From assembly GCA_014905825.1 (NCBI GenBank), contig JACGCN010000009.1:62001-126000 (forward strand): a DNA stretch of 64,000 nt, read 5' to 3'. Source of the DNA: Lyophyllum atratum (lineage: Eukaryota > Basidiomycota > Agaricomycetes > Agaricales > Lyophyllaceae). The notes under the pieces are model-generated. The model did no database searches. It saw only the letters and a program-made list of their open reading frames with translations, and was not told the origin of the DNA. Shown here piece by piece: positions 1 to 64,000 of the stretch; position 1 is the stretch's first letter; the number at the start of each line of letters is the position of its first letter. The position numbers were made by a program, and so were the translations under genes.

Positions 1-505
1 CGTGTGAGGTTATGGTAAGTCTCCTCCTGCGCTATTTTAATAATATACCCTAACGGAGCCTCATCAGCCGCGAAGTTTTGCCTGTACTTAAGCCCTTTGA
101 GGCTTGGGCGCCTGTCGCGTTGGTTCTCGTGAGATGCAGGGTTCCAACTTGAACAGATGGACAGGCTTATGCGATTGGTTTGATGGATTGAGAATCACGA
201 GGTCTCGACCTACTATGCGGATGTCGAGAATGAAGTTGAGTCTTTCAGACATGTGAACAGCTCACGCGCCCCTGAGCATTGTACATATTAGAATTATAGT
301 CCCGGACTACCAACGCATGAGGATAGCCAGAGATAGTCTCTGCTTCGCCACCAGTCGGAGTGGGTCTTCTTATCAGCGCAATCAAGGGACTTGAACCGAC
401 GATGTCCATCAAGAGACTGGCAGGTTGTTCGGGGCGAGGTCGAACGAATACAATTCAGTGAGATGAAATAAAATTACACGTCAAGAGGTTAGGTACACGC
501 GCCAA
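1..505. other. 3' flank of first DUF2235 gene, no gene recognised
   Basis: This stretch lies downstream of the minus-strand hydrolase gene. No ORF with recognisable coding character, RNA gene or repeat was seen on either strand. A terminator or 3'UTR of the hydrolase gene must lie here, but no signal can be pinned down. Confidence 0.4.
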
Positions 506-2653
506 TCAGTCGACCCATTCCACGTTCCCGAGGTCGAGCGCAGTCTGGAATGACGCCGCTGGCACATACTTTGCGCCGCCCGGGTACGCTGCAGCCATCC
601 GCAGCTGCACGCTACGATGGACTTTGATCTTATGTCTAGTCCTCTTCTGCTTGGGGATGAAGCGGCCCCTGCCGAGATTCATGCCAAGGTACCACGCCCA
701 TGAGTCGTCTTCGCTTTTCTGGAAATGCTGCTTCATCGGAATGAGCTCGAGGAGCCACCAGAACCATGCGAGGCTGAGCTGGTCGTAGATGGGGGACATG
801 GCGTCGTGGAGTTCGTGATCCTCCTCAGACATGTGGATGTCGACGAGGTTGTCGACGTCTGCGAAGTGTTGCAGCTTCTGTGTCTTAGCGGAGGGGATCT
901 GTTGGAGCTGCAAGCCCGTGACGGGGAGTGGGGGCGGACGCTTCTGAACGTATGGGTAGAGGCTGGCGGGATCGAGACCGGCGCCGCGCAGGCCCTCAGT
1001 GGTGAACATGATCCCGGTTTCGCTCTTGAAGCACTCGCGGATCATCCATCGGAGAGTGATGCGGGCGAGTGTGTGCGGGGTGCCGTTGTCAACTGAACCA
1101 CCGCCGACGTCTATAGGAGGTATCATTTAGTTCCATCTCTTCTAAATGCAATACACCGTTGTAGACATACCACAATGACATCCAGCAAACCAGACCTGAA
1201 CATCACGGAGGTCAGCTCTTCAGTAATACGTTTGTGATGGAAGATCATACCTCTTCGATATCAGTTGGGCGGTCCGACTTCCCGGCATATCTCTGCTCCA
1301 AGGCTTTCAGCGAGTTCTGCTTCACAGCGTGTTTCTTCTTATCTGCTAGGCCTGGTGTGGCGTTTGTTGCCTCTGCTAAATGGGACACATCAGGCTTTTG
1401 TCCATCGACACCGAGGGTCGACTCCTGGACGGTAGGACGATTCCACAGGTTCGCCTTGAACTTGGCGCGACGCTCGTCGAGGGCAACGGCATGTCTGAAA
1501 GTGCGGACGATAGTGTTGGACGTTGTGAACGGTAGGCGGCGGGGAATCAGTCCGACAGAGTTGACGGTATCCCTGATACATACTGTGATCGGCATGGCGA
1601 GGACTTGAAAGTACGTGGACACGCTTACCATACTCCAATGAACTCGATAGGTACATCAACAGAAAAAGCTTTCTTGAATGCGTTCGATTGCTTCCAGCCA
1701 AGATCATCGGCGCGAGTAAACATCTTGTAGGCAAATGGAACTTGTTGGTGATTACAAGCCGGTAATAAGCCCACCTGTGGCGTGATCAGAACACCAGAAA
1801 TGCAACGTGAAGATGGCCGCGAACGTACTTTGTGGATCATTCCAGCGAGACCTCGTGCAGTGTAAGCCCCTCGGGAAAAGCCAAAAATGCAAATACGATC
1901 TCCAGCTTTGTCTAAATTCATAGCGTAAGAAGTACGTGAGATGTATTTCTGGTGTGCTAGGAGCAAGACGTACAGTTCTGCATGAGGAACTCGTATCCGT
2001 CTGCGCAGGACATCAATATAATTCGCGAGCGGAATAAGTGAGGCACTAGCGTACCCATGACATGTGCCGATAAATTCCATGCTATAGCTTCATCCATAGT
2101 CTAGAATTACGGATAAGCAACTGTCGAAATGTCAAAGATAGACGTCACATGCCTTGGAGATCTTAGCTGCCAACGGAGTTGCGACTTGTGGCGATGTGTA
2201 CGTCCCAATACCAGCCTAGTGTAAAACTGTTGGAATCCGATTCCGATAGCATGACACAATATGACTTGCCTGATAGTAAACCATTTGCTTGTCGCGGTCG
2301 TCTTTCTTCAACATCGTAAACAGCTCAACAATATTTGAATTCTGCGGGCGGAGTGAGGAATTGATACGCTTCTAGTCGTTATGCACCTACATCGGAATCA
2401 AACCTACGAATGGGGTGCTTAGCAGGTGCGAAAATTCAAGCATCAAAGTAACTTACTGGTCTCCGGTGCCATCAAAGCAGAGAACTAGTGCTCGTCCCAG
2501 ACTTGTGGGAGGGATCGTCTTCGGAAACTCCGAACCGCCGACACTTGCACCAGTAAACGTAGATGCTTGAGGGCTACCAGTGACCGTCGCAGTATCACTC
2601 AGGACCGATGATAAAGACGCATCCTGAACGTGGTTAACAGGTTCAGAGGACAT
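506..2653 (-). CDS. DUF2235 / Tle1-like alpha/beta hydrolase, copy A
   Basis: Multi-exon gene of the DUF2235 family, whose bacterial members (Tle1) are phospholipases; the fungal substrate is unknown. The start at 2653 (MSSEPVNH) is chosen because copy B begins the same way; upstream ORF sequence is not conserved. Exon 1 (2653-2457) ends in the core motif LVLCFDGTGDQ. A 13-nt micro-exon (2403-2391, FDSD) and a 72-nt exon (2341-2270) follow. The nucleophile elbow GFSRGAYTAR (1830-1900), the FIGVWDTVNSVG strand carrying the likely catalytic Asp, and CHCDVGGGSV carrying the likely catalytic His (about 1110-1200) are all present, so the triad looks intact. The intron after the 72-nt exon has a GC donor (CAG|GCAAGT). 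It diverges from a dioxygenase pseudogene, as copy B diverges from the intact dioxygenase. Exon joins are hand-read; the family call is firm. Confidence 0.85.
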
Positions 2654-3457
2654 CTTTGAGAGGCAGGTTGAGGGGTTGGAAATCGAACCTGCGATTATAT
2701 ACCCATTGTGAACATCCAATTGTGTTGGGAAGCGAAAGCCATCCGCCTTCATTTAGCGTACTGTGACAGAGCTTCTTCAGAACATTTCCTATGCCAGAAT
2801 CGATATGTCCTTACGGCCCTTGCGTTCCCTGCGCCTCTCTCCATCTGGACCCAGGAGATATGATTTTGCCGTAAAGTCGGGCAGATGACCTGATGATCAC
2901 GGTCAGATTGAGACGACGTCGACAGTCACAAAGATAGGTTTTCTGACTCGTGACAAGATGAATTTTCATAGTTTGGGCGGCGATTGAAAGATCTGATCAG
3001 GTTTTGTTCGCGTCCTCAACGACCTCGGGCTACTGGGTATTTGCACGACGACTCCTATGACATCGACATCGACTGCACATCTGTTAGACGGAGACTGGGC
3101 ATACCATGCATGCTACCCATACTCGACACTGTGACCCACGAATCCTTTCTGCCAGCGGCCGCCTCCGCTATCAAGAATCATTCCGGAATCCGCGCAGACG
3201 CGGTGCGGCTAAACACACGACCAATCCTTCTGAAATAGATGCGCATATGTCACTGTAGAAGACATTTATATTTACCTTATGTCCAATCAATTCTTGCTTA
3301 AACAAACAGTTGGCTTCGGGAAGAATAGTCCCAGCATACTGTCTTCCTGGAGATATACCGGTGGATTTTGATCTCTATGGCATCGTTGAGTCCTGTTTCA
3401 TAAGTCGTTCAACGAGGACACATTTCCATACCCACCTAGCTTGTTAGCCTTCCAGCC
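2654..3457. promoter_or_regulatory. Divergent intergenic region between DUF2235-A and dioxygenase pseudogene
   Basis: About 800 bp separates the two divergent starts, so promoters for both genes must lie here. No clear TATA box or repeated operator-like motif was identified. The layout matches the 935-bp region between the second pair (6947-7881), but little obvious base-level similarity remains. Confidence 0.4.
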
Positions 3458-4684
3458 ATGGCGGACATCACTGCTGCGCAAGCGCTTTCTATGGGAACAG
3501 ACGCAGTCTATTTGAAGAACCGCGCACCGCCGTTTCCATGTCCTGTTCTTCTATCCATGTCCAATTTATCAGGATTTGAGCTGTTCAACATGGTCAGTAC
3601 ATAGCCAACAAGATCCTGAAGATGAACGAGCGAAAAATCTGGTCGGACCCTCCTCCGACCGACGTCGACAAGCGTGTCAAGACGAGCAAATCTTCCAGGC
3701 TGCCAAACTGGTCAAGTATGTTCTTCTTCGTAGCCAAGCTTCCGCCGGGAACTGATGCTTTTCTGTAGCTGCGGTCACTTCATGAGCACCATCATGGGCG
3801 ATTATTGCCGGCTTCTTAGGGTCATCCGAAGGATGCAACTGGAATATGAACGCGTTCGATGTACGGATTCTCATACCACCTCCTCGCCCGCCTTTGACGC
3901 CGATGTACTGACCCGTTCTAATGTTGTTCTTAGGTGATAAAAACCAACGATCATAACCTTCTCAAGGGTCAGGGAAACCATGTCAGCGTGGGATTCAACG
4001 TCCTCTACCGTGGCTCGCCTATCCATCCTGTATAATATATTCCTCGGTAATATTCTGGGCATTGTCGTTGGCGCTTTTGTGAATTGGGCACATGGCACTG
4101 TCAATGTTATTGACTTCTATCTCGATGACGCGCGGGCTAAAGAGAAGCAGCGCATCGTTGAACTAGTAGGCAAGGACGATGCGGAGAGTGCGCAGTTGCT
4201 TCGTGGGTATGTCTGCGAGGCTATGCGTGCGTACATGTACGATTTGGCCTTTTAGCCGGTATTAATTGGCCAGCCTAGGTCTGAAACCGCAATTCGCGGG
4301 CTTTGGGGGGAGGCTGTCGTTGATGCTACGATTGACCAGGGACCGGGTCTTCTCCCAATGCAAATTAAAGTTGGCGATCGACTCCGAGCCACTGACAGGA
4401 ACGCCCATTTAAACGTACGTACAAGTTGCCGATGTCATGCCCCTCCCCCTGTCTTGATTCTCAAACTTCATGTCCCCTGACAGCCTGCCGAGTTATCCGA
4501 CCCACCAGCGGTCAACCCTAACCGACCTCTTGCGTCGTACAATCTGAATGGCACCGGCTTCCACAACTGTCTCCTATCGAACAATCGCCGAGATCGTCAA
4601 GGCTGTTTTCAGCTTGAAGAAAGTGCGACGGTTCTTTTTACTTATCCACAACCTGATCTGCTGTATGCTTAGTACGATGATTGA
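3458..4684 (+). pseudogene. Decayed Ppo-type fatty-acid dioxygenase (partial copy of the 7882 gene)
   Basis: The start reads MADITAAQALSMGTDAVY, nearly the start of the intact gene at 7882, and the end reproduces its last codons (Tyr-Asp-Asp-stop, to 4684). In between, only islands survive: a segment like the NERRLWSDPPPSD region (about 3600-3720), a GHFMS-IMGDY segment followed by a frameshift (3770-3860), and the P450-helix segment DFYLDDARAKEKQ through the ExxR motif EAMR (4040-4235). Most of the peroxidase domain, including the YRWH core, and the heme-Cys loop are deleted or out of frame. It is about 1.2 kb against 4.7 kb for the intact gene. The losses are internal deletions rather than a simple truncation. 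Confidence 0.85.
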
Positions 4685-4884
4685 GCCTCAAAGTGACTCT
4701 CCGCCGACTTCAATTCTCGTCCGTGTTCATTCTCCTTGTATAGTATATCTGGTCGTCCTCGTTATGATGTTGTAAGGTTGCCGAATGACTAACGCAAAGC
4801 GTGCATCACCGACGTGCGACAGAGTTTATCCACATGATATTTTAGTACATATGTAACGCATAGATGTAGCAATTTGTAGGTAAA

Positions 4885-6946
4885 TCAGTCAATCCACTGC
4901 ACATTACCCAGTGCAAGCGCAGTATCGAACGACGCTTTCGGTTTGTACAGCACCCCGTCGGCGTGACGTGCCTCCATCCGCATCTTAACGGACCGATGTA
5001 CCTTGACAATACCCTTCTTCTGCCGCGGGATGAAGCGACCTCGACCAAGGTTCAAGCCAAGGTACGAATCCCACGAATTGTCGCTCTTCTGGAAGTGCTG
5101 CTTCATCGGGAGCAGTTCGAGTGTCCACCAGAACCAGGCGAGGCTGAGCTGGTCGTATATCGGCGACATGGCATCTAGCAGCTCATGCTCCTCTTCAGAC
5201 TTATACACGTCGATGAGTGTATCGACGTCTGCGAAATGTGGCTTCTGAGAGTTGGCGGATGGGATGGCCTGAATCTGCGCGCCGGCGACAGGGACGGGGG
5301 GCGGGCGCAGTTGGACGTAGGGGTAGAGGCTGGCAGGGTCGAGGCCGACACCTCGCATGCTTTCTGAGATGAACATGATACCGGTGTCAGCTTTGAAGCA
5401 CTCGCGGATCATCCATCGCAAAGGAATACGCGCGAGCGTGTTCGGAGTTCCGTTGTCCACCGAGCCGCCGCCCACATCTGCAATACGTTATCAGTAAGCA
5501 TCGTAGCAGAGTACAGACCAGATGGTTGGTATTTACCGCAATGGCACCCCGCAAACCAGACCTCCTCGATGTCAGTCGGTTGTTCCGAGTGCTCCGAATA
5601 TTTGAACTCCATTTTCTTGAGCGTGTGTTTCTTTTCTGGCTTGTGTACGCCGTCAGGCTTGGGAGGTTTGACCTTCGGTACCTTAGGGACGTCGGGTTTC
5701 TGCCCATCGACACCCAACTTAGATTCTTTGGCGTTGGGTCGGTTCCACAGATTGGGCTTGAACTTTGCACGGCGTTCGTCGAGTGCAATCGCGTGTCTGA
5801 AGGTGCGGACGATGGTGTTTGATGTTGTGAAAGGGAGGCGGCGGGGTATGAGGCCGACAGAGTTCACGGTATCCCTGCGGCGACAGGGTTAATGGCGAGG
5901 ACAGCGGTGTCAGGAGAGTATCGGACTCACCACACGCCAAGGAATTCGATAGGGACGTCAACGGAGAAAGCTTTCTTGAAAGCGTTCGACTGCTTCCAGC
6001 CGGTTTCGTCGACACGCGTGAACATCTTGTATGCGAAGGGCACTTGCTGATGATTGCAGGCGGGCAATAACCCCACCTAGGATAGACTATTAATAATGCG
6101 GGGCCACCGTACCGAGTCGATAAGTACCTTGTGAATCATACCCGCGAGGCCGCGGGCCGTGTAAGCACCTCTTGAGAAACCGAAGATGCAGATACGGTCT
6201 CCGGCTTTGTCTGGACAGAAATCTGTAAGGCATGCAACAGTCGGCTTAAACGAAGGTGGTACGCACAGTTCTGCATAAGGAACTCATAACCGTCTAAAAG
6301 ATGCACCAATTAGTCCATGTCGGTGCGAATAGGTGTTGCTATACCCATCACATGCGAGGAGAGATTCCACGCGACAGCCTCGTCGAGGGTCTACAGAGCG
6401 GTTGAGATACACAATGAACGTAGCATGTCTGCACAACGTACCTTTGAGAACTTCGCCGCGAGAGGCGTAGCGATTTGCGGAGAGGTATAGGTACCAATTC
6501 CAGCCTACATTTGGTACGATATTCAAGAGGGTATCTTCTCGCGTCATTTGATTGGTTAAATACCTGATAGTAGACCATCTGTTTGTCTCTGTCATCCTTC
6601 TTCAACATCGTGAAGAACTCGACGATATTAGAGTTCTATGACATGGTTAGAGAGCCCTTAGAGCCGCTGATAGAACAAGTCGTACATCCGAATCGAACCT
6701 ATTATGCATTCATGAATGGAAATAAAGACTAAGAGGCAACGATACTGACTGATCTCCGGTCCCGTCGAAACATAGAACAAGAGTCCGCGCAGAGCTTGAA
6801 GGAGGAATAGTCTTGGGAAACTGCGACGCCATATTTGCCGCGGCGAAGGTTGAAGCTTGGGGACTTCCGGTGATTGTAGGTGTGTCACTCCGCAGGGTGG
6901 AAGCGGATGCTTCATAAGCATGGTTCAAGATTTGAGAGGATGTCAT
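4885..6946 (-). CDS. DUF2235 / Tle1-like alpha/beta hydrolase, copy B
   Basis: Second copy of the DUF2235 hydrolase, closest in sequence and intron layout to copy A. The start at 6946 (MTSSQILNHAYEAS) is the first ATG in frame. Exon 1 ends with LVLCFDGTGDQ; a 13-nt micro-exon (6698-6686, FDSD) follows. The nucleophile elbow GFSRGAYTARGLAGM lies near 6130-6200, the Asp-bearing VWDTVNSVG segment near 5870-5940, and the last exon (5475-4885) starts with VGGGSVDNGTPNT and ends NVQWID. In the equivalent of copy A's GC-donor intron it uses a normal GT. It is predicted to be a soluble serine hydrolase with no signal peptide. It diverges from the intact dioxygenase, which suggests shared regulation. 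Substrate unknown. Confidence 0.87.
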
Positions 6947-7881
6947 GATCGAGGACAAGGCGGCGGAAAAATGACCATCCTTGAGGCTCGGTTATGTAGG
7001 TCGCGACTCGATGTTTCCTGAGAAGTTCGAGCCGCCGTATTCGGCTGGAATTTGCAGATTGCACAAGGATCTTGACAAGATGAGAAGAATGGAGCGAGAA
7101 ATAACATTTCGAAGGCCACGATTATGCGAGTCACGACTAAGTCTTTCCTAAGTTCGGGTCGTCATGTTCGGTTGGAACCTGCGCCATGCACAATCATCTT
7201 GACAAGGTGCATGGTCGGTGCATGGCTCACCGAGGCCCCACCGCCCATATGTCCGAATACAACACATGTCGGCTCACCCGACGTTCCAGCTAGCCTTTCC
7301 AAGCTTTCTGATCGATACGAAGATGCAGAACAAGACAAGTGCCAGTCAGACTCATAGGACTAAGCGAAAGGGGAAAAACATATGCAAACAACTCATTTCC
7401 ACGTTTGGTCGGCTTTCTGGCCTCTCACTTGCACCACACATAATCGATTAAATTCAAGTCAAACGACCAACCCAGCTAAGTAGGCTCTGCGGAAACAGCG
7501 GAATGGATGGACAACATGGTACGCTCGACGCCTGATATCGATAACGAGTGGCCGACTCATTGTCTCGATAGGAAGGAAGCCTTCTGAAGGCTTCCGGATC
7601 GATGGACGCCTTATACCCGAATAGGCTGCGGAGAATGGGAGGCTGAAGTTAATTTTGTGCCAATCAAGGACTCTAGAAGGGTTTGCATTACCCTTGTCAT
7701 GTGCACCCTTACGTTGATATACGCGCATCTGACAGGAAGAATGGGAAAGCGGCAGTTCTGACTTCCCTGATCTCGGTCCCAGGTCGGCTCAGCGCCCTCT
7801 GTTCCCATACACGCACGCCTTCAGGTCCTTTATAAACGACAGTCGAGAGAGGGGGCAGGGATACCAACTATCGATATCACC
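6947..7881. promoter_or_regulatory. Divergent promoter region between DUF2235-B and dioxygenase
   Basis: This 935-bp gap separates the divergent start codons of the hydrolase and the dioxygenase. A TATAAA box at 7831-7836 lies 51 bp upstream of the dioxygenase ATG and is a credible core promoter. No TATA box was seen for the hydrolase side. Short ORFs here are not conserved with the first copy and are ignored. Confidence 0.5.
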
Positions 7882-10800
7882 ATGGCCGATATCACTGCCG
7901 CACAAGCGTTGACGATGGGCGCTGACGCTATCTACCTCAAGAAGCGCCCACTTCCAGACGCTCCCACTGGGTACTACGACTGGCAGATCACCACCGACCC
8001 GGCTGACAACCGCGAGGGCCATTCTGCTGTTTCTAATCTCGTCAATCGAGTACGTGTACTACGCTAGTCTTTTCAGCATTGTACTGACTTGATTCTGTAG
8101 GTACAAGCGTTCCAGGCCAAAGGCGGGTTCAAGCCTGACCCAAGCCACGTCGTTAGTAGTGGTTATTTTTCCGTAGCTTGTGTACTAACATTTGTTAGGA
8201 TGCGTTCTTGGATTCGGTCAGGAATCCAACTGCCGTGGACGACCGCAAAGGCGCTGTAAGTTCTTGCACACATGTTTATCACGCCGTTCACTGACCTGCC
8301 CAATAGTTCGCAACCGGGCTCGGGATTCTCGCCCGCCTCGATCCGTACAGCGATCTGGCCAAGACCATGAACAATGACGTCATCAACACGCTGTATAACA
8401 CCGTCCCTCACCCTCCCGCGTCGTACCTTGGTCCCGCCAACTGCTTCAGGCAGGCCGACGGAGCTGGTAACAACCTCGAAAATCCAAACTTGGGACGCGG
8501 TGGTCAACCTTACGCTAGAAGTGTGCAAGGCAGGGCAGGACTCCCTAGGACATCTCTTCCCGATCCTGGTTTGATTTTTGATACCATCCTACGGAAGAGA
8601 GGGGTGAGTACAGGAACTCGCAACATCTGTAAAGTTGCCGTTGCTGACCATCAATACCATAGTCCGAACAACACTCCGGAGGGATGTCCAGCTTGATCTT
8701 TGCTTTTGCCGCTATAGTCACCCACTCGCTCTTCCGTACTGACCGTAAGAACATCCACATCAACAACGCCAGCTCTTACCTTGATCTGAGCCCCTTGTAC
8801 GGCGACAGTAAGTCATGTTTCTCGACATATATATACACTCTAACTGACGTTGCGACTGATTCCAGCCCAGACTGCTCAAGACAAAGTACGAGACAAGGCT
8901 GCAGGCCGTGGCTTGCTCTTCCCCGATGCCTTCTCCGAGGAGCGTCTCATGTTTTTGCCACCTGCGACCAGTGTCCTTTTGGTCTTGTTCAGTCGCAACC
9001 ACAACGTACGCCCATCCTTCTGGCCTCCTCTGTATACCTCTAACAACGCAATGAAATTCGTAGTATATCGCTGAGAAGATCCTGAAGATCAACGAGCGCA
9101 GGCTTTGGTCCGATCCGCCCCCGAGCGATGCCGACAAACGAAATATTCAAGATGAGCAGATCTTCCAGACTGCGAAACTCGTCAAGTATGTCATTTTGCT
9201 TGCCACTTGCATTCTTCGCCTCATCAGGCTTGCTTCCGACAGCTGTGGACACTTCATGAGCGCTATCATGGGTGACTACGTCGCGGGCTTCTTAGGCGCC
9301 TCAGAGGGGTGCAACTGGAATATGAATGCTTTCGACGTACGTTGACCTTTCCCTTCGCTACTGCATACAATGGTTGACCCGCCTATGTTCTTTAGCCCAT
9401 CGAAACGAAGACCCTAAAGGTTCCCCGTGGTCAAGGTAACCACGTCAGTGTTGAGTTCAACATTCTTTACCGCGTGAGTCATTCGTTTTGGAATCTCGGG
9501 TCACAGTTTTATAACATTTTCTCGTCGATAGTGGCATGCAACCACCTCCGAAAAGGACCAGAAGTGGACTGAGGACGTCTTCAACAGCGCATTTGGGGGA
9601 AAGCCTTTCGATCAAGTATATATCTTCCTCTCGAGACGAGGCCCCAAACTTATATATGACAACCTTAGCTCGACCTCCGAGATCTCGGAACCATTGCCAA
9701 AGTCTTCGAGGACGTTGCTGCTAACCCAGCCGAGCGCACATTTGCTGGGTATGCCGTCCGCCTCACGTTTCCGCAATCACTCTAACTGATGTCACTACCA
9801 CAGCCTCAAGCGAGGTCCAGATGGTAAATTCTCAGATGACGACCTCGCCGCCATCTTGCACAGCGCAACGGAGCAGCCCGCGGGCGCCTTCCGTGGTCGT
9901 GGTACGCCGCCCGTGCTCCGCCTTGTGGAGATCATGGGTATCGAGCAGTCGAGGGCGTGGGGCGTCTGCACGATGAACGAGTTCAGGAAGTACCTCGGTC
10001 TCAAAGGTGAGTCTATCATTGGGTGAACGGTGCTTAACCCTCACTAACTGACGTACGCTAGAATTTGAGACCTTCGAGGACTGGAACCCTGACCCGGAGA
10101 TTGCTGTATGTCGCCTGTCATCGAATGGTTTGTAGTAATTGACGTGTACAACTAGGGTGCTGCCCGTCGTCTATACGGTCATGTCGATAACCTGGAGCTC
10201 TACGTACGGCTTCCCTTTCTATGTAATACGTAGACGTGGGCTGACGTCTTTTTCCACAGACTGGTCTGCAAGCGGAGTCGACGATGCCTCAGACTGACGG
10301 ATCTCGCTTCGCCTGTGGATACACGGTATGTCCCTGTGTCGAATTTCTGCATACTGTGTTGCTTATCTCACCGTAGACTACTCGTGGTGTTCTCGGTGAC
10401 GCTATTGCCCTAGTCCGTGGTGATAGGTTCTACACCAGTGACTTCACACGTGAGTGTTCACCATATGAAGCATCGCTACACAGCTAACATACCGTAACCA
10501 GCGATTAACCTCACGACATGGGGATTCCACGACTGTCAGCGCGACATGAACAACGGCGGAGCCGGCGGCCAAAGTACGTTATCTTCGTCATGTTTTAAAC
10601 GTCACCGACTGACCTTGCCGTAGTTCCCAAGCTCCTTCTTCGTCACCTTCCTCGCCACTTCCCTTGGGTTCGTATACTCCTCTACATCTCCCTTTTTGTT
10701 CAGTATTCATCTTCCATCAGAACTCGGTCTACGCTCTCTACCCCTTCTTCACACCTCCGAAGATGAAGCAGAGTCTGACTCAGCAGAAGCTGGATCATAA

Positions 10801-12594
10801 GTACACCTTCGACCACCCGCCCACCATCCCTGCTGCCAAGGTCCTCAACACTTTCACTGGCATCAAGGCCGTGTTCAGCGACCCGAGCCGCTTCAAGGTC
10901 ATATACGAGAAGTATGGCTATGGCTCTATCCTCATGTTCGATGAGATGGCCAAGTACGTCAATCATTTGTTCTTATCAACCCACCCGTCCAGTGCTCATG
11001 CTGATGGTAGGCACGATAATGATCGGGCGATGGTGCTCCATGCACTGTTCCCCGAGAAGGATTCCTTGAACCAACATGCGGCCTGGTTTTCTGCGGCTAT
11101 CGCGGCCAAGATCCAGGAGAAGTCATGGAAGTAAGTCAAACCACAACCTTAGTATTCACGGTGGGTTAACGTCTTTATTAGATACCCTAATGTCTCTGGC
11201 AACTACGTTGATATCGTCAAGGACGTCATCAACATAGTCTCTGCCCATGTCGCAGCCGACAAATTGGTTAGTGTTTCGACGTTTCCTTTCAGAGTTCAAC
11301 ACGTGCTTACCATACCTGTAGACTGGCATCGCGTTGAAGACCAAGCAGAACCCGTCTGGCATGTACACCGAACATGAATTCTTTGATATGCTTACGACCC
11401 TTGTGAGTGTATATTTCTCTAACATCCACCTTGAAACTCATAATTTGCATTAGTTCACGTATGTCATGACGCGTATGCTACAAACGTGATACTGACTTAT
11501 ACTGACTTTCTTCAGGGTTACGTTCCTCACGTTCGACGAGCCCGAAACCAGTTTCGCGCTCCACGAATCCGCCACGCAGGCAGGCACGATCATCGGCGCA
11601 CTCACCGCCAAGTCACTCATGGAAATTGCCCCATCCTCGTCACCTGTTAGTCTCTTTCATGATAAACTTTCTGTTCGTCTACTCAAGAAACCTTACACAG
11701 AACTTCGTCGGTAAGGTGGCTATGCAAGCGTCTTCCTTCTTCTGGCCGCCGAACGACAAGCCGTGTTATCCATTCCTCAGCAAACTCGCGGCCACTGGCC
11801 GGCCTCTCGATGAGCTCATCGGCAACATCCTCGGTGTCGCCGTTGGCGCCTCTACGAACTACTCTCAAGCGGCTGTCCATGTCGTTGATTTCTATCTCGA
11901 CGATGCAAGGACTAAAGAGAGGCAACACATCGTAGAGTTGGTCAAGAACAAGGATACGCAGAGCACCGCCCTTGTGCGAGGATATGTTTGCGAAGCTATG
12001 CGTGCGTGTCATCTCGGTTTTGCCATCCTTGTAATGAACCAACTCGTGTATCTGTTGTAGGTCTTAAGCCCCAGTTCCCCGGTCTATGGAGAGAGGCTGC
12101 TGTCGACGCTCATATCGAGCAAGGCCCCGGCCTCCCACCCATGGAGATCAAGGCTGGCGATCGTATCTGGGCTAGCTTCAGGAATGCCCACCTCAACGTA
12201 TGTCTGACCGTGGCCAATATAAAATCGTTCTAATCATGTTTTTCCTAGCCATTGGACTTCCCGGACCCCACAGCAGTCAACCCCAACCGCCCGGCGGCCT
12301 CATATAACCTTAACGGCGCTGGCTTCCATAACTGCCCGGGTACAGCGTATGCCCAACAAACGATCACCGAGATCGTCAAGGTGGTGTTTAGACTGAAAAA
12401 TATCCGCCGGGCGCCGGGTGATGCTGGCAAGCTGCATTGCTTCACGCAGGATATTCATGAGACGCCCACGGACTTCTACGTCCAGCGTAGTGGGACGGTC
12501 AGCGCGTGGCCTGGATCGCTTCACATCGTGGTAGGTTTTTCGATCCTAACTTCGATGTTGCCTGACTGACTCCCGCCCGTAGTATGATGATTGA
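7882..12594 (+). CDS. ppo-like: Psi-producing oxygenase-type fatty-acid dioxygenase / P450 fusion (linoleate diol synthase family)
   Basis: About 1,085 residues in roughly twenty short exons. The N-terminal heme peroxidase-like domain oxygenates linoleic-type fatty acids in this family. The distal-His segment VTHSLFRTD lies near residue 211, and YRWH near residues 383-386 supplies the catalytic tyrosyl radical and the proximal heme His. The C-terminal P450-like domain isomerises the hydroperoxide to a diol in linoleate diol synthases. It keeps the ExxR motif (EAMR, about 940-943) and a heme-thiolate loop GFHNCPG (about 1017), so both activities could be present. The last exon is only a few codons (12583-12594). 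A TATA box sits 51 bp upstream of the ATG. Family assignment is strong; regiospecificity cannot be read from sequence. Expected to act on intracellular lipids to make oxylipin signals. Confidence 0.9.
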
Positions 12595-13086
12595 GGTGCT
12601 TTGTTTTCTCACGAGCAGCTTGTTGGGTCCTTGGTGGAACGTGTACTACCTATGTTTATCTGTTGTTGTACCATCTAAAATTCGAGTGTCATGATTCACG
12701 TCTTCGCAGCCATAGGCCAACTCTCGTGAGGTGTTTTTACAACAGGCGGCGCGTCTGTTCCTCTGTTTTCGGCTCCGCCGGACTAATGATACCTTGCGTC
12801 GCATCGAGGGGCGTTCATCTTGACAGACAATGCCTGAACTTGTCGCTGGAGGTCATGTATATGTGCACGCTTACCAGGCTTGTGCTTTGCTTTTCCAGAA
12901 CGTAATTCAAGAATCAAAATCAATTGACCATCGCAGCTTTGACGTACAACTCCTACAAACCATCTGCTCCTCCTGTTCCTCCAAGTATACGATGGTGCCC
13001 AAATTACCTAAAGACTGCCTGCGCTACGCGACCGTCAGTTTTGAATGCCTGACTTGATTGTATCTCGCGTGACCCACCAGTTTGCT
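12595..13086. other. Intergenic, convergent 3' ends
   Basis: Lies between the end of the dioxygenase and the end of the first F-box-like gene, so only terminators and 3'UTRs are expected. Open frames here are short and not conserved. Nothing else recognised. Confidence 0.4.
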
Positions 13087-14319
13087 CTATAGCCAATTGT
13101 TGATACGAAAAATGAGCTGACCGTTGCTGTGTAGTTTGGGGAGTCGTGGCGGGATTAACTCTTCAGCCCCAATAAGTGAAATTGTGACCCGCAGGAAACC
13201 GGTCTGGCAGGTCCAGCTAGTGAGGACATTGTCCAACCGAGTCCATTGCTCCTGGCTGAGATCCGACACGGAGCAGGGGTCAAACATGATGTCCTTGATG
13301 TGGTTTTTCGCAGGTACGCTTTCGAGAGCCTGTATTATCCAGGCGCCCGAGTATGTCTTACTCCACAGGCTGAACACTTTGAGCTCGAGGGAGTTGAGCT
13401 TGTTTAAATTTCTAAGATCTAGAGGCGTTTGCCAAGGTTCGTCTGAACAAAGGGGGTAGTGTTAGTGGATATAAAGCCTTTACACGTAGAACATCTTACT
13501 GCATGCGATGATGATGGAAACGAACCGTAGAGTGTTGGAGGCAACATCGAGAGTCTGTTGGAAGCATGGCACTTGCATGCGCACATTACCGAGTATCCAA
13601 GCTTCACAATGAATCAGGCGAGAGAGAGAGAGAGAAGATGGCTCGGAGGTACTGTGGAGTGTCTCGAGGAGTCCTCTACATTCGTCGGCTTGACCCACAC
13701 ACAATCGTTTCAAATATCCCCGGTTTCCCGTGGCTGATGGTGTTACCGGTGGCGGAAATGATGATGATACAGAATCGGCGGAGAAACTGGGAATCGGTAG
13801 TGCGCGTCGGAGGCGGAGTTCCTCTAACTGGGGGAGGTGACGGAGATATTCGTACGGGACGAGGACGTTCCCGAGGCAAAGATTCCTCAGCTGGGGGGAG
13901 CGCAGGATGTGCCGGAGCTCGATCATGAAGTCTTCACCGAGAGCCTTCCAGTACATCATATCCAAGGAGACCATATGCTGTTCGAGATCCAGTTCAAGGC
14001 TTTGGATATGTCGCAGCAGGCTGAGAATGTTGGACAGGCTCTTCTCTTCAAACGCATCGTTGAGGAAAAGAGTCAGTGATTCGACACATGTACCAAGACG
14101 TGGATTAGATTGCAGGATATCGATGAGAGCGCGATTCCTGGGTTGGTTCTTCTCGTCGTGATAAATGGTGATGGAATGAAAGAGCTGTTTCTGAGATGGG
14201 TTCCTGAACGAGTCAGAAACAAGGCTACATTCCCGTAGAGTTCCCCGAGCATCTGCGAGCTCTTCTATAATGGTGTTAATGAGTTCTTGTGGAAGGTGGG
14301 GCTGAGCAATCGACGCCAT
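13087..14319 (-). CDS. F-box-like / leucine-rich protein, tandem copy 1
   Basis: Two-exon gene (14319-13500 and 13442-13087; 391 aa) joined across a 57-nt intron (13443-13499). The N-terminus MASIAQPHLPQELINTI followed by ECSLVSDSFRNPSQKQLF is the F-box-like pattern common in Agaricomycetes. The rest is leucine-rich without regular repeats. The ATG at 14319 is preferred over the upstream one at 14376 because copy 2 starts at the same point. Copy 2 (14784-16022) is a close paralogue in the same orientation, and residues like FMIELR-ILRS-QLRNLCLG match almost word for word. Such proteins probably act as substrate adaptors of SCF ubiquitin ligases; the target is unknown. Confidence 0.75.
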
Positions 14320-14783
14320 TAATGGAAAGGAAGGGATGAGGAGTCCTGGTTGCGCAGTTCGGGCTGACGTTGCCATAGAGGCGAGCTATCACAAATATAG
14401 CCCGCAGTCCAGTGATTTAATGGTGCAGATTCGGTCTTCTCAACAATTGTGCAATGGGATGAGCATGTGGATACGTTCAACAAGGGTTGTAATTTCGCTC
14501 TACCAAAACGTAGCCCGCAATGGATTTTATGCCTTTGTTAGATCAACCGCTCGACTTGAGCAAATACAAATCGGTAGTGCAACTCGGGACTTCAAGATAC
14601 CGATATCAGGCTTTATCCGCGTGAGCAGCCATCGAGGCCGTTGACGCACAGGTTCCCTACAAACTATTCCTCCTCCTGTCTCACCCACTTGAATACAAAG
14701 GGACCTGACGACTGCCTTCATTACCGACAGTCAGTTTCGAACACCTGATTTCATTGCATATTGCTTGACATACCAGTTTTGCT
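14320..14783. promoter_or_regulatory. Intergenic region upstream of F-box copy 1
   Basis: Separates the tandem F-box-like genes and should contain the promoter of copy 1 and the 3' end of copy 2. No clear core promoter motif or repeat was found. Confidence 0.35.
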
Positions 14784-16022
14784 CTACGACGCCCAATTCT
14801 TGTCAACGAAAGTGAGCTGACCGCGGCTGTGTAGTTTTGGGAGTCGTGCGGGGATCAAGCTTTCAGCTCCGAAAAAGAGAATTGTGACCCGCAGCAGGAC
14901 GCCCTTGCAGATCCAGCTAGCCAGGACGTTGTCCAATCGAACCCAGTTCTCGTGGCTGAGATCCGAGATGAGGCAGGGTGCAAAGATAATTTTCTTAACT
15001 TCGTTTGTGGTAGGTACGCTCTCGAGAACCTGGATGATCCAGGCACCCAGGTACGGACTACCCAACGGGCCGAGCACGCCAGTGAATAATTTGAGCTCGA
15101 GTGAGTTGAGCTTCCTCAAATTTCTGAGATCCAAGGGCGTTTTCGAACGTTCTTCTGAGCAACAGGAGGTAGCGTCAACGGATATCAAGCCTCTACACAC
15201 CGAAATCTTACCGCGTATGGTGACGACGGAAACAAACTCTAGAGCGTCGGAGGCGACATCGAGGATCTGTTGAAAGCACTGGACGTGCGCATCATCAAGT
15301 ATCCAAGCTTCATAGCGGTGAAGGCGGGAGAGAGAGAGGGAAGATAGCGCGGAGGCACTGTGGAATGTTTCGAGGAGTCCTTTACATGCGTCGGCTTGAT
15401 CCACATATAATCGTTTCAAATACCCCTGGTTTCTCGTGGCTGACGGTTCTAACGGTAGCGGAAATGATGATACAGAATCGCCGTAGAAACAAGAAATTGG
15501 TAGCGTGTGTTGGAGGCGGAGTTCCTCTAACTGGGAGAGGCGAAGCAGATACTCGTACGGGACGAGGACATTCCCGAGGCAAAGATTCCTCAGCTGGGAG
15601 GAGCGCAGGATGCGCCGGAGCTCAATCATGAAATCTTCACCGAGAGCCTTCCAGTACATCATATTCAAGGAGGCCGTGTGCTGTTCGCAATCTAGTTGAA
15701 GGCTTTGGATATGTCGCAGCAGGCTCAGAATGTTGGACAGGCTCTTCTCTTCAAACGCATCGTTGAAGAAAAGAGTCAGTGATTCGACGTATGTACCAAG
15801 ACGTGGATTAGATAGCAACATATCAAGGAGAGCGCGATTCCTGGGTTGGTTTTTATTGTCGTGAAAAATGGTGATCGAATGAAAGAGGTGCTTTTGAGAT
15901 GGGTCCCTAAATGAGTGAGAAACAAGGCTACATTTCTGTAGAGTGCTCCGAGCTCCTGCGAGCTCTTGGAGAATGGTGTTGATGAGTTCCTGTGGAACGC
16001 GGGGTTGAGAAATGGACGCCAT
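14784..16022 (-). CDS. F-box-like / leucine-rich protein, tandem copy 2
   Basis: Paralogue of the 13087-14319 gene. It can be read as one uninterrupted 412-codon frame, but a 57-nt segment (15155-15211) with GTAAG and CAG ends sits exactly where copy 1 has its intron. Removing it gives 393 aa and better agreement with copy 1, so it is probably an intron without an in-frame stop; both forms would be translatable. The N-terminal F-box-like stretch (RVPQELINTILQELAG, then CSLVSHSFRDPSQK) and the leucine-rich remainder are well conserved. Function inferred only from family: adaptor of an SCF-type ubiquitin ligase. Confidence 0.75.
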   Translation of the reverse strand: MASISQPRVPQELINTILQELAGARSTLQKCSLVSHSFRDPSQKHLFHSITIFHDNKNQPRNRALLDMLLSNPRLGTYVESLTLFFNDAFEEKSLSNILSLLRHIQSLQLDCEQHTASLNMMYWKALGEDFMIELRRILRSSQLRNLCLGNVLVPYEYLLRLSQLEELRLQHTLPISCFYGDSVSSFPLPLEPSATRNQGYLKRLYVDQADACKGLLETFHSASALSSLSLSRLHRYEAWILDDAHVQCFQQILDVASDALEFVSVVTIRGKISVCRGLISVDATSCCSEERSKTPLDLRNLRKLNSLELKLFTGVLGPLGSPYLGAWIIQVLESVPTTNEVKKIIFAPCLISDLSHENWVRLDNVLASWICKGVLLRVTILFFGAESLIPARLPKLHSRGQLTFVDKNWAS

Positions 16023-16452
16023 ATATGTGTTTCGGAAAGCTGGGGTGAAGCAAGAGGTGGCTAGAGGTGGTCGATCTTGCTGTTCATATCAGCTGGTTGT
16101 CGCAGCCGAGAGCGAGCGTCATGAATGCTAGGGTCGGGAAACTAGAAGAGCTCCGATTAGATCGGCCTTCCCGTTCATCAATTTGTTATGTACAGCCATC
16201 GGCTGCAAACAACGCCTTAAGTTGTCAGCAAGCAACCATGCCGAAGCCACGACGCTCCGGCTGGTGCTGCGCCTTCCTATCGTCGCGGTTATCGCAGCTC
16301 CAGAGTCCAGCCTGATGCTATCTCCGGCACGGCAACAGTGCGGGTTTCTCGTATAAATTCTGTGTGAAATCCACTGCAAATATCAGCAATTCGATTCGGA
16401 GGCCCTCAATTCAACATCATCCAGACAGAGCGACGAGCCAGTCAAAAGGAAC
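16023..16452. promoter_or_regulatory. Divergent intergenic region
   Basis: Lies between the divergent starts of F-box copy 2 and the NAD(P)-binding gene, so it should hold both promoters. No definite motif was found. Confidence 0.35.
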
Positions 16453-17411
16453 ATGAACATCCTCGTCATCGGTGGCTCTCGAAATATCGGGTACCATGCG
16501 TCCCTACGGTTCCTCGGTAATAGTTGTTTTTCACCTTTATGTTTGAACTAGCTGAGCTAAATACATCCTTATCAGAGGCCGGGCATACTGTGACCTTCGT
16601 TCTCCGTAACCTCTCCGTATTCGATGACAATTCGATAATGCAAGAGCACCTGAAGAAAGGCAAGGCGCACCTCGTGAAGGGAGATGCTCTCGTCAGAGAA
16701 GACGTCCAACACGCGTGGACCACAGCCGCGGCCAACTCGGACTCTGGAATAGTCGATATCCTGCTTTTCACAGTGGGTGCGTACCATTCCGGCTGCTTTG
16801 TCAAATCCTCAGCTGACCTTTATTCTCCTCTTACAGGTGGCACGCCGAAATACCAATTCCTCAAAGGCTTCATCCTCACACCCCCTAACCTCGTCACCCA
16901 ATCCCTCCTCAACACCATCTCCACTCTTCCGTCGCACCGTCCTAGAATTATCGTGATATCCTCCACCGGCCTCACCCGTACCTCACACGCCTCACTCCCA
17001 TTGCCACTCAAGCCACTTTACGCGTACGCCTTGGCGTCCCCACATCGCGACAAAGTCGGTGCCGAGCGCGTCATTTCCCACGTCGCGGGATGGCGTTGGA
17101 ATACCTTGGAGGACGGGGAGCCCGTAGACGAGGTGCTGGACTCACAGGGACTATGGCGAGACACGGAGGGGATGCCTGAAGAAGGGTCTTTGAAGGACGA
17201 TGTGCTCGTAATTCGGCCAGCGCTGTTGACCGATGGAGAATGTGTTGCGGAGAAGGTGAAGAGTGGGGAGGGGAAGGAAGCGTATCGGGTCAGTGAAGAG
17301 GAGCTAGGTGGGTGGACGGTCTCAAGGAAGGATGTCGCCTATTTCGTGGTAGATGCCGCCTTGAATCGGTGGGACGAGTTCAAAGGAAAGAGGGTCAGCA
17401 TTGCATACTAA
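16453..17411 (+). CDS. Atypical NAD(P)-binding Rossmann protein (NmrA/epimerase-like)
   Basis: Three exons (16453-16516, 16576-16776, 16837-17411), with introns of 59 and 60 nt. The N-terminus MNILVIGGSRNIGYHAS is a dinucleotide-binding glycine-rich loop, followed by EAGHTVTFVLRN, the second beta strand typical of atypical SDRs. RIIVISSTGLTR near the middle is the strand that carries the SDR serine. No clear YxxxK follows, so an NmrA-like or epimerase-like sensor or reductase is as likely as a classical dehydrogenase. The start at 16453 is required to keep the glycine loop. Predicted cytosolic; substrate unknown. Confidence 0.75.
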
Positions 17412-17828
17412 GCTGGGATGCCGTCTTGTCCATCGTCTCCTGATATCACGGACGCAGTTTGATTGTCTCGTGTATACCTTCCACCTTTCTTGATTCTATG
17501 ATGGAATTAATATTCGTAAAATAGCTTACTATGTATTCTATACAGTCGACTGGCTACTATATCGAATCGCGGACAGGCGTACGCATCGCCGATACCTTGG
17601 ATTCTTCGGATCCGACGATCTTGCAAATATGAACCTAAGAGGAGTGGGTTGCGCTTGAGATGGAATCAAAATACGGAGATCAAGACACACGGCGACGACC
17701 AGCACGAATGCTCCTTCTAATGAAATAAGTCATGCACAGTTAGATCCAGATTTACTACTACTAAAGCTGACATCAAGACCTGCATCGGAAAGGAAGCAAG
17801 CAAGAAGAAGTCGCGATAAATTCTCAAT
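17412..17828. other. Intergenic, convergent 3' ends
   Basis: Between the ends of the NAD(P)-binding gene and the GMC oxidoreductase gene. Nothing beyond presumed 3'UTR was recognised. Confidence 0.4.
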
Positions 17829-20046
17829 TCACCAGACACTTTTGATGAGGTCCGAAGCCCGTTCAGCGAAAACATACGTCGCCGCCTGGGTGTGAGCCGC
17901 TGGAACAACAGGCAGCACCGACGCATCCACCACACGAAGGCCCACAACACCCTTAACCCTCAAATCAGGGTCGACCACACCGTGCCCCGCGCCCCTAGGC
18001 GACATGGACGACGTCCCCACCGGGTGGAAGAAGCTGCTCGCACTCCCCCGGATGAACTCATCGAGCTCGGCATCCGTGGTGGCGTTGTTGGTCGAGGACA
18101 CGATGTAGTCCGCCCACGCGGGCGCGGCGGCGAAGCGACGTGCAGCATGGATGCCTTCGCGCATGATGGAGATGTCGGGCTCTGAGGAGAGGAAGTTGGG
18201 ATTGATCAGTGGCGCGGCGAAGGGGTCGCTTGAGTTGAGCGTGACTGATCCACCTGCGATGAGGTCGTTGTCGGTAGCACAGTGATAAAAGAAAAAAGAC
18301 AACGTACGAGAAGTAGGCGTAAGAACAGCGGTACTGACCACAAAGAAGGACATGTTCCCGATGTTGGTGGGAAGCGGGACATGGCTAAGTCCATTCTGAT
18401 TATCACGTCATTCCTTCATTCCGAGGGGGAATATTGGAGAATGGAGACGCACCGAGATTACAAACTCGACATGTGCCGTGTTAGGACCCGCAGAGGGATC
18501 AGCTACGTGTTTAAAAAGGCCAGCACTCTTCGGGACACGAATCCATCCAACGTGGTTAAACGTCCCATCCACAAGGGGCCCCATCTTCGACGTCGTCCAC
18601 TCTTGGAGGTCCTGCGCGGCGATCGTGGCGTTCCTATTGATCGTCTCGAACGTATTGGCTGAATTCACGACCCATTGGTTGACGATAAAGGGATGATCGG
18701 AAAGGTTTTTGCCGACGGAAGGAAGGTTAACGAGGGTCTTGATTCCCACGCGGGAGAGCTCTGCGGGGTCGCCTATCCCGGAATTCATAAGGATATGGGG
18801 GCTGCCAATGGTCCCTGCAGAGAGAATGATTTCTTTGCGCGCTTTTACTCTTCGGCTAGGCCCTATAACAGTAGTAAGTTTCGATTTTGGACGAAGCAAG
18901 ATTTACTGTATTCGTACCACCGACGCCTTCGGTGAACTCCACTTCTTTGAATTCGTGTTTCCCATGGCTAGACCCAGTTCGGAGCACCCTCGCCACCTGA
19001 GCATGCAGAAGAACATGTAGATTGCGCCGGCTGATGAATTGAGGTCCAAGATAAGATGTGGCCGAACTACTCCTCACACCATTCCCAATCGTCGACTGAG
19101 TCCATCCTTTACAAAACATGAGCTTGCCGTCGTTGAAACAGACAGGAACGTACCGATGCCGAGGTGGTGGCCGGAATTGGTGTCGATATTGAAGGGAAAT
19201 TCCTCAGACAGTTCACGAGTCGTTTGTATGACCATCGAATCGATAGGCTGCGGGAAGCCGGCCAGACTGACAGAGTTGATACCTGAAAATCCATGGACAG
19301 CAGGATCGAACTGTCCCGTTGTGTTGTGATGGTCTGCGGGGGGCGAGAATCTCTCATTCTGCGAAAAGGTTTACCAACATGAGGTGTAAAAGGTTGTGAG
19401 AGACGCTTACCCTTCGGAAATACGGTTGAAGCCTATCCCAAGACCAGCCATCATCACCGCTCATCCTTGCATAACGGTCATAATCTTCCGAAGTTCCTCG
19501 AGTATACGCCATGAAATCTGCCCACGGAAATGTGTAAGGTGAAGTGGACATGACATCGTTCCGGGGACTTACTGATGGAGCTACTCCCCCCAAGCAAATG
19601 ACCTCGTGGATATGCCAGTGATCGCCCATTCAAGTTGGCCTGAGGTGTTGTGGTGAAATTCCAGTCGAACGGCGTGTTGGGCGTCAGTCGGGGACAGAAG
19701 AAAGGGACCATCGAGTTCAGGACATTCTCGTTTCTGGAGGGTGGGTGGGTTCATACGATCCAGGAACAAGAGGAATCCAGGCAACATCGACTTACGACAT
19801 ACCAGCCTCGAGCACCAAAACGGTATGCCGTGCATTCTCTGTGAGGCGATTGGCGACCACATTCCCAGCCGTCCCGCCTACGTATCATCGGATGAATATC
19901 ATTCAGGACGGGGGACGGTGAGGCTCACCTCCAACGACGACGAAATCGTACTCCAGGCCGGGTAGATCTTTCACATGCTCGACGACTCTTGCAGCGGCGA
20001 GGGAGACAGATAGGAAAATAAGGCTTGCACGGCGGATGGGCTTCAT
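17829..20046 (-). CDS. Secreted GMC oxidoreductase (aryl-alcohol oxidase-like)
   Basis: Multi-exon flavoprotein gene. The start at 20046 gives MKPIRRASLIFLSVSLAAA, a convincing signal peptide, so the enzyme should be secreted. The FAD-binding loop DFVVVGGGTAGNVVANRL follows at once and is split by an intron within the glycine run. The second GMC signature (KEIILSAGTIGSPHILMNSG) lies near 18780-18840. Near the C-terminus the catalytic pair is present: His in FFHPVGTSSM and His in PAAHTQAATY (17850-18060). His/His is the pattern of aryl-alcohol and related alcohol oxidases. These FAD enzymes oxidise alcohols and make H2O2, often for lignocellulose decay. The exact substrate is not readable; the frame looks intact once introns are removed. 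Confidence 0.87.
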
Positions 20047-21303
20047 CGAGGGCACTAGTTCATCGATGGGGTTTCTTCAAACGGACCACCTTATCAGAGA
20101 ACACGCGGTCCGGCGTCATGGGAATACCAAAGAACAGTGGCTGGAGCAGTGGTGGGAAGTTGGGTACGACAAAAGCAATTGCTCGCACGGCAAGAACTGG
20201 AAGCTATACCATGCGTTATTTAAAGCCCATAACGCAGATTCGAAGAGTTCGGAAGGCGTTCCGCAAGGAAAGGTTTGGGACAACGGGAGATTCGATGAAC
20301 CGAGTTTCAGGTTCGGCAGCGCCATAAGTATACAGGGCTATATATCGAGTCTGGGTAAGTCTCTGATTTCTAGAACATGAAGACGCTATATCACTCATAC
20401 GGGCTCACTAGTGGCAAAAAAGAAAACCCATCGTCGCGACTCGTCCTTAGTCCCTATATTTTGGATCGTAGTCCTCCGAGTATTTAGTCCAAGTCTCCAG
20501 CGCAGCTTGGGTCCGCTGAACCTTGATATCTTTCAAATCTCTGACTGCTTTTGGATCTTCTTCTTTCGAAAACGGGACAGCAAAGTCGTAGGATGCAAGG
20601 ACTGTCATTTTCACAACATGGGAGGGTTGTAACGTTGACTCGAATATGCGGGTGGGGGTTTGCTGGCACAGGGAGACCAAGCACAACACAACAACGCGTC
20701 CACAAATCCATCATCATCACATGACCTCGCGATTTTGCTTCCACTTCCTCGTTGTCAAATTTCAGTTATCATCGATATATCAGTTGGAATGCGTCAGACA
20801 AAACTATTGACTCTTGTCGCCGCCAACGGATTGACATAGCTAGACCTCCGAGCTCCATTCCTGGCTCCTCTTTCAAAAGCTAAACGTCGGCTTGAGCACT
20901 GCACCGGCACTCGTCATCTCATCTGGAGCATGGAAGGCGACGCTTAATTTACAGTACCGACCTCAGGACGCCGACGCTTCTCCCTTCTCTCCCCATTCCC
21001 CCAATAGAAGACGACCTCAAGAAGTAAAATCCATACCCCCCACACTCCGCATCCTCTTATCGTGACGTACAAGACCCAAACTTCTATTACATGCCATCCA
21101 CCGGCTACTTCCCAAGCCTACAATCTGCCCTGTCAGTGTCATGTTCCATCAATCCGCAGGGAAGCTCGTTCTCGACGTTATATATAAAGCTTTGGACGAC
21201 TTTGTCCCGCCAGCTGGTTGATACTGAAAAGGACTCCGACGACGTTCGACGTTCGACGGCATACGCAGGCAGCAGTATCTAACCAGCTTAACTTGGCTTT
21301 GAG
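20047..21303. promoter_or_regulatory. Divergent intergenic region between GMC oxidase and DUF2235-C
   Basis: Contains the promoters of two divergent genes. A TATATAAAG box at 21181-21188 lies 123 bp upstream of the DUF2235-C ATG. A pyrimidine-rich tract at about 20970-21000 may also belong to that promoter. On the other side, an AT-rich TTTAAATA (about 20216-20225) is a weak TATA candidate for the GMC gene. A small minus-strand ORF inside is listed separately. Confidence 0.45.
20447..20608 (-). CDS. Small hypothetical protein, 53 aa
   Basis: A 53-codon frame starting at 20608 (MTVLASYDFAVPF) and ending DYDPKYRD. It is charged and helix-prone, with no signal peptide or membrane segment, and resembles no family I recognise. 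It could be a real small gene or chance; the only support is its composition, which looks more protein-like than neighbouring random frames. Confidence 0.3.
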   Translation of the reverse strand: MTVLASYDFAVPFSKEEDPKAVRDLKDIKVQRTQAALETWTKYSEDYDPKYRD

Positions 21304-23330
21304 ATGGAGGACCCTCCGCCAGAGAGACTGACTGGCAGTGTCCCACCCGAGCATCTGTATAGGACTCTCATTCTCTGCTTTGATGGCACAGGAGACCAGT
21401 AAGCATTTTTCCCCGCTCTTCGACCACATAACTGACTGACCACGTCATAGGTTCGACGCCGACGTAAGCCCTCTCCCCCTCCACCCTCTTTTCGTTTCCG
21501 ACCTCACCCCCGCTCCAGAATTCGAACATCGTCGAACTATTTTCCATGCTAAAGAAGGACGACCGGGAGCACCAGATGTGCTACTACCAGGTCCGTCTCC
21601 TCTCCCTCGGCTTGTCGTGAGTTGGGGTTGACGTGGAGGTACGCGTCGTAGGCTGGAATCGGCACGTACACGAACCCAGAGATAGCTACGCCGATGATGG
21701 CCAAGTTCTCCAAGGTATTCAAACCCTCTTCCCCCAATACCCGTCCCATCTGAAACTGGCATTCCAGACGCTTGATGAAGCCATCGCATGGAACCTCAAC
21801 GCGCATGTCATGGGTAAGTAGCCCAGTACTGCTGTGATCACCCCTGGTATCTGATTTCCTCTCGCAGACGGTTACGAGTTTCTCATGCAAAACTGTACGT
21901 CCCTCTCCCACTCATCCCGCGACGGCGGTCCCTAAGTAGAAGTCCACAGATAAGGCTGGAGATCGAATTTGCATCTTCGGTTTCTCTCGTGGTGCATACA
22001 CCGCACGAGCGCTCGCGGGTATGATCCACAAGGTATTCCTCGGTGGTTGTCGTCACATGGTGGTCCAAGCTGACGTCCGTCCTAGGTGGGGTTACTCCCC
22101 GCATGCAATCACCAGCAAATCCCGTTCGCATACAAGATGTTCCAGAGCGTGGACGATCTGGGGTGGAAGCAATCCAACGCCTTCAAGAAGACCTTCTCCG
22201 TCGACGTCAAGATCGAGTTTATCGGTGTTTGGTGCGTACACCCCCACCCTCCCTACCCCTCCCTCCCTCTTAGCTAACACCCCCTCCCCCTCCCCCCCAG
22301 GGACACCGTAAACTCAGTCGGGCTCATCCCCCGCCGCCTCCCCTTCACCACATCCAACACCATCGTGCGCACCTTCCGGCACGCCATCGCGCTCGACGAG
22401 CGCCGCGCCAAGTTCAAGGCGAACCACTGGAACTACCCGAACGACAAGGAAGCGGGGCTGGCATCGGGAGGGGGGCAGAAACCGAAGGATGCGAGACCGA
22501 AGCCGGTGAAGAAACAGACGTTGAGGGCGATGGAGAGGCAGTTCTCGGAGCATGCGGAGATTCCGACTGATATTGAGGAGGTATGTTGTGTGGTTTGTGT
22601 ATACGATAATTTGGTGTGAACTCATCGACGGTATGGTACTTCAGGTCTGGTTCGCGGGATGTCACTGCGGTAAGCCCCCAACCACCTCCCCGCGTCTTAC
22701 TTAGATCCTGATGTCCCACCCAACCCAGACGTCGGTGGAGGCTCGGTAGGCAACGACACCCCGCATACGCTCGCGCGCATCCCGCTGCGCTGGATGATCC
22801 GCGAATGCTTCAAAGCCAAGACCGGGATCCTCTTCACAGCCGACGGTCTGCGCGGTATAGGCCTCGACCCCGCCTCCCACTACCCCGAAGTCCAGCCCCG
22901 CCCCGCCCCGTCCCCCGTCTCAGGCTCTCTCATCCAGTCTATCCCCGGCAAGATCCAACTCCGTGATGGGTACGAAGCCATACCACCTGCTGCTAACGGT
23001 GTCTCCCCAAAAACGGAGGAAGAGCACGAGCTGCTCGATGCGCTCGCGCCCATCTACGACCAGCTCAGCCTCGTATGGTGGTTCTGGTGGATCCTCGAGC
23101 TCATACCGCAGAGGCAGCGGTACCAGCTGGCGGATAAGACGTGGGAGAAGAAGTTTGTGGCGAATAGGGGGGAGGGAAGGCATGTGCCGAGGCAGAGGAA
23201 GGGGGTGGTGAAGGTGCATAGGAGCGTGAAGATGCGGATGGAGGCGGAGTATGAGGGTGGGGGGAAGTATGTGCCGAGGGCGTCGTTTGAGACGGCGGAG
23301 GGGCTGGGGCATGTTGTTTGGGTGGATTGA
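21304..23330 (+). CDS. DUF2235 / Tle1-like alpha/beta hydrolase, copy C
   Basis: Third DUF2235 gene of the window, on the opposite strand and more GC-rich. Exon 1 (21304-21398) begins MEDPPPERLTG and ends CFDGTGDQ; a 13-nt micro-exon (21451-21463, FDAD) and a 72-nt exon follow, as in copies A and B. Later exons carry the nucleophile elbow GFSRGAYTARALAGM (about 21975-22025), VGLLPACNHQQIPFAYKM, the Asp segment FIGVWDTVNSVG across an intron, and FAGCHCDVGGGSVGNDTP with the likely catalytic His. The last large exon ends HVVWVD at 23330. It lacks the Ser/Thr-rich leader of about 45 residues that A and B have before the core. It is not next to a dioxygenase, so its role may differ from A and B. 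Confidence 0.88.
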
Positions 23331-24016
23331 GGGGGGGGTGAGGTGTTAGGATTTGGTCTCGAGTGTGTAGAGCAGTGCTATGAATGTAACTTCGCGTGCG
23401 TGGCGCAGATCCTGCCAAGTGTGCGTTGTTGGGTTCGTTCTTCGCGGTACCTCACCAAAAAAAATTGGGGCGCGATTTGAACTGGTTACTGGCATATGTG
23501 ACTCCTTACTACAAGGGCGTATACGGATAATAGTCAGCGGTGTTTTCGGAAGAACGTAATGATAGTATCTCGCGCACGTCGCTTTCTACTTGCCGTGTTT
23601 CTTTTTTGTTTCCAATTTGTTTCCTAAATCACCATGGCAAACCTGCAGCGCTTCTACTTTCTAGTCCAAGAAAATCTAGAATACATTCGACACAGCGCTT
23701 AAGCCAAGGTGGAGCTCATGATCAATGTGTGCCAGTTCAAGTTATCTGGAATGTCGAATGTTGGCGGGATGTGGGACCCAAGGACGCGGTCCGATCATGT
23801 GGCCACGAGGAAGATCGATCAAACCAAGTTTTGCTTCCGAGTCCCGATCGCGACGTGTGATCAGCCAAAGTATCAGCACCGCTTTTTCCAGATCCCTTGA
23901 ACCACACGACCGCGACGAGAGCGCAGGCTCTTTGTTCTCAAACTCATATAACCCTTGGCCAGGCGTTTCTCTCTCTCCAAATTCATCTATCCTCTCCCTC
24001 CTTTCCGCCTGGTCCA
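23331..24016. promoter_or_regulatory. Intergenic region upstream of DUF6699 gene
   Basis: Lies between the end of DUF2235-C and the start of the DUF6699 gene on the same strand. It should hold the latter's promoter; a CT-rich stretch (about 23945-24010) directly precedes the ATG, as is common in fungal promoters. No other element recognised. Confidence 0.4.
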
Positions 24017-25609
24017 ATGACCACACTGTACGACGACATGCCCCCAGGCCTCGAGATGGCTCCAGGTGGCGGGTTCATTCCGCCACCTCCAGGAGCGTCA
24101 CACGGCGGGCAGCCATACAACGCCTTCCCTGGTGCACCTCAGTCCACGTGAGTTCCCGATCGATCCCATCCACGCCCACACTGACAGATCCACTCACCGT
24201 CCCAACCAGCTCCGCCTGGCCCCCCGCACCCGCCGCACCACCATGGTCCGCCGGCGCCACACAAGCCCCGCAGTGGTTCTCTGCCCAACAAGGGTACCAA
24301 TCCCCACCGAGGACCGCGCAGTCCTGGGCGTACGGCGAGCAGCAGCTGCAAGGGCAAGGGCAACAGCAGCAGTACACCCCGTTTGCGGCATGGCATGCGC
24401 CCACCCCGGCTGCTTCGTGGGGCGAAGCCACACCCGCCACCTCATGGGGCCCCTCGACGCCTGGTAGCGCCCAGCACCACGCCCAGTACTCGCCCTGGGC
24501 ACAACAGCAGTCACAAGGAACAGGCGCCCCCGCAGAGTCGGCGTTCGGACAGCCGGTCACGGCGAGTCCGTGGTTCAGTGGCGGGGGTGTGGCGCTTGGT
24601 GGAGGGGGGAGCCCGGGGTTCGGTGGGGATGGACAGAGCGGGGCGTTGGTCAGGAGGGGGAGTAGCAGGCGCAAGCAGGAGCAACCCGCGTTTAATGGGT
24701 GGGAGTCTTACGACCTGCAACGCACCTCGTCGCACGAGGTTTCCGCGCTCGGCCTTAGCGGCGGCGGCGGATCCCCTCTGCATCGCACGACATCGCAGGG
24801 AGGGGGCGGACAGCGCAGTCGCAAGAGCAGTGGGAATCTGCAGCCGTTCTCGTTGTACCAGCAGATGCAGGGCGAGGAGTACAGCCCGCAGAACCTAGCC
24901 CGGCGCCCGCGCGATTGGAGAGCGGACTACGACCCGCGAGCTGGACTCGCCTCTTACATACCGAGGGTACCCCGGCCTCGGTCGGATGTTATCGGTGAGC
25001 CATAATATTTATATCGTTTTTCATCAACGACGTCATCGTCACTCTCCCGCATTTTTCCGTTCCATTCTTGTCAAATCCGACAGCGCTGATCTCCCTCTAC
25101 CAGAATGGCACGACCCAATGAAACGCATCGCCCACGAATACCTCGCCTACAAGCCCCAACAACCCCCAATCTACTTCGACCTCCGCTACAACCCCACCTT
25201 CACCCTCGAATTCCTCCAACTCCGGCGCCCGCACAACCAACTCGACTTTGCCCAGCTCGCCACGCAACCCGCCGCCCAAGGCATGCGCCTAACCCACCCC
25301 CTGCTCCCGTGGTACATCGACATAGTGCAGAGCCATGAAAACGGGATCACGATCCAGGACGTGGTGTGGCAGATGTACATGCAGCTGGACGTGCCGATTA
25401 TGGGGCGGCATTGGTATAATGAGGAGCTGGATGGGGGGACGAGGGATAAGATGAATCGGCAGTTCCAGTTTCGGACGGCGGGGAATGCGGAGGAGGCGGG
25501 GAGGGGGGTGAAGAGGGTGGATTATTTGAGGGGGAGGGTGCTTTTTGAGGGGTTGGTGAGGTTGAGGAATGGGTTGTGGGAGGTTAAGACGAGGAAATGG
25601 GAAGATTGA
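24017..25609 (+). CDS. DUF6699 domain protein with disordered N-terminus
   Basis: Three exons (24017-24147, 24210-24994, 25104-25609). The first two encode a low-complexity region rich in Pro, Gly, Gln, Ser and Trp with several SW/TSW motifs. The third encodes a compact domain beginning EWHDPMKRIAHEY and continuing IYFDLRYNPTFTLEFLQL to PLLPWYIDIVQSHENG and MQLDVPIMGRHWYNEEL, the pattern of DUF6699, found mainly in basidiomycetes and of unknown function. The last intron is fixed by frame: joining Ile-Glu-Trp needs the acceptor at 25103. No signal peptide or membrane span. Probably cytosolic or nuclear. Confidence 0.8.
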
Positions 25610-26366
25610 GACTTCCCTTTTCTTTCTTATTTTGGGGGTTACGTGTATGTTTTTTCTCTCTCTATCTCTGTCTCTCTCGACACCAATCGTGCCTGTTGTA
25701 CCCTTTACGATGTATTTTTGGACATTGATACTTATGCCGTGTATTTCTTGGAAGCTGGTTACCATGTCACGTATCACCCGATATCACTATTCCTATGTAC
25801 CCTCAATATATTCACTGTAGATCTTATCATTTTCATACGCAGTCCAAGGCCGGACACTGAGCTTCGGTCGGTGATCATTGAGGGATGAATGATCTTGGAA
25901 GTCTCCCGTCTTTGTTCCAAGTATGCACGTATTCAAGAGACCCGACCAACTTATCAGCTTCCCGCTCAAACGTAGCTGTTCCAGCGCCATTCGAATCAGC
26001 CAGTGTCCTCTAATGGTGCTATCAGCGTCGACGGAATGCCATTGCATTGAGAACAGGCCTCGCATGATCGTCTGTTAGTTGGTACAAGCTCGTACTGCGC
26101 TGGTCCCTGCAGTGCAACTGCTTGATAGATGGATACACCGCCTAATCAGAATCAGGTGAAAATTTAGCTTAGATGCCGAGAGGAACAGGGTGTTCATGGG
26201 CAATAAGATCTGCAGCTTGGGGAGCTTCAGCTCAGGAATGTCCGCGCCAAGAGACGTGACCCTCCCAACACTCTAGTAATCAGTTTTACTTTAGGAAAGC
26301 GGCGACACAGTTGTTGGTGTTAACGTGTGGTACAGCGTTCCTTCTGACCACACGTGTACGCTTCTT
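25610..26366. other. Intergenic, convergent 3' ends
   Basis: Separates the ends of the DUF6699 gene and the membrane-protein gene. Only short, unconserved frames are present, and a CT microsatellite-like run lies at about 25655-25680. Nothing else recognised. Confidence 0.4.
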
Positions 26367-29220
26367 CTAAGCCTTCTTTCCATCGCCTTCCTCGTCCTCC
26401 GCACCGGCGCTACTCGGTCCAGCTACAGCGTCATCTCTGTCTGTCTGCCCGTCACTACGATTCGATCTCTCCTCATCCAAGTCTCCATGACGAGTGCTCC
26501 CGACGTCCTTCGCACCGGCGCTACTCGGTCCAGCTACAGCGTCATCTCTGTCTGTCTGCCCGTCACTACGATTCGGTCTGTCCTCATCCAAGTCTCCATG
26601 AAGAGCGCTCCCGACGTCCTCCGCACCGGCGCTACTCGGTCCAGCTACAGCGTCATCTCTGTCTGTCTGCCCGTCACTACCATTCGGTCTCTCCTCATCC
26701 GAGTTTCCAAGACGAGCGCTCCCGATATCAGAGGCGCTCTCATGTGGCACTTCCACAACGTCTACGACCGGCGCCCAGTGCACGCGAGCCGCATGCGGTC
26801 CCGCATATATCAGTGTCTTTCCCATCCGCATCGACCCCCGCCGGTGGTCCCCGTCGGGCACAGGATCATAAACATCGATACGCTCCAAGCCCTCCGGCAC
26901 AGATCCAAAGCGCTCAGCCAGCTCCGCGCTCGGCTCGTGTTCCGTCGGAGAATCGTGGTCAGTGTCCGAGTCGTCTTCGTCGTCGTGCGCGCCGATGTTG
27001 AGGAGATAGATCGCGTGTGAAGGTGAGGCGGGATCATCCAATGTGTGCTCTTCGCATAGAACGGCTTGGGCCCCGCGAGGAAGGAAGAAGTGGGTGTTCC
27101 ACCGGGCGATGAGGCGGGCCGTGACCTCTTGGGGTGTAGAACGGCCTATGATCCGTGTTGGTTCGTCGGGGTCCAGCTCCATCTGGAGTCGAGGATATTT
27201 CCCATCCCATGCCAAGGATGCGTCCTGGGGACGCCATGAATTAAAGCGCCCGAGCTGATGAAATTCATGATAAGACGTACTGCAATGAACTGATCCCAGT
27301 CTTCACGTAAGATATCACGCTGGCCGAAGGTGAGGGTTCCTGGTCGTTCGTTCGGTACGTGGGCCATAAATCGTAGGTCCATGACTTTGACGGTCTCGAA
27401 TGGGATGATGGCGATGATATGGGGAGCAGGATGAGGTCTAGAGAACGAGGGTGGTGGAGGGATTTCAGGGATGGGCTTCGTTGGGATGTTGGGTGGCGGG
27501 TGATGCGCAGAATAACTACGGGCGGGAGGAAGAGGCTGAGCTTGTCCATATGGATGCGGAACTGGGAGGGAATGCGGTCGGAAAGGGGGTGTAGCTGCAT
27601 CTGAGGCTAGCGTGGAGTCTCGTCGTATCACGGAATGCGGTGTGCCGTACGCGCTGCCTGAGGTCTCCGCCCATTCCAAGACCCGCTTTCGCCATGCCTT
27701 GTCCATTCCAGCTCCATAGCGTCGGAACGTGCTGACAATGAGTGAAAGGTAGACAATGCCCAACAAAAATACAAACGTGATAGCGATCCGTGGCCCGAAC
27801 GCAACCAATGGGGTTACTTGGAGTACGGGATCATGCGTCGTGCCAGTCCGCCAAACGAAGGACATGACACAAGCCAGATAGAAAATGATAGACCTATTTT
27901 CCCCAACTTCGTTCGTGTGGTTACGCTGCATAGAAAAAGGTGACACACCACGAAAGCCATATAGATGGCATGGCGAGGAGTACCCAGACATTCCACCAGA
28001 TGAGCGTCTTGGTCTGTTGCGCTTCCTAAATCGCGCAAAAGAACAAGTCAGCTACAGATTAATTTGGAATTTGAAACCGACCTCAGCCCATTCCGCAGCT
28101 TTATGAACTTTACGCATAGTGTTGAATCTGAGGATGTACAGACAGCCGTACAATATGCTCATAAGTCCGCAAACGAGAGACAACAGACCAGTATTCCTAG
28201 TGATAGGATCGGTGATGGCCCCGTCGATTTGAAGAGTGGTGAGAATCGCCCTTTTCGACAAGTAGTCATCCAGTTGTTTAGTTCTTTTGAACACAGTTCA
28301 CAAAAACAGGGAACCTACGATAATAGTAAGGCTGAGATGATATTGAGCGTTTTCCACTCCTTTATCAACGAGTCAATGAAGTGTTCCCAGGACGATTTGA
28401 GGTTCGAGAAATGGGGAGAAACGATCGAAGGCTCGAAATTCCACTGCGCATGAACCATAGTGGTGGACCCCTCCTTCCACTGCTTCGCAGAGACGACGGC
28501 CATTTTCTTGATATCGGGCATGCTCAATTCAGCGTCTTCAAATATACGGGCGACACGCGAGAAGTATAGCGATGGCAGCGTCAACAGAAAATGTAAATAA
28601 ATTTGACGAGGTAACGTGTCAAACAGAAAGGCGAGAATGTAGTTCGAAGTCGAGGGGAACAAAGTGTCGCCTGTTGTCGATTGATAAGGCGGCGGTGGCA
28701 TGGGTGTAGAAGGCCTAGAATGTGGGTGCGAGGGTATCTGTCCATTGGCGCCCGGGTATGTAAAGTTGACCAGACTTTGTGCGACGGAGGGCAAGTATGG
28801 GTCTACAGCTACGTAGCTTTGCGCACCATGCCATGGTATGTTCCCCTCCCTGTCAGTTCCTGTGAGGTATGAGGACGACTCGGACCCGGTTGTAGATGGC
28901 TGGTATTGATAGCGACTGGGTACCGGAGTCGATCGCCCCCCATGAACGCGTCCATCGAACAGGGCAGGGCTACCACCACGTTGGAGAGTCGTCTCTCGTA
29001 GCTCCTCAGGGAGAGATGGAGCAGCTACGACACCAGGCTTGTCCTCTTCTTGCGTGAAACTAAGTCCTCGACTCGTACACGTGGGGTGATTGACATCAGC
29101 CTCCTGAATCAGAAGAGGCATCTCCGCCTGAGCTACCTGCGGTGCAACCTGGTCCTCCACTAGGTCAAGAGAGGATTCGAGGTCGACTGGAGATCCGTGG
29201 CGAAGAACTGACGAAGTCAT
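26367..29220 (-). CDS. Multi-pass membrane protein of a basidiomycete family, repeat-bearing C-terminus
   Basis: Five main exons. The first (29220 to about 28315) has a polar, Pro/Ser-rich N-terminus, then a conserved part with a hydrophobic run YLHFLLTLPSLYF and WNFEPSIVSPHF. The next exons give membrane spans: NIISALLLSAILTTLQIDGA, GLLSLVCGLMSILYGCLYIL, NVWVLLAMPSIWLSW continuing across an intron into SIIFYLACVMSFVWRTG, and ITFVFLLGIVYLSLIVSTF. The long cytosol-like tail contains DLRFMAHVPNERPGTLTFG and an acidic region ending in three 37-residue repeats. I recall similar proteins across Agaricomycetes without assigned function. The pattern of polar N-terminus, four spans and polar tail is secure; topology and role are not. 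Confidence 0.75.
26401..26733 (-). repeat. In-frame minisatellite, three 111-bp units
   Basis: The marker GCACCGGCGCTACTCGGTCC starts at 26401, 26512 and 26623, a period of exactly 111 bp. The units differ at only a few bases. On the minus strand each encodes 37 residues around DGQTDRDDAVAGPSSAGA, in the tail of the membrane protein; the period is a multiple of three, so copy number can change without a frameshift. Confidence 0.9.
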
Positions 29221-29740
29221 GGTTGTCTGTGAAGGAACGTACGAACTGATAAATGGGGTAAAGAAGTTCTGTCAGATCGCACGAGTTGATCAACTTCAAC
29301 TTCCAGGAATCCAGGAGCAAGCCAACCACGATCATATTGGGAATTCCGAGTTGATTTCCTGAGTGAATACATGTTTCTTTCTGACCGTCGGTGGACAAAG
29401 AAAATTTGGAATGAGCACAAGGTTTCCACGCTGTGTACGGACAAGTCTTGTAAGTGGAAGCTGTTGGCAAGCACCAACAAACACCTGTTTTTTCTCCACG
29501 GACGTTGTCCTCATGCAGCCATGATTTCACATTTTATACGACATCTAGCGGACTATGCTCGCATCCACGGCTCATTATTCCCGGTGTATGCAGTGCGACA
29601 AAAGTTCTCAAGCTGGCAATAAAACAACAGATAACGTTACATGACATAGTCAAATACGTCCAAACCATCTCGGATATCCGATAACATCACCGGACGCGCC
29701 TGTACTGTCTCCTTCTCCCACCACTGCCACGACCTTCACA
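29221..29740. promoter_or_regulatory. Divergent promoter region
   Basis: 520 bp between the start codons of the membrane-protein gene and the GNAT gene. Both promoters must lie here; no definite TATA box was found. The short frames within are not conserved. Confidence 0.4.
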
Positions 29741-30790
29741 ATGCCTCAAGAATCTACTCCTGCTGAAGCTGCACCTCCAACTCCTTCATCGCGTACTATC
29801 GCCCCACCTAATGTACCAATTTCGCCAACTGCCAGTGAGCTCCTCTACCGCACATACGAGGGACACGAGATCGACGACGCCATGCTCGACCGCTGTGCCA
29901 AACTATTCAGCGAGAACTATGGCATTTGGGGAACCACTCCCGGAACCACCAAGGGCCCCAAACCTGGTTAATAAATACCATTAGCTTCGTTTCCGGGCTA
30001 AGTGAACTGACAAGAATTTTAGGCTCCCGAGTCAAAATGACTGGAGGTAGGCTTCGGCAGCAATGCGTAGGTGCCCCTGAGAAGACGGTCTTGGTTGTGT
30101 GCTACCAGCGCAATTTTCGATCTGACAACATGGCACAAGCGGAGCTCGTTGGGCACGCTTTCGCCACTGCATGGGACTTCCAATATGACTCCCGCAGTGG
30201 TAAGCCTTTCTATCTCTTACCGTTGGTCTTCAGCGCTTACACCCCTATAGGACGAGTAGCATGGGTGACCCAACTTGTTGTCAGACTCGATGCGCGCAAG
30301 AGATATATCGCGACCAGCATGCTTCAAATGCTGAAGGCCCATCGCACCTTCCGCGACATCACTGCTCTTGGTCTAGTATCCTCTCATCCCGCTGCGTGCC
30401 ACGCTCTTTCGAAGTACACAGGTACGAATCGTTTCTCTGCTGGGTATTATGCCTGCCAATACATGCCTAGACATCGCTATTGGTAGTATCGACTTAGACT
30501 TCTGCAAGATACATGCCAAGTCTATCCTTTCGGCTTCCCCAGTCGATTATGTTAGGGATATGGCACTTCGCGGCTCTTTGTTCGAAGAAAATTGTACTAC
30601 TGGGGCCGTCTCTTCCATGTTGACTAATTTTTACGTGGACCACGGGGAGCCACTTGCAGCTCTTGCTGCCTACCAGGCTCGGAACGCATGGGCTCTTGGT
30701 GAACTTCTCGATGGGCATGAATTTCTTATCATATTGCCTAATAGCGGTAATATCAATCCTTCCGATGCTTCCCTTGGTGTCTTTCAGTAA
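29741..30790 (+). CDS. GNAT-family N-acetyltransferase
   Basis: Four exons (29741-29966, 30023-30199, 30251-30421, 30471-30790) give 297 aa in one frame. After a Pro/Thr-rich leader, the segment CAKLFSENYGIWG, then VKMTGGRLRQQC, begins the domain. WVTQLVVRLDARKRYIATSM is the GNAT strand-4 and acetyl-CoA pyrophosphate loop, in a form lacking the textbook Q/RxxGxG/A glycines. ALGLVSSHPAACHALSKYT and later ASPVDYVRDMALRG also fit a GNAT subfamily widespread in fungi. A short GT-AG stretch at the very end could be one more intron, but reading through also gives a stop. Substrate unknown; no targeting signal. Confidence 0.72.
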
Positions 30791-31545
30791 TCGTAGTTTC
30801 TTGGATTTCGTACCTTGGTGACTCTCGTCGTAATATCATCATTTTCAAGTTGCAGGCGGAGTTTGCACGCGGACTCCAATTTTTGGAGTCCGCCTGTCCG
30901 TGTATCTTCCGAGGTCTAATCAAGCGACAGCCTCAGTATCGTTCACGAATATGGCTGTAATGCCAAGCTCACGCCAGCTACGCCAGCAGCTCCGTCGCTC
31001 ATGACAGGAATCTTTGAGTCTTTGAATCCTGACCAGGACCAGTGAATGCTCTCCCTTGAGACCCTGGCTACTTCTTTCACTGTGAGTCTCCTCTCAGCCC
31101 GTATTCGAAGTCAAGAATGCTCGCTTGTAAGCGATTTCTCGGACTTCACCCGAAGTTCCACGACTGACAGTAATTCACCCAGTAGTTCTGAGCTGCGTAG
31201 GCACCTTACACACTAACTGACATCTACCTGGCTAGCCCGGGACCCGAATCGATCGCCGCACTGCTTTCTATGCATCGCTGCTCCTGCACGTTTGCTGGGA
31301 TTGAACAGCATTCTTCGGTTCATTTCCAGTTTTCATGATGCCTTCACATCACCGAAATACTATGGACTGCCGGCGCCGCTGTCTCTGACACGTGTGCAGA
31401 TCCATGTGTTTTGTATATTGCTTGGATGCGGTACCCCGTGGTCGAAGCACCACTTTTCACTCACCTCCATTTCCGAACTTAAAGCACCTTGCCTCCTCGC
31501 CTCCATATTTCTCTCTCATCTCATCTTTGGTGATAGCGTTATCCC
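30791..31545. other. Intergenic region, hairpin-bearing
   Basis: Holds the 3' end of the GNAT gene and the promoter of the next gene on the same strand. The only notable structure is the perfect hairpin at 30869-30893. A CT-rich tract (about 31490-31530) precedes the next ATG. Confidence 0.45.
30869..30893. terminator. Perfect hairpin downstream of GNAT gene
   Basis: GCGGACTCCAA and its exact reverse complement TTGGAGTCCGC flank a three-T loop. It begins about 80 bp after the stop codon. It could act in 3'-end formation or be a transposon scar. An RNA hairpin terminator is not a standard RNA polymerase II signal, so the type label is tentative. Confidence 0.35.
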
Positions 31546-33462
31546 ATGGGAGACCCAAATCGTGAACCTTCTCTCGTCCGAGCGATCGACTCCGTCGTCA
31601 AAAGGTCGATAACGCGAAACTCACACTATAGTCATGCAAGCACTCAGTCTTGGGTGCTCTCCACTCAGCAAAACCCTCCGCCCCCTCCTGAGGAAAGCGA
31701 CGCTATAGTGTCGCCCGTCCGGACTCTCCGTCCGCTCCCTGACCCACAGCTGCAGCCGCAACACCAGACGCAGGGAGTCCGTACAACGACAGCTGATCCT
31801 TCGGATGACGAGGAGGAAAACATGAACATCGACGCTGATGTTCCAGGGATCGACTCAGGACATGGCACCGAGCGCTTAGGGCTGGGGAGAAGCCCCAGGC
31901 CGCCGCCGGCATCCCCCAGATTTATCAGGGACCAGGGCCAGGGAAGCGGAAGATCGTTCGTCGGGGGCTTTGTAAATGGTCTGAGAAGACTCCCAAGGGT
32001 TGTTTTGAAATATGGAACTTTTGGAGACAAGCGAAAATTCGTCGGACCAGGTACAATTGGCAGTGGAGGCACGACGACGAGCGCATTAGGCATGAGAAGT
32101 GGAAACACACTTCCCCTGTACGCCTCGAACCCTCCAACACCCCTTGCTGGTCCTTCAAATACAGAATATATTCAAGCTACAGATGTACCTGTTCCGTTCC
32201 CGGGAGAGGAACCGCCTTCACTCATACGCGGTCCTTCTATCAGCCAACGTCGACGACATCCTAGCTTTCGCGTGACACCACCTTCGGATGAGATGGCGGG
32301 GCAGGAGAATGCTACAGATTCTCAGCAGGATTCTCGTGGAATCCCTCCCGAGTTCAGGGAAGGCGTGGTCGAGCCTCCTCGTACCGATACTGTGACAATC
32401 TATGATCTCCCTGGGCAGGAGGAATTCCCGGTCGGAGACCCATCTCTGCCATTGTCAAGCCCGACACCAAATCGACGATCGGGCAGTCACCACCAACCAT
32501 CTGCATCACATGCGACTGAGGAAGCTCTACCATCGCCTGTCCTTGCCCGTCCTCCCCCAGCCTCCAACTATCGCAGGATGACATTATCGTCATCGCCGCT
32601 TTCACCACGAACTTTCGCAACTTCACTCACTTCGGACCCATCGTTCTCTTCGGAGGTCAACCCAGTCAAACGATTCTTCCTTGGCCTATACCATCTACCA
32701 TGGATCGCACCGGAGCGCGTTACTGTCGACTACCATCCACGTGGACATAACGGCGGAAACAAAAAGTCGAGGGGATTCGTCAAGAAACCGATGGCCTCGT
32801 GGTATAGAGGCACGCCAGGCGTGGTTCTCTCTGCCAAGGCTGGTGGTGCTGATCTCGACTTGCTCAGCTCCGGGGGTCGCTCCAGAGGAACGAGATCTGA
32901 CCCGTCCTTCACACCTCTTGCATCTCCAACTTCCGCACGACGGCCTCGTTCATCTGATCATCGTCGTCACCGCCCACGTGTGCACCGCCGCCGCGCAGAT
33001 GAAGCATACATCCCCGAGCGCAGCCGCAGAAACCGCACCCACCATCACCGAAACACCGCCTCCACGACCGAGATGCAGCACCAACACACCGCCAGCCCCA
33101 TCATACCCGCTGTCTACCCCTACCCATATTCCTATCCATACCCATACCAGACATTTCCTCCTCCGGCTCCCCAACATACCCATTCACGATCCACACCACG
33201 CGGTCCTCGGCCACACCGCCATCGCACCCAGCCAGATACACATGCGTATGCGCAATATTCATCATCGCCGCCGCATATGCCTTCTCCTGTCTATGTCATC
33301 CACCATTCACCGACACTTTCGAATGGCTCGGGGGTGGCAGGACAAGGCCAGGGGCAGTTGATGTATGTACCGATGCAACTCGTCCCAGGAGGCTATAGTC
33401 CGGACCCTAACCCAGGTGGCTCCCCTCCTGCTGATGAAAGGGTTGAAGTTGGCGAAGCGTGA
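31546..33462 (+). CDS. Long disordered protein, conserved basidiomycete hypothetical
   Basis: A single uninterrupted frame of 638 codons, unusual in this intron-rich window. Most of it is Pro/Ser/Arg-rich and predicted disordered. Two short ordered islands stand out: SFVGGFVNGLRRLPRVVLKYG (about residues 140-160) and VKRFFLGLYHLPWIAPERVTV (about 372-392) followed by FVKKPMASWYRG. The tail has His/Arg-rich and Tyr/Pro repeats (YPYPYSYPYPYQ). I recall similar agaricomycete hypothetical proteins with these islands but no known function. No signal peptide or membrane span. The length of the open frame and the CT-rich leader support a real gene. Confidence 0.65.
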   Translation: MGDPNREPSLVRAIDSVVKRSITRNSHYSHASTQSWVLSTQQNPPPPPEESDAIVSPVRTLRPLPDPQLQPQHQTQGVRTTTADPSDDEEENMNIDADVPGIDSGHGTERLGLGRSPRPPPASPRFIRDQGQGSGRSFVGGFVNGLRRLPRVVLKYGTFGDKRKFVGPGTIGSGGTTTSALGMRSGNTLPLYASNPPTPLAGPSNTEYIQATDVPVPFPGEEPPSLIRGPSISQRRRHPSFRVTPPSDEMAGQENATDSQQDSRGIPPEFREGVVEPPRTDTVTIYDLPGQEEFPVGDPSLPLSSPTPNRRSGSHHQPSASHATEEALPSPVLARPPPASNYRRMTLSSSPLSPRTFATSLTSDPSFSSEVNPVKRFFLGLYHLPWIAPERVTVDYHPRGHNGGNKKSRGFVKKPMASWYRGTPGVVLSAKAGGADLDLLSSGGRSRGTRSDPSFTPLASPTSARRPRSSDHRRHRPRVHRRRADEAYIPERSRRNRTHHHRNTASTTEMQHQHTASPIIPAVYPYPYSYPYPYQTFPPPAPQHTHSRSTPRGPRPHRHRTQPDTHAYAQYSSSPPHMPSPVYVIHHSPTLSNGSGVAGQGQGQLMYVPMQLVPGGYSPDPNPGGSPPADERVEVGEA

Positions 33463-34205
33463 GGTCAAGGAGGCAGCCAGTTTCGGATCCAGGTTGCGGT
33501 CAATATATGTTCCTCCTTTCTCTTGTTGTTTTTTTTGATTTGCGCTGCTTGTTTCCTTTTCATCGCTCACTTATGTCGCAATTCCCTACACGCTTATAGT
33601 TTCCTAGGAATATACCCTTGTTCTAATTTTGTTTTGTGGACGACCGCGATCAGCCTGTCTAGTAGAGAGGTCAGATACCGAAATTCAATTTGGAAAACAA
33701 GCTTAAGTGGGCAGCAGGGTGGACGGGGAGCTGCTCGTAGCTTCAATGTTCAGTACTCGAACTTTCTAGGACGGAGGCCTTGTTTGTCGACAGAGGCTTC
33801 CCGTCCAGTACCTCGTAGGCAGTTTGTATAGCTAAGGTGCGGCCCTTGATGCGACATCGATCACGCAAGGTGTTGACCAGCTCGCGCGACGCGGTACCCT
33901 GGAATTCTGGAGTAGACGAGAAAGAGGTCAATCGATGGTTTGCGACGTTGGACAAGAGAAGGAGACCTGGCCTTGAGAAAAACATAGAAGCACGAAAGCA
34001 AAACAGGAGATGTTGGACTTAAACTGCGAGCCTATCTAGCACTGGACCGCCCAGTCCCAACTGTCGAAAGGCCACGGTCATCGTCAACACGGTCATCGTC
34101 AGCCGTGCAATCGATGTTTGTATGAATAACAATATAAGATTTAGAACAGTGAAATAATACAAGCTGGTAAAGTAGCAGCATCCGTGTATGCGAATACGAA
34201 ATCAA
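33463..34205. other. Intergenic, convergent 3' ends
   Basis: Between the ends of the disordered-protein gene and the SDR gene. It contains a possible small ORF on the minus strand, listed separately, and a T-rich stretch directly after the first stop (about 33515-33540). Nothing else recognised. Confidence 0.4.
33743..33985 (-). CDS. Small hypothetical protein, 80 aa
   Basis: An 80-codon frame starting MFFSRPGLLLLSNVAN, followed by ELVNTLRDRCRIKGRTLAIQ. The N-terminus could be a mitochondrial or secretory leader. No family recognised. Because a plus-strand frame of 61 codons overlaps it, either could be chance. Confidence 0.25.
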   Translation of the reverse strand: MFFSRPGLLLLSNVANHRLTSFSSTPEFQGTASRELVNTLRDRCRIKGRTLAIQTAYEVLDGKPLSTNKASVLESSSTEH

Positions 34206-35350
34206 TCAGGACGACGACACCTGTGTGGTCTTGATTGAATGCTCCCACAGCAACTTCCTAGCCTCGTCAGTTCCGAAATAGTTCTTCATCCCAAGGTCCT
34301 CACTGCGCGACCCAAGGCGCAGGAAGCCCGGCTTGCTGTTGAGCAGCCCGTGGAGCATGTAGTCGCCGGTTTCTTGGAGCGAGGTAGTAAAAGGGTATAA
34401 GAGTCCGAGGACGATAGGGGACGACGCGCTGATCCACTTGGAGTCCGAAGACGCCATGAGCGACGTGCGCACGGCACCAGGGTAGGCGTGGATGAAGGAG
34501 ATACCGGGGTTTCTCGCGGCGAATTCCTGGACAACAGCCCGTCAGCCAATAATGAAACACGAAGGAGGAAGAGATGACGCACCTGCTGCATGAGATCGTT
34601 GTACGTCGGGGCTTGGAACGCAACCTTCGGTGCCGAGAACGTCTTCTTCAACCCCAGGTCCTCAAGGTCTATCTCCGCGCCCTTGCCCGCTGCGAGAACC
34701 GACAACACCTTCGAATCCTCCCCAGCCTCCTTTGCCTTCTTCAGCGCAGGAAGCAGATCCGTGATAAACTTATACCGCGCATAATAGTGCACCGCAAACT
34801 TCTTATCGATGCCCTCCTCCGTCTCGTCCCGCCCCCTCATGGTCATGTACCCGGGGCTCATCACCAGAAAGTTGATCTTGGGCATACGCGTAAGGAGCTC
34901 CTTCGTCACGGACTCGACGTTCTTCATGAGGGTCGCGTCGCATTGCACGAATTCGTGCGTGTATTTGGCGGTGTCGGTGGGTTTGGGGAAGGAGGCGATG
35001 ATGGCGTCGGCGGCGGCTTTGTTGCGGCCGATGATGACGATGTGAGCGTTGCCTTTGGTGTGTTTGGCGAAGGCCTCGGCGATGCCTTGTCCGATTCCGG
35101 ACGTGCCGCCCACGAAGATGGCGACGGGGGTGTAGGAAGGATTGAACGCAGCGTTAGCGGCACGGATTGAGGAGAGGCTGGGCATGTTGGCGTTGAGGTA
35201 AGTGAAATAGGCGACGAGGACGACGATAATAGAGAATATGACCAGACGGAATGGGCAGCGGCATTCACGAAGGAATCGACCGCCATGGTGGGTTTTAAGG
35301 AATGAGGGTGCCGTGACCACGCGTCGAAGCCCTGCAAAACATTTTCTCAC
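34206..35350 (-). CDS. Short-chain dehydrogenase/reductase
   Basis: Two exons (35350-34583 and 34526-34206) with a 56-nt intron. The cofactor loop FVGGTSGIGQGIAEAFA fits the SDR TGxxxGxG pattern, with Gly in place of the first Thr. NFLVMSPGYMTMRG replaces the usual NNAG. The putative active-site pair is in YARYK (YxxxK), and the serine is probably in KVLSVLAAG. The tail SFIHAYPGAVRTSL is the usual post-catalytic segment. An N-terminal extension with a hydrophobic segment (LVIFSIIVVLVAYFTYL) is encoded if the first ATG is used; the alternative start at MPSLSSIRAANAAF would give a soluble enzyme. The family call is firm; substrate unknown. Confidence 0.82.
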
Positions 35351-36084
35351 ACAAGATCAGTCGGCTAGCTGAGGCGTCCTGACGGCAACTCAGTCAACCC
35401 GAATGGACCTTGACCCACACCATATCTCCGACCCACAAGTTCGCTTCATTCCTACCCACTCCTCACCGAGCTGGCCTTCGATAACTTGGTATAATGCGGC
35501 CTCAATCATGTCTGAATCGACGCAGGGTCCTTCTGAACATCATGTTTAAACTTACTTCGACCACCCTTCCGTACGCGTAACGTCGGCTCTGAGTCGCATG
35601 CAAAATTCTTTTCGTCTCCTATGTATCAGCTTCTTACAAAAGAGCTGCTTGGTCATATCGCGAACAATGGGTTTCAGGTTGATAGAGGCATACACTGCCG
35701 ATTTAAATTCCATCGCACTGTAGTGAAGAATGAAATGCACGCCTACTTCGTATGTATCGGGTGAGGCCGCTGAGTAACACATCGGGGGGCGTAGTTCTGC
35801 ATCATGCATTCCTAGGTGTGGGACCGCTGCGTTTGAATATCTTTTCTTGTCCTACCTTACACGGGGTGAATTGCGTGTCCAGCAACATGGACTCCCTAAT
35901 CCCCTTTACATCACTTACGTGACACGCGTAAGGTCTTCCCGGCGGTCCATACGCGCGTCAGAGATGGGTATCTTCGTATTTTCTGCTTCCAAGCAGGGTC
36001 GTAGTTCATTCGCGTCCTCGGCCTGTCGATCTGAGGCGAGCGCCGGGTATATGCCACACCCATGCCAGCTACTGGACTTCCTTA
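35351..36084. promoter_or_regulatory. Upstream region of SDR gene
   Basis: 734 bp containing the SDR promoter. Short open frames are not conserved elsewhere in the window. No recognised element. Confidence 0.35.
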
Positions 36085-36234
36085 TAACAAAGTATATCTG
36101 TTCGCATGGAAAAACTTAAGTTGTGTATGCGTTCTTTGAAAGAGGACGGGAGCCGCCCATACTCACTGCTCGATATGCCTTCTCCGGTGAAGTAGATGAG
36201 TCCATAAACCATCTTAGCCCACTGTTGAGCTTCC
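36085..36234 (-). pseudogene. GH43-like fragment 0
   Basis: A short remnant reading QQWAKMVYGLIYFTGEGISS (36234-36160) followed, after non-coding bases, by a piece like EQIYF (about 36110-36085). It matches the exon border also seen in the two GH43 fragments at 36402 and 40175. Too short to function. Confidence 0.6.
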
Positions 36235-36401
36235 AAGTCCGAGATTTAAGAATCGATCGAAGCACTTACTGTTTTCTCTTTCAAGTTTGCCAGATAATAT
36301 TCCCTGCGAAACAGACGACACAGTTCAAAGTAAGGATCATGCCGAAACGAATCGGTATACAAAGCGGGTTACTCCTGCAGAGGGGCGACAGAGACAGCAT
36401 C

Positions 36402-36840
36402 CTACTTTCGTTCTAGCTTTACGAGGCAGGACGATATGATTTCGGCGACGGACCTTCCGACCCGACTGGCTTGATCCCAGGATAAACCCGAGCCATACAT
36501 CTTTAGGTCGGCCGCAATGACGTAGAACTTTCTCCCTGAGGGGTCGCGAATAACATATGTCTCGCGAAGGCCTTCCGTCCCGAGCGTGAACGTTAGGAGT
36601 GATCTTCCGCCGATTACGGTGTCCCAGGAGACGGGAGAGTTAGTCTTGCTGACGGCGAGGTATATTTGTTCGCCTAAACGATAGGGATATCGGTATGGAA
36701 GGCACTGAAAGAGGGTGAGGGGAGTCGTTCTGACCGTTCGAGATACCTTCTCCAGTAAAGTAAATGAATCCATAAGCCGTTTTCGCCGCCTGTTGAATGC
36801 ATAACTTAGCAGGACGAGACTTCGAAGCGCGTAAGACACT
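36402..36840 (-). pseudogene. GH43-like arabinofuranosidase fragment 1
   Basis: Two exon remnants across a short intron. The first reads AYGFIYFTGEGISNG; the second reads EQIYLAVSKTNSPVSWD, then TLGTEGLRETYVIRDPSG, KFYVIAADLKMYG and SWDQASRVGR. This is the five-blade beta-propeller start of glycoside hydrolase family 43, which cleaves arabinan or xylan side chains. The sequence stops soon after (LVKLERK-stop at 36402), so most of the propeller and its other acidic catalytic residues are missing. GLRETYVIRD stands where family members usually read GVRDPFIIR. A gene-sized upstream part is also missing. Confidence 0.7.
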
Positions 36841-37663
36841 CACGGTTTGCCGTTCTGTCGAGGATTGACCTTATCTTCGAGTATTGGGTTGAAGCTGCCA
36901 ATGGTTTCTATACCTTGGATTGAACAGTATAGTACTAGTTAAAATGAGGACTGGCATTCACAAATTGATCGTGGTACTACCTATTCGTTCAGATGTTGGG
37001 AAAAACACTCTATCCCTTCTTTGTAATAAGCAGACCGAAGGAGCAGAAGCTGTTATGACGTTGGAGATTGAGGGTGTCCGAATTTTGCCCGCAGAGAAAC
37101 AGCGAGCTTCCAAGGCACGCGACCGTCTGTGCGCGTGCACATTGAACCTGGTTCCAAGTGACTTGATAATGCGACGCTAGAAATGGATATGGCTGCCTTA
37201 CTGCGACTTGTGCTTGAGTTCGAAGCGATCGAACTCGGAGACAGAGAAAAATGGGGTCCAGTGGTGGTGACTGGTTGGGAAGCCTTCCCTTTACTTAGAT
37301 TAGATTGTCACATCTAATCTAAGTAAATTTTGCCAGCCGCAAGCAAAGATCATCGAATCATCTTTCACGCCTTTTTCGACGTTGCAGCGAAATGCCACGG
37401 TCCTCCTCCCAGACAGGGCTTTTCAATTCAGCTTTGAGCAAATCTCTGAATTGCAGTCGCCAAGTATCACCGAATAGTGCGTAGGCCCGTCAAGAGCCGA
37501 CGCAAGCAGGGTTCTCCCTGGCGGCGATTTGCCATGTACGTAACGGAGACTTATGATCCAGAACGAGTCTTCATGCGCATGTCTCAATTTTTGAATTAAG
37601 GTTTGGGTATAAAAGACAGAGGAGGCGCCAGCAAAAAGTCTGACTTTGTCTTTCTTCACCACC
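36841..37663. promoter_or_regulatory. Upstream region of GNAT-ankyrin gene 1
   Basis: Promoter region with a TATA box at 37608-37615 (TATAAAAG), 56 bp before the ATG, and a perfect hairpin at 37291-37326. A segment at about 37000-37150 is similar to 41010-41080 upstream of copy 2 and so belongs to the duplicated unit. Confidence 0.6.
37291..37326. repeat. Perfect 15-bp inverted repeat
   Basis: TTACTTAGATTAGAT is followed after six bases (TGTCAC) by its exact reverse complement. The matching position before copy 2 (about 41208-41222) keeps only one arm, so the palindrome arose in copy 1 or was half lost in copy 2. Confidence 0.85.
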
Positions 37664-39583
37664 ATGTCCTCTCTCAAGGCGAACGACTGTATCCCGAAGT
37701 TCTCGACCAGCCCAGACGACGAGAACCCTCGCGTGCTCGAGGACATCACGCTCGAGTTAAACCACCCTGAATTCGGTCTCGTTGGGTCTTTGTCTGCTAT
37801 GAAGATCATACGGCACTTTTGTCGGGGATCTTTCTTGGAAGTCATGGATGCCCACAGTGACGAGTTTCACCAGTTCTCCGTTGCCCTTTTCGACAAGTTT
37901 GGCCGCGTGCGTCCTTGGCTTCTTGAACAGGGAAACCGACGTGGATCCGGATGCTGGGGAAGCGAGTTGAATGATGGTCAACTGGTCTACGTGTTAGACA
38001 TGAACGTAAATGAAAAGGTATGTGTCAGACCTCCTTTTCTGGGACGTGAAACTTAACATTCCTCCTAATCAGTACCGAAATAAGGGTTTGGGCTCGTGGA
38101 TGCTTGAGAAGCTTGTCGCGTCCGAACATGTAGACGAAGGCGACGCAGTTGTGTGCTGGCCCACTCCAATCAATGTCAGAGACAAGACAGAATGGGCGAA
38201 CGTCAAAAAAAAGCAGGTTGCATTTGTCCGTAAGGCACGTCATCCTCCGACCTAGCATATTTGAATGACAAAACTGACACACATCCAGAACGGCTTCCGC
38301 CGAATTGGCCGCACGGGTTTCTTTGGATACTCACCCGACCCCGACCATCCCTCACGCAAAATTCCCATCTGCGCCGACCCCGACGAGCAAAGCGGGGATT
38401 TCGATACACCGGCAGACCAAGCCCTCACCTCCGAACAAGTCGAAGCAAAGTACCCACTGCACATCGCCATCGTCAACGTTAGCGGCGCGCAGGTTGCTGA
38501 TGCTATCAAAGCGCACTACGAGAACGACCCTTCCTCTATACATAAAGCTGACGCCAGCGGTCTGACTCCGATCCATGCTGCACTCGGCAGGGCCAATGTA
38601 CACGCCGTACAGGCTCTCCTTGACCTCGGTGTGGCAGATGATATGCAGGACGCGCAGAACGCTGGGGGTATGACGCCACTGGAGGGTCTTGCAGACAAAA
38701 TGCGGTCGACGCGCGAATTTGTCGAGACGATGCTCGGGGTATGGAACGGGTACTCGACGGACGAGCTCACATGCGAGTTTTTAGCCAAGCGCGCGATGGG
38801 TATGCCGACGTTGGCTGATAACTTGGAGGCATATGTCGCGAAGCGCAAATGGGGGTGTACGTGTGGGGTATGTGTAGGGGGTTGGTTATCCAAGCGCATG
38901 CGATTTAGACTCGAGGGTGAGTTAGCAGATCTTTAACTTGGTTCATGTGATTATATTAATCTTTCCTCGTAGTCCAAGCGGGATTAAATAGGGATAACAT
39001 GAGTATGGAGATATATTCAGGGTTCGAGAGCAGAGTGGCGCATCCAGACCCCTTGGCTCTGTGTGGAATTGGTTATATCCCATCGCACCTCCACCAATAC
39101 GTGTTCAAGACATTCTATGTCGGCTATCAGTCTGTTTTCGACACCATCCTTACTGTCCTCGCCAAGACGGACCTGCCGTTGAGCAAGGACGTGATCTCAC
39201 AGCGCATCTTGGGCGCCGAAGGTGTGACCTTCTTTTTCAACAAGGGCGGCAAGATCGAGTACGCGTTGGACGCGGTCACGGATTCGGCAAGGGAGCAGTC
39301 ACCACTCGGAGATAGCACATTTGAGGAGACGTTCGAGGATCATGAGGAGTATGCGCCGCTGCCTACGTGCGATAATGATTTGGAATTTGACTTGGTGAGG
39401 CGGATGATTGGACTTGATCCAAAGTTGAGGTGGGGGCCTTATTACGACGAAGAGAAAGTTCACTGGGGGGACGATAGCGAGGATGAAGACGATGACGGTG
39501 ACTATATGATGGGTGGCCCACCTCCAAACCTTTCTCAGCTTATGGAACTCATGCGCGGGGTTCAGGGAGGGCATCCCTTCTAA
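37664..39583 (+). CDS. GNAT-ankyrin fusion protein, tandem copy 1
   Basis: Four exons (37664-38017, 38073-38234, 38289-38916, 38973-39583) give 584 aa in one frame. The N-terminal half looks like a GNAT domain: YVLDMNVNEK runs into YRNKGLGSWMLEKL, which has the R/QxxGxG acetyl-CoA loop, and ends in KNGFRRIGRTGFFGYS, the usual last strands. Two ankyrin-like repeats follow (YPLHIAIVN, then GLTPIHAALGRANVHAVQAL and GGMTPLEGLADKM), then a Cys-containing segment WGCTCGVCVGGWLS and an unrecognised C-terminal domain ending in an acidic stretch. The exon 2 donor must be GC (AAG|GCACGT), because no GT donor keeps the frame; copy 2 has the same. No signal peptide. Acetylation target unknown. Confidence 0.8.
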
Positions 39584-40015
39584 TATGCGTCGCTTGAACT
39601 TCCCCATTCATTTCTGTCTGATCGCTGTAAAATATTGTCGTAATTGTACACACTCGTGCCCTGGCGTATCCACATTGTTCGATGTTTCTTGTATCTTCTG
39701 TGTTATAAGAATGATGACTTGTTAAATCAAGTTAAAGCTTCCGATTCGGCTGCCTGCTGCTATCCGTCGCCTTAAGAGTCAGGAAGCTTGCAAGAGATTC
39801 ATCCTATCCGTGTCAAAGCTCGGCTTGACGTGGAGTGCGCTTCGGCGCGAAGATCTTTGAAAGAACAATTTGGTGCGCTGAATGCAAGCTGAAGGAACGC
39901 AAAGTCCTTGCCCCAAGCCTTGCGGTTGTTACTGAATTAATGTGCGATAACACTGGCAAAGTAACATACATAGCGGGAAAGCTAGCTAATACGTGGACTT
40001 CTGACTGCGCGTCAG
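39584..40015. other. 3' flank of GNAT-ankyrin gene 1
   Basis: Contains the gene's 3'UTR and duplicated flank. Similarity to 43490-43615 downstream of copy 2 (CCCATTCAT and a following ATTCGACAT-like stretch) marks it as part of the repeat unit. No gene recognised. Confidence 0.4.
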
Positions 40016-40172
40016 ATTTTATTTCTCGAACGGTACTTCATAATTTTGCCATAGATCTCCTCGAGATGATTCTCCAGTGCGAAACGCCCTACAGCCACGA
40101 GATGAACCTCACCCTTAGGAAGAACCGTATTGAACGCCTATAACCCCGCCGGCATGAAAATAGGATCATTCG
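40016..40172 (-). pseudogene. Alpha/beta-hydrolase C-terminal fragment, duplicated remnant
   Basis: Matches the hydrolase end at 43632-43883: NDPIFMPAG, then AFNTVLPKGEVHLV, RFALENHLEEIYGKI. An in-frame stop follows MPAG, and Asp-Gly-Gly-His is changed to Ala-Val-Gly-Arg, so the catalytic His is lost. Upstream it abuts the GH43 fragment 2 in the same orientation, which marks the breakpoint of the tandem duplication. Confidence 0.75.
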
Positions 40173-40560
40173 TCAGGTGGGTCGCAATGATGTAGAACTT
40201 GCTCCATGAGGAGTGGAGTCGCGGATGATGTATAGATCGCGAAGGCCTTTCGTTCGGAGCGTGGTCATTAGGAGTACGTTTACAGTGTTCGAAGAGACGA
40301 GACTTGGTTTTGTTGACGGCGAAGTATAGTTGCTCGCCTAAACAAAAGGGATATAGGCATGAAAGGCACTGAAAGAGGATTGAGGGGAGTCGTGCTTACC
40401 GTTCGAGATACATTCTCCAGTAAAGTAGATAAATCCATAAGCCGTTTTCGCCGTCTGTTGCTCTAGCAATATGAGCCTTCGGAAGCACGCAAGACTCGCT
40501 GCCTGCTGTTCTGTCAAGTTCTCCGGGTTACCCTGGACAAGAGCGGCCAACGCCGCAACG
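40173..40560 (-). pseudogene. GH43-like fragment 2
   Basis: Copy of the exon pair seen in fragment 1. The first exon part reads AYGFIYFTGECISNG; after the intron (about 40395-40340) it reads EQLYFAVNKTKSRL and then goes out of frame, with later islands like SKFYIIATHL. It ends where the hydrolase fragment starts. Broken by frameshifts and truncation. Confidence 0.7.
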
Positions 40561-41547
40561 ATGCAGAAGAATGAGTCAAAAACCTAGCCATGAGGATGAG
40601 CCCGTTCGGCGGAGGAGAGTTGAGAATTAAAGCTTATATCGCAGCCAGGGTCACAATGTAGCATCATGCGACGTCTTGTACATGATATGAGCCAAGAGAT
40701 ATCGAGAATTTTCTCCGAAACATGACAGGCAACCATCGATTTTCGCTGTACGCGCAACCCGCGATTTCCGATCATGGCCGCTGAGGTCAGAGGCCAAAAC
40801 GAGAGTAGGTCATTCTGTCAATCCAAAAAAGGTCGTAAGCGGAATGTAAGTGTGTTGTCTGTATGAGTGGACTGACCTCATCTGCGAGTCCTGGGCTGTT
40901 GCCAAGGTCTCAAGACGGAGTTTCTATCTTGGAGAGAACACAATACTAGTTTGAACGAGGACTGCCATTCCCAAATCGATCGAGGTACTAGATGACCTGT
41001 GATGTTGGAGATTGAGGGTGACCGAATCTTGCCCGCAGCGAAACAGCGAGCTTCCGATGGAGCGCCGTACAAGGAGAAGGCTATTAGACAACACTGGAAA
41101 GGAACAAGGGTGCCTTGTGTTGCCATTCGAAGGGATCGAACAAGACAGAGAAAAATGAGGTCCAGTGGATGACTGGTCACCCTGGAAACGTTCCCCGAAA
41201 TAGCCACATCTAATCTGATTTTTCCAACGGCGATCAAAGATCATCTTCACGCCTTTTTGCTTTCCAGCAAAACGCCACGCTCCTCCTCCCCAACCAAGGC
41301 TTTTCACTTCAGATTTGAGCGAACTTCTGAATTTCAATCGCCAACCATCACCGAATAGTGTAAACCCGTCAAGAGCCGACTCGGACAGGGTTCTCCGTGG
41401 CGGCGATATGCCGTATACGTAACGGAGACATTCAACAATCCAGAGCGCGTCTTCATGAGCTTGTCTCGATTTTTGAATTAAAAAGTTTGGGTATAAAAGG
41501 CAAAGGAGGCGCCAGCAGTAAGCCTGACTTCCTTTTTCTCCACCACC
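40561..41547. promoter_or_regulatory. Upstream region of GNAT-ankyrin gene 2
   Basis: TATAAAAG at 41492-41499, exactly 56 bp before the ATG as in copy 1. The last few hundred bases closely follow the copy 1 promoter. The earlier part (40560-41000) has no recognisable gene. Confidence 0.65.
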
Positions 41548-43487
41548 ATGTCCTCTCTCCAGATGAACGACTGTGTCCCGAAGTTCTCGACCACCCGCGG
41601 CGAACATCCTCGCGTATTCAAGAACATCACGCTCAACATAAACCACCCCGAATTCGGTCTTGTTGGATCTTTGTCTGCTGTTAAGATCATACGGCACTTT
41701 TGTCGGGGATCTTTCTTGGAAGTCATGGATGACCACAGCGACGAGCTTCATCAGTTCTCTATTACCCTTTTTGACAAGTTCGGCCGCGTGCGTCCTTTTC
41801 TTCTTGAACAGGGAAATCGACGTGGGACTGGGTGCTGGGGAAGCGAGCTGAACAATGATCAACTGATCTACGTATTAGACATGAACGTGAATGAAAAGGT
41901 ACGTGTCAGGCTCCTTTTCTGGGACGTGAGACTTGCCGACACTCCTAAATAGTACCGAGGCAAGGGCTTGGGTTCGTGGATGCTTGGAAAGCTTCTCGCG
42001 GCCGCTTTTGTAACCGAGGGCGACACGGTTGCATGTCGCCCCACCCCGATTAATGTCGAAGAAAAGGCAGAATGGGCGAACATCACTCAAAAGCAGGTTG
42101 CATTTTTCCGTAAGGCACGTTGTCATCCGTCCTAGCATATTTGAAGGAAAGGACTAACGCACCTCCAGAACGGCTTCCGCCGCATCGGCCGCACATGTTT
42201 CTTTGGCTACTCGCCTAACTCCAACCATCCCTCGCGCGAAATCTCCATCACCGCCGATGCCGAGGAACAAAGCAGGGATTTTGACACAACCGCAGACCAA
42301 GGCCTCACACCAGAAGAACTCGAAGCGAAGTACCCATTGCACTTCGCGATCGTCAACTTTAGCGGCGCATATGTTGTCAATATCATCAAAGCACACTACA
42401 AGATCGACCCCTCTTCTATCCATAAAGCTGACGCCAGCGGTCTAACTCCTATCTACGCTGCGCTCGGCAGGACCAACATACACGCCGTACAGGCTCTCCT
42501 GGACCTCGGTGTGGCAGATGATATGCAGAACGCGCAGAACGCTGGGGGTATGACGCCGCTGGAGGGTCTCGCAGACAAAATGCGGTCGACGCGTGAATGT
42601 GCTGAGACAATGACCGGGGTATGGAATGGCTACTCGACGGAAGAGCTCACATGCGAGTTTCTCGCTAAGCGCGCGATGGGTATGCCGACGTTGGCTGATA
42701 ACTTGGAGGCATACGTCACGAAGCGCAAATGGGGGTGTACATGTGGGGTATGTGCAGGTGGTTGGTTATCCAAGCGCATGCGATTCCGACTCGAGGGTGA
42801 GTTATCAGATCTTCGAATGGTTTCCTATGGTTATATTAACATTTGCTCATAGTCCGAGCCGGATCATCCAGGGATGTCATGAATGAGGAGATCGGTTATT
42901 CAGGGTTCAAGAGAGGAGTCGCGCACACAGATCCCATGGTTCTGTCTGAAATTGATTATGTCCCATCGCACCTCCATCAGTCTGTCTTCAAGACATTCTA
43001 TGTCGGCTATCAGTCTGTTTTCGCCATCATCCTTGCTTTCCTCACTGCGACGGACCTGCCATTGAGCAAGGACGTGATCCAGGGAGTGATCTCACAGCGC
43101 ATTTTGGGCGCCGAAGGTGTGACCTTCTTTTTCAACAAAGGCGGCAAGATCGAGCACGCGTTAGACTCGATCACGGACCAGGCCAGGGAACAGTCACCAC
43201 TTGGAGATAGCTCATTCGAGGAATTTCATGCAGATGCCGAGGACTATGTGCCGTTGCCGACGTGCAATAATGATTTGGAATTTGCGTTGGTGAGGCGGAT
43301 GCTCGGACTTGATCCAGAGTTAAGGCGAGGGCGTTATTACGGGGAAAGGTCAGATTACGGGAAGGAGGTCAGTGAGTATGAACATCTACTCGATGACGGT
43401 GACTACATGACGGGTAACTCGACTGTAATAAGCCTTTCTCGGCTCATGGACATCTCGCGCCGGATCCGGGAAGGGCACCCCTTTTGA
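41548..43487 (+). CDS. GNAT-ankyrin fusion protein, tandem copy 2
   Basis: Same four-exon plan as copy 1 (41548-41898, 41953-42114, 42169-42796, 42853-43487; 591 aa). The acetyl-CoA loop reads YRGKGLGSWMLGKL and the closing strands KNGFRRIGRTCFFGYS. Ankyrin-like repeats (YPLHFAIVN, GLTPIYAALGRTNIHAVQAL) and WGCTCGVCAGGWLS are conserved. The exon 2 donor is again GC. The acidic tail is replaced by a less acidic one (DYGKEVSEYEHLLDDGDYM). Both copies look intact and differ throughout, so both are probably under selection. Its 3' end faces the split hydrolase gene. Confidence 0.8.
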
Positions 43488-43615
43488 TACGGGTTCGCTT
43501 GACTTTTCCCATTCATTGCTGTCTGGCCGTAGTACTAAAATGTTGTGACAACTCTACACATTCGAGCCCTTTAATTGCGTATCCACATAATTCGACATCC
43601 ATTGAATACGCGCTA

Positions 43616-44000
43616 CTAGAACGATGAGCTGCTAGATTCCGTTTTTCGAAAGGAACTCCGAGATCTTGCCATGGATCTCCTCGAGATGATTCTCCAATGC
43701 GAAATGCCCTCCATCCACAAGATGGACCTCAGCATTAGGAAGAACCGTCTTAAACGCCTCCGCCCCCGCCGGCATGAAAATAGGGTCGTTCTTGCCCCAG
43801 ACGGCCAGGACTGGTGGCTGATGCGCGCGGAAATATTCACGGAACGTAGGATATAACTCCAGATTCTCACGATCTGGTATCACCTGTCATAAGCTAAGCA
43901 GGAGGCTGCAGACCGAAAAGGTCACGCACAGTCATAGAACAGTTTAAGCTGGATCTCAGCGTTCCCTGGTCGGTCAAGCAGGGCTTGGTCGAGATAGTAT
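43616..44000 (-). pseudogene. Alpha/beta-hydrolase, C-terminal part cut by retroelement A
   Basis: Reads YLDQALLDRPGNAEIQLKLF (about 43995-43935), then after an intron NLELYPTFREYFRAH, VLAVWGKNDPIFMPAG and VDGGHFALENHLEEI. This is the cap end and the C-terminal Asp/His part of a haloalkane-dehalogenase-like alpha/beta hydrolase; the Asp (GKND) and His (DGGH) are intact. Homology stops abruptly at about 44000, where the LTR of element A starts. The N-terminal half with the nucleophile is absent from the window and should lie beyond A's other end. Confidence 0.8.
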
Positions 44001-44307
44001 TATTGGAGATAGGATCGCGTGTACGCGTTAGGATCACGTGGGACGCGCGTGACCCGTCTCCCGCTCTCCCTGTCGAGGGATAGGCTTAGAAAGACGGAAG
44101 CATTTTTGGTACTGTACAGTTTATACCTATACGGACGGACCGGACGAATGCATGTACCTCAGTCGTTCTATTACACCGACTGAGGTACGTGCCATAGTAT
44201 ACTTACTTATCACACCATGATACTTACCTCTACTTTAGTCTTTCTGCAACAGGTATATACCGAATATATCAGTCGTTCTATTACACCGACTGAGTCTTTC
44301 TGCAACA
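44001..44307 (+). repeat. 5' LTR of element A
   Basis: The right end is fixed by CA directly before the primer site at 44308. The left end is inferred: TATTGGAGAT at 44001 resembles the TGTTGGG and TGTTGAG starts of the LTRs of B and C, with the first G mutated to A, and hydrolase homology ends just before it. Internally it holds a hairpin (44154-44188, 12-bp perfect arms GTACCTCAGTCG), a box AGTCTTTCTGCAACAGG at 44237 and 44293, and a second hairpin at 44269-44293. Confidence 0.65.
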
Positions 44308-44320
44308 GGTTATGGGCCCC
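44308..44320 (+). promoter_or_regulatory. Primer binding site of element A
   Basis: GGTTATGGGCCCC directly after the LTR. It is complementary to the anticodon-loop region of initiator tRNA-Met (GGGCCCATAACC), the half-tRNA primer used by Drosophila copia. Confidence 0.7.
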
Positions 44321-44444
44321 GTTGCACTTGAATAAATTCTCAGTCACATACTCTGAATTGCTGCTACTACCGAAACCGAAACAACGACTGCGAATTACCT
44401 GAAAACACCACCCTACCCACCCCTAAAAATTTCTACTGCCCGGA

Positions 44445-46746
44445 ATGTCCAACCCAGCGTTGTTCCTCCTCCCCGCCGACGAAAAATTCAATGGCGACAA
44501 TTGGCTCGCCTTTAAAACTACTATCCACGACGCTGCTGAGGCTCGCGGCGTCCTCGGCTACCTCGAGGGCACTATCAGCCCCCCCGACCCCCCCAGCCCC
44601 TCCGACCCCCCCGCTCCCACCACTAGTTACTGGGGCTCGACCAGTCCTACCCCCGACGAGTGGGCCCAGCGCAATGCCTACGCGAAGGGTCTGATCACCC
44701 TGAACGTCGTTAATCCTATCGGGCAGGGTGTCCGACGGGACGGGACCGCAGCTGAGACATGGTCGTCACTCACCGCCATCCACGACGTGCAGTCCGATCT
44801 CGCGCTCATCAACGCCGAGGAAGCTTTAGGCGCAATTAAATTCAGCGACGGGGGGAACATTGGCACTCACTTCGCTGAAATGCGCACTGCCTGGGGCAAA
44901 GCGAACGCGCAGGGGGCCGATATATCTGATGCGAAGTTCCGGATGTATATCTTGAAGTCCATGCCGAGGAACGCGACATGGATCGCGCTGTTGGGAGCGC
45001 TGGTCAGCGAAACAACGGCAGCGGCGGTCATCACTCGGCTTACCACCCATGCACTCCTAGCCAGCCCCACCTCGAACGTCGCGACCTCCAAGTCGGCACA
45101 TGCACTCTCTGCTCAGTTCCCAGGTGGCAAGCACCCGGTACGCAACCCCGAACTAAAATGCACCAACCTACCGAACTGCGGCCGTACCGGTCACACCACC
45201 GACAAGTGTTTCCGCCCTGGAGGCGGACTAGCGGGTCAATACCCCGAGTGGTGGAAAGGTCCTCGCACCACCGCTCCCAGCGCACCCGCTGCTGCTGCTA
45301 CCCCACAGACACCAGTCGCGAACTCCGCGGTCGTCTCGGCTACCAACTCAGCGACGACCCGATGCCTAGCATTCTCCACAGTTACAGCTGAGCTAGCCGA
45401 CCAGGGATCGCGACTTAGCTACGCCGACTCAGCCGCCAGCCAGCACTTCTTTGTTGACCGAGGAGATTTCGAGGCGTATGAAGCCATGGCGGATGGTGTC
45501 GGGATGACCGCGAGCGGGGGGAAATTCACTATCTTGGGGAAAGGTCGTGTTAGGAAGGTGGTAATGCATGAAGGAGAGATGATCGAACTTACGTTTGACG
45601 GCGCGCTACACACCCCAGACCTTGACCACAACCTCATATCCATCGGCTCCCTCGACCAAAAGGGCTGCACCATAATCTTCGGCGGCGGATGCGCCACATT
45701 CTACGGACCCGACGGGAAACCATTCATGCGTGGCGACGCGCACAACGCAACCATGTATCGCGTCGAATTCGTCAACCGACCAGTGGCGATGTCAGCGCGC
45801 TCCCTAAAACAACCAGCCGATATCGAGACGTGGCACCGACGACTGGGCCACGCCGGGGAGAGTATCCTCCGCGACATGATCAGAAAGGAGATCGTCGACG
45901 GCCTCGACGTGACGAAGGCGTCCTCGAGGGGTCGTTGTGAGGATTGCATAATGGGGAAGCATTCACGCCGACCTTTTGATCAGGAGGTGATACCGGAATG
46001 CGAACCCATCGAGCGCGTAGCCTTCGACCTCTGGGGACCAGCACGCGTAAAGACGACCGGTGGGAAGCAATACATGATGCTCGGGTGCGATCAGGGAGGT
46101 GCAGGGACGGAAGGTTACTTCTTGGCGGATAAAACCAAGGAGACCACGGGGGCGGTTCTGGCAGCGTACCACACGGCGATGGAAAGGCAGACAGGGTTGA
46201 AGCTGAAGGTGATTCGCACCGACGGTGGGGGAGAGTTTGTCAATTCAGTGTGGGAAGAGTACTGCAAACGGTTCGGGATCACTCACGAAACGGTCGCCCC
46301 CCACTCATCCGCAGCCAATGGCGTGGTGGAACGCATGAATCGCACGATCCTGGACCGCGGACGCAGCATGCTGGTCGATGCCGGACTACCTCCTCACTAC
46401 TGGGGGGAGGCTATGGCAACAGCTGTCTATCTGTCACAGTTCGTCCCCTCATCACGCCACCCAGGGAAATCGCCATACGAGATCCGAACTGGGAAGAAGC
46501 CCGACATCGCTCACCTCAGACCCTTTGGGTGCTACGCCTACGCCAAGATCCCCGAGGAGGACGGCGGAAGCAAATTAGACGCCCGATCCGTCAAATGTGT
46601 GCTGATCGGCTATTTCGGGCGCGGCGATTACAAGCTCCTCGATCGATCGAACGGACGCATCTTCAGATCTCGTGATGTCATCTTTGAGGAAGGACCCCCT
46701 AACCGCACCCTACTGCCCGCGCCAGACGACGAGCCCGAAGACGATG
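44445..46746 (+). pseudogene. Element A gag-protease-integrase part of polyprotein
   Basis: Open from ATG 44445 (MSNPALFLLPADEKFNGDNW, the copia Gag N-terminus) to the insertion of element B. A zinc knuckle (CTNLPNCGRTGHTTDKC) lies near residue 240. The protease site reads YADSAASQH, with Ala in place of the usual Gly of DSG. Pre-integrase HHCC (WHRRLGHAG then CEDC) and integrase follow, with D, D and E in AFDLWGP, IRTDGGGEF and NGVVERMN. It is cut in the linker between integrase and RT. The rest of the polyprotein is at 58230-60042. Confidence 0.88.
46742..46746. repeat. Left target-site duplication of element B (CGATG)
   Basis: CGATG directly before the LTR start at 46747; repeated at 58225-58229 after the right LTR. 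Five bases is typical of Ty1/copia integration. Confidence 0.9.
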
Positions 46747-47029
46747 TGATGGCCCGGTGAATCTGAACACGCGAAACGACAGTGATCCTCAGTGTCAGGG
46801 GAAATGGAAAGACAACTTTGTATTTATACCTGAACACGCGAAACGACAGTGCTAGGATCAAGTAAGTGAGTGAGGAAAAGATGAATGACGAGTAGGTATA
46901 CGTACATCCTCAGTGTCAGGGGAAATGGAAAGACAACTGAGGATGCGATGGGGCAAAAGCCGGGAGGTATATCAACGAGTCACGTGAACAGACGCGGGGA
47001 TAAGAAACGGGGATAGTATAGACCCAACA
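46747..47029 (-). repeat. 3' LTR of element B
   Basis: 283 bp; in the sense direction it runs TGTTGGG to CCATCA. It contains a 10-bp perfect inverted repeat (CATCCTCAGT 46905-46914 with ACTGAGGATG 46936-46945), a second copy of the hairpin's left part, and the box CTGAACACGCGAAACGACAG twice. Confidence 0.92.
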
Positions 47030-47090
47030 CAACCCCATCAACGCGGAAGTGAAGAGGGAAGTACGATATAGGACGGGAAGGAGGGATATG

Positions 47091-47972
47091 TCATGCGCGA
47101 GTGACTAGTCCAAGAGATTTGCAGTGTACGAGATGAGTAGCGAGAGGTAGGAGCTTTGTAAGTATGTCGGCGGTCATAGCAGTCGTCGGTACCCAAGAAG
47201 TGGCGAAGGATCCCGTTTTGATGTGTTCACGGATGAAATGATAGCGGATGTCGATGTGCTTGGAGCGAGAGGAAGTATTATCAGAGTTGGCAAGAATAAT
47301 AGCACTCTGATTATCGCAGAGGAGCGGGAATGGATGAGGTACCGGGAGACTGAGTGAGTGGAGGAACAACCGGATCCATAGGGCCTCTTTCATCGCATGC
47401 GACATCGCCATGTATTCTGCTTCAGTCGAGGAGAGAGCGGTAGTCCGCTGGCGAACGGAGCTCCAGGAAATGAGGCTGCTGTACATGAAGAACACATATC
47501 CGGAAACACTCCTGCGAGTCTTCACATCAGACACCCAATCGGCATCCATCATGCCACAGTTGCTTGGAAGAAGGAGTTGCAGCGGCGGTCCAACTGGCGT
47601 TTGCTCGAAATTGTACTCGAGAGAGTATTCGGCGGTACCTGCGAGGTAGCGAAGGACACCTTTGGCAGCAAGAAGATGGGTGCGAGTTGGATTGGCGTTG
47701 AATTGTCCAAGCGACATGGCAGTGAAGGCAAGATCGGGGCGCGTGCAGAGCGCGAGGTACAGAATGGAGCCGACCAGGCGCTGGTAGTGAACGGTGACCT
47801 CGGAGTCGGGGATTTCGGGAAGGGAGTTGGGCGGAGCCTCGGGTAGATCAGACATGCTATGACGGAGAGGTAGAGATAAGGAGTGGGCATCGAGGAGATT
47901 GTAAGTAGTAAGTAATTCAGTAATAAAATGCTTTTGGGAGAGCCATAACTTTCGGTTCGGACGGTCACGAAC
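47091..47972 (-). pseudogene. Element B RNase H end of polyprotein, out of frame
   Basis: RT C-terminus and RNase H: VGSILYLALCTRPDLAF, then GMMDADWVSDVKTRRSVSGY, ALSSTEAEYMAM, LLCDNQSAIILA and KHIDIRYHFIREHI, the full copia RNase H signature, ending at 47091. It is one base out of frame with the preceding RT segment. The extra base lies near 47975 (removing one A in ACTAATCG restores Thr-Ile-Val-Arg-Asp-Arg). Confidence 0.88.
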
Positions 47973-49801
47973 GATTAGTACGTATACCTAGGTAAAGGGA
48001 GGCGGCACCAAGGTCGACGACCTTGAAACTCTTGTTCATTTCGGCAAGAATCCAGTTGTAGAGTGGGACGGAATTGGTGGTAGTGAGGCAGTCGTCGACG
48101 TGTACTGGCATTATGATGATGAGGTCGGCGCCAGACTTGGGCATGGGGACCGAGGGATCAGGCGATGACGAGAAACGGCCGTAGAAAACCGCATGGTCAA
48201 CTTCACAACGGATGAGGCCAATACCTTCAATGACCTGCCGGAAACGATTGTACCACTCGTGAGAGGACTGCTTGAGCCCGTAAAGGGCGCGAGTGACGAG
48301 GTAGACAGTGTTGGGGTCAGATTCTGGGAATCCTGGGATCTGCTTGCAGTAGACTTCATGTGACAAGAGGGCGTTCAAGAACGCAGTCTTAACATCGCAG
48401 CACATGAGCTCGAGGTCGTGCTGAGCAGCAAAGGCGAGGACAATCCGGATGCTGGACATCTTCACGACTGGCGCATAAGTGCTGCCGTAGTCTTCTGGAC
48501 GTTGGAGGTAGCCCAGGGCAACCAGACGAGACTTCTCCGCTCCACGAATGATCGAACCGTCAGGATTCAACTTGAAATCGTATACCCAGCGAACGCCGAT
48601 AGCCTTGCGACCAGCGGGCAGAGAGGTGGGTTTAAAAACACCAAGCTCTTGGAGGCTGTCATATTCGCGGCGCATTGAGGCTTGCCAGATATCGCGGTCA
48701 GGACGACGGAGGGCTTCAGTATAGTTGTCGGGAGGTCGATCAGGGTTATATTTTGGGGGTATGCGGAACCGAAGTGGATCAGGATGTGCAAGGAAGGCTT
48801 TGAAGTCGAGAATGGTAGGGATCTCGAGGGAGACTAGATCTTCAGGATCGTGACTGAATTCCTGGGAGTTAAGAATTCCCAGAAAGTCCATAATCGCCGG
48901 GAGAGTCTGCTGTGGATGGACAGACCCAGCGTTGTCTTTCGTACGGTTAGCACGGAGACGGACGAGGTTTTCATCGCGAAGTCGAATGGCTTCAGTATAC
49001 ATCCGGCCTTTATCCGTAAGTGCCGCATTGCGACGGGGGCGTACGGGAGGAGGAGGTGTAGGAACCACAGGAGGGGTCAAACTTTCACGGGGAGGTGTGG
49101 ATGGCGTCGGCGATGAAGGTGGGGAGACGATGGTAGTTGGCAAGGGCTCAGTAGTAGGAACACGCTTGAGTTTCCCTTGAACGTTCTCATTGAAAACGAC
49201 ATCTCGTGAGAAGTGGTATTTGCCGTTCGTGTCGCGGACTCTCCAGCCAACTCTGTGCTCCTCGTAGCCGACGAAAATGGCCTCAAACCGCTTCGGACCA
49301 CCCTTTGTACGGAGCTCGGAAGGGATCAGGACAAAACATTGGCAACCCCATACGCGGAGGTGGGAGAGGTCAGGTTTCGTCTTTTCCATGACCTCATAAG
49401 GCGTAGTGGAAGGAGGGAGAGTCGAGGTAGGGAGTCTGTTGCGGAGATATTGGCTAGTAAGCACTGCGTCGCCATGGAACGAAGGTGGAAGGCCGGACTC
49501 GGCCATGAGTGTCTGAGCAGTTTCCTCTAGAGTTCGAATATATCGTTCCGCCTTGCCATTCTGCGAGTGAGCATAGGGAGCGGTGACCTGGTGTATGATA
49601 CCCCGAGTGTTGAAATGATCTCGCAATTCTCCACCAGTGAACTCGCCAGCACCGTCGGACCTGACAGTGTGTACCTTGTTACCCGACTTCCGTTCCCACT
49701 TGGCCTCAGTTGACTTGTAATGGGCAACAGCGTCGTCCTTGTGAGCAAGTAGTTCGGTACTACCGTAGTTCGAGCGATCATCGAGTATGACATGGAAATG
49801 G
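47973..49801 (-). pseudogene. Element B integrase (C-terminal part) and reverse transcriptase
   Basis: Starts mid-integrase at the insertion site of C: HFHVILDDRSNYGS, then VRSDGAGEFTGG and NGKAERYIRTLEE (second acidic residue and Glu of DDE). A Pro-rich linker is followed by RT: VRWVYDFKLNPDG, CDVKTAFLNALL, YGLKQSSHEWY and the catalytic VHVDDCLTT. It ends at a stop just after a frameshift near 47975. Together with 55002-57779 it forms one gag-pol frame. Confidence 0.88.
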
Positions 49802-49806
49802 GTCTT
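49802..49806. repeat. Left target-site duplication of element C (GTCTT)
   Basis: GTCTT directly before the LTR at 49807 and again at 54997-55001. Removing C plus one copy rejoins B's integrase frame as Pro-His-Gly-Lys-Thr-His-Phe-His. Confidence 0.92.
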
Positions 49807-50211
49807 TGTAGAATATCACAAATAAGTAAACCTTAGTGTCCAGACACGGTGTGTAAAGACGACTGGTATTGACCTGTAGAATATCACAAATAAGTAAACT
49901 ACGAGGTCAATCAGTAACGAACGGTAAAGTAGAAGTAAGTAAGAATGCTCACCCTTAGTGTCCAGACACGGTGTGTAAAGACGACTAAGGGTGGTCTGTG
50001 TAGGTACGTCTAGTATGTACACGAAGGAAATAGAGTTCGAATAAAGACTAGCAAATAAGCGCCGGCTTGACTGAATTGAATGGAGGTCTCGATGCACGGC
50101 ATCGAGGCGTAACGAATAAGCGAGAATCTAATTATAGTGACCGTGGACGAAAAAGGAAATAATATGAGATACGTAGCGTGATATGGGTCTTGGTTAAGTC
50201 TAACCTCAACA
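49807..50211 (-). repeat. 3' LTR of element C
   Basis: 405 bp; sense end points TGTTGAGG and ATTCTACA. Contains ACCCTTAGT (49951-49959) with its reverse complement at 49984-49992, another copy of the same hairpin segment near 49831, and the box TGTAGAATATCACAAATAAG twice. Confidence 0.95.
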
Positions 50212-50221
50212 CTCCCCCAGA
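50212..50221 (-). promoter_or_regulatory. Polypurine tract of element C
   Basis: In the sense direction CTGGGGGAG lies directly before the 3' LTR, the position and composition expected of the plus-strand primer. Confidence 0.75.
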
Positions 50222-50232
50222 CGACCAAGATC

Positions 50233-53200
50233 CTAATTGAGGTTGAGGAGTCCGATAAAGCGCTCGTGGAGTAGTCGAGGAAGTGGTTTGGTGAAGATGT
50301 CGGAGAGATTGTCGGAGGATGGGATGTGTATAACTTCAATGTCTCCGTCCTTGACGCGTTCGCGAATATAATGGTGTCGGATATCGATATGTTTCGCGCG
50401 GGTGTGTCCCTTGGTAGTGCGCGTCAGTGCGATGGCGGAGGTGTTGTCACAACGAAGCGTGGCCGGCAGCGCTTGCGTGAGGTCCACCTCGGCGAGGTAG
50501 TTGTGCATCCAGAGTCCTTGTTGCGCTCCACGCGTCAAGGACATGTATTCGGCCTCCGTGGTAGAGAGAGCGACGGTCGGCTGTCGTTTCGAGCTCCAGG
50601 AAACGGGTCCTCCAGCCATCATGAACACATACCCACTCGTAGACCTACGGGTATCGTAGTCTCCCCCATAATCCGCATCCACATATCCTATAGGCTTGAT
50701 GCCGCCCGCCCCCTTAGAGTACGTGATGCTATAGTCCAATGTACCCTTGATATATCCCAGGACATGCGTCATAGCCTTCCAGTGTGCTGGGCCGGGGTTC
50801 GATTGGAAGCGGGCGAGCAGACCGACAGCGAACGAAATGTCAGGGCGGGTGGCGACTTGTGCCCACATGAGTGACCCAAGGAGTTCGCGATACGGCTTAT
50901 CCTTCATGTATAGACGGTCTGCATCTGAGCGAGGGGATTGGGTGTCGTCGAGGCGTAGGCCGGCAGGAAGTGGGGTAGGATGGGGGTTCGCGTCTGTCAT
51001 GCCGAAACGCTGTAGTACTCGCTCGAGGTAAGCCCGTTGTGAGAGGGAAATCGCACCCGTGGTCGCGTCGCGGTCCACCCGCATACCCAGAATATACTTT
51101 GGCTCCCCCAGATCCTTGATCTCGTAGCACCCAGCTAGCTCCTTCTTCGCTACAGTGGACCCGGCGGTGGTGGATGATACCCCGAAGATGTCGTCAGTGA
51201 ACGTGCAGGTGATGGTTCGCTCGCCGTTGACAATCTTCGAGCGTACGCAGTTGTCAGCGCGTGAGGAGCGGTACCCGATTTTGGTGTAGGCGCGGTCGAG
51301 GTTATGCCACCAGTCATACCCGCCCTGCATCATGCCGTACAGGGTTTTGAGGAGTAGGCACACCTTACCCTCCCCCCCACGAAACCCGGGCGGCACGCGC
51401 ATGTAGACAGTGTGTTCCAAGACACTGTTGAGGTAGGCGGATACAAAATCGACCTGCCAGATGTGGAGACCCTGGTCAGCAGCGATGGCGGCGGTCATCC
51501 GCATGGACTCGAGGCGCACGACGGACGCATAAGTCTCATCAAAATCCTCCCCCTGCACCTGAGAGAACCCCTTCGCCACCAAGCGAGCCTTCCGCTTGAC
51601 AATGTTCCCATCCGCGTCGAACTTGTGCGCGTAGACCCACATGCAATCTATAACCTTCTTCCCAGGAGGTACAGACGACGCAGGCACAAGTCGAAACACC
51701 TCCCGATCCTGCAGGATGTTAAGCTCCGTCTCCATCGGCGCGTTCCACAGATCAGGACGGCGCACGGCCTCCCCGTAGTGTTTAGGCAGGTAATCATCGG
51801 AGGACGAGGTGGTGGTGGTCAAGGATGCCAAGAACGCGTGCATGTCGTTGGCGGCCTCCGGGTGTGGGGTGTCAGTAGCCCAATCTTCGCCAGCGGCGCG
51901 TGCAGAATCCTCCCTATCCTGAGTTTCGCGCGCGGCTATGATCGCAGGCGTGGGATCCGCGTGACGGCGGGATCGTCGCAAGGCAAGGGGTAAGTCATCC
52001 GGGGCTGGTGGTGCAGCCGCAGGTGTGTGGGGTTCATCCGGGGTGTGGGGTGCGGGGTGTAGTGGACCATCGGTGTCACGAATACGGGGCGCAATAGGTT
52101 GCTTGCGAGGAATAATGGCAGGGGTGGCTGGATCAATGGGTGGTTCGACGTCGGCGAGAAGGTGGTCGTCGCTGAGGATGGTGATGGCGCGGTGTCCGAC
52201 GCCCTCGTCGAAGATTACATCCCGGCTGGTAATAATAGAACGCGTGCCTTGATCGAACAATTTGTATCCGTTGTCCGAGTACCCGACCATGACGTAACGG
52301 ATCGATCGAGGGTCCAATTTAGAAACCACGAGCTCCTCCGGGATCTTAGCGAATGCCGTGCAGCCAAAGGGGCGTAGATGTGCGACACCTTGGCGCTTCC
52401 CAGTCCATGCCTCCTCGGGAACTACATCGGGGTGACGCGAAGAGGGGATGAGGTTACGGACATATACCCCGGTGTTCCCGGCCTCGGCCCAAAGGTACTT
52501 CGCAAGACCGCTGTCGGCGAGCATGCACCGAACGCCCTCTATGATGGTGCGTATAGAACGTTCGGCAAGTCCATTCTGGGGGTGCGCGTATGGGGTGCTG
52601 ACCTCCAGAATAATCCCGTGCTCACCGCAGTACTCGAACCATAATGCGTTTATCCACTCCCGGCCTGCATCAATGCGGCACCTCAACAACTTCTGACCCG
52701 TCTGACGTTCGGATTCCTGGTGGTAGGACTTGAACGCTGATAATGTGGTTACTGCGTCCTTCCTTGACAGATAAAACCCACGCATCCTAGATGTTCCCCC
52801 ATCGACCACCAGCATCATGTACAGGGCTCCCCCGAGGGATGGTGTGGACGCGGGTCCCCAGAGGTCGATATGACACCTCTCATTCGGTTTGGTCTCCGGT
52901 ACGACTATGCCATCATAGGGGCGAGCTGCGTGTTTCCCATACACACAGTCCTCGCATAGACCCTCCACAGCTAAGTTCCCCTGAACGTGTAACCCATCAA
53001 CTAGTCCCTTTCTGACCAGGTTGCGTATGCCAGTAACGCCGGCGTGCCCCATGCGACGATGCCAAGTATCGAGATTGACGGGTATGTCGAGCGAGCGTGC
53101 GACCATCACCTGGACAGGCGCTCGAGTGGCTCCCACAGATTCGAGGCGGTACATCCCATTCTCCCCGATGCCCACCATGAAAACCCTCCCCTTTGGATCG

Positions 53201-54516
53201 GTGAACGTAGCCTTTCCCTTCGAGAAGGTGACGGTGAAGCCAGCGGCATCAAATTTCCCAATGGAAATCAAGTTCGCGGCGAGGTCTGGTGTGTGCAGCG
53301 CCGAGCGAAACATAAGGTCTGATTCCACTCCATTCACTATGACCGTCCTTTTCACAGTTCCCTGCCCCATGATACGAAAAGTACCCCCCCGATTCGCTGG
53401 CTGTCCTTGACGCGGCACAGCGAACTCCTCATAATCCAAGAAGCTCGATCTCTCTACAAAACAGTGATCGCTCGCGCCAGAGTCCGCGTAGGTGGGGACG
53501 TGACTTTTCGCGACCATGGCGGTGGTGAGGAACTTGTTCGCGGCATCGAAGAAGGCGGCAGGATAAAAGGAGGGGATGGAGTCAGAGGTGGGGACAATGG
53601 CCGCTGCTAAAGCGTAGGTTACACGCGACGCGTCGGGGTTCGGGGTCGTCGATGCGATGTGGGCCGTAGGGGTAGTGTTGGTGTCAGCGACCGCTGCCAC
53701 GGGTGTAGAGGTACCGCTTTTCGCCCTACTACGGAAATTTGGGGGAAACTGACCCTCCTTTCCACCACCCGGCCAATAGCAATCTTTGACGAGGTGACCC
53801 CTCCTCCCGCAGTTGTTATTGGAGCAGAGAAGGTCGGACTTTGACGACGAAGTTTTGGCTTGCAGGGCAGTCGTGGTGGGTACGACAGGTGTGTCCCCCT
53901 TTTCGAGGTCCCAGTGGAGTAGTAAAGCGGCGGTGGCTTCTGCAGACGTTTTGGTGTGGCGCATCGTGGCGATGACGACGTTCCACGATTTTGGGAGTGA
54001 ACCGATGACGATGGCTCGGAAAGCGGTGTCGTCGATGTTGGCGCCCTTTTGGGTGGCGGTAGACCAAGCGGTGCGTAGTGCTGCTAAATGGGTAGGGAAG
54101 TCGCGTCCATCAGTGTACTGGATGTTCCGCAAGGTCTTCTCGGCGGCAGCTGCAGCGAGCTCTCCCGAGGTACCATAGGTGTCGGTGAGTGTCTTCCAAG
54201 CCTCAGCGGCGCTCCCTTCCTGCTCGATACCGAGTCCGGTAGGGTTTTTGGTGTTGTAAACGACGAGGGCTAAAGCCCAGGCGTCACGGTTGTCCCACTC
54301 CGTAATGGAGGGGGTTGGAGACTGCCATTCCGTAGGCTCGGGAGGTAAGGCGCCTAGCGGTAATGGGGACGGCTTCGGAATCTTGCCCTCAAGGTAATCG
54401 CGAGCACCGCGAACCCTTGCTGCCAGCAGGATCCGTTTCCGGAATGTAACGTAGTTCGAGCCGTCGAACTGTTCGTCGGCGGGAAAGATGGGTGGGTTGT
54501 TGCTAGTGGTAGCCAT
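50233..54516 (-). CDS. Element C gag-pol polyprotein, 1427 aa
   Basis: Single frame from ATG 54516 (MATTSNNPPIFPADEQFDGS). Order of domains: Gag; zinc knuckle CSNNNCGRRGHLVKDC (about 230-245); aspartic protease YADSGASDHC; pre-integrase WHRRMGHAG with CEDC; integrase with D, D and E in HIDLWGP, RIDAGREW and NGLAER; RT with VDFVSAYLNSVLEHT, YGMMQGGYDWW and FTDDIFGV; RNase H with YVDADYGGDYDTRRS, ALSTTEAEYMS, LRCDNTSAIAL and KHIDIRHHYIRERV, ending DNLSDIFTKPLP. The RT box has Phe-Thr-Asp-Asp instead of the usual Tyr-Val-Asp-Asp; both aspartates are kept. No stop or frameshift was seen. There is no Gag-Pol frameshift site, so Gag and Pol are made as one protein. Confidence 0.96.
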   Translation of the reverse strand: MATTSNNPPIFPADEQFDGSNYVTFRKRILLAARVRGARDYLEGKIPKPSPLPLGALPPEPTEWQSPTPSITEWDNRDAWALALVVYNTKNPTGLGIEQEGSAAEAWKTLTDTYGTSGELAAAAAEKTLRNIQYTDGRDFPTHLAALRTAWSTATQKGANIDDTAFRAIVIGSLPKSWNVVIATMRHTKTSAEATAALLLHWDLEKGDTPVVPTTTALQAKTSSSKSDLLCSNNNCGRRGHLVKDCYWPGGGKEGQFPPNFRSRAKSGTSTPVAAVADTNTTPTAHIASTTPNPDASRVTYALAAAIVPTSDSIPSFYPAAFFDAANKFLTTAMVAKSHVPTYADSGASDHCFVERSSFLDYEEFAVPRQGQPANRGGTFRIMGQGTVKRTVIVNGVESDLMFRSALHTPDLAANLISIGKFDAAGFTVTFSKGKATFTDPKGRVFMVGIGENGMYRLESVGATRAPVQVMVARSLDIPVNLDTWHRRMGHAGVTGIRNLVRKGLVDGLHVQGNLAVEGLCEDCVYGKHAARPYDGIVVPETKPNERCHIDLWGPASTPSLGGALYMMLVVDGGTSRMRGFYLSRKDAVTTLSAFKSYHQESERQTGQKLLRCRIDAGREWINALWFEYCGEHGIILEVSTPYAHPQNGLAERSIRTIIEGVRCMLADSGLAKYLWAEAGNTGVYVRNLIPSSRHPDVVPEEAWTGKRQGVAHLRPFGCTAFAKIPEELVVSKLDPRSIRYVMVGYSDNGYKLFDQGTRSIITSRDVIFDEGVGHRAITILSDDHLLADVEPPIDPATPAIIPRKQPIAPRIRDTDGPLHPAPHTPDEPHTPAAAPPAPDDLPLALRRSRRHADPTPAIIAARETQDREDSARAAGEDWATDTPHPEAANDMHAFLASLTTTTSSSDDYLPKHYGEAVRRPDLWNAPMETELNILQDREVFRLVPASSVPPGKKVIDCMWVYAHKFDADGNIVKRKARLVAKGFSQVQGEDFDETYASVVRLESMRMTAAIAADQGLHIWQVDFVSAYLNSVLEHTVYMRVPPGFRGGEGKVCLLLKTLYGMMQGGYDWWHNLDRAYTKIGYRSSRADNCVRSKIVNGERTITCTFTDDIFGVSSTTAGSTVAKKELAGCYEIKDLGEPKYILGMRVDRDATTGAISLSQRAYLERVLQRFGMTDANPHPTPLPAGLRLDDTQSPRSDADRLYMKDKPYRELLGSLMWAQVATRPDISFAVGLLARFQSNPGPAHWKAMTHVLGYIKGTLDYSITYSKGAGGIKPIGYVDADYGGDYDTRRSTSGYVFMMAGGPVSWSSKRQPTVALSTTEAEYMSLTRGAQQGLWMHNYLAEVDLTQALPATLRCDNTSAIALTRTTKGHTRAKHIDIRHHYIRERVKDGDIEVIHIPSSDNLSDIFTKPLPRLLHERFIGLLNLN

Positions 54517-54578
54517 GTGGGTAAAGTGAATGTTTGAGTTCGTCTGGTTTGTGTCTGGGTGATTTAGAAGCTAACGGC

Positions 54579-54591
54579 GGGGCCCATAACC
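54579..54591 (-). promoter_or_regulatory. Primer binding site of element C
   Basis: In the sense direction GGTTATGGGCCCC directly follows the 5' LTR. It has the same match to the initiator tRNA-Met anticodon arm as element A. Confidence 0.75.
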
Positions 54592-54996
54592 TGTAGAATA
54601 TCACAAATAAGTAAACCTTAGTGTCCAGACACGGTGTGTAAAGACGACTGGTATTGACCTGTAGAATATCACAAATAAGTAAACTACGAGGTCAATCAGT
54701 AACGAACGGTAAAGTAGAAGTAAGTAAGAATGCTCACCCTTAGTGTCCAGACACGGTGTGTAAAGACGACTAAGGGTGGTCTGTGTAGGTACGTCTAGTA
54801 TGTACACGAAGGAAATAGAGTTCGAATAAAGACTAGCAAATAAGCGCCGGCTTGACTGAATTGAATGGAGGTCTCGATGCACGGCATCGAGGCGTAACGA
54901 ATAAGCGAGAATCTAATTATAGTGACCGTGGACGAAAAAGGAAATAATATGAGATACGTAGCGTGATATGGGTCTTGGTTAAGTCTAACCTCAACA
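54592..54996 (-). repeat. 5' LTR of element C
   Basis: 405 bp, apparently identical to the copy at 49807-50211; even the chance open frames inside both copies translate identically. Followed by GTCTT. Confidence 0.95.
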
Positions 54997-55001
54997 GTCT
55001 T
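54997..55001. repeat. Right target-site duplication of element C (GTCTT)
   Basis: Second copy of GTCTT, directly after the LTR end CAACA. Matches 49802-49806. Confidence 0.92.
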
Positions 55002-57779
55002 GCCATGTGGGGTTTGGACGGGGAAAGGGCCACAGGTGTCCATGTGTAGAAGCTCGCAGACCTCTTCGGCGCGACGGCCAAAATGATCATAAGGGTGTTG
55101 TGGGTGTTTCCCAATAAGACAAGGGATACAATGACTGGTTGAGAAATGACCAGTGTACTCAACCCCAGTCGCATAGGGCTTTGTCAAAACCGCACGCGTC
55201 GCATCAAGGCCAAGATGTCCGAAACGGCGATGCCACAATTCTGGTGTTGCCTCGACACGCGGAAAAGTGGTACCTGAATCATTTAGGGCGATGGCTGGGA
55301 GCGAGATGTCCTGTTCGACAGATACGACTGGTGGGATGAAGTCGCATTGAAGAAACGACAAACGACGGACAACGGTGGCGTCTATGGAGGGACCATCATT
55401 GGGGAGGTGGATAGTGGTTGCGTCGCGCTCGAAAACGAGTTTGAGGTTGTTCTCAGTCATTGTTCCGACAGATAGTAAGTTGATCGGAACATCAGGAGCA
55501 TGAAGGCAGTCCTGAAGGCGAATGGTGATGTGGGCACCATCAACAAGGGCGCGAAACCGGACTTCCCCTTTCGCAAGGGTTTTGAGCGTACCACAGTTCG
55601 CTGTTCCAACTGGGGTGGCGAGTTCAGGATGGTATGTCCAGAAATGCCGCTTATCCTTGATGATGTGGACGTTGCAACCGGAATCAAGGATCGAGTTGAA
55701 ACGTTCCGACAGGGATGCGAGGACGACTGGTTCGGTCGCGTCGACAAATTCATGGTAGAAGCGAGTCGAGGCATCCGCGATGGCGTCCTTGATGAATTCA
55801 GGGGAACACGCAACATAAGCCTCAACGATCTCGTTGGAAGATTCTACAACATCGGTATTATCTGCGGATTCTTCGATGGTAGCAAGATGTGCACGATTCT
55901 TTGCCAAGTAACGCTCCCGACCACCAACATCGCCACCTCCTTCTTCCCAGCACTGCGGTCCCAGATGGCCAAGGCGTCCGCAGTTCGAGCAAACCGGACG
56001 AGAGTCTGTGGTCGTAAGGGTTGTAGTGGTGTTAACGGCGGGCGTAGCAGACGAAGAAGTAGGAGTAGGAGCAGAGCGAACAGGACGAGGATTAGGATTC
56101 TTATTGCGTATGAGTGATGAAGTCGTGCGGCGATATTCAATGTCAATGGTAGTGGCTTCACGTGCAGCGTCTTCGAAGGAGACAGTGCCATTGGGAGGGT
56201 TCTGAGCGAAACCAGTCCGAACTCTGTTGCGAAGAGCTTGGTAGTGGAACGTCTGAGGGAGGCCATCAATGAACTTTTGAACGCGGTCGTACTCCGAGAA
56301 GTCCCATGGTGTGCCTTGGAGCTTCAAAACAGCATCGCGCCAAGCGAGGACCTAGGCAGCGACGGTGTCGAGGGTAGCCTGGTGGCGGTAGACGGCAGTC
56401 TTGACGATATCAGCTGCGCCAGCTTCTCCAACACTATACTCCTTCCTTAGGATATCGAGCACATCTCGAGCGACTCGTTGGGGGTAGCCAAAAGCGTCGC
56501 GTTTGTCGGGGATGATCGCCTTCCCAGCAGGACAGACCTTGGTCGAGAGGACGTAGGAAACGATGTCATCATTTCTCCACCAAGCGAGATATGCGGTGCG
56601 TTCGGCGTCCGTGAAGGTAGCGGTGAGCTGGGGAGCGAAGGTGGGGACGCTCGACGGGTCGGCAAACATACCAGGCGGCGGAGGCGCAGCAATGTGTCCG
56701 TAAAGGCCAACACTCTCGATCAGCGACGTGACGGCAGAGTACCACCGGGTCCAGTCATCCGGGGAGGAAAGGGTAGGAATGTGAGTGACAATAGGAAGAT
56801 CAGTCTTAGTATACGTGGGTACAGTAGCAGTAGCAGCAGGTACAATTTGTGGGTTTGGTAACGAGAGCTTTGGAATTGCGGGAACAGAAGATGCGACAGA
56901 ATGAGAGCGATAAGAATAAGAACGAGACGATGAAACGGAATGGGGACGAGACGAAGCAGGCGTGAATTGATGTTTCGGAAGGGGAGTAAGATTATCTATA
57001 TTTCGGTTTGCAAAACGATTGGGAGTGGGTGAGAAAGGAGGAACGTAGCCTTTCGGCGGGGTGGGGGTAAACGTAGCGCGAGCGGGGGGAGGGGCAGATG
57101 CAGCGTGATGAAGGAGGCGAAAAGCAGCAGAAGAGGGACGAGCAGAACTTGGAGGGGAAAGAGCAGCAGAAGGAGGACGAGGTGGGGGAGGGGGAGGGGG
57201 AGGAATGGGAGGTTGATGATCTAAAATGGGAGAGAAAAGATGTTGTTGGGGATAACGGGGAGCAGGTTGAACTGTAGAACGAGGACGAAATGGAGAAGCA
57301 GAAGTAGCGGGATAACGATTATAAAGGTGAGGAGTTACTGGAGGAACATTCATTGTATTAGGATGGGCTGCAGGAATATTTGGATTGCTCGATGCTATGG
57401 TGGAAGGGGGAAGAGGAATGAGTTCAGGAATGTTGATATATGCGGGTGCAGGGATGCCTTGGGCAGGAGTACAAGGAGGTTCAGAGTAAGTCGAAGGGTA
57501 ATGAAGGGCCTGGGTCTGACACCACGAAGCTAAAGATGGAGGACGATTATTAAGTAGGTACGTATCTGAACAAGGTCGAACAGGGAAAGAATGCGGAGGA
57601 TGGAGACTGGATGACTGGGGCGGTTGCCGATGCGTCTGGGACCACGGAGCGAGTGTTGGCGAAGTGACCGATGCAGGTATATGCTGGTGAGTCGGCGTCG
57701 AGGCAGAAAGCGACGGGGAGAGGGGATTACCACCGAGATCGAGGTGATCGAAAGCGGATCCAAATGGGTCCTCGGCCAT
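55002..57779 (-). pseudogene. Element B gag, protease and integrase start, with in-frame stop
   Basis: Starts at ATG 57779 (MAEDPFGSAFDHLDLGG) with a long Pro/Ser-rich Gag leader. An amber codon at 56352-56354 interrupts Gag, and the same frame continues with VLAWRDAVLKLQGTPWDF. Then come a zinc knuckle (CSNCGRLGHLGPQC), the protease site LDSGCNVHI, pre-integrase WHRRFGHLG with CIPC, and HMDTCGPFPVQTPHGKT, the first Asp of the integrase triad, where element C is inserted. The only lesion seen in this part is the amber codon; a CAG-to-TAG change would explain it. Confidence 0.9.
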
Positions 57780-57930
57780 GCTGGTGGACGGAGGCAATAA
57801 AAGAGATCGTGATCGATTAAGATCGCGTTGATCGATGGCAACGGCGATGGAGATAACTGAGGCAAAAACCTATGGAAAAGTGAGTTGTCGGTTCCGAGAC
57901 ACGAGGTGTTCCTGTGTTATAGATCTAGGG

Positions 57931-57941
57931 CGCCCATAACC
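57931..57941 (-). promoter_or_regulatory. Primer binding site of element B
   Basis: In the sense direction GGTTATGGGCG follows the 5' LTR. It shares the first ten bases with the primer sites of A and C and then diverges. Confidence 0.65.
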
Positions 57942-58224
57942 TGATGGCCCGGTGAATCTGAACACGCGAAACGACAGTGATCCTCAGTGTCAGGGGAAAT
58001 GGAAAGACAACTTTGTATCTATACCTGAACACGCGAAACGACAGTGCTAGGATCAAGTAAGTGAGTGAGGAAAAGATGAATGACGAGTAGGTATACGTAC
58101 ATCCTCAGTGTCAGGGGAAATGGAAAGACAACTGAGGATGCGATGGGGCAAAAGCCGGGAGGTATATCAACGAGTCACGTGAACAGACGCGGGGATAAGA
58201 AACGGGGATAGTATAGACCCAACA
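57942..58224 (-). repeat. 5' LTR of element B
   Basis: 283 bp, one visible difference from the copy at 46747-47029. Bounded on the right by CGATG. Confidence 0.93.
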
Positions 58225-58229
58225 CGATG
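58225..58229. repeat. Right target-site duplication of element B (CGATG)
   Basis: Matches 46742-46746 exactly and lies directly after the LTR end CCAACA. Confidence 0.9.
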
Positions 58230-60042
58230 TACCAGAACTCGTCGAGCTAATCTTTGACGAGCCTATCCAAGAGAACATCGCGCCACCAGCACCCGGTCCG
58301 GACCGTCTCGCAATCGAGGCTCCCGCCCCCGAGCCTGAGCTACGCCGCTCTGCGCGCATCAAAAACCCATCATCGGCGGCTGTCAACGCAGCTGCCACAG
58401 AAGCAGACGAGGCCTCCGCGGCGGCCCGTGGTCTCGACTGGGCCAGAGGTAACAAGATCCCCACGGGCACAGCACTCTCTGCCACCACAGACATCGACGG
58501 ATGGATACCGAAATCGTACTCAGAGGCAATGACGAGACCGGACTTGTGGAAGGGACCCATGGATGAGGAGATAGCAAGGATGCACGAGCGAAAGGTGTGG
58601 AGATTGGTTGAGAGGCCGGATGGGGCGAGGACTATGAAGAATAGGTGGACGTTCGCGCTGAAGTACGACGCAGACGGGAAGTCTGCGGGAGGAAGGCGCG
58701 ATTGGTGGCAAAGGGTTTCTCCCAGATCCCAGGTGTCGACTTCTTCGCAAGCTACGCGTCCGTGGTGAAATACGAGTCACTACGGATCAACCTCGCGTTG
58801 GGCGCCCTCGAGGACCTCGAGATATGGCAAATTGACTACGCCAGCGCCTATCTCAACGCGCCGAACCAGGTACCGGTCCTCATGGAACAGCCCGAGGGCT
58901 ACGAAGTCACACCCAGCCAGATCTTTGAGATCACACCGTCGTCAGGAACTAGGATCGAGGGGGAGGACGCGTCGGATGATAAGAGGGGGCTCGTGGCGCT
59001 GGTGGACAAGGCGATATATGGGACTATGGACGGAGCATACAATTGGTGGAAAACATTGGACGAGGACATGGGAAGGATGGGGTATATACGGTCTAGGGCG
59101 GATCAATCGGTGAGGTCGAGGATGGATGATGAGGGGAGGACTATCACAAGCACGTACACAGACGACACCACCGGCATGTCCACTTCGAAGAAGGAATGGG
59201 AGCGAGCGGTACGAGAACTGGGGGAGAACTGCAAGATAAAGGACCTCGGGCCCATCAAGCTCGTACTCGGCATCCGTGTCATACGCGACAGACAGTCGCG
59301 CCTCCTCACGATGGACCAGGAGGAGTATCTGAAGCGAGTTCTCGACCGCCACGGGATGACCGACTGCGCGCCGAAATACACCCCACTACCACCTGGCGTC
59401 GTCCTCAACAAGTCGCAAGCGCCCACTACCGACGAAGACAGACAATTCATGGAGGATAAACCCTACAGCGAGGTGCTCGGCGCGATCATGTACGCTCAGA
59501 TCGGGACTCGCCCAGACCTATCCTTCGCCGTCGCCTCTCTCAGCCGTTACTCATCGAACCCAGGGAAAGCGCATTGGCAGGCACTTATGCACGTCCTCCA
59601 GTATATCAAGGCGACCTTACATTATAAACTACGCTACGGGGGACATGGGTTCGACAACTACACTCCCCACGGATACGTCGACTCGGATTTCGCTGCTGAC
59701 AGCGACTCACGTCGGTCAGTCACAGGGCTTGTCTTCATCCAGGCCGGTGGACCGACGCTGTGGGGAGCGAAGTACCAGGCAACCGTCGCCACATCCACTA
59801 CCGAAGCGGAATACATGGCTATGGGGCGAGCGGTTGAACAGGTTCAGTGGATGTACGCGTCCCTCCAGGAGATCGGCTATCCGCAGCCTCGCCCCGCTGT
59901 GCTTCATGGCGACAACAACGGCGCCATCTCCATCGCAGAAAACAAAAGGAACCATAACCGCGTCAAGCACATCGATGTCCGCCATCACTTTATCCGCGAA
60001 CGCGTCGAAGCCGGCGATGTGGCCATCACATATATCCCCAGC
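58230..60042 (+). pseudogene. Element A reverse transcriptase and RNase H, truncated
   Basis: Continues element A after the insertion of B: a linker with APAPEPELRRSARIKNP, then RT. A one-base loss near 58681 shifts the frame between YDADGK and VCGRKARLVAKGFSQ. Downstream RT boxes are intact (IDYASAYLNAPNQVPVLM, IYGTMDGAYNWWK, TYTDDTTGMST), as are RNase H signatures (YVDSDFAADSDSRRSVTG, TSTTEAEYMAM, LHGDNNGAISIA, KHIDVRHHFIRERV). It stops at AITYIPS, where family members continue DN-(L/T)-(A/S)-DIFTKPL; the sequence after it is foreign. Confidence 0.88.
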
Positions 60043-63000
60043 CAAGGGTGTACCGGCCTGTGAAAAACTGACCCGGGGTCGGAATTATTTTTTCGACCAT
60101 GAGCAGGGGACTAACCAACTACGTAATCAGGCACATGTCTATATATAGTAATTCCGATTTCCGACCACTGTGAGATCATCGTCGTCGAGCGGCTCTTGCT
60201 CTCTTCGCCGTTCCAGACGACGAGCAAGAATCACAGACCCAACCACGGAGTGCTAGTTCCAAATCAACACATACTAAATGATACTATGATACACAGAAGG
60301 TAAGTTTTTAGGCTTCACTCAGCGAGGAATGACTCACAACGCCTGTTTCACAACCAAGCCTATTGCACTTGACAGTTTCCATCGACTCCTCCGCGATCGC
60401 TCCGCACAAGCACTCGCCACGGCCTGCAATAGCAGTCGGCTTCCGCTTACGGCACAAACGCGAGTTTTCAGCCACGGGCGTGCCTTGGGCTTCATTGACA
60501 GGTGGCGGGACAAATGCGGCATTCAAGATGTTGCGAGACGCTGCGGCCGGAGGCTCCTCATCCACGGCTGGGTGTACTGAAACACGACCTGTAGGTGAGT
60601 CTGGATGTACCAATGGCTCTTGTCCTTGATTGACAGGCGGCGAGGCAGACATCGAGTTTGAGGCACCTCCCGGCATCGTGGAATCCTCGCTGGGCACATC
60701 GGCACTTGGTGGATGCGAGGAGGCTGAGCTATCCAGCAAATTACAGGAATACTCGTTAGGGAAATGCAGTGGACTGGGTGGATTCGAATAGGGCTGGATA
60801 ATTGGGATCGAGCTCTCTGGTGAGTACCTATCCAATGCTAAATAATAATTCACTCACCCAGTCCTCAAATGGTTCTTCCGCGCCAATTCTGGATTCGTTC
60901 TCGCTCGCATGTAAGCCGCTGCCGTCGCCTTCTGCGCTGTGAGCATCCTCCTGCGCTTGAAACTCGTCGGACTCGCTTTCAGAGTCGGCTCCAGCCTCAT
61001 CACTCGCGGCATCGATCTCCAGGCCATCGTCACCTTCCATCGGTCCACTATCCTGGCGTCAACACGGAATATGATTGAATGAAACAACTTCTCTTACACG
61101 AGTGCTAAACGCGAGCTATGCGCGGCTGAAACCTCGAGGTGAGGAAGCTGCTTCTTTATCACGCGCTTAACGATGACTTTGTGACGATCCTTCCAGACAC
61201 GCTTCATTGCCGCCTTCTCGAAGTTGGAAAGATCCGATACCGAGCTGTAATCAGCGAAGATCACTGTTGGATGCGTTGATTCGAAGTGGGCCTTCCAATT
61301 GTAGCGCCAGACCGCCGGTGATGTCTTAACCGGACACAGAGGACATGAAACTGGTACATTTGAACACGGTGAGGTGGCTGTCGAGTTCGCCGCCACAGCA
61401 TATTTAAAGTTTACCATGTTAGGGCAACCACGCGACCGCGTCGTGTCAATCTTAGGGCCGCCGTCTGCGCCCTTGCTCTTGGTCAAGAAGAATCGACAGA
61501 GTGCAGAAGGGCGAAGGCACAGACCACATGGTTCTGTCGAGAGGCCGGGTTTTCGATCGTGTAGAATGTGCGCGCCAACATGCGCCAAGGTTTGTTGTGG
61601 ATGCTTGGTATCGAAAGGAACTTCCGGCGAGCATCTTGGGCAAACATGCGAGGTGGATAGTTCGAGTGTACTGTTCTCCGCATCACCTAGAAAACAAGCT
61701 TTCCCTGTACAAGTTCAACAGCTAACTTATCTCGTGAATATACCAAAGACTTACCAGATCTTTCCCGGTATGGAAACTCCTTTGTGCGTTGCAAGGTTGG
61801 TATATTTGACCTGTCGCTGCGCTTGAACTTTTCGAGGAGGCTTGATGTGAGCGCGACCATCGTGCCGCTTTCCATCAAGTAAAAAGAGTGGAAAAGCTCT
61901 TTTGTCACGTATGTTGGGTCGATGGCTTCGATGAGACAGCCGGGTACTGTGAATGTATGTTTGTCGGAGAATTTATACGACCTCCAGTCATGATTGAGGC
62001 TTGGATCATCCGTTGAGGTCGCCGGCCTGAATCCGAGCACCTGATACGATACACTAACCGTGGATTCATTGAGTACGTCGAGAGGAATGTGGCTGACATT
62101 CTGGGTGTCGATTTTGAGTCCGTTGACTTCGCCGATGCAGAGCCAGAGCCGGTTTTCGCATGAAACGAGTGTAGCGAGAGGGTCATGGCCAAAGAGACTC
62201 GGTTGGCCGAGTTCTGACGTGCTGAACTCGGTGTCAGGATTCGTCCGTTTTGTGTACCGTTCTACCTCTTGGACACGTTTCAAACGGTCCGTTGAGCTTG
62301 CCTTCTTGTTGTATCTGCTTCGCATGGAAAGGGCGCGTGATTTCAGGATTTTTTTGCCATTAACCAGGAGGAAGCGGTCGAACGATGTCGAAGTCGAAGC
62401 TGCTGATGATGTCAGGGAGTTGGAACCATGCTCGGGGATTTCGTCTTCTTCGTCTTCTCCCAGTGCGTCTTCAATTTCGACTCGAACATCATCCACATCC
62501 GATGCGGTGTTCGCAGATTGCACCCGTGGTGAGGGACATTCAGGGAGCTCTACACTTTCATCAACATCGTCGTCATCGAGAGGGATATTGACTAGTAATA
62601 CACCAAACGGTGACAGGATGTCCGCACTTGGGCAAGTCTCGACGGCTTCGAGTTCCTTTATCACAAAGGGACATTCCTTCTCTATAAGAAGCCGACCGCG
62701 CTTCCATGAAGTCTGAAGGGAGACATACTTCACATATACATTACCTTTCCACGAGCCAGGCTTGATATGGTCAGAGCTGTCTGGAAGCTCGAGTAAGTCA
62801 CGGGTGATAGCGGGGAGTTTAAGACGGCGAGGAGCACGATCCCAATGAGGGTACTTGGCTAGGATATTAAGTACTTCGATTGTACCAGTGATGCGGTCAC
62901 TGAGTTGAAGGATGTCGAGATTCGAGTCGTTTCCGATCATCGTGCGGAGGACACCAAAAAGCTCTTCAAGTCGATCAGTACCAAGGAGTATGATCCAGAA

Positions 63001-64000
63001 TGCGCCGTCCGGACTATCGATCTTGGCCTTTGCGATGCAAAAAATGACGTTCTTGATCATGATCATGAGGTCAATGTAGAGAAGAGTCGGGATAAACTGT
63101 TGGCGAGATTGATAATAAAGCGCGAGTGCGAGATGTGCTGCTGCGCTCAGATGCTCGACCTGCTCGGATAAGGTGAGGTCGATGCAGAGATAAGGAAAGA
63201 CCATGTGATAGAGGAGTTTCCCTAAGGTCCTCAGTGACTCTCGCGCCGCGAGGAAGCCAGGAGTCGAGCCTTCGCGTGCCGGGGGAAAGGACCAGATATC
63301 TTTCAGTAAGTCAAAAGCAAGCTTTACATCCTGTTGATCCTCGGGGTTGAAGAGAGAATTGATGTGTTGCGAGGAATGGCCCATAGACTGCAGGTGTATC
63401 TTAATGATGGAAGGGGTAATTCGGACACCTGCTATAACGATGCCTCGCACTCGAAGAAGAAGGTTTCGAAAACGCTTGATAACGTGCTTCCAGTCCTTGT
63501 CAGCAGTAATATCATCATCACCCACATGCTGATTCATGAGACGGAGAGGTGAGATGAGTGGGAAGACTTTCGAACTGACAGGTAGTTTTGACTTGAAGGT
63601 AAGGATCGCAAGGGACGATCCCCGTCGCGTCTCACCATCGGAGGCTATAGACACAATACGCAGTTTAGTTGTGGGAAGCTGGCTATTCACGCCGTCGAGA
63701 AGAGTCTGGATTAGTTTGGCATGCTGTTGGCCAGTCTCGCGTTTACAGTCGCCCGAGATGAGGACAGGACGAGCAGGATAAATGCGATTGTTGTTGCTCA
63801 GGACACCTAGTGCGCCAATCGTTGCCTAGGGTCAAGCGATAGAGGTCAGCGTGAGACACGATCAAAAGTCAGGCACTGACCTCAGCAGCTGTGTGAACTT
63901 CTCCTTCGTCTATACACCGAAACAATTCCTCCATGTCATCCTCCGTGGTGAACTCCAGCGACGTGTTGTGTCCATGGGCTCGGCACACTCCCAGAAATTT
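60043..64000 (-). mobile_element. Putative DNA transposon D, left part, inserted in element A
   Basis: Begins where element A's RNase H breaks off (CAAGGGTGTACC at 60043). The first 130 bp contain nested inverted repeats: a CCCGG-centred palindrome, and GGTCGGAATTA (about 60075) against TAATTCCGATTTCCGACC (about 60150), as often seen at transposon ends. The rest is one large minus-strand gene. The other end and any target duplication lie outside the window, so class and borders are inferred. Confidence 0.5.
60308..64000 (-). CDS. Transposon-associated zinc-finger protein, 5' end outside window
   Basis: Minus-strand gene running off the right edge. From the edge: VCRAHGHNTSLEFTTEDDM, an intron (about 63826-63880), then VLISGDCKRETGQQHAKL, RIVSIASDGETRRGSSLAI, LMNQHVGDDDITADKDWKH, LFNPEDQQDVKLAFDLL, LSEQVEHLSAAAHLALALYY, FWIILLGTDRLEELFGVLRT and a long acidic part. 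After another intron come two C2H2-like fingers (CPRC with HVGAHILHD; CPLC with HFESTH), an acidic exon and a PHD-like Cys cluster (CLCGAIAEESMETVKC). Asp in GDCKRE and SDGE are candidate catalytic residues of an RNase H-like transposase. I recall many agaricomycete copies, which suggests a transposon protein; the superfamily is not certain. Confidence 0.6.

What the first reader, a model, noticed from the sequence alone, without database searches (positions are those of the whole stretch)
43616..64000. Four-layer nest of mobile elements in a hydrolase gene
Element C lies in B's integrase (TSD GTCTT), B lies in A's gag-pol (TSD CGATG), A cuts an alpha/beta-hydrolase gene, and a separate transposon D cuts A's RNase H. 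Removing C and then B, each with one target copy, rejoins open frames exactly. The LTR differences (C none, B one base) and the number of lesions follow the nesting order, so the insertion history can be read directly.
Basis: seen in the sequence. Interest (0 to 1): 0.8.

Follow-up and report, generated by a model that had tools for sequence, protein, structure and literature searches.

The report
Jumping genes with self-restoring LTR introns
The nest of four mobile elements is real but ordinary; the surprise is that the end repeats of its three retrotransposons each contain an intron plus a ready-spliced copy of the same exons, as if the elements are copied from spliced RNA yet restore the introns every cycle.

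Summary
The nest is real. Copia element C sits in copia element B (TSD GTCTT), B in copia element A (TSD CGATG), and A in an alpha/beta-hydrolase gene (TSD AGTAT; the presumed other haplotype is an empty site). DNA transposon D sits in A. A's 3' LTR lies just outside the window and is identical to its 5' LTR (307/307), so LTR differences (A 0, B 1, C 0) do not follow the nesting.

The unexpected part is inside the LTRs. In element sense each reads promoter - X1 - [GT..AG, 54 nt] - Y1 - [GT - AATAxA - X2Y2 - AG] - PBS, where X2Y2 equals X1Y1 exactly spliced. In this 64.8-Mb fungal genome, 60 LTR copies found by repeat structure alone (50 types) have GT..AG at the X1/Y1 boundary in 49 of 50 types (0.46 expected). 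X and Y differ between families but match within an LTR. Two families have a simpler one-intron form, and one element has lost intron 1 exactly from both LTRs.

Best reading: splicing assembles the 5' end of the RNA, strong-stop cDNA lands on X2Y2 in the unspliced 3' LTR, and the introns return each cycle. No RNA data were available; one genome only.

The parts
44001..44307 (+). Element A 5' LTR (3' LTR identical, outside the window at 66273-66579)
44161..44184 (+). A exon X1, starting at the putative transcription start AGTCG
44185..44238 (+). A intron 1, 54 nt, GTACGT..TTTAG
44239..44252 (+). A exon Y1
44253..44308 (+). A inferred intron 2: spacer T with AATATA (44253-44270), X2 (44271-44294), Y2 (44295-44308); its last base is the first base of the PBS
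   Evidence: splicing inferred
44150..44192 (+). A inverted repeat around X1: left arm upstream of the start, right arm over exon end and donor
44308..44321 (+). A primer-binding site GGTTATGGGCCCCG
57942..58224 (-). Element B 5' LTR: X1 58101-58133, intron 1 58047-58100, Y1 58025-58046, X2 57980-58012, Y2 57958-57979; inferred intron 2 57958-58024
46747..47029 (-). Element B 3' LTR: X1 46906-46938, intron 1 46852-46905, Y1 46830-46851, X2 46785-46817, Y2 46763-46784
54592..54996 (-). Element C 5' LTR: X1 54738-54771, intron 1 54684-54737, Y1 54660-54683, X2 54616-54649, Y2 54592-54615; inferred intron 2 54591-54658
49807..50211 (-). Element C 3' LTR: X1 49953-49986, intron 1 49899-49952, Y1 49875-49898, X2 49831-49864, Y2 49807-49830
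49802..55001 (-). Element C with TSDs GTCTT; gag-pol ORF 50233-54570 open
46742..58229 (-). Element B (split by C) with TSDs CGATG
43996..64000 (+). Element A (split by B and D), TSD AGTAT at 43996-44000; continues to 66579 outside the window
60043..64000 (.). DNA transposon D (to 66151 outside the window), TIR CAAGGGTGTACCGG, inside A's RNase H end
43640..44000 (-). 3' part of the interrupted alpha/beta-hydrolase gene (the rest continues from 66580, outside the window)

Best explanation
The three nested retrotransposons belong to Ty1/copia lineages whose R region is split by introns inside the LTR and rebuilt by splicing. Shown from sequence: each LTR carries X1-intron1-Y1 and, downstream, a copy X2Y2 identical to the spliced product. 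Inferred cycle: (1) transcription starts at X1 in the 5' LTR; (2) the spliceosome removes intron 1 and a second intron that begins at AG|GT after Y1, contains the poly(A)-like signal and X2Y2, and ends at the AG of Y2 (in A and C this AG is completed by the first G of the PBS), so the RNA begins X1-Y1-PBS; (3) RNA read through the 3' LTR also contains the sequence upstream of the start, which folds back on exon X1 and hides the donor, so the 3' copy keeps its introns; (4) strong-stop cDNA of X1Y1 anneals to X2Y2 at the 3' end and is extended through the intron-bearing LTR. Both new LTRs therefore carry the introns, and X2Y2 is refreshed from X1Y1 each cycle.
For: Repeat structure alone, with no splice-site requirement, found the anatomy in 60 of 139 loci; the X1/Y1 boundary is GT..AG in 59 of 60 loci and 49 of 50 distinct types (0.46 expected), intron length 49-56 nt in those 49. 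X and Y differ between families but match within an LTR. In the four types seen where the LTR runs on past Y2 (B, L033, L086, L129) and in both one-intron families, GT follows the end of copy 1 and AG ends copy 2; 42 of 43 repeat pairs of 16 nt or more in the 79 PBS regions fit a splice junction. Spacer T carries a poly(A)-like hexamer in 32 of 36 types (3.8 expected after shuffling). The base before the assumed start is a pyrimidine in 36 of 36. Hairpin: fold z-score -5.5 (A) and -4.5 (B) with the upstream arm, -2.1 and +0.1 without; donor accessibility is lower with it in 31 of 36 types (by more than 0.2 in 12), mean 0.12 against 0.24, shuffled arms 0.25; arm and donor covary in the GAG class, 83 of 104 pairs against a maximum of 81 in 20000 permutations. 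One element (C72) lacks intron 1 exactly in both LTRs while 10 sibling LTRs keep it. The anatomy lies in several separate RT clades.
Against: No RNA evidence at all. Intron-2 donors are weak in A and C types (for instance GTCAAT, GTACAT, GTATAT), and there the AG|GT could partly reflect a copy of the PBS start. Hairpin covariation is not significant in the AGG class (5348 of 20000 permutations as high); in 5 of 36 types and in 3 of 4 distinct L064-like sequences the upstream arm does not lower donor accessibility, and the donor is only about a quarter unpaired even without it. 4 of 36 types lack a listed hexamer; TATA lies upstream of X1 in only 15 of 36 (8 for X2). 46 of 79 newly fetched PBS sites show no such anatomy, and 9 of 59 loci fetched by LTR similarity do not show it. 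The detector needs exact repeats, so it favours matching copies. Only one genome could be examined.
Confidence: 0.62

Rival explanations
1. Two promoters: genomic RNA starts at X2 with T as its TATA box and is unspliced, while RNA from X1 is only a spliced mRNA, comparable to the two RNA pools of BARE. X2Y2 is refreshed only when a spliced mRNA is occasionally reverse transcribed.
For: T is AT-rich (AATATA, ATAAATA). BARE has separate TATA1 and TATA2 RNA pools (passages of PMC3735527).
Against: TATA lies 18-50 nt upstream of X1 in 15 of 36 types but of X2 in 8 of 36, and T is only 7 to about 20 nt long, short for a TATA box that would start at X2. Matching X1Y1 and X2Y2 in nearly every family means that spliced RNA must be a regular template anyway.
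Confidence: 0.2
2. Only intron 1 is a real intron. X2Y2 arose by rare capture of a spliced leader and is kept similar to X1Y1 by DNA-level gene conversion; T and the AG|GT after Y1 have no splicing role.
For: Intron-2 donors are weak in A and C types, and CAGGT there resembles LTR end plus PBS start. Collapsed copies L070 and L071 could come from recombination between the repeats.
Against: Conversion between X1-intron-Y1 and X2Y2 would be expected to move or erase the intron, yet 49 of 50 types keep it in one place. One-intron families have strong donors (GTGAGT, GTATGT), and the repeat ends at the junction there and in B, L033 and L086, and 2 nt past it in L129.
Confidence: 0.1
3. Chance or plain tandem duplication inside LTRs, no splicing involved.
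Against: 0.46 types with GT..AG expected, 49 of 50 observed, with a narrow length range.
Confidence: 0.02

Closest known systems
Ty1/copia LTR retrotransposons
   Same: gag, integrase and RVT_2 domains in copia order, 5-bp TSDs, LTRs; named proteins among the best hits are from Laccaria bicolor, Agaricus bisporus and Hypsizygus marmoreus.
   Different: The R region at the RNA 5' end is not contiguous in the DNA but split by an intron, and is present again downstream as a spliced copy.
BARE1, Ogre and EVADE (plant LTR retrotransposons with introns)
   Same: LTR retrotransposons whose RNA is spliced (passages of PMC3735527, and of PMC12786077).
   Different: By those passages their introns serve subgenomic RNAs (in BARE1 and EVADE for Gag), and the BARE paper states that spliced RNA must be kept out of replication. 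Here the introns lie inside the LTR and spliced RNA looks like the regular template.
Penelope-like elements
   Same: Retroelements that keep introns through transposition (passages of PMC3846280).
   Different: Not LTR retrotransposons in the usual sense; there intron retention is put down to a different hypothesised route (self-priming, possibly on an antisense template).
Retroviruses with a splice donor in R (foamy viruses, HTLV/BLV)
   Same: Recalled, not looked up here: a splice donor within the R region of the 5' LTR.
   Different: As recalled, the acceptor lies far downstream outside the LTR, and no spliced copy of R stands in the LTR.

Membership tests
Ty1/copia | Integrase upstream of reverse transcriptase, copia-type gag and RVT_2 | tested here: met
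   Pfam hits in that order for C and, piecewise, for A and B (no gag hit among B's pieces)
Ty1/copia | Paired LTRs with short (5-bp) target-site duplications | tested here: met
   A AGTAT, B CGATG, C GTCTT
Ty1/copia | LTR ends TG..CA | tested here: inconclusive
   B and C start TG and end CA; A starts TATTGG and ends CA
Ty1/copia | Primer: initiator tRNA or a half of it | not tested
   PBS GGTTATGGGCCCC resembles the complement of an initiator-tRNA anticodon region from memory only; no tRNA gene was compared
Conventional LTR (U3-R-U5) | One contiguous R per LTR, bounded by start site and poly(A) site | tested here: not met
   X1-intron-Y1 and X2Y2 both present; 60 of 139 loci
Spliceosomal intron (intron 1) | GT..AG ends | tested here: met
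   49 of 50 types with no GT-AG filter
Spliceosomal intron (intron 1) | Removed from RNA | not testable with these tools
   No RNA data; the DNA footprint X2Y2 and the C72 loss imply it
Spliceosomal intron (intron 2) | GT..AG ends at the homology boundary | tested here: met
   4 of 4 types where the LTR runs on past Y2 and both one-intron families; donors weak in A and C types
Intron-retaining Penelope-like elements | Penelope-type reverse transcriptase and GIY-YIG endonuclease | tested here: not met
   Copia domains only
DNA transposon (element D) | Terminal inverted repeats and target-site duplication | tested here: met
   14-bp TIR, 8-bp flanking repeat matching at 7 of 8; no Pfam match for its 712-aa ORF, superfamily open

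The most novel reading that the evidence does not exclude
A replication strategy not found in the papers searched: copia retrotransposons that use spliced RNA as their reverse-transcription template and rebuild their introns every cycle, because the LTR holds the R sequence twice, once as exons split by an intron and once ready-spliced inside a second intron that also hides the poly(A) signal from the 5' end; a hairpin with sequence upstream of the start works as a position switch that blocks splicing in the 3' LTR only.
Probability: 0.55. Interest if true: 0.9.

Novelty: new variant of a known kind. Interest (0 to 1): 0.78.

Why it matters
Passage through RNA is expected to erase introns; loss of a test intron was the classic proof that Ty moves through RNA (as told in passages of PMC12786077). 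Elements that are spliced yet keep their introns across several separate copia clades would be an exception with a testable reason. They would also offer one solution to an old LTR problem, how the same poly(A) signal is ignored at the 5' end and used at the 3' end: here it would be spliced out of the 5' end. And X2Y2 would be a sequence-readable record of reverse transcription of spliced RNA.

Tried and rejected
LTR-based dating of the nest: rejected, because A's 3' LTR (outside the window) is identical to its 5' LTR and three counts of 0, 1 and 0 cannot be ordered.

Looking for the same anatomy in other organisms: viral contigs scanned with C's protein (no match) and with a 26-sequence alignment (12 stretches matched a pattern, none encodes a relative) gave nothing; no metagenome scan was allowed; one search says G000 has no relatives held. 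Generality beyond this genome is untested.

T as a TATA box for X2: weakly supported (8 of 36 against 15 of 36 for X1). Hairpin covariation in the AGG class: not significant. Hairpin in the L064-like family: no accessibility drop in 3 of 4 distinct sequences and only 0.53 to 0.49 in the fourth.

In one search GT..AG was a filter, so its 36 types are not used as evidence for GT..AG; one search repeats the detection without it. In one search the intron-2 donor was taken as the first AG|GT in the stretch from Y1 to X2, so finding one in 36 of 36 is partly by construction; I rely on the types where the LTR continues past Y2 and on the one-intron families. The printout shows antisense artefacts for L006, L052, L054 and L055; one search shows their sense anatomy. 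In one search the start was placed by rule on AGT near the homology start, and for the damaged L007, L017 and L027 further upstream.

A Pfam scan of D's 712-aa ORF gave no family; a homologue search gave 518 matches, of which 120 were listed, most of those unnamed or 'hypothetical', one called 'putative zinc finger'. D's superfamily stays open.
Full report
WHAT WAS GIVEN AND WHAT HOLDS. It is real. C's LTRs (405 nt) differ at 0 positions and B's (283 nt) at 1, with exact TSDs GTCTT and CGATG. All three retroelements are Ty1/copia by Pfam. Short 60+60-nt joins across the C-in-B and B-in-A sites are open in the element frames. The window is part of a 64.8-Mb genome in 151 contigs, window = C141:62001-126000. 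A's missing 3' LTR is at C141:128273-128579, identical to the 5' LTR over 307 nt, with TSD AGTAT on both sides. The hydrolase gene has a second copy on contig C67 at 90% identity, in the same arrangement with a neighbouring paralogue, so probably the other haplotype. It carries the target uninterrupted: 83% identity over 296 nt across the joined flanks, with AGTAT once (the join in that script was one base too long, and the alignment shows a gap there). One of two exon blocks scanned matches Abhydrolase_1, the other gave no hit. D spans 60043-66151 with a 14-bp perfect TIR and an 8-bp flanking repeat matching at 7 of 8 positions, in A's RNase H end. The claim that LTR divergence and lesions track the nesting is not supported: LTR differences are A 0, B 1, C 0, and by the ORF map B has two small lesions, A one and C none. 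By itself the nest is ordinary.

THE LTR ANATOMY. Each LTR contains two pairs of exact direct repeats. In element sense the order is X1 ... Y1 ... X2Y2, with X2 directly joined to Y2. The stretch between X1 and Y1 is 54 nt in A, B and C alike and runs GT...AG: GTACGT..TAG in A and B, GTGAGC..TAG in C. X2Y2 is exactly what splicing X1-intron-Y1 would give. A sliding scan of the window found this anatomy only in the five LTRs of A, B and C that it holds.

IS IT MORE THAN CHANCE. LTR copies were fetched from the same genome with the C, B and A LTRs as queries: 40, 4 and 25 matches, 59 of these 69 as loci. The primer-site pattern GGTTATGGGCCC has 97 sites, against 2 for its reversed control. 18 of the 97 lay in loci already in hand, all 18 with the anatomy; the other 79 were fetched. 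A detector that uses repeats only, with no splice-site requirement, found the X/Y anatomy in 60 of 139 loci (many are the two LTRs of one element). GT..AG holds in 59 of 60 loci and 49 of 50 distinct X,Y types, where 0.46 types are expected; the exception, L007, is a damaged copy. Intron lengths among the 49 are 49-56 nt. X and Y differ between families yet match within an LTR. Because detection needs exact repeats it favours matching copies. Damaged copies with mismatches were seen too (L007, L017, L040; L067, L073), and 9 of the 59 loci fetched by LTR similarity show no such anatomy; I did not study those nine. The simplest reading is that X2Y2 is copied again and again from X1Y1 through spliced RNA.

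A SECOND INTRON AND THE ONE-INTRON FORM. Y1 is followed by GT while Y2 ends in AG. In A and C types that AG is the LTR-end CA plus the first G of the PBS, so it exists only in the 5' LTR unless the 3' flank happens to begin with G. Removing GT..AG from Y1 to Y2 gives X1-Y1-PBS, the same sequence as X2-Y2-PBS. In A and C types the start of the PBS could mimic this. In B, L033, L086 and L129 the LTR continues past Y2; there copy 1 is still followed by GT and copy 2 ends in AG (in L129 both are followed by GT, so the match runs 2 nt further). Two further families (L064-like, L072-like) have a simpler LTR: R1 ending CAG|GTATGT or CAG|GTGAGT, then a spacer, then R2 ending CAG, 53-57 nt on. Only the second type of intron exists there, with strong donors. 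Of 43 repeat pairs of at least 16 nt at 30-120 nt spacing in the 79 regions, 42 fit a splice junction. Of the 79 regions 11 are two-intron, 21 one-intron, 1 two-intron with intron 1 lost and 46 neither; the 46 include damaged (L067, L073) and collapsed (L070, L071) one-intron copies.

POLY(A) SIGNAL, START SITE, HAIRPIN. The spacer between Y1 and X2 holds a poly(A)-like hexamer (variants listed by me from memory) in 32 of 36 types, 3.8 expected after shuffling. It would be intronic at the 5' end and usable at the 3' end. The assumed start, the A of AGT, coincides with the start of the exact X repeat or lies 1 base inside it in 33 of 36 types by the script's count, with 3 damaged copies placed further upstream; in L035, L040 and L098, counted as 0 there, the repeat in fact begins two bases before it. 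The base before the start is a pyrimidine in 36 of 36, an Inr-like context. An inverted repeat surrounds X1; its left arm is upstream of the start and its right arm covers the exon end and the donor. With the upstream arm, the RNA folds far better than shuffles (z -5.5 for A, -4.5 for B); RNA beginning at the start site does so less or not at all (-2.1, +0.1). Donor accessibility is lower with the arm in 31 of 36 types (by more than 0.2 in 12), mean 0.24 to 0.12; shuffled arms give 0.25. Pairing of the arm alone, type by type, is modest: p <= 0.05 in 19 of 36. In the GAG class (13 distinct arm pairs) 83 of 104 positions pair, more than in any of 20000 permutations of arms between types (maximum 81); the AGG class (8 distinct) shows no such signal, 5348 of 20000 as high. 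In the one-intron families accessibility falls in 7 of 7 distinct GTGAGT sequences but not in 3 of 4 L064-like ones. Related sequences inflate such permutations, so I treat the hairpin as moderate support. A hairpin present only in read-through RNA would explain why the 3' LTR keeps its introns.

NATURAL EXPERIMENT. In the L097 family 10 LTRs carry the 50-nt intron 1; one element on contig C72 lacks it exactly, in both LTRs, with T-X2Y2 still in place. Loss in both LTRs fits passage through RNA, the expected failure of the proposed 3' protection. L070 and L071 show R1-intron-R2 collapsed to one R, the product expected if cDNA lands on R1, although recombination between the repeats would give the same.

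DISTRIBUTION. On a tree of 36 RT pieces (27 two-intron, 3 one-intron, 6 neither) the three labels need 4 changes together; the one-intron rows form one clade (97/87) and the two-intron form appears in several separate clades. B and L098 sit on long branches and their place is unsure. The sample is biased, since many two-intron rows came from searches with the window's LTRs.

HOST. A homologue of D's protein is annotated in Lyophyllum atratum on a contig of 1,602,564 bases, the length of contig C24 here. The window is therefore probably from that mushroom (Agaricales, Lyophyllaceae). This is an inference.

COMPARISON AND NOVELTY. Ten literature searches listed nothing whose title or abstract start describes introns inside an LTR with a spliced copy alongside. 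Nearly all hits were seen only as listings. Passages were read of PMC10886601, PMC3735527 (also its abstract), PMC12786077 and PMC3846280. Most subscription papers, preprints and Repbase reports were not searchable, so prior description cannot be excluded. Known intron-bearing LTR elements (BARE1, Ogre, EVADE) are described there as using introns for subgenomic RNA, and the BARE paper argues that spliced RNA must be kept out of replication. Penelope-like elements keep introns by a different, hypothesised route.

VERDICT. Nest: real and ordinary. LTR anatomy with spliced copies: very secure from sequence. Two-intron, strand-transfer cycle with hairpin switch: likely but unproven without RNA.

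Noticed in passing
L142, L177 (C67:621350-622100): The hydrolase gene has a copy at 90% identity on another contig beside the same paralogue, so the assembly probably holds both haplotypes of a dikaryon.
   Followed up: partly
60043-64000 (to 66151 outside the window): Transposon D: 14-bp TIR, 8-bp flanking repeat, 712-aa ORF with 518 matches (120 listed, most unnamed) and no Pfam family.
   Followed up: partly
L001/L002 (C141:152337-157526) and L005/L006 (C93:163338-168522): Another copy of element C with identical LTRs lies about 40 kb away on the same contig, and LTRs at 100% (rounded) lie on C93; family C moved very recently.
   Followed up: no
L095, L143 (C72:190650-195797): Element whose two LTRs have both lost intron 1 precisely.
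   Followed up: yes
L070, L071 (C35:1181479-1186595): Two LTRs of the one-intron family about 4.8 kb apart, both followed by a PBS and both collapsed to a single R; perhaps tandem elements sharing an LTR.
   Followed up: no
L083 (C64:616496-616787): By eye, a tRNA-like stretch just upstream of a PBS-like site, perhaps a SINE or a tRNA gene.
   Followed up: no
44001-44006: Element A's LTR begins TATTGG rather than TG, although its TSD and 3' end are regular.
   Followed up: no
L021, L022, L023, L034, L044, L047, L057, L058, L059: Nine loci fetched by LTR similarity show no X/Y anatomy by the detector; not studied. By their short, partial matches some are fragments, and L057 and L058 match on the opposite strand of A's own LTRs.
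   Followed up: no
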